A DNA stretch of 64,000 bases from a virus, in the IMG/VR virus record IMGVR_UViG_3300029787_005266, positions 1 to 64,000 of that record. One strand, written 5' to 3'. Made by a program: the position numbers and the translations under genes. Under the pieces are notes generated by a model. That model had not been told where the DNA came from. It saw nothing but the letters and a program-made list of their open reading frames with translations, and searched no databases. Below, piece after piece: positions 1-64,000 of the stretch (positions within the stretch are counted from its first letter, which is position 1; each line of letters begins with the position of its first letter).

Positions 1-615
1 TTTAGAGATTATGGTCGCAAAGACGTAGAATTTGTTGTTGTTATAAATGAAAATAAAACAGAAATTATTTCTTATCTTGCCAAATACAAAGACAGATACA
101 ATATTTCATTTGTTTATCAAAATCCAAATGAATACGAATACACTGGAGCAATAAAAAGTGCAAAGCATCTTTTTGGTGAGCATAATATTGTTTTACTGCC
201 AGACACTATTATGACACTGTCACCTAACACTGATTTGTTTGAAACTGTAAAACATTCCTTGACTGAAACAGGATTCACTTTCTTATACAAACAAGAAAGT
301 AATCAAGATGTTTTAAAAACCAAAGGAGCCTTGTTTGTAAACAATGAAAACATTGTTGAACAATATGAGGACAAACCAGAATCGAACTTCAAATATTACA
401 ACGCCTTTTGGTGTGCATTCGCATTTAGAAAAAGAGCATTTGATTCATGCATGACGTTTATGGAAAAATCTACGTTGAAACAGAAAATAAATCATGCTGA
501 AATAGAACACACACCTATCTACAAGTCTAAAGGAATAAAAGTGGATGACTATGTAGATCTAGGTACATGGGAAGAAATAAGAAGAGTATTACTTGATGAA
601 AAAAATAGTGAGTGA
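1..615 (+). CDS. Sugar-nucleotidyltransferase-like protein, 5' end missing
   Basis: The reading frame is open from the first base of the window, so this is the 3' part of a longer gene; the internal ATG at 211 is not the real start. The visible 204 residues look like the middle and end of a nucleotidyltransferase of the glucose-1-phosphate thymidylyl/uridylyltransferase type: a segment YEYTGAIKSA followed by a strand and LLPDTIM, where this family has its metal-binding Asp, and a terminal VDLGTWEEI typical of these enzymes. The family activates sugar phosphates to NDP-sugars. The N-terminal signature loop lies outside the window and cannot be checked. It overlaps the next gene by about 20 bases. 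It fits with the epimerase and DegT aminotransferase near the right end of the window. The exact substrate is unknown. Confidence 0.6.
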   Translation, partial: FRDYGRKDVEFVVVINENKTEIISYLAKYKDRYNISFVYQNPNEYEYTGAIKSAKHLFGEHNIVLLPDTIMTLSPNTDLFETVKHSLTETGFTFLYKQESNQDVLKTKGALFVNNENIVEQYEDKPESNFKYYNAFWCAFAFRKRAFDSCMTFMEKSTLKQKINHAEIEHTPIYKSKGIKVDDYVDLGTWEEIRRVLLDEKNSE

Positions 616-1162
616 TTGTGATGGCGTACTGCTAGACTGGTCCTTTGCATTTGATGTATGGATGGCCGAACAAGGATATCAAAAATTACCTGGAGCAGAC
701 AATCATTTCAAACAAACTTTGCGATATGCAATTGATGAAAAAGAAGCACAGAATCAAGTGTCTCAATTCAATGAATCAGGATCGGTAGGATATCTTCCTG
801 CTTACAAAGACAGTGTTGAGTACGTGACCAAATTTGCTGAAGATGGATACAGGTTTGAAGTTATTAGTAGTTTACACATGGACAAGTACGCACAAAAGTT
901 ACGCACACAAAATTTAAAACATATATTTGGGGATGTATTTGATTATGTAGATTGCAGTTTAGATTTTAGAAAAGGAAAAAAAGATGTGTTGGAAAAACGG
1001 TATGCAGGCACAGGATATTTGTGGTTAGAAGATTCTGTCGCTCATGCTGAAGCAGGAGATGAAATAGGCATGGACACATACATATTTGACCATCCATACA
1101 ATAGACACTATACTGGAAAGAGAGTACACAACTGGAAGGAACTTTATGACACCACACATTGA
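596..1162 (+). CDS. HAD-superfamily phosphatase, 5'-nucleotidase-like
   Basis: This protein of 188 residues opens with KKIVSDCDGVLLDW, the DxD motif I of HAD hydrolases (nucleophile Asp and general-acid Asp). A late LEDSVAHAEAGDEIGM supplies the acidic motif IV that binds Mg2+. Size and layout resemble small 5'(3')-nucleotidases, which remove phosphate from nucleotides, but sugar-phosphate phosphatases have the same fold. The ATG at 596 is chosen; a TTG directly before it (593) is in frame. It overlaps the preceding gene, and its end overlaps the start of the purine nucleoside phosphorylase gene. That neighbour suggests that the two act in succession: nucleotide to nucleoside, then nucleoside to base plus ribose-1-phosphate. 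HAD assignment is secure; the substrate is inference. Confidence 0.8.
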   Translation: MKKIVSDCDGVLLDWSFAFDVWMAEQGYQKLPGADNHFKQTLRYAIDEKEAQNQVSQFNESGSVGYLPAYKDSVEYVTKFAEDGYRFEVISSLHMDKYAQKLRTQNLKHIFGDVFDYVDCSLDFRKGKKDVLEKRYAGTGYLWLEDSVAHAEAGDEIGMDTYIFDHPYNRHYTGKRVHNWKELYDTTH

Positions 1163-1844
1163 AGCCAATAAAGGTGACTATGCTGAAACAGTTTTATTGC
1201 CAGGAGATCCTCTAAGAGCCAAATGGATTGCTGAAACATTCTTTGAGAATCCTGTACAGGTCAACAGTGTAAGAAACTGTTTAGGTTATACAGGCACATA
1301 TGCTGGCAAAAAAATTTCCGTACAAGCAGGTGGTATGGGAATGCCCAGCAACGCAATTTACATTACAGAATTGTTTAAAGATTATGGTGTGCAAAACATA
1401 ATAAGAGTTGGCAGTTGTGGAGCAATACAAAAAAATATAAAAGTTGGTGATATTGTTGCGGCAACTACTGCATCAACTGATAGTGCTATGGGCAAAAATT
1501 TAATCCCTGGATTCACATATTCGCCTAGTGTTGATTTTGATTTGCTGAAACGTTTCCTTAACAACTGCAAACAGGCCCACGTTGGCGGTATCACATCGAA
1601 TGATTATTTTTACCAACCAGATCCTAAATGGTGGAAACATTGTCAGAAATACAAAATTCTTGCAGTAGAAATGGAAACTTACATTTTGTACACACTGGCA
1701 GCTCAGTATGGCAGAAAAGCATTGAGTGTGAACACAGTGTCTGATCATTTGGATCCTAATTGGTTAGATCCAAAGAAAAATTTATCTTCTGCAGAAAGAG
1801 AAACAGGATTTACAGAAATGGTAGAGGCTGTACTTGCAATATGA
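1146..1844 (+). CDS. deoD: Purine nucleoside phosphorylase, DeoD type
   Basis: The 232-residue protein follows E. coli DeoD from end to end, and its length is normal for the family (about 235-240). Visible landmarks are MTPHIEANKGDYAETVLLPG at the N-terminus, GDPLRAKWIAE (phosphate site), SVRN, IIRVGSCGA (phosphate-binding Arg), VEMET (nucleoside site), TVSDHLDP with the general-acid Asp, and SSAERETGF with the matching Arg. The enzyme splits purine (deoxy)nucleosides with phosphate into base and (deoxy)ribose-1-phosphate in the cytoplasm. The ATG at 1146 is chosen over an upstream TTG at 1086 because homology starts there and a strong GGAAGGA lies just before it. All catalytic positions look intact. 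A phage copy would salvage host purines or lower the pool of a nucleoside. Confidence 0.93.
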   Translation: MTPHIEANKGDYAETVLLPGDPLRAKWIAETFFENPVQVNSVRNCLGYTGTYAGKKISVQAGGMGMPSNAIYITELFKDYGVQNIIRVGSCGAIQKNIKVGDIVAATTASTDSAMGKNLIPGFTYSPSVDFDLLKRFLNNCKQAHVGGITSNDYFYQPDPKWWKHCQKYKILAVEMETYILYTLAAQYGRKALSVNTVSDHLDPNWLDPKKNLSSAERETGFTEMVEAVLAI

Positions 1845-2536
1845 TCTGTATAGCAATTCCATCACGTGGAAGACCAGAATTTTTGGAAAGACTGTGTGGC
1901 ACAGCAAGGGCCACAGCAAACAATTGGAAACAAGTTGTAATCAAATATTATCTTAATGATGATGATCCTTTACTAGGACAATACAAAAAAACACTAAAAA
2001 AATTACACAAACAACACGGAGATTCTGTACAATGGGAAATTGGTCCAGATCAAAACACAATACAGAGTTGGAATCAACTGTGTGAATCTACAGATGCAGA
2101 CTATTATATGTTGGCAGGAGATGAAATACAATTTATCACGCAAGATTGGGACACAAAAATTACGGAAACAAAAAACAAATATCCTGATGGCATTTTTTGT
2201 ATGGCTGTGTTTGATGGCAGAGAAAATAGAGCAGAATTACAATTATGCACACAACCAATCATTACCAAAGAATGGCGTGAAGCATTAGGTTATTTTTGGG
2301 CACCTTTTCTATGGCATTGGCACGTGGATCATTACACAGGAGAACTGGCAAAAGCAATTGATAGATTTGTGTTCCGCAAAGATATCTTTATCAAGATCAA
2401 AAAAATGAAAGACAAAACAGCAAAACGTATGCGTGGTCAAGGAGTGTTTGATCGCGATGAATGGGTGTACAACAAACACAAAGAATTATATTTTGATTTT
2501 GACGTTAAAAAACTCTTGGACAAAATTCAAAATTAG
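1841..2536 (+). CDS. Glycosyltransferase-like protein (GT-A fold)
   Basis: This protein of 231 residues starts MICIAIPSRGRPEFL, the first strand and loop of GT-A family 2-like glycosyltransferases. YYMLAGDEIQF around residue 90 sits where the metal-binding DxD normally lies; here it reads D-E. The second half has WAPFLWHWHVDHYTGEL, a pattern typical of phage and bacterial glycosyltransferase-like proteins. The ATG overlaps the TGA of deoD as ATGA, so translation is probably coupled; I reject the upstream GTG-type start because it would lie inside deoD. The sigma70-like promoter of the symporter gene is embedded in its 3' end. The acceptor and sugar are unknown. Confidence 0.65.
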   Translation: MICIAIPSRGRPEFLERLCGTARATANNWKQVVIKYYLNDDDPLLGQYKKTLKKLHKQHGDSVQWEIGPDQNTIQSWNQLCESTDADYYMLAGDEIQFITQDWDTKITETKNKYPDGIFCMAVFDGRENRAELQLCTQPIITKEWREALGYFWAPFLWHWHVDHYTGELAKAIDRFVFRKDIFIKIKKMKDKTAKRMRGQGVFDRDEWVYNKHKELYFDFDVKKLLDKIQN

Positions 2537-2544
2537 TATATAAT
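2517..2544 (+). promoter_or_regulatory. Sigma70-type promoter for the symporter gene
   Basis: TGGACA (2517-2522), a 16-base spacer and a perfect TATAAT (2539-2544). The -10 box ends six bases before the ATG at 2551, so the expected transcription start falls on the start codon itself. No Shine-Dalgarno sequence lies between. The -35 box is in the end of the upstream gene. Confidence 0.6.
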
Positions 2545-2550
2545 TGCGTT

Positions 2551-3990
2551 ATGGATATTACAACATTATTCCCACTTTTTGCTCCTTCGACAGGGATCAG
2601 CATTTTGCTTGTGTACGGGTTGTTTGCGTTCGCGATGACTTACTACTTTAGTCGAGGATACAACGACAACAAAACATCCTTCTTAGTAGCAAGACGTGAA
2701 CTTGGCACATTTCAAGGTTCGCTCAGTGTAGCGGCCGCTTGGTTATGGGCACCGGGACTATTCATCTCGGCTCAACAGGCATATGTAAATGGACTGGTAG
2801 GACTATTTTGGTTCTGTTTAGGCAACTTCTTAACATTAGGAGCATTTGCCTATTTTGCCAAACGCATCAGAAACAACGAACCAAAAGGATTCACTTTCTC
2901 TGGTTATCTAAGAGATCGTTTTTCAGGCAGAGTACAAAGTTTATTTGTGGTTGAAATGATGTTGTTGGCAACCTGTGCCTTTGCAATCAATCTATTAGCA
3001 GGATCAAAAACAGTTGAAGTACTCACAGGAGTGGATTACACACTGGCAACATTCTTAATGGCAGGTGTGGCAATACTGTATTCATTTCGAACAGGTCTAA
3101 AAGCAACTGTGATCACAGAAATAATAAAAATTATTGTTGTATGGATTGGAGTATTGATACTAGTGCCATGGGCAATCTCTAGTGCAGGTGGCTGGGACGT
3201 TGTTGCCGCAGGTATTGGTGGTAAAACAGGATTAGGTGGATCAATTTTTGGAACATCATTTGCATGGGGCATATTCACTGGATTTGGTGCGGCCGCTTTC
3301 TTAGGACACCTAGGTGGACCATGGGGAGACAATTCATTCTATCAAAGAGCATTTTCAATCAAGGTAGGATCGATTATTCCGGCATATGTTATTGCCTCAT
3401 TTGTGTTTATTGTGATTCCAATCTGCATGGGACTGTTAGGCTTTTTGGCCGCAGGATCAGGACTAGATATTCCAGGTAATATGGTAGGTACAACCAACGC
3501 AATCGTGATAGGAACTTTCCTTCCACCGATAGCATCAATCATATTTGCTTTTATGATATTTGCTGGTTTGGTTGCAATACTTGACTCACAGTTTGCATCA
3601 GTGGCCAACATGACTGGACATGACATATACAATCAATTTAAGACAGGTAGTCCTATCAGTTCTGCACGTTATGGCATGATTGCTTTAGCAATAGCGGGTC
3701 TTATAGTGGCGAATATTCCGGGTATGCAGTTAGTGTATCTGTTTTTATTCTTTGCTGTTTTACGTGCATCTGTGTGGTTACCATCGATGATTGCTGTGCT
3801 AAAACCACATTGGATCACAGAACAAGGAATGTTTTGGGGAATACTGATACCAGCATCTATAGGTGAAGTCCTGTTTGTTGCAGGTAAACTTGGTTACTCA
3901 GACACTGCTTTCACAGGAACATTGATTGCTATTTTCGGCTCTCCTGTGTTAACATTGTTGATAAGCAAGTATGGAAAAAGAACCACGTAA
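2551..3990 (+). CDS. Sodium:solute symporter (SSS family)
   Basis: This is a hydrophobic membrane protein of 479 residues with roughly 12-13 predicted transmembrane segments, close to the usual 450-550 of the SSS family. AAAWLWAPGLF near residue 62 resembles TM1 of the family. ILDSQFASVANMTGHDIY near residue 345 matches the conserved segment (…S.LAS..N..T.DIY) that provides Ser/Thr ligands for the second sodium site. Members couple Na+ entry to uptake of sugars, amino acids, urea, acetate, choline and others; the substrate cannot be read from sequence. No truncation or frameshift is visible, so it should be functional in the host inner membrane. It has its own promoter and lies beside nucleotide-salvage and glycan genes. 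Such a transporter is unusual for a phage. Confidence 0.9.
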   Translation: MDITTLFPLFAPSTGISILLVYGLFAFAMTYYFSRGYNDNKTSFLVARRELGTFQGSLSVAAAWLWAPGLFISAQQAYVNGLVGLFWFCLGNFLTLGAFAYFAKRIRNNEPKGFTFSGYLRDRFSGRVQSLFVVEMMLLATCAFAINLLAGSKTVEVLTGVDYTLATFLMAGVAILYSFRTGLKATVITEIIKIIVVWIGVLILVPWAISSAGGWDVVAAGIGGKTGLGGSIFGTSFAWGIFTGFGAAAFLGHLGGPWGDNSFYQRAFSIKVGSIIPAYVIASFVFIVIPICMGLLGFLAAGSGLDIPGNMVGTTNAIVIGTFLPPIASIIFAFMIFAGLVAILDSQFASVANMTGHDIYNQFKTGSPISSARYGMIALAIAGLIVANIPGMQLVYLFLFFAVLRASVWLPSMIAVLKPHWITEQGMFWGILIPASIGEVLFVAGKLGYSDTAFTGTLIAIFGSPVLTLLISKYGKRTT

Positions 3991-4654
3991 ACTTTTAATT
4001 GTAACAGGGCCACAAGGATCAGGAAATCATCTCTGGGCAAAAATATTCTCTATGCACGCCTCTGTAGAGGGGTGGAATATGATGCGTAAAGAATGGCAAG
4101 GGCATCATGAGGAACCGTTTAACGAATATTGGCAAGAGCCGGAAAAATTAAAGGATTTAGACATAAGTGAGAAACGTAATTTTGTTACATCTATTTCATG
4201 TCCATACTTCAAGGACAAGAAACCACAGATACCGCAATACGCAAAATTTATCAGACACGCAAAGAAAAAGTTTGATAAAGTGGTTGTTTGCATTATAGGT
4301 AGAGACAGAGACATATTAAAAATTCAACAAACAAGAGTACGCAAGGAACATACAACGCCCATGGCTTTGGATGAATTTGAACGTTTTGACAAGACAGTGT
4401 GCGAAGGATCCTTGGAAGACGTTAACCAATTTGTAGGTGCTGAAAACCTACAATACGCTTCAACAGAATTACTTTACCTGTATGGAGGTCAGTATCTAAA
4501 AACATTACAAAAGAATTTAGACTTTCCTGTTGGTTGGCACTATGAAACATTACTTAAAGATTATTTGAAGCAAAACACAAATGCCAAATATCTTAAAGAA
4601 ATAGAAAAAGGTGACTTTGATGATGAAGTTGCTGAGGCTTCAAACAGATCCTAA
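3971..4654 (+). CDS. P-loop protein, sulfotransferase- or kinase-like
   Basis: The 227-residue protein begins with a strand and a Walker A-like loop, LLIVTGPQGSGNHLW, at residues 8-22. The Asn-His in place of the usual Lys-Ser/Thr, together with EGW, SISCPYF and IIGRDRDIL further on, is more like phage sulfotransferase-type P-loop proteins (PAPS-binding loop) than like kinases. A later DFPVGWHYETLLKDY is the kind of C-terminal segment seen in this marine phage family. It overlaps the symporter by 20 bases and converges with the methyltransferase gene, overlapping it by 15 bases. It may modify a small molecule or glycan; the reaction is unproven. Confidence 0.55.
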   Translation: MEKEPRKLLIVTGPQGSGNHLWAKIFSMHASVEGWNMMRKEWQGHHEEPFNEYWQEPEKLKDLDISEKRNFVTSISCPYFKDKKPQIPQYAKFIRHAKKKFDKVVVCIIGRDRDILKIQQTRVRKEHTTPMALDEFERFDKTVCEGSLEDVNQFVGAENLQYASTELLYLYGGQYLKTLQKNLDFPVGWHYETLLKDYLKQNTNAKYLKEIEKGDFDDEVAEASNRS

Positions 4655-5179
4655 TTTATTTTTTTGTCCGTGGAAAAAAATTCGGGCATTATCATTCTCC
4701 ATTGCAATTACATCTAAAGAATATTCATAACACAAATCTCTCAAATAACTCTTGCTCCATGGAAAAAATGTTACACCTTCTGCCACAGGATTTGTATGTC
4801 CTATTCTTGAACCGGGATTAAACCTGCCAAAAAAATGACCTTTGTTTTTAAGATGACTTACTGATTTTGCAAACTGTCTACGCACCATGAATTCAGATCC
4901 AAAATTGATACTGCCTAATGCAAGTACAATATCCCATTCCTTTGTTCCACAGTTAAAATTCTCAATGCTTATCTTTTCATCTGCTTTGTCATTGTATGGA
5001 TCTATGCCATATAGATTAGGAATCTTATCTTTCAAATCATTAAATCCACATCCTATGTCCAGCACAGACTCAGGCTCGAGTTTGTTTATTTTGTCAACAA
5101 GACTCCAACCACTGTGTTCAAACTTGGTCCAATCTGGTTTCCAAATGCCAGAAAAATATTGTTCTACTGCATCGCTCAT
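4640..5179 (-). CDS. Class I SAM-dependent methyltransferase
   Basis: The 179-residue protein carries the SAM-binding motif I VLDIGCGFNDL around residue 40, then LYGIDPYND (acidic residue that binds the ribose), and WDIVLALGSINFG as motif IV. The fold is a compact Rossmann-type methyltransferase; the acceptor is unknown. The gene has its own near-consensus promoter (5186-5213) and no Shine-Dalgarno sequence. Its 3' end overlaps the convergent P-loop gene. No clear terminator separates the two. Confidence 0.75.
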   Translation of the reverse strand: MSDAVEQYFSGIWKPDWTKFEHSGWSLVDKINKLEPESVLDIGCGFNDLKDKIPNLYGIDPYNDKADEKISIENFNCGTKEWDIVLALGSINFGSEFMVRRQFAKSVSHLKNKGHFFGRFNPGSRIGHTNPVAEGVTFFPWSKSYLRDLCYEYSLDVIAMENDNARIFFHGQKNKLGSV

Positions 5180-5185
5180 ATTAAT

Positions 5186-5213
5186 ATTGTAGCATTTTAT
5201 TGTGAATTGTCAA
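5186..5213 (-). promoter_or_regulatory. Sigma70-type promoter for the methyltransferase gene
   Basis: On the minus strand: TTGACA (5213-5208), 16-base spacer, TACAAT (5191-5186). The -10 box ends six bases before the ATG, placing the expected start of transcription at the A of ATG. The -35 lies inside the 3' end of the gp46 gene. This is one of the best matches to the sigma70 consensus in the window. Confidence 0.7.
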
Positions 5214-6960
5214 CAAATGCATATGATGTAAAACCACCTTCTTTGGTTACTTTTAACACATTGTTTACTCGTCCTTGCAGTTCATCTCTGTGTGATATCA
5301 AATAGATGTTCTTGTGTCGCTCTCTGCAAATTTGTTTCAAAATCTTGATTGCATTTTCTACGCCTGCTGTATCCATGCCCGAATCAACTAGTTCATCAAT
5401 AAACAATGTATTCACACTGTGATACAACATTTCCCACACATCACGGAATGCCCAGCACAGACTTAGAATTAATCTGTTGCGTTCGCCTCTGCTTAAATTG
5501 TCAAAATCTAAATCTCTACTCATCTCTGTTATTTCCACACTGAGATCTGATTGGAATACAACTTCATGAGGCAGTCCTGTTTTGTCTAAGTAAAATGCAA
5601 GACGTGAATTCAAATAAGTCAAGTTTTGATCAATCACCTTTTTCCTTATGAATGAATCTTTGGAGGTCAACAGTTTGTACATGAATTCTTGATGATCTTG
5701 CAGTTTACGTAGATTGTTCATTTTGTCATATGACACTTGTTGTACTGCTGAAGTTTTTAATTCAGCAATTTGTTCTGCATATGGATCATTTTCTTTTGTT
5801 TTTGTTTCAAGTTGTTGTCCCAAGTATTCAACTGTGCTTTCATGTTTGTAGGCCTCTTGGGCAGTTTCATAATATGTGTCTGGTTGATCAAGATCACCTA
5901 TAGTGCCTATTTTTTCATTCAGTCTTGTTTCTTGTGCAACTAATTCTTCCACATAAGTTTCAAATTGTTTTTGATCGTCTTGATATTTTTGTACAAGTGC
6001 TTGATGTTTGTCGTCTTCCATTGTAGCACCGCATGTTGGACAAAGATTGTCTACAGTTTTTCCTATGTTTTCTAATATGTCTGTAAGTTGTTTGGTTGAT
6101 TGTTTTATAGCCGTTTGCACAGTTGAAAGTTCACGTTCCCAAGTTCTTTTCTTGTTATAGTTTTCCCTATATGAATCTAATCGTTTATGTCGATCAATCT
6201 CATCCTGTATGTCCACTTTCATTAATTCTTCTAATGATTGTGCTAGTTTGTCTATTTCTTCTTTTTGTGTGTTGGCCCAAGCACTACTTCTAATGTTTAA
6301 AGTATCAATGGAAGATTGTATTTTTTCGTTGTTGCGTTCCAATTGATCCAAACGTATTTCTTCTTCTTTGATCACTTCCTTTGTTTCTTTTAATTCTTCT
6401 TTTAGTACTTCTGCTTTTTCAGACAGCACAGTGATTCCTAACAGTTGTTCAATTATATCCTTTTGTTCTGCCGCTTTCAACCCAAAGAATGGAGGTGAAT
6501 ATGTGTGCAGTGCTACAATATTTTGGAACATTATATGACTCATGCATAATATTTTTGTGATGTCTTTTTGTGTCTCACGTGAATCGCCCTGTGCTTCGTC
6601 ATTTATTTCTTCAACACCATCTACGTAAAATTTAATCAGTGCTGGTTTTCTGCCACGTTCGATTTTATATTTTTTGCTGTTGATTTCAAACTCACAAGAC
6701 ACCAACATATTTTTGCCGTTTGTCTTGTTTACAAGATTGTCACGTTTGATGTTTGTAAGTGCATCACCAAATAGAGCAAATGATAGTGCATTTAGAATAG
6801 TTGTTTTGCCAGTACCATTTCTTGAACCAGCATCATCACCACCTAGGTCTATGTTTTGCCCTAGTACCAGTGTCAAGTCATGTCCTTCAAAATCCAATGC
6901 TTGGGTTACGTTGCCCACACTCATAAAGTTTTTAACAGTCAATGACTTAAATTTAATCAT
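5197..6960 (-). CDS. 46: Recombination endonuclease subunit, gp46/SbcC/Rad50-like
   Basis: The 587-residue SMC-type ATPase shows Walker A GSRNGTGKT at residues 45-53, long heptad-rich coiled-coil arms, a zinc hook CPTC at 307-310, an ABC signature LSRGERNRL, and Walker B NTLFIDELVDSGMD near the C-terminus. This is the complete Rad50/gp46 architecture, and its length fits T4 gp46 (560). With gp47 it resects DNA ends for recombination-dependent replication and degrades host DNA. Its ATG overlaps the stop of the gp47 gene as ATGA, so the two are translationally coupled and made in similar amounts. Confidence 0.95.
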   Translation of the reverse strand: MIKFKSLTVKNFMSVGNVTQALDFEGHDLTLVLGQNIDLGGDDAGSRNGTGKTTILNALSFALFGDALTNIKRDNLVNKTNGKNMLVSCEFEINSKKYKIERGRKPALIKFYVDGVEEINDEAQGDSRETQKDITKILCMSHIMFQNIVALHTYSPPFFGLKAAEQKDIIEQLLGITVLSEKAEVLKEELKETKEVIKEEEIRLDQLERNNEKIQSSIDTLNIRSSAWANTQKEEIDKLAQSLEELMKVDIQDEIDRHKRLDSYRENYNKKRTWERELSTVQTAIKQSTKQLTDILENIGKTVDNLCPTCGATMEDDKHQALVQKYQDDQKQFETYVEELVAQETRLNEKIGTIGDLDQPDTYYETAQEAYKHESTVEYLGQQLETKTKENDPYAEQIAELKTSAVQQVSYDKMNNLRKLQDHQEFMYKLLTSKDSFIRKKVIDQNLTYLNSRLAFYLDKTGLPHEVVFQSDLSVEITEMSRDLDFDNLSRGERNRLILSLCWAFRDVWEMLYHSVNTLFIDELVDSGMDTAGVENAIKILKQICRERHKNIYLISHRDELQGRVNNVLKVTKEGGFTSYAFVDNSQ

Positions 6961-7967
6961 AAATTTTTGTATATCTCTAATAGTAAATTGCTGTCATAAT
7001 GATCCGAATCAACAGCCATGATTTGATTATGCACAATTTCATCTATTGATTCAAATGCTTGTGGAACTTCAGTTGAGTCATATTGTGTCATATCTCTTTG
7101 TTGTATGAATGTCATTTCACGCAGTTTGTATTGTCGCATAAAAGTATCTTTTACAAAGTTAGAATCTTCATATGTAATATCAGTGTCTATGTCTACACGC
7201 ACATAAGCATTCTTCTTCAGTATGGATGAGTTGTGTAGTAGTTCACTTAGTGATGCTGTTTGATATTTCGGACAGTCGGTCCAATCATGATAGACAGGAT
7301 CACCACCATGCTCTAGTTCCATCCATCCACGAGCAAAATCATTTGCATCTGAATAGTTATGCGGAAATGAATTACCTATATAATGAATGTTTGATTTTAC
7401 TTGTCTTTTGTGAAAGTGTCCTGAAAATACATAATCATGATGTTGTAAATGTTCTGCTCTCAACTCATTAGTGTCAGGCATTGATACCATAGCATTCATT
7501 AAGAAATGGGGTAACTCAAAGTGACCAAACACGTACGGCATTGATTTAGTCTCTTTGAGTTCCTTCCATTCTTCACCAACTAACCACGGGATAAACGCAC
7601 AATCCTCTGTGAAGTATGGTTCGTGAATAATTTCTAAGTTGGGAATATTTTTTGCCCATTCGACTGAATTGACAACTCTTGAATCTTTAAAATACAAATC
7701 ATGATTACCTAATATAAAATAAGTTTTTTCAAATGCCTTTGCAAGTTTTTCTAAAGATCTTAATGAGTATCCAAGTGTGTCTATGTTGATAGTTGCCCTG
7801 TGATGATGCCAGTCACCCATGAATATGAATGTTTCACATCCTTTGGCTTGAGCATCTTCAATAAACCAATCAACAAATCTCTCACAGTCTTGATTGAACT
7901 GTCTTGAGTTGCCTTTGTTGCCGAAATGTATGTCAGTGAAAACGGCCGCACGTTTAAATGTCTGCAT
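6957..7967 (-). CDS. 47: Recombination endonuclease subunit, gp47/SbcD/Mre11-like
   Basis: The 336-residue protein is a calcineurin-like metallophosphoesterase with the full metal-ligand set: FTDIHFG (DxH), FMGDWHHH (GD), LGNHD, FGHFELPHF and FSGHFHKRQ (GHxH). The length matches T4 gp47 (339). It is the nuclease partner of gp46; the complex trims double-strand ends. The order 47-46 on one strand with an ATGA overlap is the T4-like arrangement. A promoter-like pair of hexamers lies just upstream and overlaps the end of the gp55 gene region. Confidence 0.95.
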   Translation of the reverse strand: MQTFKRAAVFTDIHFGNKGNSRQFNQDCERFVDWFIEDAQAKGCETFIFMGDWHHHRATINIDTLGYSLRSLEKLAKAFEKTYFILGNHDLYFKDSRVVNSVEWAKNIPNLEIIHEPYFTEDCAFIPWLVGEEWKELKETKSMPYVFGHFELPHFLMNAMVSMPDTNELRAEHLQHHDYVFSGHFHKRQVKSNIHYIGNSFPHNYSDANDFARGWMELEHGGDPVYHDWTDCPKYQTASLSELLHNSSILKKNAYVRVDIDTDITYEDSNFVKDTFMRQYKLREMTFIQQRDMTQYDSTEVPQAFESIDEIVHNQIMAVDSDHYDSNLLLEIYKNL

Positions 7968-7975
7968 ATAAAAAT

Positions 7976-8004
7976 ATTTTACTATCTTATCTAAAGTGTG
8001 TCTA
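7976..8004 (-). promoter_or_regulatory. Sigma70-like promoter for the gp47-gp46 pair
   Basis: On the minus strand: TAGACA (8004-7999), 17-base spacer, TAAAAT (7981-7976). Each hexamer has one mismatch to consensus. The -10 ends eight bases before the gp47 ATG, so the leader would be about two bases. Part of it lies in the last codons of the gp55 gene. Confidence 0.45.
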
Positions 8005-8803
8005 GTCTCTTTTTACGTTCTTCTTCTTTTTCATCTTCGAGTTTGATCAACTCTGCTTGTTTCAGTTCGTGTTCTATCTGTCTAGTATGTGATGGCATTA
8101 AACCATTCTCTTGCAGTATGTCATCACGCAGTGCCTGATTTTTCTTTTCCACATTCAGTATTCTTGTGAATGAATTTGTAATGGCCGCTGTGTAATAAGC
8201 AAACGGATTTTCTGATTTAGATTCATCAAACTGCAAACCAATCTGTGACAGTTGCATCAGTGCTTGTCCTTGCATCTCGTCATTGTATGTGTATCCACGC
8301 CAGTTACCTCTAGTACCATATCTTTGTACCAGCAACAGAAACATTTTGGCCAACTTGGGGGTCATGGCGCCATGATCAACAGAAAAATGTCCATTCTCCA
8401 TGCCACCTTTCCAGTGTGATTTGCCTACTAGTATCAACTTGTCCTTGTCGTTGTAACGCCAATGTTGGAATGGAGGAAAGTTACACTTAACCTTTGATTC
8501 TGCTATGTTTTTTGGTTTTGCTTTTCTATTTGAATTTGGCACATGATCAAATGTCATCACCCTAAAAACCAAATCTTGTTTTGTAATAGTCTTCGGATTG
8601 ATTTTTTCGCCAGTTGCTTTTTCCATTTTTTTGACTCTGTTACGCCTTGCTTCTGCCACGGACCTAATATTAATTTTTTTCAACTCGGGCACAATCACAT
8701 CAAAGTCACTGTCTTCATCTGAAATGTATGAACTGTATTTTTTCTTTGACTTGTGTATTTCCAACAGCAAGTCTCTGTTGTTTAAGTATTTGTTTCTAGC
8801 CAT
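7991..8803 (-). CDS. 55: Late-transcription sigma factor, gp55-like
   Basis: The 270-residue protein contains GNWRGYTYNDEMQGQALMQL and, further on, ENPFAYYTAAITNSFTRIL. These are the region-2 segments by which T4-like gp55 binds core RNA polymerase and reads the late promoter box. It is longer than T4 gp55 (185 residues), with a charged N-terminal extension of about 80 residues and a charged, helical C-terminal tail (EDEKEEERKKRLDTL). It replaces the host sigma factor late in infection, together with gp45 and gp33 equivalents that are not in this window. The gene is transcribed divergently from the baseplate operon, whose first late box (8837-8844) overlaps this gene's own -35 region. Confidence 0.9.
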   Translation of the reverse strand: MARNKYLNNRDLLLEIHKSKKKYSSYISDEDSDFDVIVPELKKINIRSVAEARRNRVKKMEKATGEKINPKTITKQDLVFRVMTFDHVPNSNRKAKPKNIAESKVKCNFPPFQHWRYNDKDKLILVGKSHWKGGMENGHFSVDHGAMTPKLAKMFLLLVQRYGTRGNWRGYTYNDEMQGQALMQLSQIGLQFDESKSENPFAYYTAAITNSFTRILNVEKKNQALRDDILQENGLMPSHTRQIEHELKQAELIKLEDEKEEERKKRLDTL

Positions 8804-8809
8804 ATCATT

Positions 8810-8838
8810 ATTATAAACTACTGTGTTAATTTATGCAA
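8810..8838 (-). promoter_or_regulatory. Sigma70-like promoter for the gp55 gene
   Basis: On the minus strand: TTGCAT (8838-8833), 17-base spacer, perfect TATAAT (8815-8810). The -10 ends six bases before the ATG at 8803, and no Shine-Dalgarno sequence is present. Its -35 overlaps the oppositely directed late box at 8837-8844. Confidence 0.55.
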
Positions 8839-8844
8839 TAAATA
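8837..8844 (+). promoter_or_regulatory. Late promoter box (NATAAATA) for the baseplate operon
   Basis: AATAAATA, matching the NATAAATA late box of T4-like marine phages (T4: TATAAATA). It ends seven bases before the ATG at 8852, so the predicted leader is about two bases. No Shine-Dalgarno sequence is visible. Confidence 0.6.
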
Positions 8845-8851
8845 TCTTTGT

Positions 8852-9763
8852 ATGAGTATTTTCACAAAAGGCTTACAAAATATCGGCAGTATAATACGGC
8901 AGGCAGGCACTGGTGGAGCAAATGCTGTGCAATCAAGACTGGCACAAGCAGGACTATTTCCTGGAGGCATATCAGGCAACAGCAGAAAGCCATTGGCATC
9001 CAACGCTGGGTCTCCGTCATCCACAGGTGATTGGGCAGTAAAATTAACACTTGCAAGACAGACATATTCGGACTTGTTTGGAGCATCGCCACTGTCGGCA
9101 GGGTTGACTGGTGGAGAAAACGGCATGCGATTTCCAACCACACCGTTTATCAATTTACAACACACAGCAAACTACAATCAAATTGCAGTGATGCACAACA
9201 ATTATCCTTATCAAGCATATCAAAATTCACAAGTGGCGCAGATCACAATATCAGGTGATTTTCCTGTGCAAGATCAAGCAAGTGGATTGAGATGGCTGTC
9301 AACAGTCCATTTTTTACGAACAATAACAAAAATGTATTATGGCGGAGAGTTGAATACAGGCAATCCACCACCAGTGGCTAGGCTAAATGGATATGGAGAT
9401 CATGTGTTCAACAATGTCCCTTGTGTGGTCACAGACTTTACAGTTGAATTTAGACAAAATGTAGACTACATCGGAATAGTTGTACCTACCGGCGGATCGA
9501 CGGCATTGCCTAGAGGGGTACCAGGCTTTTTAGGAGAAAATGCATCAGAGTTCGATCGTGCAAGATTTGGAGCCAGCGGTGCATCTCAATTGAGATCAGA
9601 TCCAACACAGGCTGTAAATGTTGATGGTCCTATAAACAAAGTTCCAACAGATTCACTTATAACAGTGACAGTTATTCCTGTATACTCACGTAACAAAATC
9701 TCAAACCAGTTTGATCTTAAATCATTTGCTAACGGTGATTTAACAAATAGAGGATTCATTTAA
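8852..9763 (+). CDS. Baseplate/tail-tube junction protein, gp48-like (tentative)
   Basis: This structural protein of 303 residues is the first gene of the late baseplate operon. It has a flexible Gly/Ser/Ala-rich N-terminus, a central ITISGDFPVQD and LRWLSTVHFLRTITKMYYGG, and a C-terminal ITVTVIPVYSRNKISNQFD. These are typical of the marine T4-like protein annotated as baseplate tail tube cap (gp48) or initiator (gp54). Direct similarity to T4 gp48 is not evident to me by eye, so the name rests on position before gp53 and on general character. Its stop overlaps the gp53 start (TAATG). Confidence 0.55.
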   Translation: MSIFTKGLQNIGSIIRQAGTGGANAVQSRLAQAGLFPGGISGNSRKPLASNAGSPSSTGDWAVKLTLARQTYSDLFGASPLSAGLTGGENGMRFPTTPFINLQHTANYNQIAVMHNNYPYQAYQNSQVAQITISGDFPVQDQASGLRWLSTVHFLRTITKMYYGGELNTGNPPPVARLNGYGDHVFNNVPCVVTDFTVEFRQNVDYIGIVVPTGGSTALPRGVPGFLGENASEFDRARFGASGASQLRSDPTQAVNVDGPINKVPTDSLITVTVIPVYSRNKISNQFDLKSFANGDLTNRGFI

Positions 9764-10062
9764 TGTCTGATTATGAAAATACATCGCCCTATTTTGATAC
9801 TCGGCAAGGAAGAGAAACATTAGGTTTACTAAACAAAAGACAATTTGAGTTTATGCAGGATGATGTATTGTACGAAATCGATTCTTTCTACGAACACAGA
9901 CCAGACCTGTTAAGTTATGACTTGTATGGTACGCCTAAGTTATGGTGGTGTTTTCAACATCGCAACATGGACACAATAACAGATCCAATATGGTCATTCA
10001 CAGCAGGAACACTTATACGTATTCCTAAGAAGTCCACGTTGGAAGAATACTTGGAAATTTAA
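9763..10062 (+). CDS. 53: Baseplate wedge subunit gp53
   Basis: The small protein of 99 residues has the pattern of the gp53 family: SYDLYGTPKLWWCFQHRNMD followed by DPIWSFTAGTLIRIP. T4 gp53 is longer (196 residues), but marine T4-like phages have shorter forms. In T4 it joins wedges to the central hub. The ATG overlaps the preceding stop, and AGAGGA lies ten bases upstream. It is followed one base later by the GTG start of the large hub-like gene. Confidence 0.85.
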   Translation: MSDYENTSPYFDTRQGRETLGLLNKRQFEFMQDDVLYEIDSFYEHRPDLLSYDLYGTPKLWWCFQHRNMDTITDPIWSFTAGTLIRIPKKSTLEEYLEI

Positions 10063-10063
10063 A

Positions 10064-12538
10064 GTGGCTTACGAAACTTTTACAGGAAAAGGCGGTGGAG
10101 CAGATGCCAAAAAGTGGCAGAGGGCATCCAAGAAGAGCCAATATTCTACAAAATTGGCGCAGGGACAAACAGCAGAGAAAAAAAGTTTTTTAAAAAATTT
10201 GGCAAGCGATTTGTCGACAATTTACGGAGTAGTATCTGGTGGAGTAGAAGGTGTATTAGGAGCAGTAGGTGACAAATTTGCATCAGTACAACAAGATACT
10301 GCAGGCAACATATTCCAAAACCCAGGAGATACTACAAAGATTCCACCCATGAAAAAAGGAGGCATTGTCACATACGGATCAGGTCTGAATACAAAAAATG
10401 TGATGAGTGGAGATAAACCAGTAACATGGGGAGCAGGGCCTTCATTTGGTGGCTCAGGCAATCATCCTGCTACAAGGGGAATAACACAAAACTCAAATAT
10501 ATCGCAGGCGCTGAAAAATAAAGGCAATGCATTGCCATCAGCAATATCGTCTCGTATGCAATCGGGCGAAGCACAAGAATTTTTAAATTCAACAAATAAT
10601 GTATTTGCTCCAATGACGCGAGGATCTAATCCTTTATTAGATTTCGAAACACAGAATTATGTTATTACGTTAAGTTGTGTGTCTCAACAACAATTTAACA
10701 ACGGAACATATAGAAATAATCCAGGAGTTGTAATTGCAAAAACTGGCGGAAAAGGAAGACAAGGCACAGGGCCTTTATCATATGATTATTATATTGAAAG
10801 ATTAACAGTAAGAAGCACTGTTGCTCCTACTCCTAACGCTTTTGCCACTAATGCATATCAAATATTTTTTGATATTCAAGAACCATTAGGAGTAGATTTA
10901 ATTCCTGCTCTTATTCAAGCATCGTTGCAACAAGGATATCAAAATCATTTATCCGCAGTGTATGTGATAAAAATTGAATTTGTTGGAAATGATGATAATG
11001 GTATGCCACGAAAAATTCCTGGAACTACAAGATATATTCCTTGTAGGTTGTTCAAAGTTGATTTGGACATTGACGAAGGAGGCGGAAGATACAACATACA
11101 GGCCGCACCCTACAATTACGTACAGCAATTAACATCATATGACAAACTAAATGAATCTGTAGTTCATACTGGAACAGATGTGAAAACTTTAGTGCAAAAT
11201 TTTTTTACTGGATTGAATGAAAATTACAAAGTAAAAAAAGATGAAGACAAAGTTGTTGTGAAACCTCACCTGTATGAATTTGATATATCAGGATCGTCTG
11301 CGGACATAATAAAATCAAAATTAGGTTTTGGTGACTCAGGAGCATCTGCGAATCAGGCAATAAATGTATCACCTAGCGGAGGCCCTGGCGGAGGCGATAC
11401 TGCTTCTCGTAAAGTTACTGCCCAAAAAGGAACATCTATTGTAGAATATCTTACGCATGTCGTACAAAACTCAAAATTTATATTGAATCAGTTTGATGCT
11501 TCTAATGATACCAAAGATGAAATATTCAGCACAATAAAAATAATGCCAAGCACTGAAATAATGGATGTTGATAATGGATTAGGCGAACCACAGTACAAAT
11601 TTACCTATTCACTTAGACAACAAAAGATTGCAGTAGAGTCAACCAGTGTAGCACCAGTAAGAACTTACAATTACATCTATACAGGTGAAAACAAAGATGT
11701 GCTAAATCTAGATATAAAATATCAATTTGCTTATTTCCAACCAGGCAGATACTATGATGCTATGCAAAATAAACTTAAAAATGATGACGATGGATTAGAA
11801 GAAGAAAGCACATCTAATCAAGGTCCAAGTTTTAATGATGCTTCTTTAGGTAAAGGTGGAACAACAGCATCCAAAGTTCCAACAGCACAAAAATCTGCAG
11901 ACACTATTAATCCAGATGCTCCTGCTGAAAACAGAGAAATGGCAGATGTATTCAGACAAATTTTAGAAGATCCTGCCGCTGATTTAATTGTTGTGGATCT
12001 AACAATATTAGGAGATCCTTACTGGATCGAACAAAAAACACTGAATCCTGGCAACAATCAAATGACATCTGATGGACAAACCGAACCAGATGGGTCTGTA
12101 TCTCCTGATGCAAACAATATTGTAGTACAGTTGAATGCGAGATATCCATCCGATTTAAACGATGACACAGGCTTAATGAGACTTAATTTGTCTGCCTTTT
12201 TCCAAGGAAAGTTTAGAGTAATATTATGTGAATCTAATTTTGAAGGCGGAGTGTTTCAACAAACAATTACAATGACAAGATTCAGAGAACAAGAAAATGA
12301 TGTAAAATATACTCCAGCAAAAGGAATAGCATCTAATATGGATATAAGAAGACCAGATGCCTTAGGTGGGTCAATAGATTTAAGAAGACCAGATGCCTTA
12401 GGTAAATCTACTTCCAATGTAATTTACAAAAACAAAAACAATACTGGGTCAAACGGGTTCCTATCCATAGACAAGATAGCTAACAATAATAAAAAGAAAC
12501 GAAAAGTCAATAAGGGATTACGTAGATTAGGATTATAG
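10064..12538 (+). CDS. Large baseplate hub-type protein (gp27 equivalent by position)
   Basis: The 824-residue protein starts with GTG at 10064, the only start that keeps the full N-terminus; GGAAA lies upstream. The first 190 residues are Gly/Lys/Ser rich and look disordered. From about residue 195 a folded region begins (FETQNYVITLSCVSQQQF), with two Gly-Gly-rich linkers near residues 430 and 590. The C-terminal third has FRQILEDPAADLIVVDLTIL and GDPYWIEQKT, seen in the corresponding marine phage protein. The position directly before gp5 is that of the hub protein carrying the spike. A near-identical pair of RRPDALG segments lies close to the C-terminus. I cannot show homology to T4 gp27, so only the structural role is supported. 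Confidence 0.55.
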   Translation: MAYETFTGKGGGADAKKWQRASKKSQYSTKLAQGQTAEKKSFLKNLASDLSTIYGVVSGGVEGVLGAVGDKFASVQQDTAGNIFQNPGDTTKIPPMKKGGIVTYGSGLNTKNVMSGDKPVTWGAGPSFGGSGNHPATRGITQNSNISQALKNKGNALPSAISSRMQSGEAQEFLNSTNNVFAPMTRGSNPLLDFETQNYVITLSCVSQQQFNNGTYRNNPGVVIAKTGGKGRQGTGPLSYDYYIERLTVRSTVAPTPNAFATNAYQIFFDIQEPLGVDLIPALIQASLQQGYQNHLSAVYVIKIEFVGNDDNGMPRKIPGTTRYIPCRLFKVDLDIDEGGGRYNIQAAPYNYVQQLTSYDKLNESVVHTGTDVKTLVQNFFTGLNENYKVKKDEDKVVVKPHLYEFDISGSSADIIKSKLGFGDSGASANQAINVSPSGGPGGGDTASRKVTAQKGTSIVEYLTHVVQNSKFILNQFDASNDTKDEIFSTIKIMPSTEIMDVDNGLGEPQYKFTYSLRQQKIAVESTSVAPVRTYNYIYTGENKDVLNLDIKYQFAYFQPGRYYDAMQNKLKNDDDGLEEESTSNQGPSFNDASLGKGGTTASKVPTAQKSADTINPDAPAENREMADVFRQILEDPAADLIVVDLTILGDPYWIEQKTLNPGNNQMTSDGQTEPDGSVSPDANNIVVQLNARYPSDLNDDTGLMRLNLSAFFQGKFRVILCESNFEGGVFQQTITMTRFREQENDVKYTPAKGIASNMDIRRPDALGGSIDLRRPDALGKSTSNVIYKNKNNTGSNGFLSIDKIANNNKKKRKVNKGLRRLGL
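12345..12403 (+). repeat. Two 23-base direct repeats in the hub-type gene
   Basis: The same 23 bases occur at 12345-12367 and 12381-12403, in frame, encoding RRPDALG twice 12 residues apart. They look like a recent short tandem duplication. Confidence 0.8.
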
Positions 12539-14455
12539 ATGCCACAGCATGTAAGAGAGTACAATCCAATATCGCCTTCTATGGGTGTATATCTTGCCAC
12601 TGTGATGAATTCTGCAGATGTAAACAGATCCGGTCGATTGGAAGTTTCTATACCAGCACTTCAAACATACAAAGACGCACCTGATAGATCTGTTGCTGAT
12701 GTCACCTACACTGTAAGATATTGTTCACCATTTGCTGGCCAAACACCTGTGCGTGATGCTAGAGGCACCAACAGTGGAGACTTCCATGCCACACAAAAGT
12801 CATATGGTTTTTGGGCAGTACCGCCAGATGTAGGCACACAGGTGCTTGTGATGTTTGCCAATGGCAATGTAAATGAAGGCTTTTGGATAGGTTGTGTACC
12901 AGATATGCAAATTAATCACATGGTGCCTGGATTAGCATCCTCAGAACGAAGTATTGAAGAAGGTGGAGGCGGTCCTGGAGGAGGCGATGCACAAAAAAGG
13001 TTTGGTGGATTGGGAATAGAAGACTTACCTGTAGCAGAACCAAACAGAAAAGTTACAGACGATGCTGTTGGTATAAACACAGATTATGCTTCCGACAACA
13101 GTGCAAAATATAGACCGGTGCACACACCCATGGCAGAGACATTGTTGTCACAAGGATTAATCAAAGACAAAATTAGAGGAATAACCACATCCTCAGCTAG
13201 ACGTGAAACACCTTCACAAGTGTTTGGTATAAGCACACCAGGCCCTATAGACTTTGAGGGGCAATTTGCGGCTCCTAACACAGACGCTGTAAACAGACAC
13301 GGAAAAGTAGGAGAAAAATTTGCACACTCAAGATTAGGTGGCCATTCGTTTGTGATGGATGATGGTACTCCTAGTGAAGAAGGAAAAACACCTATTGAAA
13401 GTGAAATGATAAGATTTAGAACACGCAAAGGCGCTCAAGTATTGTTGCATGATTCAGAAAACATGGTGTACATCATAAACAGCACAGGCACAGCATGGAT
13501 AGAACTTTCAGAAGATGGAAAAATTGACCTGTTTGCAGATGAGTCGTTCAGTGTGCATACCATTGGTGATTTTAATCTGAGAGCAGAACGTGACATCAAT
13601 ATAGAAGCGGCCAGAAACATCAACATGAAAGCCACAGGACAAAATACAACAGATCAATTTATAAATTCAAATGAAGATATTGTTACAGGCAGAATACACA
13701 TTGATGCCAAAGAGGATATTGAAATGATTGCAGAATTAGATATCAAAGCAAAAGCAGGAGTTGATATAGAAATGTTTGCAGTAAAAGATATTGCAGTGCA
13801 TTCAGGAGAAGATTTTAATTTAGAAACTGGTTTAGATATACACATGAGAGCAAATGATGATTTTGAATTGTTTGTTACAGACAATGCCAGTTTAGAAATA
13901 GGAAGTGATGATAGCACCGGACCTGGTGGCTCTGCTAGAGGAGATTTACAAATCAGAGTGAAAAATGATCATAAACTTTTTACTGGTGCTGATTACAAAA
14001 GGTATATCACGGGTAACCACCTGCTGGAAGCTGCCGGAGATGATAAAATATATGCCGCAAATCATTGGGCCAATGTGACCGGTGAAATACATTTTAACAC
14101 ATCAGGCAAGGTTGATGCAGGAGTAGTAGGTTCAAGTTTATTGCCAGTTGGCATAGTTGGAGTACAAGGAGAACGTGTGCCTGCCGATGTTGTTGTGCAA
14201 TTAGATACATTTGAAAATGTAATTGTTCCCCAGAGCATTGACAAAGAAGTAGATGAAATTAAAAGGCAATCTATTATGAAACGTGTGCCTACAGCAGAGC
14301 CTTATGCAGAACATGAAAACAAACGAAAAGTAGTTCTCAATAACATAGTGTCAGTAGACAAATCAGGAATATTGTTTACAGATAGAGAATTAAAAGATGA
14401 AAGATTTACAGAAACTCCTGACAACGAAGATGCACAAGCAAGGAGAGGTGTATAA
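12539..14455 (+). CDS. 5: Baseplate central spike, gp5-like, without lysozyme domain
   Basis: The 638-residue protein has an N-terminal OB-fold as in gp5: MGVYLATVMNSADVNRSGRL, then YGFWAVPPDVGTQVLVMF and GFWIGCVPDM, up to about residue 125. A Gly-rich linker and an extended region follow. From about residue 300 comes a long run of repeats such as DFNLRAERDINIEAARNINM that form the triple-stranded beta-helix needle of gp5 and VgrG. The T4 lysozyme domain normally sits between these parts. Here that interval has no recognisable catalytic Glu-Asp-Thr lysozyme pattern, so cell-wall lysis must come from elsewhere. It starts one base after the hub gene and overlaps the PAAR gene. Confidence 0.85.
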   Translation: MPQHVREYNPISPSMGVYLATVMNSADVNRSGRLEVSIPALQTYKDAPDRSVADVTYTVRYCSPFAGQTPVRDARGTNSGDFHATQKSYGFWAVPPDVGTQVLVMFANGNVNEGFWIGCVPDMQINHMVPGLASSERSIEEGGGGPGGGDAQKRFGGLGIEDLPVAEPNRKVTDDAVGINTDYASDNSAKYRPVHTPMAETLLSQGLIKDKIRGITTSSARRETPSQVFGISTPGPIDFEGQFAAPNTDAVNRHGKVGEKFAHSRLGGHSFVMDDGTPSEEGKTPIESEMIRFRTRKGAQVLLHDSENMVYIINSTGTAWIELSEDGKIDLFADESFSVHTIGDFNLRAERDINIEAARNINMKATGQNTTDQFINSNEDIVTGRIHIDAKEDIEMIAELDIKAKAGVDIEMFAVKDIAVHSGEDFNLETGLDIHMRANDDFELFVTDNASLEIGSDDSTGPGGSARGDLQIRVKNDHKLFTGADYKRYITGNHLLEAAGDDKIYAANHWANVTGEIHFNTSGKVDAGVVGSSLLPVGIVGVQGERVPADVVVQLDTFENVIVPQSIDKEVDEIKRQSIMKRVPTAEPYAEHENKRKVVLNNIVSVDKSGILFTDRELKDERFTETPDNEDAQARRGV

Positions 14456-14715
14456 TGCCAGGAGTATGCAGAGACAACGATGCGGCAGGTGGTGATTTAG
14501 TTCCATCACAGACCACAGTAAAAGCAAACGGTGAAGAAATAATTGTTAATGGTGATACAGTGGCGGCACATGGACTTGCTCCACACTTAGAACAGACCAT
14601 AGTGGCCGGGTCGAATGCAGTATTTGTTGGCGGCAAGGCAGTGTGTAATGCTGGCGATGTTGCATCAGTTTGTGGCGAGGCTGCCACAGGTTCTAGTGAT
14701 GTGTTTGTAGGATAA
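14455..14715 (+). CDS. PAAR-domain spike tip protein
   Basis: The 86-residue protein begins MPGVCRDNDAAGG, the usual PAAR opening. It has His residues in AAHGLAPH and Cys residues in AVCNAGDVASVC, the likely zinc ligands of the cone. PAAR proteins cap the gp5/VgrG needle and pierce the outer membrane. The ATG overlaps the stop of gp5 (ATAATG) and follows a strong GGAGAGG. The gene order gp5-PAAR supports the call. Confidence 0.9.
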   Translation: MPGVCRDNDAAGGDLVPSQTTVKANGEEIIVNGDTVAAHGLAPHLEQTIVAGSNAVFVGGKAVCNAGDVASVCGEAATGSSDVFVG

Positions 14716-14723
14716 GTAATAGT

Positions 14724-14885
14724 ATGGCTGATACAGATATATGTAAAAATTGCAACTCCCCGTCACACTGCACTGGTGAATCTCCGAGAATGAAAGAGTT
14801 TGCCATGTCCGCCGAGGGGTCAGATGCAGATAGATGTTATAAATGTAATTGCGTCCAATGTGATGGTTCGGCTCTTGTAAAATAG
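14724..14885 (+). CDS. Small cysteine-rich protein, function unknown
   Basis: This 53-residue frame fills the gap between the PAAR and gp25 genes exactly; its ATG is preceded by AGGATAAG. It has seven cysteines, at residues 7, 10, 16, 38, 41, 43 and 46. The CxxC at 7-10 and the CxxCxCxxC at 38-46 suggest a zinc-ribbon or iron-sulfur mini-domain. Being in the baseplate operon it may be a spike-associated protein or an assembly factor. I know of no assigned function. Evidence for coding is position, spacing and cysteine pattern. Confidence 0.7.
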   Translation: MADTDICKNCNSPSHCTGESPRMKEFAMSAEGSDADRCYKCNCVQCDGSALVK

Positions 14886-14889
14886 ATTT

Positions 14890-15342
14890 ATGGCAGTAAA
14901 AAACTTCAACGAAGTAAATTCAACCACACAAGGTGTGTCTAACACAAGAATATTTCGAGGACACAGTTCAGTCGGCAGAGACTTTGCTGATACTAAACTG
15001 TATGATATAGAATTGGTCAAACAAGATTTACTCAATCATTTCAATATGTTAAAGGGTGAAAAACTGGAAAATCCAGACTTTGGCACAAATATTTGGTTAT
15101 ATTTGATGGATCCATTGGATGATGAAACCAGAAATGCTGTGATAGAGGAAGTTGAAGCAATCATAAACTATGATCCACGTGTTGAAATGGACAGTATAGA
15201 AGTTAATGATTACGAACAAGGACTGCAAGTAAAAGTGTCTATTTTGTACACTGGATACGGATTAGGTGAATCCATGGACTTGTTATTCGACTCACAACAG
15301 GGATTATTGGCTGGCCCTTCACAAGTTTATTCTGCGGCCTAA
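14890..15342 (+). CDS. 25: Baseplate wedge protein gp25
   Basis: The 150-residue protein has the GPW/gp25 fold. It has a central LKGEKLENPDFGTNIWLYLMDP, where the conserved short motif …E..P.FG..I… is the hallmark, followed by an acidic helix and VNDYEQGLQVKVSILY. T4 gp25 is 132 residues. In contractile systems gp25 locks the sheath to the wedge and starts sheath assembly. It lies four bases after the small cysteine-rich gene and is followed by the late box of gp6. Confidence 0.92.
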   Translation: MAVKNFNEVNSTTQGVSNTRIFRGHSSVGRDFADTKLYDIELVKQDLLNHFNMLKGEKLENPDFGTNIWLYLMDPLDDETRNAVIEEVEAIINYDPRVEMDSIEVNDYEQGLQVKVSILYTGYGLGESMDLLFDSQQGLLAGPSQVYSAA

Positions 15343-15368
15343 TCATAAACTCAGCACTTTTTAAAAAC

Positions 15369-15376
15369 TATAAATA
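15369..15376 (+). promoter_or_regulatory. Late promoter box (TATAAATA) for gp6
   Basis: A perfect T4 late box TATAAATA in the 39-base gap between gp25 and gp6. It ends five bases before the gp6 ATG (15382), so the expected start of transcription coincides with the start codon. No Shine-Dalgarno sequence follows. Confidence 0.75.
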
Positions 15377-15381
15377 TTATT

Positions 15382-18300
15382 ATGCCATCTAATGATAGAC
15401 AAAACTCTCTGCTTGTAAACGATACCTGGCAGAAAATATACAGAACGTTTTCACAAGCGGACTTTAAATCTTATGATTTCGATACCATAAGACGAACACT
15501 CATTGATTATCTTAGATTAAACTATTCAGAGTCATTCAATGACTATATTGAATCATCAGAATATCTTGCACTGATTGATTTAATTTCCTATGTGGCACAA
15601 TCTATTTCATACAGAGTTGATCTAAATGCTAGAGAAAACTTTATCGATCTTGCTGAACGTAAAGAGTCAGTGTTAAGATTAGCAAGACTCATATCATTTC
15701 AACCCAAAAGAAATATTGCTGGATCAGGACAACTGAAAGTAACTTCAGTTGCAACTACAGAAACTGTGTTAGACGCTAACGGAAACGATTTAGCAAATAC
15801 TCCTATACTTTGGAATGATGTAACAAACACAAATTGGCAAGAACAATTTAATGCTGTGCTTAACTCTGCTCTTCCAAGAGCACAGACAGTTGGAAAACCA
15901 CAAGCCACAGGTACTGTTGGTGGGATCACAACAGACCAATACAGATTAAACTCAAGTAATATTGGATTGCCAACACAATCATTTTCACGTAACATCAACG
16001 GCATAGCGATGGATTTTGAAATTGTGCCTGTTACATTAGATGATGGATTTGTTACAGAAGAAAATCCAGTGCCGGGCAATTCACTTTCTTTCTTATACAA
16101 AAATGATGGTAGAGGATTTAGTTCTAATTCAACTGGTTATTTCTTCACATTCAAACAAGGAGAAATGAACAGCACGGACTTTACAATATCATCACAGTTG
16201 CCTAACACTATTGTTACTGTTGAAGAAAACGGGATTAACAACGATGATGTGTTCTTGTTCAAATTGGATCAAAACGGATTGTTAGAACAATCATGGACCA
16301 AGGTGCCTGCTATTACAGGCAACAATGTGATATACAACACATTGGCCAACAACATCACTGAGCAATATGCTGTTGTTACAAAAACAAATGATCAAATTGA
16401 TCTTGTGTTTTCAGATGGCACATACGGAACAATGCCTGTAGGAAACTTCCGTGTGTTCTACAGACAAAGTAACGGACTCACATACAGAATTCAAACAGGA
16501 GACATGCAAAACATTTCATTTGATGTAGAGTATGTGTCACGCAACAATCAAATTAACACATTGACTGTTACAGCATCTCTCACAAGCACGGTAACCAATG
16601 CGGCTCAGTCACAAAGTATTATTGACATAAAAACACAAGCTCCTCAAGTGTACTATTCAAACAACAGGATGATCACTCCAGAAGATTATCAAATAATTCC
16701 TTTGACACAAAATCCTTCATTGGCAAAAGCAAGGTCACAAGTAAGAGCCATCAGCGGCACTTCAAGATTTTTAGATGTCACAGATCCAACAGGAGTTTAC
16801 TCGGAAACTGATATAGTGGCTGATGATGGAATGGTGTACACAGACGTTGTTACTGAATCATTTGATTTTTCATTCACAACAAGAGATGATGCAAGAAAAG
16901 TAGTGACAAGTTCTGTAGCAGACATATTTGAGAGTAGTTCAGTCAAACAATTTTATTACGATAATTTTCCTAGACCACAAATTTCTGGACTTAAAACTTG
17001 GAAAAAATCAACACAGACTAGTAACCAAGTGTCAGGATACTTCCTTGCAGAAGGTGAAGATTCAAGTGTGTTAGCAGTTGGTACATCCAGTGTGTCTAAT
17101 CTGCAGTATGTGACAGAAGGTGCATTGTTAAAATTTGAACCAACATCTGGCAGTCACTTTATGACTGAACTAGGTACACAGATGACTGGTGCGGCTGGCC
17201 ATCCTGGTAGTGCTGAAATTATGTGGACAAAAACTATCAGTGTTGAAGGTGATGGTTCAAATGGTGGACAAGGAGAACTAGCTGATGGCACTGGGCCTAT
17301 TGTGTTATCAGATCTTATCCCCAGTTATGCAGAACTAAAAGAAATTATTCCCAAGTATGTGGACAGTATCTCTACAACATTAGAAACTGCTATTATAGAC
17401 AAAGTAATTGCATTTAAAAACTTTGGACTAGGATACAACAACACAACCAGAGCATGGTATGTAATTGATGATAATGATCTTAATACAGGAAACTTTGATT
17501 TGTCCTTTGCTGAAAACAAAACAAGTGCAAGTTTAGATGCATCTTGGTTAATAAGATTTTCTACCAATGGATTAACATATACAGTATTCAACAGAGCAAC
17601 ACAATACATATTCCAAAGTTTTTCAAGAAATAAATTTTATTTCGATGAATCAGTAAAAGCAATTGATCCTGAAACAGGTTTGGTTATAAAAGATTCAGTA
17701 ACGATTTTGAAATCTAACACAAAACCTGATTTTGTATCAAATTTAACATTTGATTACAAATGGCAGATTGTTAAAAATATTGTTGGTACAGATGGATACT
17801 CAGATACAAGAAAAATACAAATAGGGTTATTTGACGGTGACGATGATGGAGTAGTAGACAATCCTGATTTATTTGCACTTATTGTTTCGCCTACAACAGA
17901 CATAAATGAAAAATATGTTTTCTTCCAAACGGTAACAGTAAACGGATTTGAACAATTAAATCCAATTAACAACACAGAGTTCGTTACAGTACAAAAGGAA
18001 ACTGATATCACTAATCCTGCCATATATGCTGATGGACAAAAATTTTATTTTTATCAAGACAATGAATTCAAGTCATTCGATTCAGCCACAAAACTTTTAC
18101 AGGAACTCACAGGATATACTGCTAAACTAGGCAGACAAAGTTTGATTTACAGATACAATCATGGCGCTCCTAGAGATAGACGATTAGATCCATCAGTGAG
18201 TAACATTATAGATTGTTACGTGATGACAAAATCATATGATATAGATTTCCGTGCTTGGTTAAATGCAAATCAATTGACATCTGAGCCTCAACCACCAACT

Positions 18301-18867
18301 GTGGCAGAATTAAATGACACATATTTGCCAACACTGAACCAATTGAAAAGTGTAAGTGACACAATAGTTTTCAATCCAGGAGAGTATGTGTTGTTGTTTG
18401 GCAAAGGTGCTGAAACATCTCTGCAGGCAACATTTAAAGTTGTTAAAAATAAAGCAACAGCAGTGTCAGATAATCAAATTAAGTCTAATTTAATTGAAGC
18501 AGTAAACGACTATTTCACTTTGGCTTTATGGGATTTCGGTGATACATTTTACTTTACAGAATTAGCGGCATACTTGCATAATGTATTGGCTCCAGATGTG
18601 TTGAGTATTGTTATTGTACCAGCAAGTGCAACAACTTCATTTGGTTCACTGTTTGAAATTACTGTGGATGGCCATCAATTGCCAATTTCATCTGCCACAG
18701 TTGATAATGTTCAGATTATATCATCTAACACAGCAGAACAACTTAAAGCAACAGGCACTGTGGTATCATCAACCACCGGGGCAGCTGTTACAGGTGCAAG
18801 TGCAACTGCAACTACATCGGTGAATTCAACTATCACATCAGGATCATCAGGCTCAGGATATTATTAA
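15382..18867 (+). CDS. 6: Baseplate wedge protein gp6
   Basis: The 1161-residue protein has an N-terminus recognisably of the gp6/baseplate J type: FDTIRRTLIDYLRLNYSESF, then YLALIDLISYVAQSISYRVD and NARENFIDLAERKESVLRLA. A TPEDYQI-type segment (MITPEDYQIIP) lies near residue 435, as in gp6 of other T4-like phages. It is almost twice as long as T4 gp6 (660 residues) because of inserted beta-rich domains. Gp6 dimers form the ring of the wedge. The last 40 residues are Ser/Thr/Ala/Gly rich and probably disordered. It starts from its own late box and is followed after one base by the giant gene. Confidence 0.9.
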   Translation: MPSNDRQNSLLVNDTWQKIYRTFSQADFKSYDFDTIRRTLIDYLRLNYSESFNDYIESSEYLALIDLISYVAQSISYRVDLNARENFIDLAERKESVLRLARLISFQPKRNIAGSGQLKVTSVATTETVLDANGNDLANTPILWNDVTNTNWQEQFNAVLNSALPRAQTVGKPQATGTVGGITTDQYRLNSSNIGLPTQSFSRNINGIAMDFEIVPVTLDDGFVTEENPVPGNSLSFLYKNDGRGFSSNSTGYFFTFKQGEMNSTDFTISSQLPNTIVTVEENGINNDDVFLFKLDQNGLLEQSWTKVPAITGNNVIYNTLANNITEQYAVVTKTNDQIDLVFSDGTYGTMPVGNFRVFYRQSNGLTYRIQTGDMQNISFDVEYVSRNNQINTLTVTASLTSTVTNAAQSQSIIDIKTQAPQVYYSNNRMITPEDYQIIPLTQNPSLAKARSQVRAISGTSRFLDVTDPTGVYSETDIVADDGMVYTDVVTESFDFSFTTRDDARKVVTSSVADIFESSSVKQFYYDNFPRPQISGLKTWKKSTQTSNQVSGYFLAEGEDSSVLAVGTSSVSNLQYVTEGALLKFEPTSGSHFMTELGTQMTGAAGHPGSAEIMWTKTISVEGDGSNGGQGELADGTGPIVLSDLIPSYAELKEIIPKYVDSISTTLETAIIDKVIAFKNFGLGYNNTTRAWYVIDDNDLNTGNFDLSFAENKTSASLDASWLIRFSTNGLTYTVFNRATQYIFQSFSRNKFYFDESVKAIDPETGLVIKDSVTILKSNTKPDFVSNLTFDYKWQIVKNIVGTDGYSDTRKIQIGLFDGDDDGVVDNPDLFALIVSPTTDINEKYVFFQTVTVNGFEQLNPINNTEFVTVQKETDITNPAIYADGQKFYFYQDNEFKSFDSATKLLQELTGYTAKLGRQSLIYRYNHGAPRDRRLDPSVSNIIDCYVMTKSYDIDFRAWLNANQLTSEPQPPTVAELNDTYLPTLNQLKSVSDTIVFNPGEYVLLFGKGAETSLQATFKVVKNKATAVSDNQIKSNLIEAVNDYFTLALWDFGDTFYFTELAAYLHNVLAPDVLSIVIVPASATTSFGSLFEITVDGHQLPISSATVDNVQIISSNTAEQLKATGTVVSSTTGAAVTGASATATTSVNSTITSGSSGSGYY

Positions 18868-18868
18868 G

Positions 18869-21800
18869 ATGGGTAAGAGCACACGCAAATCGCAAACTCT
18901 GTTACCTGAAGTCTTCCAAACCAATAAAAACAAAGACTTTTTAACAGCTACTCTGGACCAATTGATTGAGCCAACCAAGACACAGAAGTTATCATCTTAT
19001 ATAGGACATACAACAATACCCTCGTACAAGGCAACGGATGGGTATGTAACAGAACTTACTGATGACAGAACCAATTATCAATTAGAGCCAGCAACACTTT
19101 ATAAATCAAATGGAATAGATGTTGACTTCGCGGCCCCATACATTGATGTAATCAATGATATTGAAGCACAAGGTGGTTCAAAAATTAAACATGACAGATT
19201 GTTAGCGAATCAAACATACTCTTATGCTCCACCTATTGACCATGACAAATTTGTAAACTATAGAGAATACTTTTGGATAGCACAAGGATTATCACCAATC
19301 AGATTACAACCAGGCACGCCTGGAGCAACTATCGAATTCGATGTTGAAAATAACGCCAGTGGGGCATATGTGTTCAGTCATAAGACTGCAAATAATCCTG
19401 ACATTATTGTTTACAAAGGAAACACATATAAATTTAACGTTGATGCTTTAGGACATCCATTTTCGATTAAGTCACAGTACGGTACTGGTACACAAGACAT
19501 GCTGGATGAACCTATGGTTGAAAATAATGGTGCAGACAGTGGCACTGTTACATTGAATGTGCCAGCAAGTGATTCTAGTACACAATATCCTACAATAATT
19601 TTTTATCAGTGTCAAAATCACATTGGAATGAAAGGAAGAATTATTATTAGAGATCTTGCAGATGAAGATTTTGACCCAGAAGAAAATTTAATAGGCACAA
19701 CAGGGTTTACTGATTATACTGGATTAGCAATTACAAACGGATTGCCTGTCAGTATAGGTACTGATGTTACAGAAACATATAAAAATAAAACATATTATAT
19801 AGAAGGTGTAGGCACATCAACGACACTGACAGCAGAAAGTGAAATTAGAACTTATGGTACATGGGCACAAGAAATAGGTGCAATTTTTGATGAAGGTGGC
19901 ACAGAAGGATTTGATACAACAGGCTGGGATAATTCAACCGGCCAATTGGTTGCTGTTGATTATTGGACGATTAATAGATCAGCACGTGACAGAAATGCTT
20001 GGTCGAGATCAAATAGATGGTTTCACAAAGATGTAATTGCACTTTGCAATGGAAAAAATAACTATGCTATTCCAATTTCGGAAAATCAAAGAGCAAAGAG
20101 ACCTATTATAGAGTTTGAAGCAGGTTTGAATTTATACAATCATGGATACACTCATAGGCTAGTTGATGTTGTTGACACACAGGTTACTGATGCTCTGTCA
20201 CTTGTAAGTGGAACGATAGGATTTATTTCAGATGGCACTGTGTTGCGTGAAGATGATTTGGTTGTGTTCACACAAGATACTAAGCAAAAAAACAAAATTT
20301 TCAAGGTGAAATTTTATGAATTAGGAGATTCCACTGCAGGCAATCCTTCGAGAATTCATTTACAAATTGTAGATGATTCTACAGCAATAGCAGATGGTAC
20401 TTCTATCGTAGGAACACGCGGTAATAACCAAGGAATAGCTTACCATTATTCATCTGAAGATTACATATGGACCAAATCGCAACAGAAGACAAGTGTACAG
20501 CAAAAACCTTTATTTGATGTCTTCACAGATACACAAATATCATTATCTAATTTAGATACATTTATTTCTACAGACTTTGTAGGATCCACTGTGTTTGAAA
20601 TCAACACTGATGATTCACAAGGCACACCAGACACTATCTATGGTACAAATGTGATATACTCGCGACTAGGATTATTGAGTGACATGCAAGTAAATGACAC
20701 TTTCAATACTGACACTATCACTTATGTACAAGGCACAGCACCAGTGTCTGAAAACATTAAAAAATATTATCTTAGAAAAACAAATCAATATGGCGAACAA
20801 GAATTACTTACAAATTACAGAATTACCAAAGCAGATGGTAAACAACGAGTAGTAGAACAATATGTTGCTACTGCTGACCAAAATCAATTCGAAGTAGGAT
20901 CGTATCAGGATCCAAACTCACTAACTGATCTAACATTGTTGGTGTTTGTGAATGGAATCAAAACAACAGCATATACCACAGAGGCAGGTGTGCAAGGCAA
21001 ATTGTTTGTAAAATTAAACACAGGGTCTACACAAGACGACATAGTCACAATCAAATCACATTCAACAGTTGGTATCAGAACCTTGAGTGGATATTATGAA
21101 GTTGCTCCTGCGGCACAAAACAATCCATTGAATGAAAGTGTTGGCACATTAACAATTGGTGATTATGGAAAACATTGGTATTCTGCATTAGAAGAAGTAG
21201 ATGCGTTGACAGGAAACATAGTTGGTGCAAATAATTCACGTGATATCAAAGAAATCATTCAACGTGGAACAAAAATTGTGCAACATGAAGGAAGTATGCC
21301 TTTGGCTTCTTTATTCTTACGTGACGACACAGTCAACATTGTAGAATCTTGGAGAAAGACAGGTATAGATTACGAACAATTCAAATCTAACATTTTAAGA
21401 AAAGCAGAAACACTTGTAATGACAGAGTCTGCATCAAAAAACCTTGATATAATTTTAGATGAAATTAACGCAAACAAAAATTCAAGTTTTGCTTATTATG
21501 ATTCAGATATGATTGCATATGGTGATGACAAGACAACACTGTCATACACAGTGGTTGATCCTGCAGTTACTTTGTATCCTATTACATCTGCATTTGATCT
21601 TACTGCATTATCTCAAAAAGCAATTTACATATATGTGAATGGTACGCAATTGGTACATGGACGTGATTATGAATTTGTTGGACTTGACGACTCTGCTAAC
21701 TTTATAGGTTTTGAAATAAAATCTGCTTTAGCAACTGATGACAAAATCACTGTAGATGAGCATGACACAACAAATGGATCGTTTGTACCTACAACACCTA

Positions 21801-24800
21801 GTAAACTAGGACTTGCTCCGGTATATGAACCAACACTAGAAAATGATGACATCTATCTGAACGAAGATTCTTCAACAGGTGGATTATTGACTATTAAAGG
21901 ACATGATGGGAGCAGAACTATTGGATTTGGCGACTTTAGGGATGATATTTTATTAGAGTTTGAAAGAAGAATATACAATAACATTAAAATTACTCATAAT
22001 CCTGAAGCAGTTGAATTTTCTTATGGCAGATTCAAAACTAATCCGTACACCCGTACAGAAGTAATCAATGCATATGCACGTGATTTTTATTATTGGACTG
22101 GGACAAATGGCATTGATTATGTGTCCAACGACATTTATCAAAATGGTGAACCATTCACATGGAACTATTCAGACTATTCTAAAACAATCAATAGAACAAC
22201 AGACAGTGATCCATTACCTGGACATTGGCGTGGTGTGTACTTGGAATATTTTGATACTGTGTCTCCACACTCTACTCCATGGGAAATGTTCGGCTTCGGA
22301 GCAAAACCTGGTTGGTGGGATGACAGATATGGACCAGCACCATACACAAGTGGCAACAATGTTTTATGGAATGATGTAGCAAGAGGCACAATAGCATTTG
22401 GTGACAGAGCGGGCACATACAACAAATACAAACGTCCTGATGTGTATTCTGTAATTCCTGTAAGTGAAAATGGAGACTTAGTGGCTCCACCCAATGCTGG
22501 ACTATTAACTGATGATACTATTAACTCACTAAATTTATCACGCAAATGGTCATATGGTGATATGGGTCCAGCTGAATGGGCATGGCGGTCATCATCATCA
22601 TGGAGATTCGCTGAACAAATAGCAAAATTCTTAGCACACCCTGTGAAGTACGCAGGAGTATTTTTTGACATATCAAGGAATAACACAAATGCAATAGGGC
22701 AAAAGATATACAACAATGAATACAGACAATCACCATCGAATTATGTGCTTCCATCAACGGCTCAAACTGCAGGTTATATTAATGTAATTCACGACTATGT
22801 AAAATCGCAAGGATTAAGCGGCACAGCAATAGAAGTAAGATTACAAAATTTAAGTGTACAGTTGGTTTATAAATTGGCAGGATATTCAAACAAACAAAAT
22901 TTAGAAGTCAAACTTTCTTCATCTTCTCCTTTGTCGACGAACCAATCAGTGTTTACACCAAAAGAAAATTATAATTTGATATTACATAAATCTGCTCCAA
23001 CTTCTGTGTCTAACTATTCAGGTGTAATTGTTGAAAAATCAACAAACGGATACAAAGTGAGTGGATATTCAAACTTTAATCGTGCGTTTAAAATTTATGC
23101 TCCTATCACCACACGTGATGCCAATGTCATTGCAGTAGGACAAACCACTGACTCGTTTTCAGAATGGCAACCTGGAGGTTCTTATGCTAAAGGCTGGATA
23201 GTAAGAAATGCTGGAATATTTTATAGAGCATTAAATGGAGTATCATCTGGTGATACTTTTGAAGAAAGCAATTGGTCAGAAATTGGAGCAGTTTTACCAC
23301 TGAAAGGCGGAGTCAGTGCAAACAAATTTACTAATTACCACACAAACATTACCACAGTGCCATATGGTACAGAATACACAAGTGTTCAAGACCTTGCAAA
23401 CTTTGTATACGGATATGATCAATATCTGCAAAGTATAGGATTTGTGTTTGATGAATATTCAACTGATTTAGAATTGACAATGGATTGGGATTTGTCAGTC
23501 AAAGAAATTTTATTTTGGACTACACAGAACTGGTCAAATGGTTCTGTTTTATCTGTATCACCAGCCAGTTCACAATTGACACATGTAAGACCTGCATCAA
23601 TAGGCGATGATCTGGTGCAAGGTGATAGATTTTACACTGTATTACAGCAAGATGGATTGCCTATTATTCCTAAAAATTTAAGAGTAAGCAGAGCAGATGG
23701 ACAATTAGTAATTGGTACTAATCCTAATGAAGATGGAATCTATAATGCTGATATTCGTACAGTACAAAAAGAACATTTATTGGTGCTTGATAATTTGACA
23801 TCATTCAAAGATGTCATATATGATATTGAACTTGGTGCAAGACAAGAAAGATTAAAATTAGTAGGATTCAAAACAGCAGACTGGCAAGGAGATTTATATT
23901 CACCTGGTTTTATTATTGACAGAGCACAAATATCTGATTGGGAACAATACAAAGATTATAAAATTGGTGACGTAGTAACGTACCAGGGAAATACATATGT
24001 TGCAAAATATAGTCATACATCTACAAATAACTTTGATGCTGTACAGTTTGCAGTCAAAACTACACCTGTTCCTGATATCATTAATAACTTAGACAACAAG
24101 GCTGAATCGTTTAGAGATTTTTATTCTTTAGACACTGAAAATTTTGATGCTGAACAACAAAAATATGCCCAGCACTTGATAGGATACCAAAAACGTGATT
24201 ATCTAGTAAACTTAGGATTTGAAGAAGCAACGCAATATAAATTGTATCAAGGATTCATACGAGACAAAGGTACAAATCAAATCATAGATAAAATTTCATT
24301 GCCTACCCAATTCGGCCAAAACGCAACATTCTCTCTGTATGAGGATTGGATGATAAGGATTGGAGAATATGGTGGACACAGAACAAAAAATCAATACGCA
24401 TGGCCAGTAGACGGCAAAAATCATACCGAGCTTCAGCATGTATATCAAATCACAGATGCTAGTAAAGATGATACTGGTGTGGTGTTAAATGTTGCTAATA
24501 ATAAATTTAACAGACGTCCTTATGAAATTCCAGCAGAAAAGTTTGCTGAGTACTCATATGATAGTTCAAATTATCCGTCCAACATATTCAAAATGGGCAC
24601 AGCAGGATATCCTCAAGTTGACCAAGTAGACTTCACGGTGTGGAACACTACTGATATGACTACACTAGATGTTGACACATTCAAAGAAGGAACCACAATT
24701 TGGATAGCAAACACACCAGCAGGAGACTGGGATGTGAGACGTGTAAATTTAACTAACAATTTAATTTTGTCTTACATACAATTTGATGATAAAGTCCAAT

Positions 24801-27800
24801 TTACTACAACTGAACAACATGGTCTGAATGCCGGTGACTTCATTGCAATATTAAACTTTGGTACACAAGCTGACGGGGTGTACGAAATATCTTTACCTTT
24901 AGATTCTACTGACACTGCATATAAATTTACAATCACTTTTGAAGGTACTCTAGATAGTTCAAGTCTGGACGGAGACCTTGCTAAAATTCAAACTATTCGA
25001 ACTGCCGACATTGATAATTTGCAGGCCATTACACCTATCAAAGGATGGCAAACCGGGGATTATGTTTATGTGGACAATGCATATGAAACCAATGGCGGCA
25101 GTTGGAAAGTGTGGCAACGTGATGCATTGGGTGTGTTCACTTTTGAAGATGCATTAGGAATCAACACAGACCTAGCTGATAAGAAAAATGACAATGAAGA
25201 ATTTGGTGGCAATCTTGCTTTATCAACAGACACCAGATATCTTGCAGTCACGGCAAAAGGAGCAGAAAGAGTATTGATATATAATAGACCAAAATCATCA
25301 GATGATATATCTATGTACACACAGATTGTTCCTGGCATAAAAAACACAGCAGGTGACGACGCAGATGAATTTGGAACTTCTGTTGCTATTACTGACGATG
25401 GCGGAATAATTTTAGTTGGGGCACCCAACACACAAGACATAGTCAAAATGACAGCACCTAATCCTTCACCAGACAGCACAAGATCATTTGCTAGAGGACA
25501 AAGTATAATAGGTGGCGACACTGGAGCAACTGGTACAGTCATGCGTTACGAAGAAGGAGAAACGCAAGATACATTCTTTGTAAAAGTAACCAGCGGCATT
25601 GACTTTGATGACAGTACACTGAATGCAAATGACTCATCATCTGTATCAATCATTGACAAAATAATTACCGATGGTGATAGAACTGCCCAAGGTACTGTAA
25701 ATGTGATTACACAAGATACACAGAAACAATTTGCCATATCAGCAAACCTTATTTCACCAAACCTTAAATCAGGAGAACGTTTTGGAGAAACAGTTGGCAT
25801 ATCAGGTGATGGAGAATGGATAGTAGTTGGGGCACCAGGAGGACCAAATGACTCAACACTTGCTGATCAAGGACAAGTCTATGTGTTCAAAAGAGGTATA
25901 TCGGATTCAACAGGTTTAGCACAATATGATCATTGGCAAACTTTGGCGCCTAATACATTGTCACAAGTAGGAGCAAGATTCGGTGAAACCTTACAAATAT
26001 CTAATGATGGTTCTGTAATTGCTGTTGGAGTAAAACTATATGATGATAGCACATTAGCAGATCAAGGTATTGTGTTTGTGTGGAAAAAATCCGGAGCCAC
26101 ATATATTGAAGTAGAAAATCTAAGGCAAGACACTGCCCAAGCAAATACAAAATTTGGTACATCAATTCAATTGAGTGGAGATGGTACAGATTTATTAATT
26201 GGATGTCCACGTGAGACAGTTACACAACCTAATCAAGGCACAGTGTATCATTACATTAACCAAACATCAACACATACTGGTGATGGTTCTACGACAGCTT
26301 TTGTGCCAACATTTACAGTAGAAAAATACACAAGATTATATGTAAGCACAGGCACAAACAACTGGGCCTTTGATGATTCATCATCTCCACTATCAACAAC
26401 TTATCATGTAGATGAAGCAACTAATACAGTCACTCTTTCATCTACTCCAGCATTAGGTGACACAGTGATTATTTCACAGTACCAGAAAGCACAAAAGATT
26501 GTGTCACAACCTGCTGAAGTTGAAGGACAATTTGGAACCACTGTTGCATTAAGTGGCAACAACTTAGCCGTGTACTCGGCAAATGGAAATAATACTAGAA
26601 TCACAACATTTGATAAATTTATGGACGATGGTTCTACTGAATTAAAAGAAACAACATTTGATGCTGGAGGCACAAGTTTCTCTGCCACTGTGTTGGATAC
26701 AGGATCGGTTCAATTATATTCTAAATATGATACATCATATTTGCACAATGAAACATTATCATATGCAGGAGCGACACTTAATGATTCATTTGGACAAGCA
26801 TTAGCAATCAGCAGTCAAAATGTTTATGTTGGAGCACCTGGAGTTGAAGTGGTTGCTAACGATAGTTCTACTAGAGCAGATGCAGGCCAAGTGTATTACT
26901 ATGCAAAAACAAGCACATCAGATTATTGGACTGAAAAAGTTACACAAAACGGTTTAATGAATCCAAATTTGGTTGAGAAAACATTCATGTACACTAGAGT
27001 GAATAATCAAAAGATTATAGACATGCCACGGATAGATCCTGCCAAAGGTTTATTTTTTGCTGAAATAGAAGAAAACATAAGATACAAAACACCTTTTGAT
27101 CCTGCAAATTATGATTCTTGGAACGATGAACATGTAGGTGAAGTTTGGTTAGATACAAAGCAACTTAAATTTTTATGGTATGAACAAGGAGAGTTAGAAC
27201 AAAGACTTTTAAACTGGGGGAAAATACATCCTGCAAGTGTTGTATCAGTAAAAGAATGGGTGCGAAGCATTTATACTCCTACAAATTACAACATATTATC
27301 AGCAACAGTTGAAGGCCAACAACAAGATATCACAGGCACAGCACAAACAAATTTTGTTACACAGAATGTTTTTGACGATGTAAAAAATACGTTTGTTGAA
27401 AGATATTTTTACTGGGTAGAAAAATCTTCTACAGTACCTGCAGTTGACAATAGATCTATCTCTACGGCACAAATTGCCAGCACAATTGAAGATCCAAAAT
27501 CATATACTGAAAATTTCAGTGCTGTCGTTGACTCTAATGCAGTTTTATTAAGTATCCAGCCAAGTGTGTTGACAAATAAAAATATTGCTTTTCATATTGA
27601 AAGCACTACAGACACTGACCCAATTCAAGCACATGAAGAGTATGTATTGTTATCAGAAGGTGATCCAAACGTTTCTTTGCCAAAAGATCTTGTACAAAAA
27701 TATCACGATTCATTAGTTGGTGTAGATGTAAATGGTAGAACAGTGCCTGATTTAGACTTCCCGGAAGACATGCGTTTTGGTACATTGAATAGACCTAGAC

Positions 27801-30800
27801 AATCAATATTCAAAAATAGATTGAATGCACTGGAAACTGTGGTTAAATTTATCAACACAAGATTGATATTACAACCATACGCAACACTGGTTGACTTGAG
27901 TTTGATGACTGCATCGGATCCTATTCCTAACATACTATTAGGTGGCTACGATCAAATAGTTGACACTGACATAGACTTAGCCTATATCAATACAGAATCA
28001 TTTATAGCTGGTCGCAAAGTGTTAGTCACAACAGATTCTTTGGTACAAGGATGGGCAATTTACAATTATGATGGCGAACAATTTATCAGAGAGCGTAACC
28101 AACAGTTTGATACAAATAGATATTGGTCATATGCTGATTATTATGCTAATGGCTACTCATCTTTCACAGTGCCAGATATTATTGTAGCAGACGAAAAGGC
28201 AAAAAAACAACTGTCATCTGATATAGGACAAATTGTTAAAGTCAAGTCATCTTACAATGGGGCTTTTAGATTATATGTTACCACAGCAGATGGATATGAT
28301 ATTGTAGGAATTGGCAATGGCACAATTCAATTGGATGCTTCTTTGTATGATTACGCAAGTACATCTAGAGGATTTGGTGGCGAAGCATATGACTCTTTAA
28401 CATTCGATGAAGAAGCAGTTCAAGAACTAAGAAATATTCTACAGGCAATTAATTCGTTTGAAGAAAGTTCAGACTTTGATGCGTCAGAAGTATTCTTCAC
28501 TGCGATCAAAGTTGCACTGGCTCAAGATCCTGGAGCAGACTGGGTTGTTAAATCATCATTTGTCAAAAAAACAAACGAAATAGAATCAATATCTACCCAA
28601 TCTGAATTCCAATTAGATGTGTCAAACTCAGTTGATGCTTTCTTTGATGAAGTACTTCCATACAAGACACAAGTGCGTGATGATGTTAGCAAATATGGCA
28701 TCAAAGAAACAATGGAAGGCGACTTCACTGACTTTGACAATCCTACGTATTGGGACAGCGACCTAGGAAAATATGTTACTCCGACAGTTGTAGCAGGTGA
28801 CTCAACTTACTTCGATGTGTATGAAAATAATCCACACAAATTTTTCTCTGACAATTACAAATACAAAATTGTTGAAATTGCTGTAGACAAAGGCGGAGCA
28901 GGATACACAGTTGCTCCTAACATAACAATATCTGGAGGTGGAGGTTCGGGCACAGTTGCAAAAGCAAATATTCAAAACGGAGCTATTTCTAGTGTAAAAG
29001 TTATTACTCAAGGCACAGGTTATTCTACTAATCCAACAATTACCTTAACAGGCGGTGGCGGAGGTGTTACAGAAGAAGCAAAAATACGTGCGGTGCTTAC
29101 AAATAACAAAACAAGAAAACTTAATGAAACAATCAAGTTTGACAGAGTAGCAGGCAACCATGCACTTGCTGGTGGCCCAGCAAGTATAAAGACTTGGACA
29201 AAAGATACAGTATTTGCTCAAGGTGACAACATCAGATATGAAAACGAAATATATCGTGCAATATATTCATTCAAATCCGGAGCCAAATTTGATGATGATG
29301 TGTTACTAGACGACTCTACAAACAACAATGATTCGTCAACAGCAAATCGTTATCAAGCTTTAGCATTATGGACAGCGGCTGACAGAATTCATGCTTTCTA
29401 CGAACCAACAACTAATATGCCTGGTTTGATAGGAGATGGATCAACCACAATAAATGCATATGCACAACTGATGACTGGATTAGAATATCCAGGAACCAGA
29501 TTACGTGCGACTACATTCCAAGCTGGTGAAGGATACGATGAAGCAAACTTTGATGTATTAGCATATGACAAAGCTACTGATGATCCATATGCTGATGCTG
29601 ATACATTGACTGATTTGGATTTAGTTGTTGATTCAAAAACATTCACAACAAATTTAGGAATGCGTCCAGAAGATATCAATGTTGTAGGTGACGCATTTAT
29701 TTCTGAGTATTCCGCTCACGCACCAGAAGAAGTTTTACCAGGCGGTGTGTACGATACAATGGATATGAAAGTGTTTACAAGATCAACTGATGGAGCAAGT
29801 ATTATACAAAAGAGAAATTATTATGGTGATGGATCAACAGTGTCATTTGCAATTCCAGAACCAAAAGCTCTAGAAGGTATTAGAGTGTTTATAAATGATC
29901 ATTTCAAAGCACAAACTACTGATTACACTGTGGATTATAAAGCACAAACAATTACATTTACAACAGCTCCAGAAACAAATTCAATAATAAAAATTGTTGT
30001 AATTGGGGTATCAACTGATGACCTATTAGGCAAGTTTCAAGTTGAAGCAGATGGATCAACCACAGCATTTGATATCAATGTTGCATTCCATTTAATAAAA
30101 CAAACTTACGTGTTGGTGAATGGTGTCAAAACATCTCACACAATATCACAAACATCAAATGCAAGAACAACAACGGTAACATTTTCTTCTGCTCCTGCCG
30201 ATGATGCTATTATAGATGTGTACGCATTTGATTTGCCAGCATCTACAAAAGCATTTTCTGAAGTTGATCAAACAGAATACTCATTACCAACAGACTCTAC
30301 AGAAATTAAAATTCAACTAACAACACTTCCGGGAGCGTTTGGACCATTCCATCACAAAGTTTTTGTTGAAGGAGTCAGTGGAGACAATAATGGCACTGGT
30401 CGATACAAGTTGACACCACCACAGGTCAAATACTACACAGGTGATGACACAAGTACCGTTTACTTGTTGCCAGACGAACCTATTGGTAGTAATTTGGCAA
30501 CACCAAGCAACATTGAAGTTTACAAAAATGGAGTCAAATTATCTTTGGCCGAATACCAACTGCAATTTAATGCACAAAACAAAGGTGTAATAAACTTTAA
30601 CACAGCACCAACAACTACTGACAATCTTGCCATAGTGCTTCTGTTAGGCATGGATTATACAGTTGATCTAGATGGAACACTTACACTACATGGCGATTGG
30701 TCAGATGGCAGTACAATGCATAATGAAAAAATCATCGTGACCACATTTAACAATCATGATCAAATGACCATGCGTACAGAAGTATTCACAGGAGCAACAG

Positions 30801-31795
30801 GATCTTTAATTGATGTTGTAGCAGACTTTGGAGGACTTACAGGAGGAACTACTGCCTCTGATATTGATTATGGTGACCTAGGTGCGACAACCGCTGATTC
30901 AGAAGACTTTGGCTCTATTCTATCAAGCACACAAATTATAGATATACAAGAAAAAGTTTATGAATTGGCATCAGCACCGTTGAACACAGATTATCTGTTT
31001 GTAGGAAAAAACAAAGGGTATTTGACTGCAAACGTGGATTACAGATTAGAAGGTAAGAGACTGATACTTCCAAGAAGTGCGTTAGATCTGAGCGACACTA
31101 TTTCTGTGACATATATCACTGGTCCACAAAGAAAAGAACCTATGGGTTACAGGGTGTTCAAAGATATTCTAAACAGAACACATTACAGAAGATTGTCCAA
31201 AGCGGCTTCAACAAGACTTGTGCTAGATCTTGGTGTATCAGACACAACAATGACCGTGACGGATGGCACTGCTCTACCAGAACCAGACACTGAAAATAAT
31301 GCTCCTGGTGTGGTGTTTATCGGTACAGAGAGAATCAACTATTTTGAGAAAGATGGCAATGTAATTTCAAGACTAGTAAGAGGAACATTAGGTACAGGAG
31401 TGAAACATCATGCAGGAGGATCAGTGGTTGTAGATGGATCCAAACATCAATCTATCGCAGGTTATGAAGACACAACCACATCTGAAGTACACACAAGTGA
31501 CGGCTCAACAGTATTCTTCGGAACATCATTTACACCAGCAGATGCAAATGAATTGGTGGTTCAAGTTGGTGGTACAGCAACTAAAGAATTCACTATAGGT
31601 GGAGATTCAACTGCAGGAATAACATTTACCACTGCTCCTGCAAATGGATTAACAATTAGGATTTCAAGAAAAACGGGATCAGTTTGGTATACATCTGGTG
31701 CGTCAACGGCATCGAATGGATTAGGATTACAACAATCAACAACATCTCAAGCAACATTCTTACAGGCATCACCTGCTGATTTATCATTGCTATAA
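18869..31795 (+). CDS. Giant multidomain baseplate protein (gp7 position), 4308 residues
   Basis: This single uninterrupted frame of 12.9 kb encodes a protein of roughly 470 kDa. The N-terminus (LPEVFQTNKNKDFLTATLDQ) and the place after gp6 match the large wedge/structural protein of marine T4-like phages; T4 gp7 has 1032 residues. Domains seen: a cupredoxin-like domain at about 150-270 with H196, C248, H251 and M254; a seven-bladed FG-GAP propeller at about 2100-2660 (blade cores near 2108, 2163, 2301, 2367, 2424, 2550, 2637); a Gly-rich GYT..P.ITISGGGGSG pair near 3345-3400; several DGST…F modules of about 70 residues near 2470, 3650, 3725, 3855 and 4207; and a segment FIGTERINYFEKDGN near 4150. 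It probably forms the outer baseplate with binding appendages. The overall role is well supported; individual domains are eye calls. Confidence 0.8.
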   Translation: MGKSTRKSQTLLPEVFQTNKNKDFLTATLDQLIEPTKTQKLSSYIGHTTIPSYKATDGYVTELTDDRTNYQLEPATLYKSNGIDVDFAAPYIDVINDIEAQGGSKIKHDRLLANQTYSYAPPIDHDKFVNYREYFWIAQGLSPIRLQPGTPGATIEFDVENNASGAYVFSHKTANNPDIIVYKGNTYKFNVDALGHPFSIKSQYGTGTQDMLDEPMVENNGADSGTVTLNVPASDSSTQYPTIIFYQCQNHIGMKGRIIIRDLADEDFDPEENLIGTTGFTDYTGLAITNGLPVSIGTDVTETYKNKTYYIEGVGTSTTLTAESEIRTYGTWAQEIGAIFDEGGTEGFDTTGWDNSTGQLVAVDYWTINRSARDRNAWSRSNRWFHKDVIALCNGKNNYAIPISENQRAKRPIIEFEAGLNLYNHGYTHRLVDVVDTQVTDALSLVSGTIGFISDGTVLREDDLVVFTQDTKQKNKIFKVKFYELGDSTAGNPSRIHLQIVDDSTAIADGTSIVGTRGNNQGIAYHYSSEDYIWTKSQQKTSVQQKPLFDVFTDTQISLSNLDTFISTDFVGSTVFEINTDDSQGTPDTIYGTNVIYSRLGLLSDMQVNDTFNTDTITYVQGTAPVSENIKKYYLRKTNQYGEQELLTNYRITKADGKQRVVEQYVATADQNQFEVGSYQDPNSLTDLTLLVFVNGIKTTAYTTEAGVQGKLFVKLNTGSTQDDIVTIKSHSTVGIRTLSGYYEVAPAAQNNPLNESVGTLTIGDYGKHWYSALEEVDALTGNIVGANNSRDIKEIIQRGTKIVQHEGSMPLASLFLRDDTVNIVESWRKTGIDYEQFKSNILRKAETLVMTESASKNLDIILDEINANKNSSFAYYDSDMIAYGDDKTTLSYTVVDPAVTLYPITSAFDLTALSQKAIYIYVNGTQLVHGRDYEFVGLDDSANFIGFEIKSALATDDKITVDEHDTTNGSFVPTTPSKLGLAPVYEPTLENDDIYLNEDSSTGGLLTIKGHDGSRTIGFGDFRDDILLEFERRIYNNIKITHNPEAVEFSYGRFKTNPYTRTEVINAYARDFYYWTGTNGIDYVSNDIYQNGEPFTWNYSDYSKTINRTTDSDPLPGHWRGVYLEYFDTVSPHSTPWEMFGFGAKPGWWDDRYGPAPYTSGNNVLWNDVARGTIAFGDRAGTYNKYKRPDVYSVIPVSENGDLVAPPNAGLLTDDTINSLNLSRKWSYGDMGPAEWAWRSSSSWRFAEQIAKFLAHPVKYAGVFFDISRNNTNAIGQKIYNNEYRQSPSNYVLPSTAQTAGYINVIHDYVKSQGLSGTAIEVRLQNLSVQLVYKLAGYSNKQNLEVKLSSSSPLSTNQSVFTPKENYNLILHKSAPTSVSNYSGVIVEKSTNGYKVSGYSNFNRAFKIYAPITTRDANVIAVGQTTDSFSEWQPGGSYAKGWIVRNAGIFYRALNGVSSGDTFEESNWSEIGAVLPLKGGVSANKFTNYHTNITTVPYGTEYTSVQDLANFVYGYDQYLQSIGFVFDEYSTDLELTMDWDLSVKEILFWTTQNWSNGSVLSVSPASSQLTHVRPASIGDDLVQGDRFYTVLQQDGLPIIPKNLRVSRADGQLVIGTNPNEDGIYNADIRTVQKEHLLVLDNLTSFKDVIYDIELGARQERLKLVGFKTADWQGDLYSPGFIIDRAQISDWEQYKDYKIGDVVTYQGNTYVAKYSHTSTNNFDAVQFAVKTTPVPDIINNLDNKAESFRDFYSLDTENFDAEQQKYAQHLIGYQKRDYLVNLGFEEATQYKLYQGFIRDKGTNQIIDKISLPTQFGQNATFSLYEDWMIRIGEYGGHRTKNQYAWPVDGKNHTELQHVYQITDASKDDTGVVLNVANNKFNRRPYEIPAEKFAEYSYDSSNYPSNIFKMGTAGYPQVDQVDFTVWNTTDMTTLDVDTFKEGTTIWIANTPAGDWDVRRVNLTNNLILSYIQFDDKVQFTTTEQHGLNAGDFIAILNFGTQADGVYEISLPLDSTDTAYKFTITFEGTLDSSSLDGDLAKIQTIRTADIDNLQAITPIKGWQTGDYVYVDNAYETNGGSWKVWQRDALGVFTFEDALGINTDLADKKNDNEEFGGNLALSTDTRYLAVTAKGAERVLIYNRPKSSDDISMYTQIVPGIKNTAGDDADEFGTSVAITDDGGIILVGAPNTQDIVKMTAPNPSPDSTRSFARGQSIIGGDTGATGTVMRYEEGETQDTFFVKVTSGIDFDDSTLNANDSSSVSIIDKIITDGDRTAQGTVNVITQDTQKQFAISANLISPNLKSGERFGETVGISGDGEWIVVGAPGGPNDSTLADQGQVYVFKRGISDSTGLAQYDHWQTLAPNTLSQVGARFGETLQISNDGSVIAVGVKLYDDSTLADQGIVFVWKKSGATYIEVENLRQDTAQANTKFGTSIQLSGDGTDLLIGCPRETVTQPNQGTVYHYINQTSTHTGDGSTTAFVPTFTVEKYTRLYVSTGTNNWAFDDSSSPLSTTYHVDEATNTVTLSSTPALGDTVIISQYQKAQKIVSQPAEVEGQFGTTVALSGNNLAVYSANGNNTRITTFDKFMDDGSTELKETTFDAGGTSFSATVLDTGSVQLYSKYDTSYLHNETLSYAGATLNDSFGQALAISSQNVYVGAPGVEVVANDSSTRADAGQVYYYAKTSTSDYWTEKVTQNGLMNPNLVEKTFMYTRVNNQKIIDMPRIDPAKGLFFAEIEENIRYKTPFDPANYDSWNDEHVGEVWLDTKQLKFLWYEQGELEQRLLNWGKIHPASVVSVKEWVRSIYTPTNYNILSATVEGQQQDITGTAQTNFVTQNVFDDVKNTFVERYFYWVEKSSTVPAVDNRSISTAQIASTIEDPKSYTENFSAVVDSNAVLLSIQPSVLTNKNIAFHIESTTDTDPIQAHEEYVLLSEGDPNVSLPKDLVQKYHDSLVGVDVNGRTVPDLDFPEDMRFGTLNRPRQSIFKNRLNALETVVKFINTRLILQPYATLVDLSLMTASDPIPNILLGGYDQIVDTDIDLAYINTESFIAGRKVLVTTDSLVQGWAIYNYDGEQFIRERNQQFDTNRYWSYADYYANGYSSFTVPDIIVADEKAKKQLSSDIGQIVKVKSSYNGAFRLYVTTADGYDIVGIGNGTIQLDASLYDYASTSRGFGGEAYDSLTFDEEAVQELRNILQAINSFEESSDFDASEVFFTAIKVALAQDPGADWVVKSSFVKKTNEIESISTQSEFQLDVSNSVDAFFDEVLPYKTQVRDDVSKYGIKETMEGDFTDFDNPTYWDSDLGKYVTPTVVAGDSTYFDVYENNPHKFFSDNYKYKIVEIAVDKGGAGYTVAPNITISGGGGSGTVAKANIQNGAISSVKVITQGTGYSTNPTITLTGGGGGVTEEAKIRAVLTNNKTRKLNETIKFDRVAGNHALAGGPASIKTWTKDTVFAQGDNIRYENEIYRAIYSFKSGAKFDDDVLLDDSTNNNDSSTANRYQALALWTAADRIHAFYEPTTNMPGLIGDGSTTINAYAQLMTGLEYPGTRLRATTFQAGEGYDEANFDVLAYDKATDDPYADADTLTDLDLVVDSKTFTTNLGMRPEDINVVGDAFISEYSAHAPEEVLPGGVYDTMDMKVFTRSTDGASIIQKRNYYGDGSTVSFAIPEPKALEGIRVFINDHFKAQTTDYTVDYKAQTITFTTAPETNSIIKIVVIGVSTDDLLGKFQVEADGSTTAFDINVAFHLIKQTYVLVNGVKTSHTISQTSNARTTTVTFSSAPADDAIIDVYAFDLPASTKAFSEVDQTEYSLPTDSTEIKIQLTTLPGAFGPFHHKVFVEGVSGDNNGTGRYKLTPPQVKYYTGDDTSTVYLLPDEPIGSNLATPSNIEVYKNGVKLSLAEYQLQFNAQNKGVINFNTAPTTTDNLAIVLLLGMDYTVDLDGTLTLHGDWSDGSTMHNEKIIVTTFNNHDQMTMRTEVFTGATGSLIDVVADFGGLTGGTTASDIDYGDLGATTADSEDFGSILSSTQIIDIQEKVYELASAPLNTDYLFVGKNKGYLTANVDYRLEGKRLILPRSALDLSDTISVTYITGPQRKEPMGYRVFKDILNRTHYRRLSKAASTRLVLDLGVSDTTMTVTDGTALPEPDTENNAPGVVFIGTERINYFEKDGNVISRLVRGTLGTGVKHHAGGSVVVDGSKHQSIAGYEDTTTSEVHTSDGSTVFFGTSFTPADANELVVQVGGTATKEFTIGGDSTAGITFTTAPANGLTIRISRKTGSVWYTSGASTASNGLGLQQSTTSQATFLQASPADLSLL

Positions 31796-31813
31796 AAAAA
31801 TTAAAGAAAAAAA

Positions 31814-34048
31814 TTAAAGTCTGCCAACTACAACTTCAATAACACCTACATCAGCAGTGTCTTTTGATTCAAGTGCTTTACCGATTATACAGCCAACTTG
31901 ATATGATGCAGAATTAAGTTTTGTGCCTACACCTGCAATATTAGATGACACAATTAAATCTCCTTTTGCAACTACGCCCTTGACTTTGCAAGGCACACGC
32001 CCAGTAAGTGCCAAATCAACAACATGAGCACCTTCACATGCTTCATTCATGATAAAGCCTGGTGCTGTGGATACCACACCCGCCACTCTAGGATCATGTG
32101 ATACTTCAGTTGTTGTGACTTCGTTTTCGCCACCAAATATAATCACTGTGCCTGGCTCATACGGATTGTCAGCAACATATTTCTCAGCCAAGTCAGAATA
32201 TTGTGCGGCAGTTGCCGTTGTAGTCAATATGTTTGTAGCAGGATTGTATGATATTCCATTATCTGTAAACAGTGTATTGCCTGTGGCAGCTGAATCATCT
32301 GAATCAACAAATGTAATAAAGTGTGCCGCGTCTGTGCCGTCACCTGATCGTGTTTTTACTGTGGTTGCGGCTACTGCCGAGGCAGTTATTGCAACGTTTC
32401 CAGCACCAGTAAATCCAACAGCTCCTCCTGTGACATCACCTGTAATTGAAAAGTTTCTTGATGTTGCTAGTACTGTGGCTGTGTCTGCGTTTCCTGTAAG
32501 TGCACCTATAAATGTTGTCGCTGTACAGTTTCTAAATGATGAAGCGTCTTTGTTGCCATCAACAACAACTGCTTTGTTGGCAGCTACTGTACCGTTTGTG
32601 ATTCCGTCTAATTTTTCTAGATCAGTTTCATTCATTGAGGCTGTACCAATTACTAATGAACCTGATGTTGTTTGAATGTCTCCGTCAACATTCAATCCAT
32701 CATTGATGTTTACAAAAGTTGAATCGGATGAAAGTATTTCATTAACTGTTACAGTAGTGGCTGTCAAGTCTCCTTCGAAAGCTGCCACTATGGTTGCAGT
32801 TGATGAGTCTGTTACTGCTGTCGCTGTGCCTGCCGAGTTGGAAAGCACCGCTTTAAATTTATCATCGCCTTCGTTCCAATAAAATACCGCATTGTTGCCT
32901 GCTGATCCACGTTGTATTAATATTCCGCCGTCAATATCAGCACCACCTGAATTGTTTTTGTTTAATTCTAATAATGCATCTGCAACTTCTAGTGTGGTTG
33001 TGTTTACAGAATTTGTTGTACCTGATACAGTTAAGTTTCCGTCAAGTTGTAAATCTCCACCAACATCCATGTTGCCAGTCATACTTAAATTTCTTATAGT
33101 GCCGATGTCAATGTTAGCATCAGCAACCAGTGCCTTGTTGGCAGCCGCTGTTCCATTTGTGATACCATCTAGTTTTTCTAGATCAGTTTCATTCATGTCA
33201 GCTGAGCCAATTATGAATGATCCTGTAGCAGTAACATTCCTAAATCCTGATGCATCACTATTGGCATCAACTACCACTGCTTTACTTGCCGCCACGGTGC
33301 CATTAGTGATACCATCCAGTTTTTCTAGATCAGTTTCATTCATGTCTGCAGAGCCAATTATAAATGAACCAGTAGCTGTTACGTTTCTAAAGCCACTTGC
33401 GTCTTTGTCTGAATCAACTACCACTGCTTTGGATGCCGCCACTGTGCCTGCTGTGACACCATCGATGGTTTCCAGTTCTGCTTCATTTATAGCCGCTGAC
33501 CCAATAGTAAATCCTGCCGCAGTAACAGTGCCTGATGTGGTTTGAATATTTCCGTTGACATTAAGTCCATCATTTATGTTTACGAAAGCAGAATCAGTTG
33601 AAGATATTTCATTTACATTAAGAGTATCATTTATCTGTACACCTGTTGAATCTGTTGATTGTATTTGGTTTACATTTAGTGGATTATTAATTGTGACAAC
33701 ACTCGAATCTTGAGCAGAAATTTCGTCTACACTAATACTTCTGTTCAAAGTAAATGTCATGGTGTTTCCAGCCGCTGATGTAGTAATATCATTACCTATA
33801 AAAGTGATATCACTCGCACCAGGAACCAAACTTACTGTGTTGGAACTTGAATCTGAAATATCTATTGTTGCCGCTGTGATGGACGACGCAATATCTGTAA
33901 ATTTTGCAATTCTAACGCCACCTGCCGCAGAACCATCATGTACTTTTAATGTGTTTAAATCCGTGTCTACAGTGACTTCACCCACAGCACCTGTGAAAGA
34001 ACTGTGTTGAGATGTTGTGCCTCGTCTAAACTGTACCTGAGTTGTCAT
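31814..34048 (-). CDS. Tail fibre protein, inverted relative to neighbours
   Basis: The protein has 744 residues from the ATG at 34048; a second ATG at 34054 adds two residues. It opens MTTQVQFRRGTTSQHSSF…GEVTVDTDLNTLKVHDG, a common fibre-attachment module. The middle holds four copies of a repeat of about 45 residues with core MNETDLEKLDGITNGT, and shorter INDTLNVN/SSDST repeats. The C-terminal domain (AQYSDLAEKYVADNPYEPG, then ALTGRVPCKVKG and IEVVVGRL) is paralogous to the end of the fibre gene at 40429. It is the only minus-strand gene between 8852 and 59777. The late-type box GGTAAATA just upstream favours the ATG at 34048. Role: receptor-binding or side fibre, inferred. Confidence 0.85.
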   Translation of the reverse strand: MTTQVQFRRGTTSQHSSFTGAVGEVTVDTDLNTLKVHDGSAAGGVRIAKFTDIASSITAATIDISDSSSNTVSLVPGASDITFIGNDITTSAAGNTMTFTLNRSISVDEISAQDSSVVTINNPLNVNQIQSTDSTGVQINDTLNVNEISSTDSAFVNINDGLNVNGNIQTTSGTVTAAGFTIGSAAINEAELETIDGVTAGTVAASKAVVVDSDKDASGFRNVTATGSFIIGSADMNETDLEKLDGITNGTVAASKAVVVDANSDASGFRNVTATGSFIIGSADMNETDLEKLDGITNGTAAANKALVADANIDIGTIRNLSMTGNMDVGGDLQLDGNLTVSGTTNSVNTTTLEVADALLELNKNNSGGADIDGGILIQRGSAGNNAVFYWNEGDDKFKAVLSNSAGTATAVTDSSTATIVAAFEGDLTATTVTVNEILSSDSTFVNINDGLNVDGDIQTTSGSLVIGTASMNETDLEKLDGITNGTVAANKAVVVDGNKDASSFRNCTATTFIGALTGNADTATVLATSRNFSITGDVTGGAVGFTGAGNVAITASAVAATTVKTRSGDGTDAAHFITFVDSDDSAATGNTLFTDNGISYNPATNILTTTATAAQYSDLAEKYVADNPYEPGTVIIFGGENEVTTTEVSHDPRVAGVVSTAPGFIMNEACEGAHVVDLALTGRVPCKVKGVVAKGDLIVSSNIAGVGTKLNSASYQVGCIIGKALESKDTADVGVIEVVVGRL
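33110..33430 (-). repeat. Tandem repeats in the inverted tail-fibre gene
   Basis: Adjacent copies of a unit of about 45-50 codons encoding IGSADMNETDLEKLDGITNG and the following VAASKAVVVD…ASGFRNVTATGSF. Two neighbours are nearly identical at DNA level; a more diverged copy flanks them and another lies at about 32560-32660. Confidence 0.75.
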
Positions 34049-34054
34049 ATACAT

Positions 34055-34062
34055 TTATTTAC
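34055..34062 (-). promoter_or_regulatory. Late-type box for the inverted fibre gene (one mismatch)
   Basis: GGTAAATA on the minus strand, one mismatch from NATAAATA. It ends six bases before the ATG at 34048, the same geometry as the plus-strand late boxes. Confidence 0.4.
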
Positions 34063-34064
34063 CA

Positions 34065-34092
34065 ATATCGCAAACCTTGGTTTGCTGGATAT
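34065..34092. other. Hairpin between divergent fibre-region promoters
   Basis: Inverted repeat: ATATC-GCAAACC, a TT loop, GGTTTGC, a two-base bulge TG, GATAT; 12 paired bases in all. It lies exactly between the divergent late boxes at 34055-34062 and 34099-34106. It has no T-run, so it is not a standard terminator. Confidence 0.7.
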
Positions 34093-34098
34093 CGTCGC

Positions 34099-34106
34099 CA
34101 TAAATA
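34099..34106 (+). promoter_or_regulatory. Late promoter box (CATAAATA)
   Basis: CATAAATA ends nine bases before the ATG at 34116; the predicted leader is about four bases. No Shine-Dalgarno sequence. Confidence 0.55.
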
Positions 34107-34115
34107 ATAAAATAC

Positions 34116-34775
34116 ATGACAGAGAAATTACAAACAGAATCACAAACACAGGAAGAATCAGTGAAATCAACCGACGAAACACAAGGTGTAAACATAGAAG
34201 GTCATATCAAAATTTTTGACCCAGATTCAGGTGATGTGTATGTAGACAAAAAGAATGCAATCCACTATGAAAACTTCTCTGTTGCCCTAGCAAAAAGCAT
34301 AGCAAATAGAACCACAGGATTTATAGAAGAAATGCATTTTGGTAATGGTGGTACAACTGTAGATTCTACCGGTGTAATTACATATTTGACGCCAAACTCT
34401 TCAGGAGACAATGCCAATTTATACAACAAAACATATTACAAAAGTGTTAACGATACTTCATCATTAAACACAGACACAGCAAGAAATAAAATCACCACAG
34501 CACATGTGAACGGCACAACTTACACAGACGTTATTGTGACAGCACTTTTAGATTTTGGTGAGCCTGCAGGGCAGAGTGCATTTGACAACACAACCAACGT
34601 GAATGATACCTATGTGTTCGACGAAATAGGATTATTTTCATGGGAAGGAACAGCAGGCACGGGAAATTTGTTGACTCATGTTATATTCCACCCTGTACAA
34701 AAATCTTTAAACAGATTGATACAGATAGATTATACAATCAGAATACAGAGTTTGACTAATTTCGTAGACGTGTAA
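34116..34775 (+). CDS. Putative virion/tail structural protein
   Basis: The 219-residue protein has a polar N-terminal tail (first 30 residues rich in Thr, Gln, Glu), then GHIKIFDPDSGDVYVDKKNA, AIHYENFSVALAKSIAN and MHFGNGGT. This combination appears in marine T4-like phage structural proteins near the fibre genes. The end (NRLIQIDYTIRIQSLTNFV) is beta-rich. Its own late box and the place at the head of the fibre block argue for a late structural role, possibly a baseplate-fibre connector. No catalytic motif is seen. The T4 counterpart, if any, is unclear. Confidence 0.6.
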   Translation: MTEKLQTESQTQEESVKSTDETQGVNIEGHIKIFDPDSGDVYVDKKNAIHYENFSVALAKSIANRTTGFIEEMHFGNGGTTVDSTGVITYLTPNSSGDNANLYNKTYYKSVNDTSSLNTDTARNKITTAHVNGTTYTDVIVTALLDFGEPAGQSAFDNTTNVNDTYVFDEIGLFSWEGTAGTGNLLTHVIFHPVQKSLNRLIQIDYTIRIQSLTNFVDV

Positions 34776-34780
34776 TTTTA

Positions 34781-34788
34781 ATTAAATA
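34781..34788 (+). promoter_or_regulatory. Late-type box (one mismatch) before fibre gene 34795
   Basis: ATTAAATA, one mismatch from NATAAATA, ending six bases before the ATG; the same spacing and the same mismatch position as the box at 37274. Confidence 0.4.
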
Positions 34789-34794
34789 CACACG

Positions 34795-36393
34795 ATGGCA
34801 TACACAATCAACAAAACAGATGGAACAATACTCGCAGTAATACAGGACGGCCAATTAGACACAACCAGTTCTGTATCACTTCCTGGAAAATTATTTCAAA
34901 ATTATGGTGAAATAATAAACGAAAATTTAGTAAAACTTCTGGAAAATTCTGCATCTGGCACGGCACCTACAGCTCCATTGACAGGTGAATTATGGTATGA
35001 CAAGACTAATGCAAAATTAAAATTATATTCTGGCACAGAATTTATTAATATTGCCACAGCAGGAGGTGATGCTTTTACCATAGTTGGTGATGATTCAACA
35101 GGCACAGGTGTAAACATTGGTGAAACATTTCAATTTGCTGGAGGTAGTAATATAACAACTAGTGTGAGTGGAGACACTTTATCAATAGCCACAAGAGATC
35201 ATATTATAGTAAGTGAAATTTCAGCAACAGATTCAGCATCAATAAAAATTAATGATGTGTTGCAAGTGAATCAAATTGAATCTTCTGATTCAACTGGATT
35301 ACAAATCAATGACACATTGAATGTGAACACTATTGCATCAACAGACTCCACAGCAATTCAGATCAATGACACTTTAAATGTGTCTGGCACTGTGTCTGCG
35401 TCAACAATTCAAACAACAAATATTACACCTTCATTACTGAGTGAAGCAGTACAAATTAATTACATAGACACTGAAAAAATTTCCAGTTCATCATCTTCAG
35501 CAATTCAAGTGCAAGATGCTGTGAATATCAGTGGAGCATTGACTGTAAATGGGTCACTGGTCACAGATGAAGATTTTACTATTGCAGGAGACGGAGCCAC
35601 AGTGACAGGAATTAAAGACGAAGATGATATGTCTTCAAACAGTGCAACAAAACTGGCTACACAACAATCAATCAAAGCATATGTAGATAATGAAATAGGT
35701 GGCGGCACACTGGAGTTTAGTGATCTGTCTTCCAACACAGGATCTATTGTGACAAAAGATGAAGAGTTGGTATTTGCTGGAGGAAACAGCATAACCACAT
35801 CGGTAACGGCAGGATCTAACACAGTCAATATTGCATTAGATGATAATATTGTTGTAAATGAAATTTCATCGTCAGACTCAACTGCGGTACAGATAAATGA
35901 TACACTGAATGTAAACACAATATCATCATCTGACTCAACTGAAGTTACTGTTGAAGATGGATTGAATGTAAAAGGCACAGTTACAGCCACAGCTTTTAAA
36001 GGAGACGGATCAAATCTTACAGGAACTATATCTGTAACAAACGGTGCTAACAACAGAGTTGTTACTGCCGCAAGTACTTCGGCTTTGAATGCAGAATCAA
36101 ATTTTACATTTGACGGATCAACACTTGCTGTCACTGGAGCAATAACTGGCTCCACAACAATTACGGTACCAACGTTGGATGTAAATGTAATACAATCTAC
36201 AGATTCAACTGCTGTTCAAATAAACGAAGGCATAAATGTAAGTGGGGCCATTACAACATCAACAGGATTTACAGGAAATTTAACAGGTCAAGTAAATTCT
36301 ATCACAGTTGGATCAAATGCTACTGGCACAAGAACAGTTTCAAGCAGTACGCCATCAGGTGGATCTGACGGAGACATTTGGTATAGGGTGTAA
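34795..36393 (+). CDS. Tail fibre protein, MAYTINKTDG family, copy 1
   Basis: The 532-residue protein has an N-terminal module of about 85 residues (MAYTINKTDGTILAVIQDG … NENLVKLLENSA … GELWYDKTNAKLKLYSG) shared with the fibre genes at 37288 and 40429. It presumably docks the fibre to the baseplate. The shaft has many short repeats of the type SSDSTxxQINDTLNVN, the same as in the inverted gene at 31814, plus a coiled-coil-like ATQQSIKAYVDNEIG. The C-terminus ends SGGSDGDIWYRV. It is followed three bases later by the glycine-rich adhesin-like gene, as in fibre-adhesin pairs of T-even phages. Confidence 0.85.
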   Translation: MAYTINKTDGTILAVIQDGQLDTTSSVSLPGKLFQNYGEIINENLVKLLENSASGTAPTAPLTGELWYDKTNAKLKLYSGTEFINIATAGGDAFTIVGDDSTGTGVNIGETFQFAGGSNITTSVSGDTLSIATRDHIIVSEISATDSASIKINDVLQVNQIESSDSTGLQINDTLNVNTIASTDSTAIQINDTLNVSGTVSASTIQTTNITPSLLSEAVQINYIDTEKISSSSSSAIQVQDAVNISGALTVNGSLVTDEDFTIAGDGATVTGIKDEDDMSSNSATKLATQQSIKAYVDNEIGGGTLEFSDLSSNTGSIVTKDEELVFAGGNSITTSVTAGSNTVNIALDDNIVVNEISSSDSTAVQINDTLNVNTISSSDSTEVTVEDGLNVKGTVTATAFKGDGSNLTGTISVTNGANNRVVTAASTSALNAESNFTFDGSTLAVTGAITGSTTITVPTLDVNVIQSTDSTAVQINEGINVSGAITTSTGFTGNLTGQVNSITVGSNATGTRTVSSSTPSGGSDGDIWYRV

Positions 36394-36396
36394 CAT

Positions 36397-37254
36397 ATGA
36401 CATCAAAGTTATATGTTAAGAATGACGGAACAATCCACAACACAGAAGAAGTTTATGTAAAAAAGAACGGCAACTGGAAACGTGCTGGTCAAATTTTTGT
36501 TAAAGAAAGTGGAACTTGGGAACCACTATTTTCAAACTCAGGCAATGAAACATTCACCTCGGTTGGACAGCACACATTTCAAGTACCAGCTGGCATATAC
36601 TCACTCTCAGTAGTCATCCAAGGAGGTGGCGGCGGAGGTGGTGGTGGTAATGAAGGCGGTTCTGGTGGCGGTGGCGGTGGTGGTGGCGCCGGTGGAAACA
36701 TCACAGGAAGTATTTCTGTAAGACCATTTCAAGATTTGACAATTACAGTAGGAGGTGCAGGAGCAGGTGCTCCTACAGCTCGGAGAGGCGTACTTCCAGT
36801 ACCTCAAGGATCGGGAGGTGGTAATTCAAGGATTGTTACTCCACAAGGAACATATGTGGCAAGCGGAGGCGCTCGAGGAGCATCAGCTCTTACAGGATTT
36901 GCTCCTGGCATGTTTGGTGCCGGAGGTGCAGGAGGTACTACATCAGGTCCAACTGGACCAACATATACTACAGGAAATTCTGGCTCAAATGGTAGTGATA
37001 ATGGTGGTGACGGTGCAAGTCAAACAGGTGGTACAGGAGGAAGTTCTCCCAATTCATTAGGAGCAGGTGGAACTGCAGGTGGATCTGGAGGAGGTGATGT
37101 AAACACTGGAGATTCGTCGGGTAAAGATGCATCAGGAAATGGTGCAGGAGGCGGTGGAGCCGGTGCACGTGACCGAGATCCTATTGTTTACTCGTTTCAA
37201 TTTTGGTCAGGTGGCAATGGCACTGCTGGAAAAGTTACATTGTCCTGGAGTTAA
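36397..37254 (+). CDS. Glycine-rich adhesin-like tail protein
   Basis: The 285-residue protein begins with repeated YVKxxGxW segments (residues 4-45: YVKNDGT, YVKKNGNWKRAG, FVKESGTWEPL). A beta segment (FQVPAGIYSLSVVIQ) and a long glycine-rich part with several poly-Gly runs follow, separated by conserved strands (ITVGGAGAGAP, FGAGGAGG). Such polyglycine sandwiches form receptor-binding tips in T-even gp38 adhesins and in many fibre tips. It directly follows a long fibre gene, the gp37-gp38 order. Homology to T4-type gp38 is not established; glycine-rich tips arise repeatedly. Confidence 0.65.
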   Translation: MTSKLYVKNDGTIHNTEEVYVKKNGNWKRAGQIFVKESGTWEPLFSNSGNETFTSVGQHTFQVPAGIYSLSVVIQGGGGGGGGGNEGGSGGGGGGGGAGGNITGSISVRPFQDLTITVGGAGAGAPTARRGVLPVPQGSGGGNSRIVTPQGTYVASGGARGASALTGFAPGMFGAGGAGGTTSGPTGPTYTTGNSGSNGSDNGGDGASQTGGTGGSSPNSLGAGGTAGGSGGGDVNTGDSSGKDASGNGAGGGGAGARDRDPIVYSFQFWSGGNGTAGKVTLSWS

Positions 37255-37273
37255 TCACCGATGAAACAAAACA

Positions 37274-37281
37274 GTTAAATA
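37274..37281 (+). promoter_or_regulatory. Late-type box (one mismatch) before fibre gene 37288
   Basis: GTTAAATA, one mismatch from NATAAATA, ending six bases before the ATG at 37288. No Shine-Dalgarno sequence. Confidence 0.4.
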
Positions 37282-37287
37282 CATTAT

Positions 37288-39432
37288 ATGGCATACACAA
37301 TTAACAAGACTGATGGTACTATTATTGCACAAGTAGAAGATGGAGTATTGAACACTGATACCTCATTGCAACTGATTGGCAGAAATTATCAATCATACGG
37401 TGAGCCATTCAACGAAAATCTTGTAAAATTATTAGAAAATTCAGCAGGTACTTCAGCACCAAGTAATCCTATTAGAGGAGAATTATGGTATGATGTTACT
37501 AATTTACAACTTAAAGTTTATGATGGAAACAATTTTGTTGCCATAGGTGCAACACGCAATTCAGCCACTGCTCCAACTAATGGTGTAAGAACAGGAGATT
37601 TATGGAATCATATCACTAATGATCAGTTGTACTTGTATGATGGCACCAACTGGGATCTGATTGGACCAATTTACAAAGCAGGTGATGGCAAGTCAGGATG
37701 GTTAGTGGATGAAGAAAATTTATCAGGAGGTGGCACAGCAAATGTTGTAGGTCTATATCAAGATGGCACACGAGTAGGAATATTATCAGCAACTGAAAGA
37801 ACATTGGCATCAACACCAACAGGATTCGATTCTGCTACAATTAAAAAAGGATTAACATTTTACACTGACACAGATTCAACAACATTCAGATTGAATGGCA
37901 CAGCTCAGAATGCATTAGAACTTGGTGGCACACCGGCCGCAAATTATATTAACACTACAGACAATTCAACCATGAGTGGTACACTGTCAATTACAAATTC
38001 TCAAGGACTATCATTTGGACCATCAAGTGAAGGTCAATTGTTTATAGATTCAAACAATGTCATACTACAGAATAATAATTTTGATTCTATATTCTTTAGA
38101 ATCAATCAATCATCAGTATTAGTAAATGCTGTAGAAATTACAAATGCCGCAGATTTAAGAGTGTATGGAAACTTACAAGTGGATGGTAACTTAGTGACCA
38201 CTGGATCATCATCGTCGTTTGCTGATTCTAAATTAGTAGTAAATGACCAATCACCTAGAGCATCTAACCAAAATGCTGGACTTGATATAGAAGGCGGCAG
38301 TGCAGGCACAGATGTCACATTACTTGTCACAGGTTCAGATGGTGGATACTTGGAGTCATCATCAGGTTTATCTGTTGCAACAGGCAAAGCATTCAGTGTA
38401 AACGGAACATCTGTTTTGAATGCCACAACTTTAGGATCAGCTGTAGTATCATCGTCTTTGACACAAGTTGGAGATTTATCAGTAGGAAACATAGTGAATG
38501 GATTTGGACCAATCAACAACAAAGGTAATGATGTACAAACCACAGGTGTAACAAGTAACAGTGACATTATTGTTGAAGCCAGTTCATCAGATTCAACAGT
38601 CAAATGCACAATCACAGCAGTGAATGGAAATATTTTATCCCAAGGCACAGTGACAGGAACTAACGGAGTGATAGGTGGGAATACAACAATTAGTGGAAAC
38701 GCAATAATAAATTCAAGTGGCGGAATAGACTTTGACGATGAAAATTTATCAACTTCTGGAACTATTACTGGAGCATCATTTACAGGAACTACTGTTGATA
38801 CTTCAATATTAAAAAGTACAGACTCTACATTAATCACAGTTCAAGATGGCATGAGTATAGAAGGCGACCTTGTAGTGGAATCAATAAGTTCAGATGATTC
38901 AACATTTATTACAATCAACAGTGGAATTGAATTAGGTGGGCCGATCAGAGCAAACGATTCAGGCGCTGTGCAAATTGATGAAGGATTAAGAGTCTCGGGA
39001 GCATTGACAGTTTTAGACAATATAACGATTGCAGGAACAACAACAGTAAGTCAAGTTTTAGATGAAGATGATTTTTCATCCGATGCCAATGATGCATTGG
39101 CCACACAACAATCGATAAAGGCATATGTGGCAACACAGATTGCGGCAATTTCAACAGATTTATTTTTCTCTTTGAATACAACAGGATTATCAAACACAGA
39201 CATAGCATCACTTTTGGACACATTGGCTCCATCAGCGGCAACAGGCACTAAAGCAAGAATAGCTGGTGTAAGTATCACTGCTTCTTCATCTTCATCATCC
39301 AACTATGTAGCGGCAATTGGTGATTCAAGAAATTCAGTATCAACGTCCACAAGCACTACACTGAACCACACAAGAAATAATGACTTACTATTCACACGTG
39401 GTGGCTCCAACTGGGCATACACTTCAGGTTAA
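37288..39432 (+). CDS. Tail fibre protein, MAYTINKTDG family, copy 2
   Basis: At 714 residues this is the longest of the three paralogous fibres. The shared N-terminal module (MAYTINKTDGTIIAQVEDG, YQSYGEPFNENLVKLLEN, GELWYDVTNLQLKVYDG) is followed by a second related unit (RTGDLWNHITNDQLYLYDGT). Then come a fibre shaft with a VVNDQSPRASNQNAGLDIEGG segment, short SSDDSTFITINSG repeats, an ATQQSIKAYVATQIA coiled coil and a C-terminal Ser-rich domain. The C-terminal domain differs from the other two copies, which is expected for receptor-binding tips. It is followed three bases later by the oxygenase gene. Confidence 0.85.
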   Translation: MAYTINKTDGTIIAQVEDGVLNTDTSLQLIGRNYQSYGEPFNENLVKLLENSAGTSAPSNPIRGELWYDVTNLQLKVYDGNNFVAIGATRNSATAPTNGVRTGDLWNHITNDQLYLYDGTNWDLIGPIYKAGDGKSGWLVDEENLSGGGTANVVGLYQDGTRVGILSATERTLASTPTGFDSATIKKGLTFYTDTDSTTFRLNGTAQNALELGGTPAANYINTTDNSTMSGTLSITNSQGLSFGPSSEGQLFIDSNNVILQNNNFDSIFFRINQSSVLVNAVEITNAADLRVYGNLQVDGNLVTTGSSSSFADSKLVVNDQSPRASNQNAGLDIEGGSAGTDVTLLVTGSDGGYLESSSGLSVATGKAFSVNGTSVLNATTLGSAVVSSSLTQVGDLSVGNIVNGFGPINNKGNDVQTTGVTSNSDIIVEASSSDSTVKCTITAVNGNILSQGTVTGTNGVIGGNTTISGNAIINSSGGIDFDDENLSTSGTITGASFTGTTVDTSILKSTDSTLITVQDGMSIEGDLVVESISSDDSTFITINSGIELGGPIRANDSGAVQIDEGLRVSGALTVLDNITIAGTTTVSQVLDEDDFSSDANDALATQQSIKAYVATQIAAISTDLFFSLNTTGLSNTDIASLLDTLAPSAATGTKARIAGVSITASSSSSSNYVAAIGDSRNSVSTSTSTTLNHTRNNDLLFTRGGSNWAYTSG

Positions 39433-39435
39433 CAA

Positions 39436-39930
39436 ATGCCTATTCAGGCTCCTACACTTATTGAAAATTATTTAGGTAATGCTGAACATATCCTTGATCA
39501 TGCAATACAGCATGGAGATTTTACAAGGCGTGAAAAAGGCAAACGCAAATATCATCAGGCAAAACCTGGTGGTCCAATCAGCAAATTTTCTTCTTGGTTT
39601 ATTCATGTGCATGATTCATTTGCTGATGTAATATTTGAAACAATCCCACATGATCGCAAACATTGTACACAATTGGTATTGAACAAATATGATCCTGGAG
39701 ATTATCTAGTAAAACACTGTGACGCACAAGGTTTATATTGGAAGTTTAAATTAGTGTATTTGACTGCTGGAGAACCACATTTTTGTTGGTATGATGAGCA
39801 TGATAATCAACATTTCATACAGGAAAAAGTAGGCAGTATGCTGGATATGGATATTGGACTGTATCATGAAGTTACAATGATTGGTGATCATGAGCCAACA
39901 AAGTATAGCCTCTGTCTTTTATACGAATAA
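39436..39930 (+). CDS. 2-oxoglutarate/Fe(II) oxygenase-like protein
   Basis: The 164-residue protein has a double-stranded beta-helix pattern with the metal triad H94-x-D96 (VKHCDAQG) and H144 (LYHEVT). K156 in KYSLCLLY takes the place of the usual 2OG-binding Arg of the RxS motif. Family members hydroxylate proteins, nucleobases or small molecules using 2-oxoglutarate and O2. Its position inside the tail-fibre block, three bases after a fibre gene, suggests that it modifies fibre side chains or is a fibre-associated factor; that is inference. The Lys for Arg change is tolerated in some subfamilies. Confidence 0.75.
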   Translation: MPIQAPTLIENYLGNAEHILDHAIQHGDFTRREKGKRKYHQAKPGGPISKFSSWFIHVHDSFADVIFETIPHDRKHCTQLVLNKYDPGDYLVKHCDAQGLYWKFKLVYLTAGEPHFCWYDEHDNQHFIQEKVGSMLDMDIGLYHEVTMIGDHEPTKYSLCLLYE

Positions 39931-39933
39931 ATA
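39926..39933 (+). promoter_or_regulatory. Late promoter box (AATAAATA)
   Basis: AATAAATA overlaps the end of the oxygenase gene and ends eight bases before the ATG at 39942. Confidence 0.5.
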
Positions 39934-39941
39934 ACAGCACA

Positions 39942-40400
39942 ATGGCCAAGCAACAAATGACATTAATGTTCAATGCAAAAACAGGCATTCTGTTAGGTGA
40001 AAAACCTACAGATAATGACGTATTAGATCTAAGTAAATTCAAATTTAAAGATGTTGAAATAGATCCTATACTGGATTTTTATGATGGAGACTATGACACT
40101 GGATCAGTCAAAGCCTGTGATGAGAAACCCATGCTGAATGAATCAATTGTAAATGCACAAACCACTGAAAATATTGAAACAAAATATCCTTTGCACAAAC
40201 AATTAAACATAATGATGGACATGTTAGACAAAAGTGATATGCCTAACACTTCTGAATTTGCAGACATGATGACACATATCAAGGATGTAGTAGAAGCAAG
40301 TAAACTTAAAAAGAAGACTTACTTAGAGTCAGATGCTTATCATTATGAAACAGAAGAAGAAGCAAAGGAAAAGGCAAAGAAAGCGGTTGATTTCGACTAA
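39942..40400 (+). CDS. Hypothetical protein in the tail-fibre block
   Basis: The 152-residue, acidic protein has no motif I can name. The N-terminal half (MFNAKTGILLGEKPTDNDVL) may be a small beta structure. Residues 85-120 look helical (PLHKQLNIMMDMLDKSD, FADMMTHIKDVVEASKL). The C-terminus is highly charged and probably a helical tail (ETEEEAKEKAKKAVDFD). A late box lies directly upstream and the next gene is a fibre, so a fibre assembly chaperone or minor virion protein is possible, but nothing in the sequence proves it. Confidence 0.6.
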   Translation: MAKQQMTLMFNAKTGILLGEKPTDNDVLDLSKFKFKDVEIDPILDFYDGDYDTGSVKACDEKPMLNESIVNAQTTENIETKYPLHKQLNIMMDMLDKSDMPNTSEFADMMTHIKDVVEASKLKKKTYLESDAYHYETEEEAKEKAKKAVDFD

Positions 40401-40410
40401 AAATCGAATG

Positions 40411-40418
40411 TATAAATA
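40411..40418 (+). promoter_or_regulatory. Late promoter box (TATAAATA) before fibre gene 40429
   Basis: Perfect TATAAATA in the 28-base gap. It ends ten bases before the ATG at 40429, giving a predicted leader of about five bases and no Shine-Dalgarno sequence. Confidence 0.65.
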
Positions 40419-40428
40419 TTAATAGATC

Positions 40429-41976
40429 ATGGCATATACAATTAATAAAACAGACGGATCAGTACTAGCTACAATAGCAGATGGTACTTTAGATACCTCA
40501 ACCAGTTTACAACTCATAGGAAAAAACTATGCAGGTTACGGTGAAATCCTAAATGAAAATACAGTAAAGTTATTAGAAAATTTTGCAAACTCATCGGCAC
40601 CAACAAATCCTTTAACTGGACAAATGTATTACAACACTGCCACAGCACAGGTTGAAGTTTATAATGGAACAGCGTTCAAGGCAGTATCAGGAGCAATTAT
40701 TTCTTCCACATCACCTACAACAGGATCACAAGGTGACTTATGGTATGATTCAGTCAACGGACAAGTTTATGTGTATTCAGGCACTGCTTGGGTATTGGTT
40801 GGACCACAAGCAACAGCAGGATCAGGAACATCAGGAGCCATTGTTAAATCAATTACTGATACTACTGGTACCGACAGAATTGTTACACAATTGGTTGTAT
40901 CAGATTCAATTGTTGCAATGGCATCATCTGTTGAATTTACACCACAGATTGCTGTATCAGGATATGCTACAATTAAAAAAGGACTTACATTAGGAACACA
41001 AATTACAAGCAACAAGTTCCAAGGCACAGCAACTGACTCAGATGCATTAGGTGGAGTTGTTGCCGCAAACTATTTTAGATCAGATGCTTCAGACACAACC
41101 ACAGGCACAGTAACTATAGCTTCTGACTCACCTTTGATTATAGGGGCAGATGGAGATTTAACAGTAACACAATCTGGATCAAACACAACTTTCAAAAATG
41201 TTACCACAGATGGAAATATTATTTTCAATGTAAATGATGGCGGAGTCGACACAGCAGTATTGACACTGACTGGATCAGATGCATCAGCAACAGTAACCAA
41301 CTTAACTATTTCAGGCGATTTGACTGTGAGTGGCACAACAACCACATTGAATACAACAAACATGGTGGTTGAAGATCCACTAATGATACTAAACAAAAAC
41401 GCGGCATCAATCAGTGATAGAGATATTGGTCTTGTGTTTGATAGAGGTATTAACCAAAATGTTGCCTTTATTTGGGATGAGTCTGCAGATGAATTTGCAC
41501 TTGTAACAACAAATGAAGACGGTACAACAGCAGGTGCTGTTAGTATTGTTGGCTATGCCACTTTACATGCAACATCCACTGCCGCACAATATTCTGACCT
41601 TGCTGAGCGTTATGAAGCAGACTCAGTAATGGAGCCAGGAGATGTTGTAAAAATTGGCGGTGAAAAAGAAATTACAAAAACAGTATCAGCAAATGATACA
41701 GATGTGTTTGGTGTTATATCAACTGATCCAGCATACAAAATGAATGAGGATGCTGGTAACAACGACACACATCCACACGTTGCACTTACAGGTCGTGTAC
41801 CATGTAAAGTAATAGGTGCTGTAACAAAAGGTGAAAGATTAGTTTCGTCGGATACAACAGGGGTTGCAATAGTGGCAACTGGTGATTATAATATGCAAAG
41901 TGTAATTGGACGTGCTTTAGAAACAAGCACTGATGATGGTGTTAAAACAATAGAAGTTGTGGTAGGTAAAAATTAA
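40429..41976 (+). CDS. Tail fibre protein, MAYTINKTDG family, copy 3
   Basis: The 515-residue protein has the N-terminal module shared with 34795 and 37288 (MAYTINKTDGSVLATIADG, NENTVKLLENFA, GQMYYNTATAQVEVYNG) plus the extra GDLWYDSVNGQVYVYSG unit found in copy 2. The C-terminal domain (AQYSDLAERYEADSVMEPG, ALTGRVPCKVIG, IEVVVGKN) is clearly paralogous to that of the inverted fibre at 31814. The two termini thus come from different fibre families, which points to modular exchange. It overlaps the next ATG by one base (TAATG). Confidence 0.85.
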   Translation: MAYTINKTDGSVLATIADGTLDTSTSLQLIGKNYAGYGEILNENTVKLLENFANSSAPTNPLTGQMYYNTATAQVEVYNGTAFKAVSGAIISSTSPTTGSQGDLWYDSVNGQVYVYSGTAWVLVGPQATAGSGTSGAIVKSITDTTGTDRIVTQLVVSDSIVAMASSVEFTPQIAVSGYATIKKGLTLGTQITSNKFQGTATDSDALGGVVAANYFRSDASDTTTGTVTIASDSPLIIGADGDLTVTQSGSNTTFKNVTTDGNIIFNVNDGGVDTAVLTLTGSDASATVTNLTISGDLTVSGTTTTLNTTNMVVEDPLMILNKNAASISDRDIGLVFDRGINQNVAFIWDESADEFALVTTNEDGTTAGAVSIVGYATLHATSTAAQYSDLAERYEADSVMEPGDVVKIGGEKEITKTVSANDTDVFGVISTDPAYKMNEDAGNNDTHPHVALTGRVPCKVIGAVTKGERLVSSDTTGVAIVATGDYNMQSVIGRALETSTDDGVKTIEVVVGKN

Positions 41977-42968
41977 TGGGTTATACAGCTGGTGATACTA
42001 TACTAGATAATGAGTACAATGATTTTGCCAATGATGCAAGTAATAACATTAACGCAATTTGGGGTGCCAGTACTGGCAACAAAGGATACGGCCAAACAAA
42101 CACTATATCGGCTGTTAGTGCCGGCAATGCCATTACAGCGGCACAATGGAACACTCTACAAGACAGATTAAAATCAATTGCAGATCACCAAGGTACAACT
42201 ATTAACAATGCGGCTGGATCACTTTCAGGTGGAGATACAGTTGAAATTTTAGCCAATTTTGGTGCTGATATAACCACAGTCACAAACGCAAGATACACAG
42301 TGGCAGGAGCCAATGTTACAGCATCATCCAACCCTAACTCAATTAACAGATCATACACAGGAGATTGGACTACAAACACTATACATGAATGCAAATTTAC
42401 TTTTGCATCATCTGATGCGGCAAGATACTTTTTCAATGCAGGTGGATCAATCACTCATGTATGGAATTTGTCTGGAAGTACAACATCAGACAAGTCCTCT
42501 GAGTGGGTAGACTTATTCAACACTAAAGCGGCCACATTCACTTTGGCGGGCGCCACTGATGGATTGAGTGGATCAGGATCACAGAATACAAATGCTAACG
42601 ATGGATTTTGGAATACAAACTTGACCAATGGTGGATCCTATGTGGTAATTCAAAAAATGTTTGCTGACTCATCACCATACACATCAAACTATGTGCAATG
42701 GGAAGTAAAAATATCAGGCACATCAGGATCACTAGGCGGTAAAGGCGAAGTGGTTACAATCAAAGCCACAGCTAAAGACGATGCGGCTGATTCAAGTGAT
42801 GAAGGACAAGGACCACAGGATGCCGCTGATGCGGCTCAAACAGCACTTGATGTTGTGGACGGCACACTGACATCATCATGGACATTTAATAAACCAAATA
42901 CTAACCAATTGAACAACGATGCTATAGGCACAATTACAGCGGCTGAAGTATCTCAAACTCAAGCATAA
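41976..42968 (+). CDS. Virion structural protein, tail-associated
   Basis: The 330-residue protein starts MGYTAGDTILDNEYNDFAN and has a helical ITAAQWNTLQDRLKSIADHQ segment, then a beta-rich region (FASSDAARYFFNAGGSITHV, WVDLFNTKAATFTLAG, YVVIQKMFADSSPYTSNYVQ). The middle part resembles structural proteins of marine myoviruses found after fibre genes. The start overlaps the stop of the fibre gene and AGGTAA lies upstream, so it is read from the same late message. It is the last gene of the structural block. Confidence 0.6.
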   Translation: MGYTAGDTILDNEYNDFANDASNNINAIWGASTGNKGYGQTNTISAVSAGNAITAAQWNTLQDRLKSIADHQGTTINNAAGSLSGGDTVEILANFGADITTVTNARYTVAGANVTASSNPNSINRSYTGDWTTNTIHECKFTFASSDAARYFFNAGGSITHVWNLSGSTTSDKSSEWVDLFNTKAATFTLAGATDGLSGSGSQNTNANDGFWNTNLTNGGSYVVIQKMFADSSPYTSNYVQWEVKISGTSGSLGGKGEVVTIKATAKDDAADSSDEGQGPQDAADAAQTALDVVDGTLTSSWTFNKPNTNQLNNDAIGTITAAEVSQTQA

Positions 42969-42986
42969 TCACATTTATAATTCTTA

Positions 42987-43015
42987 TTGATTTTTTGGCA
43001 TAAACTTATTATAAT
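42987..43015 (+). promoter_or_regulatory. Sigma70-type promoter of the accessory operon
   Basis: TTGATT (42987-42992), 17-base spacer, perfect TATAAT (43010-43015), ending five bases before the ATG at 43021. The -10 lies inside an 18-base perfect palindrome (43003-43020). No late box is present, so this operon is probably read by host-type polymerase, unlike the late genes before it. Confidence 0.65.
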
Positions 43016-43020
43016 AAGTT
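43003..43020. repeat. 18-base perfect palindrome over the -10 box
   Basis: AACTTATTATAATAAGTT reads the same on both strands and ends directly at the ATG. It could be an operator or simply an AT-rich promoter. It shares the core TATTATAATA with the palindrome at 63897-63910. Confidence 0.6.
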
Positions 43021-43302
43021 ATGAGTTCGAAACAAAGATTTGCACTAAAACGTGATCTCTTATTGTTACAGCAACGAGTCAAATCACAAGAGGTGTTTGT
43101 GTATAATGGTTGCATGTTCAGGGCCGATGCCGTGACAGTGGCCTATGCACAGACAGTGAAAGATGATGCAGTTATCATAGATATAAATCAAACACCTTGC
43201 AGAATTGAAAACGCAGACGATTTTCGACGTACTCTACAACTTAAACACAACGAAATATTAAATGAGTATGAAAAAGAGTATCAAGAAATCACATTACGAT
43301 AA
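43021..43302 (+). CDS. Small hypothetical protein, first of the accessory operon
   Basis: The 93-residue protein has a basic helical start (MSSKQRFALKRDLLLLQQRV), a beta-like core with VFVYNGCMFRADAVTVAYAQ, and an acidic C-terminal helix. No known domain is recognised. The promoter ends five bases before its ATG. The next gene starts inside its last codons at 43262, so the two are coupled. Its position suggests an early expressed factor; the function is unknown. Confidence 0.6.
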   Translation: MSSKQRFALKRDLLLLQQRVKSQEVFVYNGCMFRADAVTVAYAQTVKDDAVIIDINQTPCRIENADDFRRTLQLKHNEILNEYEKEYQEITLR

Positions 43303-44050
43303 AGGCATATTGCTTTTCAGTTTTGACACACCTGAATTACAGTATTCAAAAATCACTAAAAAATGTATTGAACTGTTAAGAATATATTGTCCTGAGATTC
43401 CTGTAGTTGTTGTAGGCGACCAAATTATTAAATCTGCAGATTGGACTATACTGGCAGATGATCCTACTGCTAATGTGCATAATATCCGCGGTCCAAAACC
43501 ATGGAAAAACTTAGCACGAGTTGATGCCTATGAACTATCACCTTTTGATACTACGATAATAATTGATTCTGATTATCTTGTGTATGACAACAATTTACTG
43601 AAGTTGTTTGAATCAGATCAACCAGTGTTGGCACACACCACGTGGTGTGATATAAATTATGCAGAAGTATCCAGACTACCAATGGGCAATTCTATGTTGG
43701 ACATGATGTGGGCAACTGTGTTGATGTTCAAGAAAGACGACGCTGTAAGAGAGATGTTTGACACCTGGAGAAACATTTTGAAAAACTATCAATATTATGC
43801 ACAGATGTTTGGACTGAACAAACGCATGATTAGAAATGACCATGCGTTCACTATTGCTATGGCAAACATGCAAGACCATGGCTCTACAGAACACACAGTG
43901 ATACCATGGGATATTATCACAGCCAATCAAAATTTTGAAGTAAAAAAGATCACAAATAAAAATATTGTGTTGCAAGATCAACATGGCGAAATAATAGTTG
44001 ATCAAAGTGTACACATCTTAAACAAAGAAAGTTTATTAAATGCTATCTGA
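43262..44050 (+). CDS. Glycosyltransferase-like protein with DxD
   Basis: The 262-residue protein has a GT-A type layout: strand GILLFSFDTPEL, VVVVGDQ, then RGPKPWKNLARVDAYELSPF and TTIIIDSDYLVYDN, where DSD is the metal-binding DxD. This order (…K…R.DAY.LSPFD.T..IDSD) is typical of family 8-like transferases and related phage proteins. The start may be 43262 or the ATG at 43268; both lie within the previous gene. It overlaps the next gene by 11 bases. The donor sugar and acceptor are unknown. Confidence 0.65.
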   Translation: MSMKKSIKKSHYDKGILLFSFDTPELQYSKITKKCIELLRIYCPEIPVVVVGDQIIKSADWTILADDPTANVHNIRGPKPWKNLARVDAYELSPFDTTIIIDSDYLVYDNNLLKLFESDQPVLAHTTWCDINYAEVSRLPMGNSMLDMMWATVLMFKKDDAVREMFDTWRNILKNYQYYAQMFGLNKRMIRNDHAFTIAMANMQDHGSTEHTVIPWDIITANQNFEVKKITNKNIVLQDQHGEIIVDQSVHILNKESLLNAI

Positions 44051-44867
44051 CAAAGAACAGTATGGATATCTTACATATGCTTTGAATACTGGTGACACAG
44101 ATTATGAAAGTATTGCACATCTTTGGGCATTAAGTGTTAAACTTACACACAAACATTGTCCATCACTTGCTGTAATTGTAAAAGACAAACAAAAATGTAG
44201 AAGTAGTTTACACACTGTATTTGATCATGTAATAGAATTACCCATCAGAGATGTTGTTAATAATATGCAGTATGAGTGCGATGTGTTAAAGTTATCACCT
44301 TTCAAAGAAACAGTCAAATTTGAAGCAGACATGCTGTGTACATCCGACATAATGATATGGCAAAAATATTTTAGATTACGTGACTTGTGTTTTACAGGAC
44401 ATGTTTGCAATTTCAAACAACAACAAGCAGATGACTCGAAGTATAGGAGATACATTAAAACAAACCTGTTACCTAATGTATATCAAGGATTATATTATGT
44501 AAGGACAACAAGACAGACCGACAAGTTTATGAAAACAGCTAACAGTGTATTCAATAATTGGGATAAAGAAATTAAAAATTTGAGAATGTTTGACAAATTT
44601 GAACCATCTACAGATTTTGCATTCAGCATAGCATTAGACAAACTAAACATGAATAATTGTGTCAGTAATGATGTGTATCCGTCTTTTATACATGTAAAAC
44701 AAGGGATTGTAAAACAAGCAGATTGGGATCAGATAACATGGAGTTTATTAAAAAATAAGTATTTTACAGTGTGCGGTACACAATTATCATTGCCAATACA
44801 TTATTTTGACAAGTCATTCTGTACGGAAAAACTAATAAGGGAGTATGAATATGCCGTTGGAATATAG
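44040..44867 (+). CDS. Glycosyltransferase-like protein, DxD replaced by ExD
   Basis: The 275-residue protein is a relative of the preceding one: YGYLTYALNTGDTDY at the start, ECDVLKLSPFKETVKFEADM in the centre (here E-A-D instead of DxD), then a helical part. The substitution may alter or abolish metal binding. It overlaps both neighbours. It probably belongs to the same pathway or serves as a non-catalytic partner of 43262. Confidence 0.55.
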   Translation: MLSDKEQYGYLTYALNTGDTDYESIAHLWALSVKLTHKHCPSLAVIVKDKQKCRSSLHTVFDHVIELPIRDVVNNMQYECDVLKLSPFKETVKFEADMLCTSDIMIWQKYFRLRDLCFTGHVCNFKQQQADDSKYRRYIKTNLLPNVYQGLYYVRTTRQTDKFMKTANSVFNNWDKEIKNLRMFDKFEPSTDFAFSIALDKLNMNNCVSNDVYPSFIHVKQGIVKQADWDQITWSLLKNKYFTVCGTQLSLPIHYFDKSFCTEKLIREYEYAVGI

Positions 44868-45189
44868 AATATATTATCAAGACGAAGAAATTACCACAGT
44901 GACAACACAGACTGCAGAAGGTGAATACATTGTGGTTGATTCAAAAAAATGGCTAGATGTACAAAATAGTCCATCAGCATGGAAAGTAATTGATAAAACA
45001 CTGGAGAAAAAGATTATAGATCGTACAAATGGAAAAAAGAAAAAGAAATTTACAGTGAAAGGTCATGACACATTTCCAGGATGGGTAATAAAAAAATATC
45101 AACTGTATACAGCCATAGAATATGCTATTGAGGAACCTGAGTGGTTTGACCCCGAAAAACATGCAGTAGTAGGATATGAAGATGATTGA
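44851..45189 (+). CDS. Small hypothetical protein
   Basis: The 112-residue protein is read from the ATG at 44851, seven bases after AGGGAG; another ATG at 44845 is too close to that site. Residues 5-35 look beta-rich (YRIYYQDEEITTVTTQT). A lysine-rich stretch KKKKKF lies near residue 72, and the C-terminus is acidic. It overlaps the genes on both sides. No domain is recognised. Confidence 0.6.
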   Translation: MPLEYRIYYQDEEITTVTTQTAEGEYIVVDSKKWLDVQNSPSAWKVIDKTLEKKIIDRTNGKKKKKFTVKGHDTFPGWVIKKYQLYTAIEYAIEEPEWFDPEKHAVVGYEDD

Positions 45190-46060
45190 TGTAGCAGACT
45201 TGGATGTAATTTTTTTAAGTTATAACGAACCAAACAAAGAACACAACTGGGCAGATTTACGTTCTAAATGTCCGTGGGCAAAACGTGTGGACGGTGTAGA
45301 AGGTTCTGATGCGGCACACAAAGCGGCAGGAGAAGCATCAAGCACAGAACGTTTTATTTTGATAGACGGAGACAACATTGTAAATCCTGCCCTATTTGAT
45401 CAACAATTTGATATAGATAGTATGCCATCAGACGCAGTAATACGTTATCAAGGATTGAATATTGTGAATGGATTAAAATATGGCAATGGCGGCGTGTCTT
45501 CTTGGACTAGGAAGTTTGTCAAAGAAATGAAGACACATGAAAACTCACAAGGCGATGATGAAAGTCTAATTGAATTTTGTTTTCACAATCAATATGTTGC
45601 AATTCAAGAATGCTATTCTACTACTGTTATGAACAGCACTGACAAACAAGCATGGCAGGCTGGATTCAGAGAAGGTGTCAAAATGAGTCTTGATGAAGGC
45701 AAACGGGTATCACCGGCAAATTTTGTGAAAAACATATGGCGCGGAAATTTGAGAAATTTGTGTATTTGGATGAGTGTTGGTGCTGATGTAAAGAATGGTC
45801 TATGGGCAATATATGGTGCTTGCCAAGGTTGTCTTTGGACCACACTGCAACAGGATTGGGATCATTCTATTACACGTGACTTTACAGAATTAGACAATAT
45901 ATGGGATCAAACTATTGATCAAGGTGACGAAAGCCGAAAAACAGCTATTAAGGAGATGCACAATGACTTGAACTATCATTTAGGATTAAATGTTGCACTA
46001 CTAGATGATGAACAATCCAAGTTTGTTAAATTTATAAATTCATGTCCAGCGACTACTTAA
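45176..46060 (+). CDS. Phage glycosyltransferase-like protein (SYNEP/DGDN family)
   Basis: The 294-residue protein has a start LDVIFLSYNEPNKEHNW, then CPWAKRVDGVEG, AHKAAGEAS and ERFILIDGDNIVNP, where DGDN resembles a GT-A metal site. NIVNGLKYGNGGVSSWTRKF follows. The same fold and motif order occur at the C-terminus of the 1000-residue gene at 56775, so the two are paralogous. In marine phages this domain is common next to WHP-repeat proteins. It overlaps the genes before and after. Catalysis is not proven, but the DxD is intact here. Confidence 0.65.
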   Translation: MKMIDVADLDVIFLSYNEPNKEHNWADLRSKCPWAKRVDGVEGSDAAHKAAGEASSTERFILIDGDNIVNPALFDQQFDIDSMPSDAVIRYQGLNIVNGLKYGNGGVSSWTRKFVKEMKTHENSQGDDESLIEFCFHNQYVAIQECYSTTVMNSTDKQAWQAGFREGVKMSLDEGKRVSPANFVKNIWRGNLRNLCIWMSVGADVKNGLWAIYGACQGCLWTTLQQDWDHSITRDFTELDNIWDQTIDQGDESRKTAIKEMHNDLNYHLGLNVALLDDEQSKFVKFINSCPATT

Positions 46061-47409
46061 CAGATGCCAACAAGGCAAAACTAAAACTAGATAAGATTTC
46101 TGATTCTATGTGTCTGGCAAAATGGATGCAGACTTCTTTACACCTTACAAATGGCATGACAAACTCTTGCTATCATCCACCATTACACAAAATAGATGTA
46201 GAGCAAATCAAAACAAATCCTTCTAAATTACACAACACTGATGAAAAGAAACAGCAACGTGATCTAATGATAAATGGAAAAAGACCAGAAGGTTGTTCAT
46301 ACTGTTGGAAGTTAGAAGATGACAAACAGATGAGTGATCGACATTATAGGTCAGGAGAACCATGGGCAATGGATCATTATCAAAATATTTTAGATAATCC
46401 ACAAGCAGATATTGTGCCTACATATGTTGAGGTCGATTTCAGTAATGCATGTAACTTCAAATGTTCATATTGTTCGCCACAATTTTCAACTGCGTGGGCA
46501 AAAGAAACAGAAGAACATGGATCATGGCCAACATCAACACCACATAATGATCCAGCACATTTTAAAGGTGACAGAAAAGTTATGCCACAAAATGATAATC
46601 CATATGTTGAAGCATTTTGGAAATGGTGGCCAGAACTGTATCCACAATTACGTCATTTTAGAATGACAGGTGGTGAACCTATGATGGATAAAAATACATT
46701 TAGGGTGTTTGATTATGTAATAGAAAATCCAAAAAAAGATTTGCATTTAAACGTAACTTCTAATTTTTGTCCACCTACTCCTGCACTAGGTGACAGATAC
46801 TTTAACATGGTAAAAACAATGTGTGATGGAGCGATGATAGAACACTTCATGCAATTTGTATCTTTAGATGCTTGGGGAGAAAGAGCAGAGTATATAAGAA
46901 ACGGAATGGATTTTGGCACTGTATGGTCAAACGTACACAGATACTTGCATGATATTAAAGGTTACAATTCTATTACATTTATTATTACAATGAACAATCT
47001 TAGTGTGTCTAGTTTAAAAGAATTATTAGAAAACATTTTAAGATTAAGAGAACAATATTCTACAACATATCAACGGGTGTGGTTCGACACACCTATTTTA
47101 AGGTTTCCCATATGGCAACATATAGGATTGTTGGACGAATCCTTTAACCATTATTTCGAGGAGGCTATAGAGTTTATGGAGCAACACCGACATGACTCTA
47201 ACATGGCAGGGTTTAGAGATTTTGAAATTGCTAAACTTACTCGGACATACCGCATAATGCAACAAGGACTGGACAACAAGGAACAACACCTAGCAAACTT
47301 TTGGCGTTTCTTTCGAACTCATGACTCGAGACGTGAAACAGATTTGTTAGGTGTTTTTCCAGAATACAAAGATTGGTTTAAACAATGTCAACAAGCAACG
47401 AAGATTTAA
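46042..47409 (+). CDS. Radical SAM protein with N-terminal twitch domain, 1 of 5
   Basis: The 455-residue protein has the CX3CX2C cluster motif CNFKCSYC near residue 137, which binds the 4Fe-4S cluster that cleaves SAM. MTGGEPMMD near 212 and a conserved LDAWGERAEYIRNGMD further on follow. An extra N-terminal Cys domain (MCLAKWMQTSLHLTNGMTNSC, then CSYCWKLED) is the twitch-type auxiliary cluster region. It resembles the next protein closely and begins 19 bases before the end of the previous gene. The target (peptide, glycan or lipid) is unknown. Confidence 0.85.
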   Translation: MSSDYLTDANKAKLKLDKISDSMCLAKWMQTSLHLTNGMTNSCYHPPLHKIDVEQIKTNPSKLHNTDEKKQQRDLMINGKRPEGCSYCWKLEDDKQMSDRHYRSGEPWAMDHYQNILDNPQADIVPTYVEVDFSNACNFKCSYCSPQFSTAWAKETEEHGSWPTSTPHNDPAHFKGDRKVMPQNDNPYVEAFWKWWPELYPQLRHFRMTGGEPMMDKNTFRVFDYVIENPKKDLHLNVTSNFCPPTPALGDRYFNMVKTMCDGAMIEHFMQFVSLDAWGERAEYIRNGMDFGTVWSNVHRYLHDIKGYNSITFIITMNNLSVSSLKELLENILRLREQYSTTYQRVWFDTPILRFPIWQHIGLLDESFNHYFEEAIEFMEQHRHDSNMAGFRDFEIAKLTRTYRIMQQGLDNKEQHLANFWRFFRTHDSRRETDLLGVFPEYKDWFKQCQQATKI

Positions 47410-48731
47410 AATATAGAAGAGAGGTCCTAGACCCAAAATCTTCATCCTTCTGTGGAGCCAAATGGTATAATGCCACTATATGGTTAGGTTCTGGCATGAC
47501 CACAAGTTGCCATCATCCTTTGCCACACAAAATTGATTTAGAAGCAGTAAAAAATAATCCCAAAGCTCTGCATAACACACCCGAGAAAAAATTACAACGT
47601 GAGCAGATGCAGGCAGGTGAAAGACCTGCAGGTTGTGAATATTGTTGGAAAATAGAAGACCTAGGTGATAACAGTATATCTGACAGAGTATACAAATCAA
47701 ACATATATTCAAATGAAGATTTAGAGACAGCATTTAACACACCTTGTCAAAAAGATGTAGATTTACAAACATTAGAAATATCATTTGATAGGACTTGCAA
47801 TTTTGCTTGTTCTTATTGTAATCCTGCTTTTTCTACTACGTGGGTAAAAGATATCAAACAACACGGAGCATATGAAAAACTACAATCAGACGGCAGAAAT
47901 CATTTTACTCATGTACATGAATCATCACAACTGTATGGTTATCAAGAATACAATCCCTACATAGAAGCATTTTGGAAGTGGTGGGATTCAGACTTACATC
48001 GTACATTGAAAGAATTAAGAGTCACAGGTGGTGAACCTTTGATGAGTGCAGACATGTGGAAACTGTTTGATTGGTTCAAGGATAATCATGGCAAGTCAGA
48101 TACTAGGCTAGCAATTAATTCGAATCTGTGTCCTAAAGACAAATTAATGGATCAGTTGATTGAAAAGTCACACTATGTCAAAAACTTCGATGTCTATACT
48201 TCAGCTGAAGCAATGGGAACCAGAGCAGAGTATATTAGAGATGGCATGGACTTTGCATTATGGAAAAAGAATTGTCTGCGTCTTATAAATGAAGGCAGTT
48301 TGTCAGGATTGCATGTAATGATGACTGTGAATGCATTGTGTTTAGATTCATTGCCAGAAATGATTGATCTCTTAGTAAGTTGGAAACGCAAGTATGGTCC
48401 TGATTACCCGAATTTTACTCTCAATATATTACGTTTTCCGTCATTTCAGTCAGCAGTAGTATTGCCAACAAGTATCAAAAAAGAATGCATTGAGCAATTA
48501 ACAAAGCAAACACATGATTATTACAATGATTTGCATGGTATGGAACTTAATCAAATGCTGAGATTAATAGAATACCTTAAAGAAGTCGAAAGTCCTCATG
48601 AGGGAGCGGACAATGTGGATAAATTACAGAGTGACTTCAAGAACTTTTATTCACAGTATGATAAACGCAGAGGCAAAGACTTTGCAAATACATTTGGTAA
48701 CAAAATGGTAACATGGTATGAGCAGTTATAA
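47385..48731 (+). CDS. Radical SAM protein with N-terminal twitch domain, 2 of 5
   Basis: The 448-residue protein is a close paralog of 46042: CGAKWYNATIWLGSGMTTSC at the N-terminus, CEYCWKIED, the radical SAM motif CNFACSYC near residue 138, VTGGEPLMS, and AMGTRAEYIRDGMD. The likeness in both cluster regions shows tandem duplication. It overlaps its neighbours by 25 and 14 bases. No peptide precursor is visible beside it. Confidence 0.85.
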   Translation: MSTSNEDLKYRREVLDPKSSSFCGAKWYNATIWLGSGMTTSCHHPLPHKIDLEAVKNNPKALHNTPEKKLQREQMQAGERPAGCEYCWKIEDLGDNSISDRVYKSNIYSNEDLETAFNTPCQKDVDLQTLEISFDRTCNFACSYCNPAFSTTWVKDIKQHGAYEKLQSDGRNHFTHVHESSQLYGYQEYNPYIEAFWKWWDSDLHRTLKELRVTGGEPLMSADMWKLFDWFKDNHGKSDTRLAINSNLCPKDKLMDQLIEKSHYVKNFDVYTSAEAMGTRAEYIRDGMDFALWKKNCLRLINEGSLSGLHVMMTVNALCLDSLPEMIDLLVSWKRKYGPDYPNFTLNILRFPSFQSAVVLPTSIKKECIEQLTKQTHDYYNDLHGMELNQMLRLIEYLKEVESPHEGADNVDKLQSDFKNFYSQYDKRRGKDFANTFGNKMVTWYEQL

Positions 48732-49998
48732 AGACAAAATGCCCACACAAGTGGATGCTGACAAACTGACAGATAAGCAAAAGTTTTTGTTGAACGATTC
48801 TAAATATTTTTGCACACTGCCTTGGACACATTTACACGCTTATCCGAATGGAGCCGCATATCCTTGTTGTCTTGCAAAACATGAATTTCCCATTGGGTCT
48901 ATGAAAGAAAACACTATGAAAGAATTATGGAATAGTGCAGACATGAAAGACATCAGGAAAAACATGTTGAATGAAAAACCATCCAAACAATGTACCAAGT
49001 GTTATGAGCAAGAAGAACATGGATGGACGTCAATGCGAGAATCGTCTAATATACGTTATGGGCACCACATTGACAAAGTTCCACTTACAAAAGATGATGG
49101 AACTTATGATGATGTGAACATGATATATTGGGATATACGTTTTTCCAATCTGTGCAATTTGTCATGCAGATCCTGTGGCACATGGTTTTCTTCAAACTGG
49201 TATGATGACCAAGTAGCATTGTGGGGAGATCCTGGACACCCGAAAGTTACATATGCTGGCACCACTAAAATGGATGCCTATGAACAACTTATTGAATATT
49301 TGCCAATGGTCGAACAGGTATATTTTGCAGGTGGTGAACCTCTTATTATGGAAGAACATTATAAAATTTTACAAGCTCTTATAGATACAGGCAAAGCTGA
49401 TAGTGTGCGGTTACTTTACAATACAAATTTAACCAGACTGTCGTACAAAAAAACAAATGTATTAGATATTTGGCCTGAATTTAAAGATGTGGCAGTAGGG
49501 GCATCTTTAGATGCTATGGGGCCGAGAGCAGAACTTATGCGTAATGGAACAAAATGGGCCGATGTAGAACGTAACAGAGAAGATATGTTGAAAAAATGTC
49601 CTGATGTTGATTTTTACATATCGCCAACTGTAGGCATTTTTAACTATTCACACATAATTGACTTTCATAATGATTGGGTGCAAAAAGGATTCATCAGAGA
49701 AGGTGATATAAATGTAAACATGATACAAGATCCATTACATTATAGAATAGATGTAATTACTCCAAAAATGAAAAAAGAAGTTGAACCAAAGTACAAAGAA
49801 CACATAGAAAAGATTAGGCCAAAAGATCATTTGAATCGAGCCACAGGTGGATTTGAATCTGCATTGAATATGATGATGGCCGATGATAGGAGTGATCTTA
49901 TACCTACTTTCAAAAGAATCACATCACAGTTGGATAGACATCGTGGACAGGAAACACATGAAATATTTCCTGAGTTGTCGGAGATACTAATTGACTAA
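48718..49998 (+). CDS. Radical SAM protein with N-terminal twitch domain, 3 of 5
   Basis: The 426-residue protein has an N-terminal twitch region, FCTLPWTHLHAYPNGAAYPC with a second Cys pair (QCTKCYEQEE), the radical SAM motif CNLSCRSC near residue 147, and FAGGEPLIMEEHY near 203. SLDAMGPRAELMRNG follows. This form with CTLPW near residue 30 is the commoner version in marine phages and bacteria. The ATG overlaps the previous stop region. Confidence 0.87.
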   Translation: MSSYKDKMPTQVDADKLTDKQKFLLNDSKYFCTLPWTHLHAYPNGAAYPCCLAKHEFPIGSMKENTMKELWNSADMKDIRKNMLNEKPSKQCTKCYEQEEHGWTSMRESSNIRYGHHIDKVPLTKDDGTYDDVNMIYWDIRFSNLCNLSCRSCGTWFSSNWYDDQVALWGDPGHPKVTYAGTTKMDAYEQLIEYLPMVEQVYFAGGEPLIMEEHYKILQALIDTGKADSVRLLYNTNLTRLSYKKTNVLDIWPEFKDVAVGASLDAMGPRAELMRNGTKWADVERNREDMLKKCPDVDFYISPTVGIFNYSHIIDFHNDWVQKGFIREGDINVNMIQDPLHYRIDVITPKMKKEVEPKYKEHIEKIRPKDHLNRATGGFESALNMMMADDRSDLIPTFKRITSQLDRHRGQETHEIFPELSEILID

Positions 49999-51151
49999 AA
50001 TTTGTACATTGCCTTGGATGCATTTAGAAACTACTCCGTTGGGCGAATATCGACCATGCTGTCTTGCAGAAGAATCAATCAAACGTTCAGATGGTACGCC
50101 ATACGACATATCAAAAGGTGACACTATCAAAGATGCATTCAATTCTGAATACATGGAGAATATGCGTGATGAATTTTTACAAGGTGGACAGCCTGAAACT
50201 TGTAGCAAGTGTTGGTCTTTAGAAGAAGCAGGTGGTACATCGAAAAGGATGATATCAAATGAAAAGTTTGGGATTAACACTGATGAAAAAGGTATTACAT
50301 TCTTAGATTTAAAACTAGGCAATATTTGTAATTTAAAGTGCAGAATCTGTGGAGGATTTTCATCGTCTAAATGGGCCGCCGAAGAAATAAAGCAGGGCAG
50401 TGAAAATGCTAAAAGCTGGCTCAAAGCAGGCATGTGGCCACGCAAAACTGATTCATTATGGAACGAAGTTGTTGATATGTTGCCGCAAATAGAACATTTT
50501 GAATTTACTGGCGGCGAACCTTTTATGATTCAAGAACATTTTGACCTGTTAGAAAAAAGTGTTGAACTAGGCTATGCTAAACAGCAAGAAATACATTATA
50601 ATACAAATGGCACACAGTTTCCAGAATATGCTATGAAACATATATGGCCACATTTTAAAGATGTAGAAATAGCATTTAGTATTGATGACATAAGAGCAAG
50701 ATTTGAATATCAGAGATATGGAGCCAAATGGGATCAAGTGAACGAAAATATACGCAAGTTCAATGAATTAAAATCCAACAGTAAAAATATTTCAACACAG
50801 ATTTGTTGCACAATTAACATCCAAAACATTTATAACTTAGACAATATGGCTGATTGGATAAAGCAACAAAACTTTGATTATGTGTTTTACAATTATCTAC
50901 ATGAAGCAAAAGAATGGAATGTGCAATATTTGCCTATTCATTTGAAGCAAGAAATTAAAAAGAAACTTGAAGCATATGATGGAGACTTATGGCATTATAA
51001 ACAGATACAAAATGCAATAAACTTTATGATGTCTGCAAATTTATATTCAGAAGAAATGGACCATAAACGCAAGATAAAAATAAAACTGAGTGATCAATTT
51101 AGAAACGAATCATTTGCAGAAACTTTTCCAGAATTAAAAGAGTTAGTATGA
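49991..51151 (+). CDS. Radical SAM protein with N-terminal twitch domain, 4 of 5 (TTG start)
   Basis: The 386-residue protein must start at TTG 49991 because the conserved ICTLPWMHLE begins three residues later; GGAG lies eight bases upstream. It has YRPCCLAEE, CSKCWSLEE, the radical SAM motif CNLKCRIC near residue 112, FTGGEPFMIQEHF near 169 and an AFSIDDIRARFEYQRYG segment. It overlaps the preceding stop by eight bases. The use of a TTG start inside an overlapping operon may lower its yield relative to its neighbours. Confidence 0.85.
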   Translation: MTKICTLPWMHLETTPLGEYRPCCLAEESIKRSDGTPYDISKGDTIKDAFNSEYMENMRDEFLQGGQPETCSKCWSLEEAGGTSKRMISNEKFGINTDEKGITFLDLKLGNICNLKCRICGGFSSSKWAAEEIKQGSENAKSWLKAGMWPRKTDSLWNEVVDMLPQIEHFEFTGGEPFMIQEHFDLLEKSVELGYAKQQEIHYNTNGTQFPEYAMKHIWPHFKDVEIAFSIDDIRARFEYQRYGAKWDQVNENIRKFNELKSNSKNISTQICCTINIQNIYNLDNMADWIKQQNFDYVFYNYLHEAKEWNVQYLPIHLKQEIKKKLEAYDGDLWHYKQIQNAINFMMSANLYSEEMDHKRKIKIKLSDQFRNESFAETFPELKELV

Positions 51152-52476
51152 GCAAAGATTGGAAAACACCAGAAGAAGGCAATTTAACATTTTGTATGGC
51201 TCCATGGACACATACATATTTGTCACCTACATCTGAAAGACGTCTGTGTTGTGCTTCTACTGAGCCTGCACAAAGTTTTGAACAATACATTGATACATCT
51301 GAAGGCACAAACGAATATAATCCGATGTCTTTACCAGCATGGTGGAACAGTGATCATATGAAGTCTGTAAGGCAAAGAATGCTTAAGGGCGAGATGTTGC
51401 CAGAGTGTCAAGTGTGCAATCACAACATATTACATACTAGTCCTTACAGAAAACATTTCAATCAACTGTTTGAAAATTTAATTAAAGAAGCATACCAAAA
51501 AACAAATTCAGATGGCAGTACAGATATGCCAGTTGTATCTTTTGATTATAGATTTTCAAACTTGTGTAATTTTATGTGTAGAATGTGCGGATCAAATCTG
51601 TCCTCTAGTTGGGAAACTGAAGAAAGAAAATACATTGAAAATTTTGACAAAGTTCGACCATGGGCAAGTAAAGAAGTAAAAAAAGCAACTGCAGAATTTG
51701 TCGCTAACATGGCAGAACCAGAATTTGAACATGCTATAAAAAATAAACAAATCCGTGAAGTGTATTGGGTAGGTGGAGAACCATTGATGTATCATCAACA
51801 TTGGAAGTTCATGAAAATGATTGTGGACACAGGACAAGCCGGTAATGTGTATGCAAGGTATAACACTAATTTAAGTAGGATAGTGTTCAAAAATTTAAAC
51901 CTGTTTGACGATGTACTTTCAAAATTTAGTGCATGGGAAGTGTGTGCAAGTATAGATGGCACAGGCCCTACAGGCGAATATATTAGATCAGGTTTAGATT
52001 GGGAGAAATGGTTAGACAATTGGAAACATGCACACAAGTTTCAAAACGGTCGGAATAAAATATTAAATTTAGACTTCACTATAACCACAGCAGGAATATG
52101 GGAAATAGAAAAAATGTTCGAACTAAGTTTAGAATATAATGTACCTATTATTGCAAAACAAACTTTCGCATTCAGTTCCGAAGTATTAATGAGTTGCAGA
52201 GCAATACCTAAACACATTTTACAAAGAATATTTTCTAACATTTTAGAAAGAATAGAGCCACGAGCAACAAAAAAACAAAAAGGTTTAGTGGATCAACTAA
52301 AACACATGATACAACAAGGACATTTTGTTGATGACTACCCTGATGATTATGAAGAAGGAATAAAAGACGGCAAAGAATTTATTTTACACATGGAAAGTAG
52401 AAGAAAAAATCCTGTCACAATGCGTGAAATAATGTGGAAAGACAAAGAACTAGGAGAATGGTATGACTCAATATAA
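51148..52476 (+). CDS. Radical SAM protein with N-terminal twitch domain, 5 of 5
   Basis: The 442-residue protein has FCMAPWTHTYLSPTSERRLC at the N-terminus, CQVCNHNIL, the radical SAM motif CNFMCRMC near residue 142, WVGGEPLMYHQHW near 208, and ASIDGTGPTGEYIRSGLD. The ATG overlaps the stop of copy 4 (ATGA), and its end overlaps the SGNH gene by 14 bases. Together the five genes occupy 46042-52476 without a gap. Confidence 0.87.
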   Translation: MSKDWKTPEEGNLTFCMAPWTHTYLSPTSERRLCCASTEPAQSFEQYIDTSEGTNEYNPMSLPAWWNSDHMKSVRQRMLKGEMLPECQVCNHNILHTSPYRKHFNQLFENLIKEAYQKTNSDGSTDMPVVSFDYRFSNLCNFMCRMCGSNLSSSWETEERKYIENFDKVRPWASKEVKKATAEFVANMAEPEFEHAIKNKQIREVYWVGGEPLMYHQHWKFMKMIVDTGQAGNVYARYNTNLSRIVFKNLNLFDDVLSKFSAWEVCASIDGTGPTGEYIRSGLDWEKWLDNWKHAHKFQNGRNKILNLDFTITTAGIWEIEKMFELSLEYNVPIIAKQTFAFSSEVLMSCRAIPKHILQRIFSNILERIEPRATKKQKGLVDQLKHMIQQGHFVDDYPDDYEEGIKDGKEFILHMESRRKNPVTMREIMWKDKELGEWYDSI

Positions 52477-53143
52477 ACATATTGTTAGTGCAGGATGTTC
52501 TTTTATACATGGCAGTGAATTAGGTGATGAAGTTCCATATTCACAGTCCACCTATCCTGCTTTGATATCAAAACAATTAGACACCACTTATGAATGTCTT
52601 GCATATCCTTCAGCATCTAATCAAGGCATAGCAAAAAATATTCTACAGCATTCACCACAGCAACACACATTGTACATTGTTCAATGGACATATCCTTCTA
52701 GGTTTGGAGTGAATCTAAATTTTGAAATTAAAGACAAAAACAAAAGCAAAACTACATGGTTTGATCTTGCTCCAAACTCATGGGATTACAATCCAAAAGC
52801 ATTTCATGAATACACTGAATATTCAAAACAACTGATTGATATGGGAATACCGGAACTAAGTGAACAATATTACAAGTATACAGGCAACAATGATCAGTTC
52901 ATGTTCCAAACTGAACTCTGTGTGAAAGCAGTGCAACAGCATTGTAGACAACACGAAGCAGGATATCTTTTTTATACTGCAACCAGTGAATTGCTACAAT
53001 TGGAAGATATAAAAGGGTTTGATGGCAAAGGTTTTGTAGAATGGGCAACAGACAGCAAGTATCCACATGGTCCTTACAAACATCCTTTACACCAAGCACA
53101 TTCAGATGCCGCTTCGCTAGTAATGGTAAGATTAAAAGGATAA
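52463..53143 (+). CDS. SGNH/GDSL hydrolase-like protein
   Basis: The 226-residue protein begins HIVSAGCSFIHGSELGD; S13 in AGCSF fits the nucleophile of block I. ASNQGIAKN provides the Asn position. HPLHQAHSDAA near the C-terminus fits block V with the catalytic His. Family members are esterases, acyl- or acetyltransferases acting on glycans and lipids. Position among radical SAM and glycosyltransferase genes suggests acyl-group addition to or removal from a glycan; this is inference. Confidence 0.65.
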   Translation: MTQYKHIVSAGCSFIHGSELGDEVPYSQSTYPALISKQLDTTYECLAYPSASNQGIAKNILQHSPQQHTLYIVQWTYPSRFGVNLNFEIKDKNKSKTTWFDLAPNSWDYNPKAFHEYTEYSKQLIDMGIPELSEQYYKYTGNNDQFMFQTELCVKAVQQHCRQHEAGYLFYTATSELLQLEDIKGFDGKGFVEWATDSKYPHGPYKHPLHQAHSDAASLVMVRLKG

Positions 53144-53151
53144 TTACACAT

Positions 53152-53256
53152 ATGTTTAGATGGATCAAAAAATTGTACAACAATATTCTTCTTGAAATAC
53201 GGTACAGGAAAAAAATGAAAGAGCTGAAGAAGAAGGATCCTTTCATTTATCACTAA
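53152..53256 (+). CDS. Conserved 34-residue mini-protein (DPFIYH)
   Basis: The short frame in the gap between two long genes encodes a basic amphipathic peptide, MFRWIKKLYNNILLEIRY followed by RKKMKELKKKDPFIYH. Peptides ending in (K)RDPFIY are familiar from marine T4-like phages, which supports real coding. It could lie at a membrane surface, since the first 20 residues are hydrophobic-basic. The start ATG at 53152 has no strong Shine-Dalgarno sequence. Longer in-frame starts upstream lie in the previous gene and are rejected. Confidence 0.65.
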   Translation: MFRWIKKLYNNILLEIRYRKKMKELKKKDPFIYH

Positions 53257-53259
53257 TCA

Positions 53260-54297
53260 ATGAAAAATACTTTTTGCCTATGGGAATACACTGGAGTAGA
53301 TTCTATCTACAACACTGGCAAACTTGTTAAAGACCTTACAACGTATATCAAAACACAAACATTACAAAACGAAGAAATAATTTTAGATATGTATCCGGAA
53401 GGTTATAGTCTACATCATAATGGAGTATGGAGTATTATTGAAGCAGTGTGTGAAGCATGTGATACACACCCAGCATCTTTGACATTAGTAATTGGGGATA
53501 TGACTGCCGATTATCCGTGTAACGTGATTATACATCAACCTAGATGGCTAATGGAAACTGCCGCTGAGTTTCCAAATTTTAAGCAAGATTTCGATAAAGT
53601 TGCAGAAAAAAAATTCTTGCACTTCATAGGTCGAGCCACGTGGGATAGGATAGGGGTCAACAAATATTTGAGAGAAAATTATGCTGATGATTCATGGGTA
53701 ACAATCGGTCCAACTAGAAACAGACAAAGAGTAATTGATGACACATTTCATGGTTTGACAAACAATCACTTTACTCCTGATCAAATTGTAGACATGATGA
53801 AATACACTTTAAATCCTCCAAAAAACTTTTTGGTGGAAACAGCACGTGAAGATTACACTACGTTTCCAGATAATATGCTACCTTTACAGCATATGTACAC
53901 CAATGCATTTGTTGAGATAGTACATGAAACAGACATACACGATAATAATTTTTTTATAACAGAAAAAACTATCAGGCCAATCTTGTTCAAAAAGCCATTT
54001 ATAACCATGTGCGGAAAACACTTCTGCAAGAATCTACGCACACTAGGTTTTAAAACCTTTGATGATTGGTTTGATGAACGATATGATGAAGTTAATGCTA
54101 GACAACGATACGATGCAGTTCTTAAAAGAATTATTAATATTGGAAAAATGAGCTACAAAGAGTTGTCAGAATGGAACCTAGAAATGCGTGACACTGTTGA
54201 ACATAATTTTCAGCATCTGCTTACAAAAGGTTGGCTAGAACATTTAGACAAATTCGATGTACAATTTTGGCACGATGGCAAGGGACAATTATTATGA
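53260..54297 (+). CDS. Exostosin/fucosyltransferase-like glycosyltransferase, copy 1
   Basis: The 345-residue protein has NNFFITEKTIRPILFKKPFI near residue 230, then LRTLGFKTFDDWFDERYDE. The TEK..RP.LF..PF pattern is the donor-binding C-terminal part of GT-B type enzymes of the exostosin/fucosyltransferase group, frequent in phages. FLHFIGRATWDRIGVNKYL at about 127 is shared with the following gene. The two are tandem paralogs. It lies three bases after the mini-protein gene, without a clear Shine-Dalgarno sequence. Confidence 0.7.
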   Translation: MKNTFCLWEYTGVDSIYNTGKLVKDLTTYIKTQTLQNEEIILDMYPEGYSLHHNGVWSIIEAVCEACDTHPASLTLVIGDMTADYPCNVIIHQPRWLMETAAEFPNFKQDFDKVAEKKFLHFIGRATWDRIGVNKYLRENYADDSWVTIGPTRNRQRVIDDTFHGLTNNHFTPDQIVDMMKYTLNPPKNFLVETAREDYTTFPDNMLPLQHMYTNAFVEIVHETDIHDNNFFITEKTIRPILFKKPFITMCGKHFCKNLRTLGFKTFDDWFDERYDEVNARQRYDAVLKRIINIGKMSYKELSEWNLEMRDTVEHNFQHLLTKGWLEHLDKFDVQFWHDGKGQLL

Positions 54298-55334
54298 TAG
54301 TAGACTCAGTCACAGAGTGTTATGATCTTAATGCATCAGGGCATGTAAATTTGCACGAAACATTTCCATCTTTGAAAGATGACCTCCGTGCCTACTTTAT
54401 CAGATGCAATAAACAAGGAATTAATCCTATTATAGATTTCACCAATGAAGGGTATGGATTGTATGCCAATGGTGCGTGGCCAATCATTGAAAGTGTTGCC
54501 GAAGAATGTGGGATCAAAATGAATAGATTGACTTTGTACATATCTGATATGTTTGCATCATATCCTTGCAACACAATGCCTTTAGTGAATGATAAATGGT
54601 TACAAGTGTATACACCAGATTCTGAACCAGATGTGACCGACAGACTTTTTAAAAAATTTGGTCATTTTATAGGAAGAGCATCACCAGATAGGCTGGCTAT
54701 GCATGTGATGTTAGAAAAATATCAAAACGATATGTGGTACTCTATATGGAATGGCTGGGATTTTGATGACAATTTTTTTGCTAGATTAAAAAATTACATT
54801 CCATTCAAATTTGACAAAGGCAAACTGATAGGAAGAGCAAGAGAAGTAGCGGAACAATTACCTCAAAAAAATACATATGAAACTCCTAGTAAAGATGATT
54901 TTTATGAATGGCCTAGACAAGTTGCTCCATTACATTTTTATTACAAAAATATGTTTGTTGATATTGTAAGTGAAACAGATCTTGACACTTGCTTCACTAC
55001 AGAAAAAACTTTGAGACCTATTATTTTCAAAACACCATTTTTGTTAATGGCAGGCAAAGGCACACTGCAAAAATTAAAAGAGATTGGTTTTAAAACATTT
55101 AACAATTGGTGGTCAGAAGATTACGACAGGTATTCACACAGACAAAGATTGGAAAAAATATTAGACATTGTAGATTGGATTAGTGTACAATACAATGTAA
55201 AGGAATTAAAAGCAGAAATGAATAGCATTTTGGAATACAATTATAATCATTATGTGAATCAAACGTGGATTCCTATGGCAAAAGAGATGGGTATTCCGGA
55301 CAGTGCATTTGGAGACACAAGAACATGGGAGTAG
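54294..55334 (+). CDS. Exostosin/fucosyltransferase-like glycosyltransferase, copy 2
   Basis: This 346-residue paralog of the preceding protein has FGHFIGRASPDRLAMHVML, DTCFTTEKTLRPIIFKTPF and LKEIGFKTFNNWWSEDYD at equivalent places. The ATG at 54294 overlaps the preceding stop (ATGATAG); a TTG at 54231 is rejected because it would lie deep in the previous gene. Two linked copies with diverged N-termini suggest two successive transfers or two acceptors. Confidence 0.7.
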   Translation: MIVDSVTECYDLNASGHVNLHETFPSLKDDLRAYFIRCNKQGINPIIDFTNEGYGLYANGAWPIIESVAEECGIKMNRLTLYISDMFASYPCNTMPLVNDKWLQVYTPDSEPDVTDRLFKKFGHFIGRASPDRLAMHVMLEKYQNDMWYSIWNGWDFDDNFFARLKNYIPFKFDKGKLIGRAREVAEQLPQKNTYETPSKDDFYEWPRQVAPLHFYYKNMFVDIVSETDLDTCFTTEKTLRPIIFKTPFLLMAGKGTLQKLKEIGFKTFNNWWSEDYDRYSHRQRLEKILDIVDWISVQYNVKELKAEMNSILEYNYNHYVNQTWIPMAKEMGIPDSAFGDTRTWE

Positions 55335-56773
55335 TTTGGGGAGCATCAGCACACTTTCATGATGCAGGCTTGAGTGTGGTCAAAGATGGCGAAGTTGTAT
55401 TTGGTGCTCATGCAGAAAGATATTCTGGAGTAAAACATGACAAGTTGCTAAATCAAGACATTATCAACGAAGCACTTACTTGGGGTAGACCTGATGTAGT
55501 TGCATGGTACGAAAAACCATGGAAGAAGAATATTAGAAAGTTATGGACTGGCGAATGGCGGTATTCAAAATTTGATACACACCCAAGCAAGTATCTTAAA
55601 CAGTTTGGCATTGATGCTCCAGTTAAATTGTATGATCATCATTACACTCATGCAACAGCAGGATATTTTACATCACCATTTAAAGAAGCAGTCATTGTGG
55701 TAGCAGATGCTATTGGAGAGTTTGAATGTATTACTATATGGGAGGCAAAAGGGAATAAACTAAAAAGACTGGCGTCATGGTCTTATCCTCACTCACTAGG
55801 TTTGTTATATTCAGCATTTACTCAAAGATGCGGATTGAAGCCTATGGATGAAGAGTATATCACAATGGGAATGGCAGGTTGGGGTGAACCTAAGTACGCA
55901 CATCAAATCAAACAAGAATTTGTAAATCCGACACACTTTCATTTGAAGAAAAATGTACACAAAGGAATAGGCAACTGGATGCCAGATGCACAAGTGGAGG
56001 ATATTGCGGCTTCAATACAACAAGTCACAGAAGAGTGCATTGATCAATTGATGTGTACTGCCTACACATGGACAAGAATGAACAATGTGGTTTTTATGGG
56101 TGGTGTTGCTCTCAACTGTGTGGCCAACCATTTGTTGCATGATTACTTTGATAATGTGTGGATAATGCCCAATCCAGGAGATTGTGGATCTTCACTAGGA
56201 GCCGCACTTGCACACCGAGGATCACACGTTAAATGGCCGGGGCCGTACATTGGCACCAATATTGATAATCCATACCCTGTAGAGGCGTTATTGCACGAAT
56301 TAGACACCAAAAAGATAGTGGGAGTAGCGTCTGGTCGTGCTGAATTTGGGCCACGTGCTTTAGGACACAGATCATTGTTAGCAGACCCTAGAGGCACTGA
56401 AATTAAAGATCAAGTGAACGCAATAAAACGCAGACAAAAGTTCAGACCATTTGCTCCTGCAATACTGGAAGAACATGTCCAACACAACTTTAAAATGTGT
56501 ACCAGTCATTCACCTCATATGCAGTTTGTGGGCGAGTGTTTAAAACCAGATTTGTATCCAGCAATCATTCATGTGGATGGCACCAGCAGAGTACAAACAG
56601 TGGGCAAAAATGATTCAACAGGATTCAGAGCATTGTTAGAAGCTTGGTATGCTAAAACAGGTTGTCCTATGTTGTTGAATACGTCACTAAACATCAGAGG
56701 TGAGCCAATGGTAAACACAAGAGAAGATGCTGATCGCTTCGAAGAAAAATATGGTGTAAAGGTTTGCTCGTGA
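55325..56773 (+). CDS. Carbamoyltransferase, NodU/CmcH/TobZ family
   Basis: The 482-residue protein begins GVVWGASAHFHDAGLSVVKD. It has DHHYTHATAGYF near residue 104 (metal-binding His), VVADAIGEFECITIW, GGVALNCVAN near 260, and the C-terminal GRAEFGPRALGHRSLLADPR near 336 and LLNTSLNIRGEPMV near 450. These cover both the Kae1-like and YrdC-like parts, so the enzyme looks complete though shorter than TobZ. The family transfers a carbamoyl group from carbamoyl phosphate to hydroxyls of sugars or antibiotics. The ATG at 55325 is nine bases after GGAG; an upstream start at 55265 lies in the previous gene. Confidence 0.9.
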   Translation: MGVVWGASAHFHDAGLSVVKDGEVVFGAHAERYSGVKHDKLLNQDIINEALTWGRPDVVAWYEKPWKKNIRKLWTGEWRYSKFDTHPSKYLKQFGIDAPVKLYDHHYTHATAGYFTSPFKEAVIVVADAIGEFECITIWEAKGNKLKRLASWSYPHSLGLLYSAFTQRCGLKPMDEEYITMGMAGWGEPKYAHQIKQEFVNPTHFHLKKNVHKGIGNWMPDAQVEDIAASIQQVTEECIDQLMCTAYTWTRMNNVVFMGGVALNCVANHLLHDYFDNVWIMPNPGDCGSSLGAALAHRGSHVKWPGPYIGTNIDNPYPVEALLHELDTKKIVGVASGRAEFGPRALGHRSLLADPRGTEIKDQVNAIKRRQKFRPFAPAILEEHVQHNFKMCTSHSPHMQFVGECLKPDLYPAIIHVDGTSRVQTVGKNDSTGFRALLEAWYAKTGCPMLLNTSLNIRGEPMVNTREDADRFEEKYGVKVCS

Positions 56774-56774
56774 C

Positions 56775-59700
56775 ATGTATGACAGATATACATTCGAAGG
56801 ACAAATTACGCAACATAAATCCAACACAGAATGGTATTGGCTCACAGACAGTCGAGTAGATTATTCTAATTTTAATTTTGATTATGATCCTCCCGATTGG
56901 GAAAAACAATTTATACATGCTTTTGGAGATCAACACTCTGTGCATGGCGGAACCTATCTGGTGCACATCAATCATAATAATGAAACAGACTTTAAATTTG
57001 TACCGCAAACAGTAACAAGAAATCAAGCATTTGATGTTTTTACTGATACACATGAAATAGACTTTCAATCGGAAACATCAACTGAATGGTATTGGGTGAC
57101 CAGTCCATTTAATGATTACGTCAATTTTGATTTTACATGGCATCCTGCATTATGGGAGAAAAATTTTGTTCATGTTTTTCCTGATCAACACTGCACACAT
57201 GGCGGCACTTACATTATCCATAAGGATTGTGACTTGGCAAACATTGAATACAAGTATCACAACTTTATCATCCAACGCACTGGATACAATCACCTTCATT
57301 GGAAAACTGATGACAGAAATTCATATGCTGGATTCGATTTTACTTGGCATCCAGAACCATGGGAAGAAAAATATGTGCATTGTTTCGGCGATCAACATGC
57401 TGATGATTCACGCACATATTATGTTGCAGATGAAGTCGACTTTGCCAATGCAAGGAAATATTATCATCCTAAGACTGTAACATGTCACAAACCATTCCAA
57501 AGATTTCATGGTGTAAAAATACAGAACTGTATTACTGAAGATGAATACTACTGGATAACCAGCGATGGCAATGATTACTCTAATTTTGATTTTACTTGGC
57601 ATCCAGATGAATGGCAAAGCAAGTACGTTCATTGCTTCGGAGATCAATACTCAGATGATGCTGGAACATACCTCGTGCATCGTGACACTGACATAAACAA
57701 TGCCAGAACACAGTATCATCCAAATGCCATTACCCGTACAGAATCATTTGAACAGTTTCATGTCAAAGGACTGCAAAAATGTGACACCAAACAAGATTGG
57801 TATTGGATTGTGGATGATGCAAATGATTACCAAAATTTTGATTTCAAATGGCATCCAGAATCATGGAAGGGCAGATATGTCCACTGCTTCGGAGATCAAC
57901 ATTCTGACGATGCAAACACCTATCTAGTACCAAAAGACTGTGATTTGGATAATGTCAAAGTAGAGTATCATAATCATGCTTTTCAACGTGTTAAACCATG
58001 GAATAGATTCAAAATAAGCGGTCTTAAGACGGTGTATTCGGACACGGACTGGTACTGGATCATCTCCGATGAAAATGACTATACAGACTTCGATTTTACA
58101 TGGCATCCAGAGAGTTGGCAAACCAAATATGTGCATTGTTTCGGTGATCAACATGCAGATGATTCCAACACATATCTGGTTCACAAAAGTCATGATATTA
58201 CCAATATCAGATGGCAATATCACCCTGACACTGTTGTCAGAACTGCTAAATTTGATATCATAGAATATGATGGAGAATTAAATCATCATGCAGAATCTGA
58301 TACTGAATGGTATTGGTTAACAAGCAAAGAAAATGATTACTCTGATTTTGATTTCACATGGCATCCTGAAACAGCACAACGCAAATTTGTTCACGTGTTT
58401 GGAGATCAATTTTCAGAAACTTCAGGCACATATTTGATCAATAAAGAATTGGATCCAAACGATTGTAGACAACAGTTCCATGAGAACAAAGTTGTACGCA
58501 AAACCACAGGCACAATACACAGATGTTCCAACATGATGCCTGATGACGAAGGCACAAGATTGTTTTCAAACTTGTTTAATTTCATAAAACGAATAGCAAA
58601 CAACAGTGATGAAAGAAACATTTGGATTACTGCTTCTATTGTAGATGATGCTAATTTTGATTACAAATGGCATCCTGCTGACTGGGAATCGAAGTATATT
58701 CATGTGTTCCACAATGAACAATCTGAATACGGATATGTAATGTGGGTGCCACTTGCTGAGTTCAAAAAGCAAATGGACACCTTGCAAAAATTAGAATGGT
58801 TCGATACAATAAAATATCATGCAACTGATTTGACCTATCATGATCTTCCAGTGAACGAATATTCATTAGGCAAAGGCGCCGCCGAAAAGATACAACAACA
58901 CACATTTACTCATCACTATGAATGGTTTGTGGAAGACAGTGTGCTCCAACAAAACTTGCCAAACTATTATCCTGCAAGATGGGACGAAGTCAACATCAAT
59001 TGTTTTGGTACACATAAGCAAATGTTGTTAGTGCCACGTGAAGCAAAATCATTTGTAGTCGATCAAGTGTATGATTACCCTGCCATTGATACTCACCAAC
59101 ATAATATATCAACGCAACCTAATGACATAATTTTTATATCATATGATGAACCTATGGCTGATGAAAAATATGAACAACTCATAAAAAAATATCCAAGGGC
59201 CAAAAGGGTGCATGGGATAAAAGGTCAGACACAGGCTTATCACAAAGCGGCAGAAACATCGAACACTGATTATTTTTTTGCTGTGTTCCCTAAGTTAGAT
59301 ATTCATCCTGACTTTGATTTTGAATATCAAGTTGATAGATTGCACAATCCCTGTCATTGGATTTTCAACAGTTTCAATCCAGTGAATGGTTTAAAATATG
59401 GTCATGAAGGTATAATTCTTTACAATAAAAATCTAGTGCTGGAAACGACAGATCCTGGAATAGACTTCACAATGTCCAAGGCACATGATTTTGAAGACAT
59501 TATGAGTACCACAATGCTGTTCAATCAAGATCCATGGTTAGCATGGAGAACTGCTTTCCGTGAAGTGGTTAAACTGAATTACTTTAATAGTCAAAAACCT
59601 GACAAGATTACACAGGAACGTTTACAGATTTGGTGTACAGTGGCGGAAGGTGAAAACAGCGAGTGGGTATTGCAAGGAGCGAATGACGGTCAAAAGTTTT

Positions 59701-59777
59701 TCGAAAGTGGTCAAGATCTAAAATTAAGTTATGATTTTGAATGGTTGAAGAATCAGTTTAATAAGGTTTCCATTTAA
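56775..59777 (+). CDS. 1000-residue WHP/FGDQ repeat protein with C-terminal GT-A-like domain
   Basis: The first 780 residues hold about nine copies of a unit of roughly 80 residues, starting near 18, 103, 173, 253, 341, 424, 510, 613 and 714. The core is (Y)WYWxTSxxNDYxDFDF then TWHPxxWxxKYVHCFGDQ then ..DDSxTYLV. Copies 3-6 are most alike; 8 and 9 have degraded. The last 215 residues repeat the fold of the 45176 protein (IISYDEP, PRAKRVHG, NPVNGLKYG). The acidic DGDN site there is replaced by FPKLD, so this copy may be inactive. Such repeat proteins are known from marine phages but have no assigned function; glycan binding is possible. It is the last gene of the operon and converges with 59758. 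Confidence 0.75.
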   Translation: MYDRYTFEGQITQHKSNTEWYWLTDSRVDYSNFNFDYDPPDWEKQFIHAFGDQHSVHGGTYLVHINHNNETDFKFVPQTVTRNQAFDVFTDTHEIDFQSETSTEWYWVTSPFNDYVNFDFTWHPALWEKNFVHVFPDQHCTHGGTYIIHKDCDLANIEYKYHNFIIQRTGYNHLHWKTDDRNSYAGFDFTWHPEPWEEKYVHCFGDQHADDSRTYYVADEVDFANARKYYHPKTVTCHKPFQRFHGVKIQNCITEDEYYWITSDGNDYSNFDFTWHPDEWQSKYVHCFGDQYSDDAGTYLVHRDTDINNARTQYHPNAITRTESFEQFHVKGLQKCDTKQDWYWIVDDANDYQNFDFKWHPESWKGRYVHCFGDQHSDDANTYLVPKDCDLDNVKVEYHNHAFQRVKPWNRFKISGLKTVYSDTDWYWIISDENDYTDFDFTWHPESWQTKYVHCFGDQHADDSNTYLVHKSHDITNIRWQYHPDTVVRTAKFDIIEYDGELNHHAESDTEWYWLTSKENDYSDFDFTWHPETAQRKFVHVFGDQFSETSGTYLINKELDPNDCRQQFHENKVVRKTTGTIHRCSNMMPDDEGTRLFSNLFNFIKRIANNSDERNIWITASIVDDANFDYKWHPADWESKYIHVFHNEQSEYGYVMWVPLAEFKKQMDTLQKLEWFDTIKYHATDLTYHDLPVNEYSLGKGAAEKIQQHTFTHHYEWFVEDSVLQQNLPNYYPARWDEVNINCFGTHKQMLLVPREAKSFVVDQVYDYPAIDTHQHNISTQPNDIIFISYDEPMADEKYEQLIKKYPRAKRVHGIKGQTQAYHKAAETSNTDYFFAVFPKLDIHPDFDFEYQVDRLHNPCHWIFNSFNPVNGLKYGHEGIILYNKNLVLETTDPGIDFTMSKAHDFEDIMSTTMLFNQDPWLAWRTAFREVVKLNYFNSQKPDKITQERLQIWCTVAEGENSEWVLQGANDGQKFFESGQDLKLSYDFEWLKNQFNKVSI
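56820..59050 (+). repeat. Nine diverged coding repeats, WHP/FGDQ unit
   Basis: Units of about 240 bases within the preceding gene. The segment coding FDFTWHP recurs near 57130, 57340, 57590, 58090 and 58350 with little change in protein sequence and more in DNA. Confidence 0.8.
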
Positions 59778-60963
59778 GTTCTAGTTTTTCTAACCAACTA
59801 TTTCCTGCATGTTTGGCTTCATCAACTAATAATGTTATAGTGTGATCAAACGCATCCAAAAATCCTACGTCAAATGGTCTTGGTTTAATCCCAGGGCCTG
59901 ACAGATGTTTTTTCACAATATCTTCAATCGAATCTTTTTTGACGTTTCCGATGATATATCTGTCACTGCCTGGTCTGTCAAGAAATCCACTTTCATGATA
60001 CACATACTGATTACCTAGACTATCCACAGCAGACGCCACTTGTGGAAAGCCATACCCGTCCATTTGTTCATAGTTTGCCATTTTGATTGGTCCGTCAATC
60101 AATCCATGTCTTACAGGATGTAATGCATAACCATAATCAATGTGTAGATGTTTCATGTCATCGTCGTTTGCACATTCTTCTTCAACTTCTAGAAATATAT
60201 TGTGTAATGTGCTTCTCTCTACATTAGAAATATAATTGTTACTCTGGCTAAAATCTTCCCGTAGTGTTATGAATGATATTTTGTAGTCACTGACTGCATT
60301 TATTTGTTTGATCATACGGAAAACTTTTTTTAGATCATTGCTGTGTCCGGGCAATATTATCCAGTTGACTCCTAGTCGTAAAGGTTTGTCTGACTCTGAC
60401 ATACGTTTACAAAAATTCTGTAAGTTTTTTACAACCATTTTATGTGACTTATTATTTTTTGTGACTGAATAATAACTTTGATCATCGTATCCATAGAGAC
60501 TTACACGCATCACTTCTAGGTCTAAGATACCAATCTGTTTATCTACAAAGTTTTCTGTTAATGCGTAACCGTTGGTGTACAGTTGCATTTTAAATCCTTT
60601 TGAATTTCCGTAACGAATAATCTCCCCAATGTGTGGGTTTGTCAAAGGTTCTAATCCTCCACTTATTCTGAATCGGTCTTGCCAATTTTTGTCTGACTTA
60701 GGATCCTGATCAATAATGCTTTTGAAAACATCCAAACTGTCATCAGCAATAGATCTTTCATATTTTGCATCATAGTTTCTTCCGCAAAAAGTACAAAAGA
60801 ATTGACAGTTAAGGCCTGGATATAATCCTATTCGGTTAGGATATTTGTAAGTGTTGTTTACTGCATGTGACAGAGAACCATTGGCTAACAACGGTAATAT
60901 TGTGTTGTTCCAGTATTTGTTTGCTTGATCTTCGCCTTTGGTATGTTTATACCCTAATCTCAT
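59758..60963 (-). CDS. Radical SAM protein (no N-terminal twitch domain)
   Basis: The 401-residue protein has the CX3CX2C motif CQFFCTFC near residue 54, then RISGGLEPLTNPHIGEII and LYTNGYAL as in radical SAM enzymes of the SPASM/MoaA type. A C-terminal GSDRYIIGNVKKDSIEDIV matches the end of many such proteins, but I see no full auxiliary Cys cluster there. It starts inside the end of the aminotransferase gene, so the pair is coupled, and it ends within the convergent repeat-protein gene (20-base overlap). Its place after two sugar-nucleotide enzymes suggests that the substrate is an amino sugar or its conjugate. Confidence 0.8.
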   Translation of the reverse strand: MRLGYKHTKGEDQANKYWNNTILPLLANGSLSHAVNNTYKYPNRIGLYPGLNCQFFCTFCGRNYDAKYERSIADDSLDVFKSIIDQDPKSDKNWQDRFRISGGLEPLTNPHIGEIIRYGNSKGFKMQLYTNGYALTENFVDKQIGILDLEVMRVSLYGYDDQSYYSVTKNNKSHKMVVKNLQNFCKRMSESDKPLRLGVNWIILPGHSNDLKKVFRMIKQINAVSDYKISFITLREDFSQSNNYISNVERSTLHNIFLEVEEECANDDDMKHLHIDYGYALHPVRHGLIDGPIKMANYEQMDGYGFPQVASAVDSLGNQYVYHESGFLDRPGSDRYIIGNVKKDSIEDIVKKHLSGPGIKPRPFDVGFLDAFDHTITLLVDEAKHAGNSWLEKLELKWKPY

Positions 60964-62092
60964 TGTGATAGAATTCCTTAACCTTTTGTATTATATAATC
61001 CTGTTGATCTGTGTCTAGGTGTTGACTTGAAGGCAAACTCACAATGTGTTTGCTAACTTGCTCGGTGATAGGTAAAGGATGCCGTACGCCATTATGGTAA
61101 GGTTCAAACACATGACAAGGATGTCTGAAGTGTATGTTTGTGTAAATTTCTTGGTCTTTAAGCCACTGCATTAATTCGTCACGTCTTTCTACTTGGATAT
61201 TATAAACGTAGAAAGTCATCTTGCTCCATGGCACTTCAGGCAATGTTTTTATTATGCCTTTCACATCTTTGAATGCATCATTATATTTTCTGCAAATTTC
61301 TTGTTTCTTATTCATCCATTTATCTACATAAGGAAGTTTTGCACACAACACAGCCGCTTGAATATTATCTATCCTTGTGTTGTAACCAATTTTTTCATAT
61401 TCGAATCTAACACGTCTTCCATGATCTCTATACATTTTGCATTCTTCGATTAAATCTTTCCTCCCCATAACACAGCCAGCATCACCTATGGCCCCTAAAT
61501 TTTTCACTGGATTAAAACTTACACAAGCAAGATCCACTCCTTTGACAGCACCTAATTTGGTTCCTAAATAATCTGAACCAAATGCTTGAGCGGCATCTTC
61601 GATCAAATACAAATTGTGTTTGTTTTTTATTTCGATAATTTTGTTTATGTCTGGTGATTGTCCATATATGTCTACAAACAGAATTGCTTTTGTTTTGTCT
61701 GTTATAGCATGTTCAATTTTGTCTATGTCTATGTGATAGTAATCATCGATGTCAACAAACACAGGAGATGCACCAACTACTGCAATAGATTCTGGAGTAC
61801 TAACGAATGTATGACTAGGAACTATGACTTCATCGCCTGGTCCTATACCGCAGGCCTTCAAAGCAATAATCAATGCCATTGTACCACTTCCACATGACGC
61901 AACTGATTCACAACCTATGTAGTCCATAATCATTTGTTCTAATGTGTCTCGATATCCTGTGGTAGTTCCAAACACTGCATTGCCAGTAATGAAATTGTTT
62001 GTGTCTAATACTTCTTGTATTGCTTGATCAATATCGTGTTTGCATTCTTGATATTGTGATTGTAAATCTGTAAATTCTATAGGTAACTTCAT
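60947..62092 (-). CDS. DegT/DnrJ/EryC1/StrS-family PLP aminotransferase
   Basis: The 381-residue protein is normal length for sugar aminotransferases. Landmarks are VASCGSGTMALIIALKACGI near 65, DEVIVPSHTFVSTPESI, LIEDAAQAFGSDY (PLP-binding Asp) near 165, and SFNPVKNLGAIGDAG near 196 with the PLP-forming Lys. Enzymes of this type turn a keto sugar nucleotide into an amino sugar, using Glu or Gln. The ATG overlaps the stop of the epimerase gene, and the next gene starts within its end. Together they form a short sugar-nucleotide module. Confidence 0.92.
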   Translation of the reverse strand: MKLPIEFTDLQSQYQECKHDIDQAIQEVLDTNNFITGNAVFGTTTGYRDTLEQMIMDYIGCESVASCGSGTMALIIALKACGIGPGDEVIVPSHTFVSTPESIAVVGASPVFVDIDDYYHIDIDKIEHAITDKTKAILFVDIYGQSPDINKIIEIKNKHNLYLIEDAAQAFGSDYLGTKLGAVKGVDLACVSFNPVKNLGAIGDAGCVMGRKDLIEECKMYRDHGRRVRFEYEKIGYNTRIDNIQAAVLCAKLPYVDKWMNKKQEICRKYNDAFKDVKGIIKTLPEVPWSKMTFYVYNIQVERRDELMQWLKDQEIYTNIHFRHPCHVFEPYHNGVRHPLPITEQVSKHIVSLPSSQHLDTDQQDYIIQKVKEFYHNEIRV

Positions 62093-63006
62093 AATATTGT
62101 ATCGTGATTAATGTCTTCTAATGCTTGTTTCAAATCAAACTTACTGGAATATCCAATTGATTTAAGTTTTGTTATATTTAATGCTCCGCGATTGGGAAAA
62201 TATTTCTCTCTGTTTACAGGTAAAACTTTGCTCTTACTATTGTAAAAATTAACCACAGACTCTGCAATTTCTTTTATGGTGAATGTTTGTTCACTGCTGA
62301 TATTGAATGTTTCATTTTTTACAGTATCCTTTAATGTTAAAGTTACTGCTTCTATCAGGTCTTTCACATATGTTATATCTGTTGTAGAATCTTGTGCATA
62401 AAATATGTCTTGATCTTGTAATGCTGATTTAATAAATTTAGGCATAAGTCTGTCTGCAATATCGTAATCCCCAAACACACAAATTGGTCTAAAAATAACA
62501 TAATCAACAGTATCTCTTGTAATTGCTTTTAACAGTTTTTCTTGTGTAAGTTTTAAACTACCATACAAATTTATAGGTGAACACAAACTGTTTTCATCTG
62601 CATCATCTTGATAATTTCCATACACATTTGAACTGCTGAACAATATGTATTTTTTTGGTTTGTACGAAAAAGTGTTTACCAGTCCGGTGATCATTGTCTC
62701 TGATGCCACAGTCGGATATTGTTCAACTAAACTTACTCTTGGATACGATGCAAGATTTATTACAACATCTGGTTGGAAGTCTGTATACAATGAATCAATT
62801 TTACTTCTTTCAAGTATTGATCCATTAATAGTGTTGACGTTATTCCAATTTTTGATTCTTGAACTGATAATTTTTTGTTTGATAGTTTCGTTCTCAATAC
62901 CAAATAAAGTAAAATTATCGTAGACGCAAATTTGGTGATCCTCTTGCAAATGGTTTACTAGGTGGTGCCCGATAAATCCAGCACCACCAAATATAAGGAT
63001 CTTCAT
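62089..63006 (-). CDS. NAD-dependent epimerase/dehydratase (extended SDR)
   Basis: The 305-residue protein has the NAD-binding GGAGFIG at residues 8-14, VINLASYPRVS, FSSSNVYGNYQDD (catalytic Ser) and LYGSLK near 148 with the YxxxK pair. Length and motif order fit GalE/RmlB-type enzymes that act on NDP-sugars. The ATG at 63006 is preceded by GGAG at nine bases. It is the third gene of an operon headed by two conserved phage proteins and lies directly before the aminotransferase. Confidence 0.92.
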   Translation of the reverse strand: MKILIFGGAGFIGHHLVNHLQEDHQICVYDNFTLFGIENETIKQKIISSRIKNWNNVNTINGSILERSKIDSLYTDFQPDVVINLASYPRVSLVEQYPTVASETMITGLVNTFSYKPKKYILFSSSNVYGNYQDDADENSLCSPINLYGSLKLTQEKLLKAITRDTVDYVIFRPICVFGDYDIADRLMPKFIKSALQDQDIFYAQDSTTDITYVKDLIEAVTLTLKDTVKNETFNISSEQTFTIKEIAESVVNFYNSKSKVLPVNREKYFPNRGALNITKLKSIGYSSKFDLKQALEDINHDTIL

Positions 63007-63012
63007 TACGGA

Positions 63013-63600
63013 TTACTCCGCGGACTTCTTAGGTCGTCCTTTTTTAGGTCTTAGTTCAGGATCAAGTTCATATGCTCTTTCCCTCATAGCCAACATTTGT
63101 TCTTCTAGTTTGTTTGCTCTATTGATCATCAATTTTGCTTCTGTCTTTCTAGAATCACCTTGTTCGTTTGTGTCAGCCTGTATTGCAAGACCTTCTACTC
63201 TAACACCTTTTTGTTCTGCAATCAATTCATTCAATTTGTCCAATTGAATTGCATCAGCACCTTCTTCTGTCACTAACACATTTTCAGTTGATTGTTTAAT
63301 CAACAATCCTTTGTTGTGTAAATGCTCAAGTACTGAAATGCCTTGAATTGAGTTGGCTGCCGATGCTTCATTTGGATCTAATGAATCTTCTAATGGCATC
63401 TTCATTCTTCCAAGTATATGTGCAAACTCAAATGCGTTTTGTCCATCATTGGATTCCAATAATCCCATCACTTGATCCTCTTCGAATGGTCTAAGTGCAT
63501 CCTTATCGATCACTAATGAAGACATTGGATCACCTGGTAAAGTTCTATTGATTACAATCACTTTATTTCCAGTGGATTTTAATTGTCCTATGTGTTTCAT
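63013..63600 (-). CDS. Conserved T4-like marine phage protein, function unknown
   Basis: The 195-residue protein begins MKHIGQLKSTGNKVIVINRT, then LPGDPMSSLVIDKDAL. The type is familiar from marine T4-like phages, without an assigned role. The middle looks like a small winged-helix (ISVLEHLHNKGLLIK, ENVLVTEEG). The C-terminus is a charged helix ending RPKKGRPKKSAE, a basic tail with an AT-hook-like GRPKK that could touch nucleic acid. A strong GAAGGAG lies before the ATG. Together with the next gene upstream it heads the operon. Confidence 0.75.
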   Translation of the reverse strand: MKHIGQLKSTGNKVIVINRTLPGDPMSSLVIDKDALRPFEEDQVMGLLESNDGQNAFEFAHILGRMKMPLEDSLDPNEASAANSIQGISVLEHLHNKGLLIKQSTENVLVTEEGADAIQLDKLNELIAEQKGVRVEGLAIQADTNEQGDSRKTEAKLMINRANKLEEQMLAMRERAYELDPELRPKKGRPKKSAE

Positions 63601-63885
63601 TTATTCTCCTTCCGCAGGTGCGTCAGTCTCTGCTGGTGCTTCTGCTGGTTGTTGTTCCGCTTCTTTGGCATCTACGCCTTTTAAGAAAGCATCCAACTTA
63701 TCAAATACTGCTCCAACAGTTCCTAGTTCAGGACCTTTGAATGAACCTCGTTGTGATGAGATATCGATAATTGTTCTTAAGTTTCTCAAATCGGCCACAG
63801 TCAGTGCGGGTGCTTCTGCTTGTGGTGTAGTAACTGTACCATCTTGTGGAACAGTTGCTTCTTCTGTTTTTGTTTCTTCTGACAT
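63601..63885 (-). CDS. Conserved small acidic phage protein, function unknown
   Basis: The 94-residue protein has Pro/Ala/Glu-rich, probably disordered ends (first 28 and last 20 residues). The structured core between them is LTVADLRNLRTIIDISSQRG, then SFKGPELGTVGAVFDKLDAF. This core is widespread in marine T4-like phages. It may be a small assembly or scaffold-type factor; there is no direct evidence. It has an AAGGAG Shine-Dalgarno site and a clear sigma70-type promoter with a leader of normal length (about 24 bases), in contrast to other promoters here. Confidence 0.75.
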   Translation of the reverse strand: MSEETKTEEATVPQDGTVTTPQAEAPALTVADLRNLRTIIDISSQRGSFKGPELGTVGAVFDKLDAFLKGVDAKEAEQQPAEAPAETDAPAEGE

Positions 63886-63896
63886 TAGTGTCTCCT

Positions 63897-63910
63897 TATA
63901 TTATAATATA
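63897..63910. repeat. 14-base perfect palindrome in the leader of 63885
   Basis: TATATTATAATATA, at the predicted start of the minus-strand mRNA; shares TATTATAATA with the palindrome at 43003-43020. Confidence 0.5.
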
Positions 63911-63915
63911 TGTAC

Positions 63916-63945
63916 ATTATAATTTATCTAAGGAGCGATTGTCAA
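63916..63945 (-). promoter_or_regulatory. Sigma70-type promoter for the 63885-59758 operon
   Basis: On the minus strand: perfect TTGACA (63945-63940), 18-base spacer, perfect TATAAT (63921-63916). The -35 covers the stop codon of the upstream gene. The mRNA leader would be about 24 bases and contains AAGGAG. Confidence 0.75.
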
Positions 63946-64000
63946 GAATAATAAACGGTTTGCCCAAAAGGTGGTTTTACATGATCACCACTGTGTATGA
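63942..64000 (-). CDS. C-terminal end of an unidentified protein (partial)
   Basis: One minus-strand frame is open from the window edge to a TGA at 63944-63942 and encodes an end …IHSGDHVKPPFGQTVYYS. The other two frames stop early, and the stop abuts the next promoter, so this is probably the 3' end of the preceding gene of the same orientation. Eighteen residues are too few to name it. Confidence 0.45.
   Translation of the reverse strand, partial: IHSGDHVKPPFGQTVYYS

Follow-up and report, generated by a model that had tools for sequence, protein, structure and literature searches.

We analyzed a window of 64 kb taken from a 91-kb virus record, in which a gene for a sodium:solute symporter (SSS) family protein lies among phage genes. 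The features around this gene are as follows (window coordinates, strand):

593..1162, plus strand: NT5C-like 5′-nucleotidase, neighbor (PF06941 at 9e-5, just under its cut-off; phrog_420)
1146..1844, plus strand: DeoD-type purine nucleoside phosphorylase (PNP), neighbor (NF004489 at 2e-87, above its cut-off)
1760..2536, plus strand: glycosyltransferase, upstream neighbor (phrog_14945), ending 14 nt before the SSS ATG
2517..2544, plus strand: promoter-like box TGGACA-16-TATAAT (11/12 match)
2551..3990, plus strand: SSS/SSF-family symporter, intact open reading frame of 479 aa (PF00474, phrog_20720, AlphaFold, Foldseek, 58 IMG/VR relatives)
2734..2775, plus strand: TM1 motif AAWLWAPGLFISAQ, residues 62-75, near-invariant among marine phage copies
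3565..3591, plus strand: TM8 segment GLVAILDSQ, residues 339-347, where Ala342 and Ile343 stand in place of the canonical Na2 Ser/Thr
3971..4654, plus strand: P-loop, sulfotransferase-like protein (GPQGSGNHLW), overlapping the SSS 3′ end by 20 nt
4640..5179, minus strand: SAM-methyltransferase-like protein (VLDIGCGFN; Pfam match weak and in one relative only, 0.013)
5197-6960, minus strand: gp46, phage core gene (phrog matches for gp46, gp47 and gp55: phrog_77, phrog_100, phrog_12791)
6957-7967, minus strand: gp47, phage core gene
7991-8803, minus strand: gp55 late sigma factor, phage core gene

The initial annotation had called the gene an intact SSS transporter, and this call held. PF00474 aligned to the 479-aa frame from profile position 1 to 405 (total length 406; 2.4e-18; 66.6 bits against the curated cut-off of 22.8), so that the protein belongs to the SSF family by a match spanning the whole domain, and it matched phrog_20720, a phage family with no function assigned, at 2.7e-80. 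Its TIGR00813 score of 99 lies under the cut-off of 184 and the PutP and PanF cut-offs are far above its scores, so that it is a divergent SSS member. An AlphaFold2 model built from a 17-row alignment (mean pLDDT 84, pTM 0.85) contains ~13 long helices, as in a LeuT-type fold, with TM-scores mostly of 0.70-0.81 to solved SSS members. Foldseek against the PDB ranked plant DUR3 at the top, followed by CHT1, SGLT and SiaT. Between the window symporter and its four closest relatives (L001-L004), dN/dS is ~0.05, a ratio from which we conclude that the gene is under strong purifying selection. In locus L055 (5096-6458), the SSS frame is broken into two, by a frameshift or a sequencing error.

Homologues of gp46, gp47 and gp55 occupy 5197-8803, confirming the 1.2-kb spacing to the symporter that had been claimed, and these three genes and a baseplate hub protein are all within 11 kb. 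The nearest deposited phages, judged by gp46 and DNA polymerase, belong to the jumbo phages (PA5oct, Phosso and Atu_ph07, among others) and show 42-49% identity. Contigs L001-L004, which come from other metagenomes, have the same order of nucleotidase, PNP, glycosyltransferase, SSS, P-loop, methyltransferase-like, gp46, gp47 and gp55 genes, with one additional gene 3′ of SSS in L001 and L002; the L003 contig (G004) encodes a 97%-identical symporter together with a T4-type portal and gp23. By gene content, the symporter locus is phage DNA of a large marine bacterial virus. The opposing view, that host DNA was misassembled into the record, was the doubt raised in the initial annotation. SSS genes are indeed frequent in bacteria, as our control genomes showed, and we found nothing else in its favor. 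It is refuted by the gene order repeated in four contigs from other metagenomes, and against it also stand the position of the symporter in a phage-only clade and the absence of a close cellular homologue from the searches made (genome-contig pattern scans, plasmids); we regard misassembly as next to impossible. Elsewhere in the window, a likely deoxysugar pathway at 59758-63006 (minus strand) comprises a DesII-like radical-SAM protein (TIGR04426 at 5.8e-96, under its cut-off), a PseC-like aminotransferase and a nucleotide-sugar epimerase, and 18869-31795 (plus strand) is a single, very long open frame (4308 aa).

The sigma70-type promoter that had been assigned to the gene fared less well. 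The TGGACA-16-TATAAT box is a good match and is kept in L001-L004, its four close relatives, only. However, a scan found 20 promoter-like sites compared to 19.3 in shuffled DNA, which is not above chance, and the gap from the -10 element to the SSS ATG is 6 nt, so that the transcript would be leaderless. Many other SSS loci have a ribosome-binding-site-like AGGAG at the box position instead. A promoter upstream of SSS, local to the lineage of the window, is possible.

When we scanned IMG/VR, the gene was found in other phage genomes: 58 loci carry a symporter relative with 47-97% identity, and an alignment-based scan overlapping this one yielded 75 loci. Among 50,697 deposited phage records there was a single match, with 33% identity; following it up revealed another clade, with 87 loci from phages and prophages of the gut and other anaerobes. 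The symporter has the distribution of a phage auxiliary gene, present in phage genomes and recurrent, and it recurs across several phage lineages. A maximum-likelihood tree of 53 rows, including 11 cellular and 2 PDB rows, placed the marine rows (100/100), the gut rows (100/99) and both together (100/99) each on one side of a branch, apart from the 13 cellular and PDB rows. On this tree, the marine and gut phage symporters make up a group with no cellular or PDB member, a statement that holds for the 13 sampled relatives only, as several cellular branches are long and the cellular sampling is thin. Pattern scans of genome contigs for cellular symporter relatives found none, and plasmid homologues at 26-29% identity were the sole cellular-side relatives that the searches turned up; with 13 rows, a closer cellular relative may exist.

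The initial annotation had further described a conserved sodium-site segment, and this description failed. We read the Na2 positions by alignment to S364 and S365 of vSGLT, whose TM8 equivalents we take, from work on vSGLT and PutP, to supply the hydroxyls that bind Na+. In the window protein, both hydroxyls are replaced (Ala342, Ile343), so it lacks the two-hydroxyl TM8 site of Na+-coupled SSS members. Among 62 marine phage copies, the first position is Ala in 35 and Ser in 27, and the second is Ile in 39, Val in 21 and Thr in 2, meaning that the second hydroxyl is gone in 60 of 62. The 13 cellular and PDB rows have Ser (12) or Thr (1) at the first position and Thr (10), Asn, Ala or Ser (1 each) at the second, the sole Ala being that of AtDUR3 (Ser-Ala). 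PutP, PanF and vSGLT resemble the phage symporter in family, fold and membrane topology but keep Ser followed by Ser/Thr/Asn at this site. The gut and anaerobe clade (MT836198 and 87 IMG/VR relatives) is likewise phage-borne, is the sister group of the marine clade, and has the WxWAP and GD-x-x-F-x-QR motifs of both clades; it differs in having Ser-Thr at Na2 (70/70) and in its operon of PAPS-reductase-like and ParB-like genes.

The claim of solute import with Na+ thus stands in part: an SSS-family importer is well supported, and Na+ coupling is weakened by the loss of the Na2 hydroxyls. Coupling to Na+ through the usual site is unlikely in the window symporter, and the Na2 loss taken with the likeness to DUR3 would make H+ the more likely driving ion. 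Alternatively, the Na2 change could mark the protein as a facilitator or as a membrane protein that does not transport. As for a proton site, we dropped the claim for His253, whose place in the structure could not be fixed; 57 of 62 marine copies have His at this position, and none of the other rows sampled does.

Plant DUR3 (PDB 9j7c, 9j7d, 9x5u, 9vim), deposited under the name urea-proton symporter of the SSS family, is the best match to the phage symporter by both profile and fold. In a search with a profile from the phage alignment, DUR3 reached 121 bits, and the molecule ranked after it 62 bits. Both proteins have a tryptophan-rich TM1 and G-x-FW motifs, and both are missing the second Na2 hydroxyl; W64, W66, A67 and S73 of TM1 are common to the two, and W64, W66, F86, W87, K184, D260 and N261 of the phage symporter are also found in AtDUR3. 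The differences are that DUR3 has 704 aa compared to 479 aa, with ~20% identity over the fold alignment, that the window protein is without the first Na2 hydroxyl too, and that DUR3 is not the nearest neighbor on the tree. There, AtDUR3 and a Pusillibacter row form a pair, and the Pararhizobium and Sulfitobacter symporters, which have no substrate assigned, are closer to the phage rows than DUR3 is, although these branches are long and the cellular sampling is thin.

The DUR3-side position offers a lead on substrates, with urea, amides and other small polar nitrogen compounds as the first candidates. In its strictest form, this lead would make the protein a phage DUR3 that imports urea or simple amides and feeds nitrogen to the infected cell. 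The profile and fold matches and the seven residues in common with AtDUR3 speak for such a role, as do DUR3-like plasmid genes that adjoin formamidase, C-N hydrolase and agmatinase genes. However, the identity is low, the tree places other symporters nearer, and we saw neither a urease nor an amidase next to the phage symporter; we consider a dedicated urea or amide importer quite unlikely.

We examined the genes beside the symporter in 72 marine loci, that is, those with sequence 3′ of it; some of these are near-duplicates, so that the neighborhood counts are not independent. The P-loop gene is no more than five genes from SSS in 66 of the 72 and is the next same-strand gene in 50, with 49 of these 50 pairs overlapping. 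The model of its protein (pLDDT 87.5) matched the PAPS-dependent sulfotransferase 4gox in Foldseek (3.8e-5), with a TM-score of 0.45, low enough that "sulfotransferase-like" describes the fold and not an activity. A relative of the methyltransferase-like gene is present within five genes of SSS in 56 of 72 loci, often upstream and on the same strand. As the flanking phage genes vary among loci (gp46/47/55, NAD-ligase-like and others), the association of SSS with the P-loop gene does not reflect one conserved genome region. Distances in the two families correlate (Mantel r 0.51, p 0.0005), a correlation that could also have its source in shared phage ancestry. A P-loop partner specific to SSS was rejected, the P-loop family being much commoner than the symporter.

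In several loci and their relatives (L038, L041, L043, L044, L049), a gene upstream of SSS encodes a barrel-like protein that has a signal peptide, is beta-rich and ends in a C-terminal aromatic residue or leucine; in L038 (323-949), L041, L043 and L044 it is directly upstream. No Pfam or PDB match was found for it. This gene possibly encodes an outer-membrane barrel or channel, and a role of the operon in transport across both membranes is hinted at mainly by its presence. Uptake of nucleosides, suggested by the PNP and NT5C neighbors and by an early idea of the barrel gene as Tsx-like, was not supported, as PNP and NT5C are mostly confined to the lineage of the window and the barrel gene is without a Pfam or PDB match.

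Relatives of the P-loop protein are encoded in at least 555 viral stretches, and we compared 77 of the closest loci for SSS and Tct content. SSS is lacking in 56 of 77; 24 of these 56 have Tct genes, and 32 have neither. TctA/TctC was found in 0 of the 21 SSS-bearing P-loop loci and in 0 of the 72 SSS loci, an absence that is weak evidence because the contigs are fragmentary. Across 22 large contigs, TctA is present in 0/14 with SSS and 4/8 without, a comparison that is suggestive only, since some of the eight SSS-less contigs were chosen after Tct had been seen. The identity of TctA is firm (PF01970 at 3.9e-80), and of two TctC clusters one is firm (7.3e-17) and the other assigned by resemblance only. 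Large phage contigs with TctA/TctC near the P-loop gene include L161, L179, L184, L181 and L198, among others. Mapped on the P-loop tree, the presence of SSS has to change six times, and well-supported branches force at least two of these changes. These patterns point to an apparent exchange of SSS with a TctA/TctC importer beside a common P-loop partner.

A further possibility is that the genes next to the importer (P-loop, methyltransferase-like and oxygenase-like) run a phage modification pathway (nucleotide, glycan or small molecule) and that the importer provides a building block for it. The gene cassette is conserved, FolE and QueE are encoded in the virus record of the window, and in the gut clade (L067-L146) SSS shares a conserved operon with ParB-like proteins and two proteins of PAPS-reductase fold, the larger PAPS-like gene being downstream of SSS in 68 of 75 loci. 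However, the partners often occur without an importer, as the P-loop loci lacking SSS and Tct illustrate, their enzyme assignments are weak, and the P0003 gene near FolE/QueE is found in phages both with and without SSS. We judge a modification role unlikely. A specific link to 7-deazaguanine DNA modification was rejected because P0003 relatives occur in both sets of phages. P0003 itself (512 aa, L292) resembles tRNA-guanine transglycosylases by eye only, and the reading of it as DpdA-like likewise came from visual inspection, the family and PDB searches having given no match. Outside the window, L292 7869-18311 (~70.9-81.3 kb of the record) encodes QueE, GTP cyclohydrolase I, IMPDH/GMP reductase, a phosphoribosyltransferase and two amidinotransferase/ADI-like genes. 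L293 3706-4125 encodes a plastocyanin/azurin-like copper protein that carries a signal peptide.

Whether the protein transports at all also has to be weighed, as the Na2 hydroxyls are lost in most marine copies; it might act in superinfection exclusion or sensing. Core motifs that are near-invariant across 47-97% identity and the purifying selection argue against a non-transporting membrane protein, and both the apparent TctA/TctC exchange and the pairing with a barrel-like gene fit transport, leaving this alternative distinctly improbable.

Our preferred reading is that the symporter is a LeuT-fold secondary importer, expressed in the infected cell, that pulls a small polar solute through the inner membrane, and we consider it probable, though with clear reservations. 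The phage would express an SSF-family importer of the DUR3 side in a probably Gram-negative host; the solute would probably be a nitrogen-bearing or otherwise nutritious organic compound, moved in the presumed inward direction, and the partner genes would use it or regulate its use. That the P-loop partner is also present where no importer is seen counts against this reading. A phage-carried SSS-family importer, as the initial annotation had envisaged, is well supported by the recurrence in phage contigs, the purifying selection and the barrel-like pairing in some relatives, and a limiting nutrient is a plausible substrate. Recurrence in related viruses with a near-constant P-loop partner suggests that the viruses bring their own uptake pump. 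The most likely role of the window symporter is that of an auxiliary importer, possibly coupled to protons, for a small polar solute. More tentatively, and here we would lean against rather than for, marine jumbo-type phages may keep a dedicated slot for nutrient import with exchangeable content, in which fixed partners accompany either an SSS protein of a phage-only lineage and altered ion coupling or TctA/TctC, sometimes with an outer-membrane barrel of their own.

Phage genes for nutrient uptake are an established idea (PMC6359870), and a tctA domain match has been reported in SUP05 viral contigs (PMC4164917). The phage uptake genes pstS, amt and tctA (PMC6359870, PMC4164917) have in common with the symporter the idea that a phage gene alters host uptake, but belong to different protein families. 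In the open-access literature that we searched, no phage SSS transporter is described, which is itself no proof of absence; the "SSF" genes of an Atacama virus paper are sporulation-type proteins and not symporters.

If our reading is right, viral control of uptake extends past phosphate-binding proteins to complete secondary importers, which selection maintains and which are exchanged from phage to phage. The symporter lineage would then be a natural case in which the usual sodium site has been dropped, and if the import slot is real, one viral operon would in some cases span both host membranes. Phages may in this way alter which dissolved compounds infected marine bacteria consume.

Follow-up and report, generated by a model that had tools for sequence, protein, structure and literature searches.

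What does a phage do with five different radical SAM enzymes encoded side by side? This question is raised by the 64,000-nucleotide stretch of viral DNA analysed here (the window), in which 16 genes fill positions 43021-59777. According to the list of open reading frames, all of them lie on the + strand and overlap or are separated by a few bases, as an earlier note on this DNA had described. To our knowledge, arrays of several radical SAM enzymes, which carry out chemistry beyond that of ordinary enzymes, are rare. The carrier is an uncultivated T4-like phage (T4 superfamily) and the operon adjoins its tail-fibre genes. The answer we favour, with moderate confidence, is that the operon encodes one pathway building and tailoring an unusual glycan or glycoconjugate. 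The locus comprises the following features:

42987..43015, +, sigma-70-type promoter (TTGATT-17-TATAAT); predicted start at the ATG of n (leaderless)
43021..43302, +, n, opening gene of the cassette, 93 aa, no function given
43262..44050, +, g1, putative GT-A glycosyltransferase; DxD-type motif D102-D104 invariant
44040..44867, +, g2, putative GT8-like (glycogenin-like) glycosyltransferase; weak profile match
44845..45189, +, p, small protein between g2 and g3
45176..46060, +, g3, GT-A-like glycosyltransferase, DGD conserved
46042..47409, +, R1, N_Twi radical SAM protein, NF033640 320.6 bits
47385..48731, +, R2, N_Twi radical SAM protein, NF033640 311.6 bits
48718..49998, +, R3, N_Twi radical SAM protein, NF033640 406 bits
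49991..51151, +, R4, N_Twi radical SAM protein, TTG start, NF033640 346.1 bits
51148..52476, +, R5, N_Twi radical SAM protein, NF033640 309.1 bits; single clean clade
52463..53143, +, SGNH-hydrolase-like protein; GCSF and C-terminal H motifs
53152..53256, +, basic ORF of 34 aa from the ORF list
53260..54297, +, X1, putative GT-B glycosyltransferase; predicted structure, weak Foldseek matches
54294..55334, +, X2, paralogue of X1
55325..56773, +, O-carbamoyltransferase (NodU/CmcH/TobZ type); PF02543 and PF16861, solved-structure matches
56775..59777, +, rep, tandem degenerate GT-A segments and a g3-like GT-A domain without DxD
59758..60963, -, DesII-like radical SAM sugar ammonia-lyase, convergent to the operon; TIGR04426, DesII structures
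60947..62092, -, DegT/DnrJ/EryC1 sugar aminotransferase; PF01041, E 2e-96
62089..63006, -, NAD-dependent epimerase/dehydratase; PF01370, E 1e-31

A longer ORF enclosing 53152..53256 has matches in two other loci.

The consecutively encoded proteins R1-R5 (46042-52476) match the NCBIfam model N_Twi_rSAM (NF033640, twitch domain-containing radical SAM protein) over nearly their full length with 309-406 bits, the curated cut-off being 170 bits. The CX3CX2C cluster motif was present in 400 of 400 homologues and is invariant within every clade alignment. In each clade it is accompanied by four or five invariant cysteines before the barrel (C...C...CxxC), as in N-terminal auxiliary Fe-S clusters. 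The five tandem radical SAM proteins with both cysteine signatures, as first noticed from the letters of the DNA, were thereby confirmed. Of the five proteins, R3 and R4 exceed the cut-off of the Pfam SPASM model and R5 falls short of it, while R1 and R2 gave no match. Each protein forms its own orthologue clade, usually with one copy per locus. R1-R5 exceed the N_Twi_rSAM cut-off and share both cysteine signatures with this family, but bacterial relatives were found mostly single or in other contexts with mixed neighbours, whereas here five old paralogues stand in a fixed order. We found no characterised substrate of an N_Twi_rSAM protein and no function for the family. Among 50,697 phage records, R1-R5 had only distant matches, in two Vibrio phages.

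R1-R5 and the carbamoyltransferase gene are inherited as a block. When loci were chosen by R5 alone, 54 of 56 also held R1-R4 and the carbamoyltransferase gene, nearly always in the same order. The ordered array occurs in dozens of environmental phage contigs examined, with at least hundreds of further matches. As a rule a genome has a single orthologue of each enzyme, divergence is correlated, and every gene tested shows purifying selection (dN/dS 0.015-0.18). Since the same order recurs across phages, the five radical SAM enzymes probably run one pathway. Together with the single orthologues and the correlated divergence, this strongly supports the earlier proposal that the genes act jointly. 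Scattered gain and loss, which would have spoken against it, was not seen for R1-R5 and the carbamoyltransferase, though the reduced set n-g1-g2-small gene-g3 is also found in loci that lack radical SAM genes. In most loci, whether or not they carry radical SAM genes, g2 and g3 are separated by a gene of the size of p. One could instead regard the region as a variable island in which unrelated host-interaction genes have gathered. The number of radical SAM genes does vary among loci, a minimal form n-g1-g2-g3-rep exists, and the corresponding region of pelagimyophages is described as hypervariable (PMC7029224). This reading is nevertheless very improbable and already largely contradicted, as loci with the array show almost no variation in the order and membership of R1-R5 and the carbamoyltransferase, and divergence is correlated.

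A search for -10/-35 pairs detected 111 sites (84 expected), so that the single promoter match upstream of n is weak alone. We accepted it because its position is conserved across loci: of 124 distinct loci, 58 have a -10 box 5-7 nt upstream of the opening gene's ATG, compared to 0-9% with such a box near the start for the main other cassette genes. A chance promoter was rejected for the same reason, and the single promoter postulated earlier is supported by this comparison. The cassette promoter is unlike the T4-late boxes TATAAATA, which precede the structural genes at 15382 and 40429, and belongs to a class shared with non-structural genes. Early transcription of the cassette from its own predicted host-type leaderless promoter is thus supported, in line with the suggestion of expression before the late phase. 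The position of the cassette behind tail-fibre and virion genes is fixed, too; in 84 of 90 loci a homologue of the virion-protein gene 41976-42968 directly precedes it. We consider the host envelope the likeliest target of the pathway, which might change the receptor and exclude competing phages. In a partly overlapping variant the glycan would be attached to the virion, i.e. to its tail fibres. The fixed position fits this variant and virion targets are compatible with early expression, but the host-type promoter contrasts with the TATAAATA boxes of the structural genes, and we regard the variant as possible rather than probable.

The evidence for sugar transfer differs among the transferase-like genes. 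Most conserved of the core is g3, which carries D[GA]D, a DxD motif, in all 153 homologues ungapped at that site. Its predicted structure (pLDDT 82.4) gave weak Foldseek matches (best E 1e-4, TM about 0.3-0.4), the top ones mostly GT-A transferases or nucleotidyltransferases; a PDB profile search yielded no useful match and the 50,697 phage records none at all. The match of g2 to glycogenin-1 is weak (E 0.02), and g1 had no significant match in Pfam or PDB. X1 and X2 had been described as exostosin-like. This label was rejected, as the Pfam exostosin (GT47) model matched neither of them nor their relatives. Instead, the AlphaFold model of X1 (pLDDT 75.5) weakly resembles GT-B structures (best Foldseek E 0.003, TM about 0.3-0.4), suggesting a GT-B-like fold for both. 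PDB profile searches with X and Q gave no useful match, and no family model assigns g1, X or the SGNH-like protein. For the latter the proposed hydrolase motifs are present; a significant Pfam match was not obtained.

The carbamoyltransferase is certain, as previously claimed. It contains Carbam_trans_N (E 3e-39) and Carbam_trans_C (E 4e-51) and, like TobZ, NovN, GdmN and NodU, combines both Pfam domains with similarity to solved O-carbamoyltransferases (NovN, GdmN, TobZ). In named phages its closest homologues share 28-47% identity with it, and the two cyanophages examined (S-SSM7 and phage C48C1) carry such a gene without the cassette. Downstream, the DesII-like protein scores 322 bits (E 6e-96) against TIGR04426, below the equivalog cut-off of 450 bits, and matches DesII structures (E 5e-66). 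As in the DesI/DesII desosamine pathway, a DegT aminotransferase, a DesII-like enzyme and an epimerase are adjacent, but the remaining steps were not identified. Across the same loci, DegT and epimerase matches were obtained on the downstream side of R5, and the sequence upstream of n gave none. Cassette regions also encode UDP-glucose dehydrogenase, APS kinase, FkbM methyltransferase and PIG-L deacetylase. Because of these neighbours, the carbamoyltransferase and the DesII-like, DegT and epimerase genes included, we favour glycan tailoring. In such a pathway g1, g2, g3 and X would transfer sugars and the adjoining genes would supply a deoxysugar. R1-R5 might each introduce a different radical change into the glycan (oxidation, epimerisation, deoxygenation or bond formation), and the carbamoyltransferase and SGNH-like protein may attach or take away O-carbamoyl or O-acyl groups. 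The glycan part of the earlier proposal is hence supported by the neighbourhood and by weak fold matches. The R4 match described below, the peptide substrates of most SPASM-type enzymes, the mixed neighbours of the bacterial relatives, the failure to find a characterised N_Twi_rSAM substrate, the lack of family-model assignments for g1, X and the SGNH-like protein and the weakness of the fold matches speak against it.

The repeat protein of the earlier note proved to be a degenerate GT-A repeat protein. Rep (about 1000 aa) is composed of a GT-A catalytic segment repeated in tandem in degenerate form and of a g3-like GT-A domain lacking DxD, and had no match among the 50,697 phage records. Across loci, its DxD loss coincides almost exactly with the presence of the radical SAM array. 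This coincidence may also be read as protein maturation, in which the radical SAM enzymes would act on a protein (for example the virion protein 41976-42968 or rep) that the transferases then glycosylate. SPASM-type enzymes of known substrate act mostly on peptides, and their auxiliary cluster is a typical feature of peptide maturases. The only PDB profile match of R4 was the peptide maturase SkfB (R1 and R3 gave no useful match), and the virion-protein gene regularly precedes the cassette. However, we regard protein maturation as unlikely: sugar-nucleotide genes are linked, the repeats of rep are accounted for as degenerate GT-A segments, and the overlapping array genes leave no gap for a RiPP-type precursor peptide gene. 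A RiPP cluster was rejected for this lack of a precursor gene, and p was rejected as precursor because it occurs in loci without radical SAM genes, too. In the favoured glycan pathway, rep may be a non-catalytic scaffold or glycan-binding protein of GT-A origin. Tentatively, the five radical SAM steps could yield a chemically new radical-modified, carbamoylated glycan, with a scaffold of tandem dead glycosyltransferase segments; if true, this enzymatic logic is not known to have been described from any virus or cell.

In pelagimyophages, radical SAM cassettes next to glycosyltransferase genes have been reported from the host recognition cluster, which lies between VrlC and gp14 in a SAR11 phage; comparable phage regions contain LPS-type glycosyltransferases (PMC7029224). 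As far as the considered parts of that report go, this cluster shares with our operon the setting among tail-fibre genes in the structural region of T4-superfamily phages, the multiple glycosyltransferases and the presence of radical SAM cassettes, but a fixed five-gene array, a carbamoyltransferase and a GT-A repeat protein are not described there. We did not find an ordered array of five radical SAM genes described in the literature. The retention of R1-R5 in a fixed order across dozens of phage contigs, combined with the lack of any match to g3 in the 50,697 phage records, points to an important, as yet undescribed modification made by uncultivated viruses. Owing to the strict orthology, biochemistry is offered a defined target per enzyme, and N_Twi_rSAM function becomes testable.

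MAG labels obtained from the R3 alignment named Pelagibacter, Betaproteobacteria, Verrucomicrobia and Rickettsiales (L090, L092-L094); these were rejected as hosts, the contigs being short, phage-like and binned. Among named phages, the nearest DNA polymerase is that of Sinorhizobium phage Phosso (48%).

The gene arrangement observed in the earlier note was confirmed: 16 genes follow one another on one strand. Further sugar-related genes lie beyond them on the other.

43021-59777, + strand: operon of 16 genes, n, g1, g2, p, g3, R1-R5, an SGNH-like gene, a 34-aa ORF, X1, X2, a carbamoyltransferase gene and rep
59758-63006, - strand: genes for a DesII-like radical SAM enzyme, a DegT aminotransferase and an epimerase, beyond the operon

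The minus-strand genes make up a compact deoxysugar module that converges on the operon, and similar genes were seen near rep, the repeat protein gene, in other loci. The same operon is present on a second, closely related contig (IMGVR_UViG_3300006737_007029).

The five consecutive radical SAM proteins R1-R5 each score 309-406 bits against the N_Twi_rSAM family NF033640 (cut-off 170 bits). The alignments of their clades show no variation in the motifs CX3CX2C and GGEP or in an N-terminal C...C...CxxC set, and CX3CX2C is kept in 400/400 homologues of usable length. From these cysteines and GGEP, each protein should bind two clusters. In a FastTree phylogeny of the 400 homologues, R1, R2, R3, R4 and R5 each form a separate clade. 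R1, R2 and R5 are essentially single copy per locus (62-70 loci), and R3 and R4 have some additional copies. This pattern points to old, distinct enzymes rather than recent duplicates.

Related loci were sampled by radical SAM similarity (80 loci), by g3 (79 new loci) and by R5 (79 new loci), with some contigs shared among the samples; at least 577-593 relatives were found per scan, making the abundance a lower bound. R1, R2 and R3 occur in all 56 R5-selected loci with enough flank, R4 in 54, the carbamoyltransferase (C) in 55 and the complete set in 54. In 46 R5-selected loci the genes are ordered g3-R1-R2-R3-R4-R5-Q-C, with or without g3 in the stretch fetched; in six, R4 and R5 have exchanged places. 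Between R5 and C stands Q, a conserved family of about 350 residues (e.g. L053 11258-12322 and homologues), with no clear relative in Pfam or PDB; it was not found in the virus record studied here. Pairwise divergences are correlated among g1, g2, g3, R1-R5, Q and C (r 0.30-0.90, the observed value reached by 0/100 permutations for every pair), which also reflects shared phage ancestry in part. Every gene tested between the window and the related contig showed a dN/dS of 0.015-0.18, the dS of R4 being saturated. The previously proposed joint pathway is thereby well supported.

In the g3-selected sample, n and the putative glycosyltransferase genes g1 and g2 were present in 74/79 loci and at least one radical SAM gene in 60/79, and rep was the next recognised gene after g3 in 19/79. 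This gene content suggests a minimal cassette n-g1-g2-small gene-g3-rep; in a subset of loci the five-enzyme array stands between g3 and rep. A homologue of the virion-protein gene at 41976-42968 lies at most 1.5 kb upstream of n in 84/90 loci, and the genomic site of the cassette is therefore fixed.

Over its C-terminal 250 residues rep shares homology with g3 (28% identity, E 7e-24), but it reads AVFPKL where g3 has the catalytic DGD. The D[GA]D motif of g3 is intact in 153/153 ungapped homologues. The DxD of rep is present in 37 of the 38 scorable loci without R2/R5 and missing in 19 of the 20 with them; this association may stem from common descent of the array-bearing phages and not from a functional switch. 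The rep repeats resemble the DxD-bearing GT-A segment (HHalign probability 96.6%) and L085 provides a clear intermediate; rep is thus a chain of degenerate glycosyltransferase segments.

A -10 box lies 5-7 nt upstream of the n ATG in 58/124 distinct loci (at 6 nt in 40 of these), whereas 0-9% of the main other cassette genes have a -10 box close to their start. With this spacing the transcript would start at the ATG, predicting a leaderless mRNA. Other non-structural genes of the phage are preceded in the same way, among them those at 2551 and 8803 (-) and QueE- and FolE-like genes named by eye. Across 81 related loci (1.57 Mb) we counted 143 such sites versus 16 in reversed sequence, and these sigma-70-type leaderless promoters look like a general class of early promoter in the phage family. 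The window has just two TATAAATA boxes, a number not above chance; both lie 6-18 bases upstream of structural genes (15382 and 40429). Together these promoters indicate that expression of the cassette probably precedes the late phase, as had been suggested from the n promoter. TATAAT-like boxes 5-7 nt before an ATG were seen at 2551, 5179 (-), 8803 (-) and 43021 in the window and at 7338 (-), 8266 (-) and 12520 (-) in the related contig L007.

Concerning function, we lean slightly towards glycan tailoring as the likeliest role of the cassette. Weak matches link g2 to glycogenin (E 0.02), g3 to the GT-A fold and X1 to GT-B, and the carbamoyltransferase resembles NovN, GdmN and TobZ. After g3, related loci carry UDP-glucose dehydrogenase, APS kinase, FkbM methyltransferase and PIG-L deacetylase genes. 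DegT and epimerase genes were found after R5, and the region before n in those loci had none; the profiles were built mostly from downstream genes. These neighbours, like the carbamoyltransferase, have glycan-tailoring functions. One marine virus fragment obtained from a single cell has a run of two SGNH-like genes, a carbamoyltransferase gene and an N_Twi-like radical SAM gene. Neighbours of bacterial N_Twi_rSAM genes are mixed, most commonly further radical SAM genes and GT2 enzymes. Modification of a protein is the main, less likely alternative; the sole PDB match of R4, the peptide maturase SkfB, would fit it. What the five co-inherited radical SAM enzymes do chemically merits experiment.

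The window is part of a virus record of 91,042 bases. The phage has SbcC/SbcD homologues as well as baseplate and virion proteins, and its DNA polymerase best matches large T4-like phages, e.g. Sinorhizobium phage Phosso (48% identity). On these grounds we assign the phage to the T4-superfamily myoviruses. An open reading frame of 4308 aa lies among the tail genes (18869-31795). Parts of a 2020 study of pelagimyophages describe a host recognition cluster that is variable and contains tail fibres and many glycosyltransferases, and radical SAM-related cassettes added between two genomes (PMC7029224); parts of a report on Tasman Sea phages list radical SAM and glycosyltransferase genes among the prominent ones (PMC7150976). 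No description of an ordered five-gene radical SAM array was found in these parts of either paper. Among 50,697 phage records, g3 and rep had no match, and R3 and R5 matched only Vibrio phages K566 and K567 (about 25% identity). These two, the sole matches among named phages, have several distantly related N_Twi-like radical SAM genes near one another and might offer an experimental entry.

The phage cassette also occurs on short contigs (L090, L092-L094, L105, L124, L129) binned into bacterial MAGs of the GTDB set, labelled Pelagibacter, Betaproteobacteria, Rhodobacteraceae and others. At L007 7370-8281 (-) and 11822-12520 (-) and L008 1773-3311 (-), QueE-like, GTP-cyclohydrolase-like and TGT/DpdA-like genes were recognised by eye; they possibly represent a 7-deazaguanine DNA modification pathway. 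Amidinotransferase-like proteins were likewise noticed by eye at L007 9341-10321 (-) and 10345-11412 (+) and L223 2585-3904 (-), one of which gave no Pfam match; a similar protein adjoins cassette-like genes in the single-cell virus fragment AG-345-D19.
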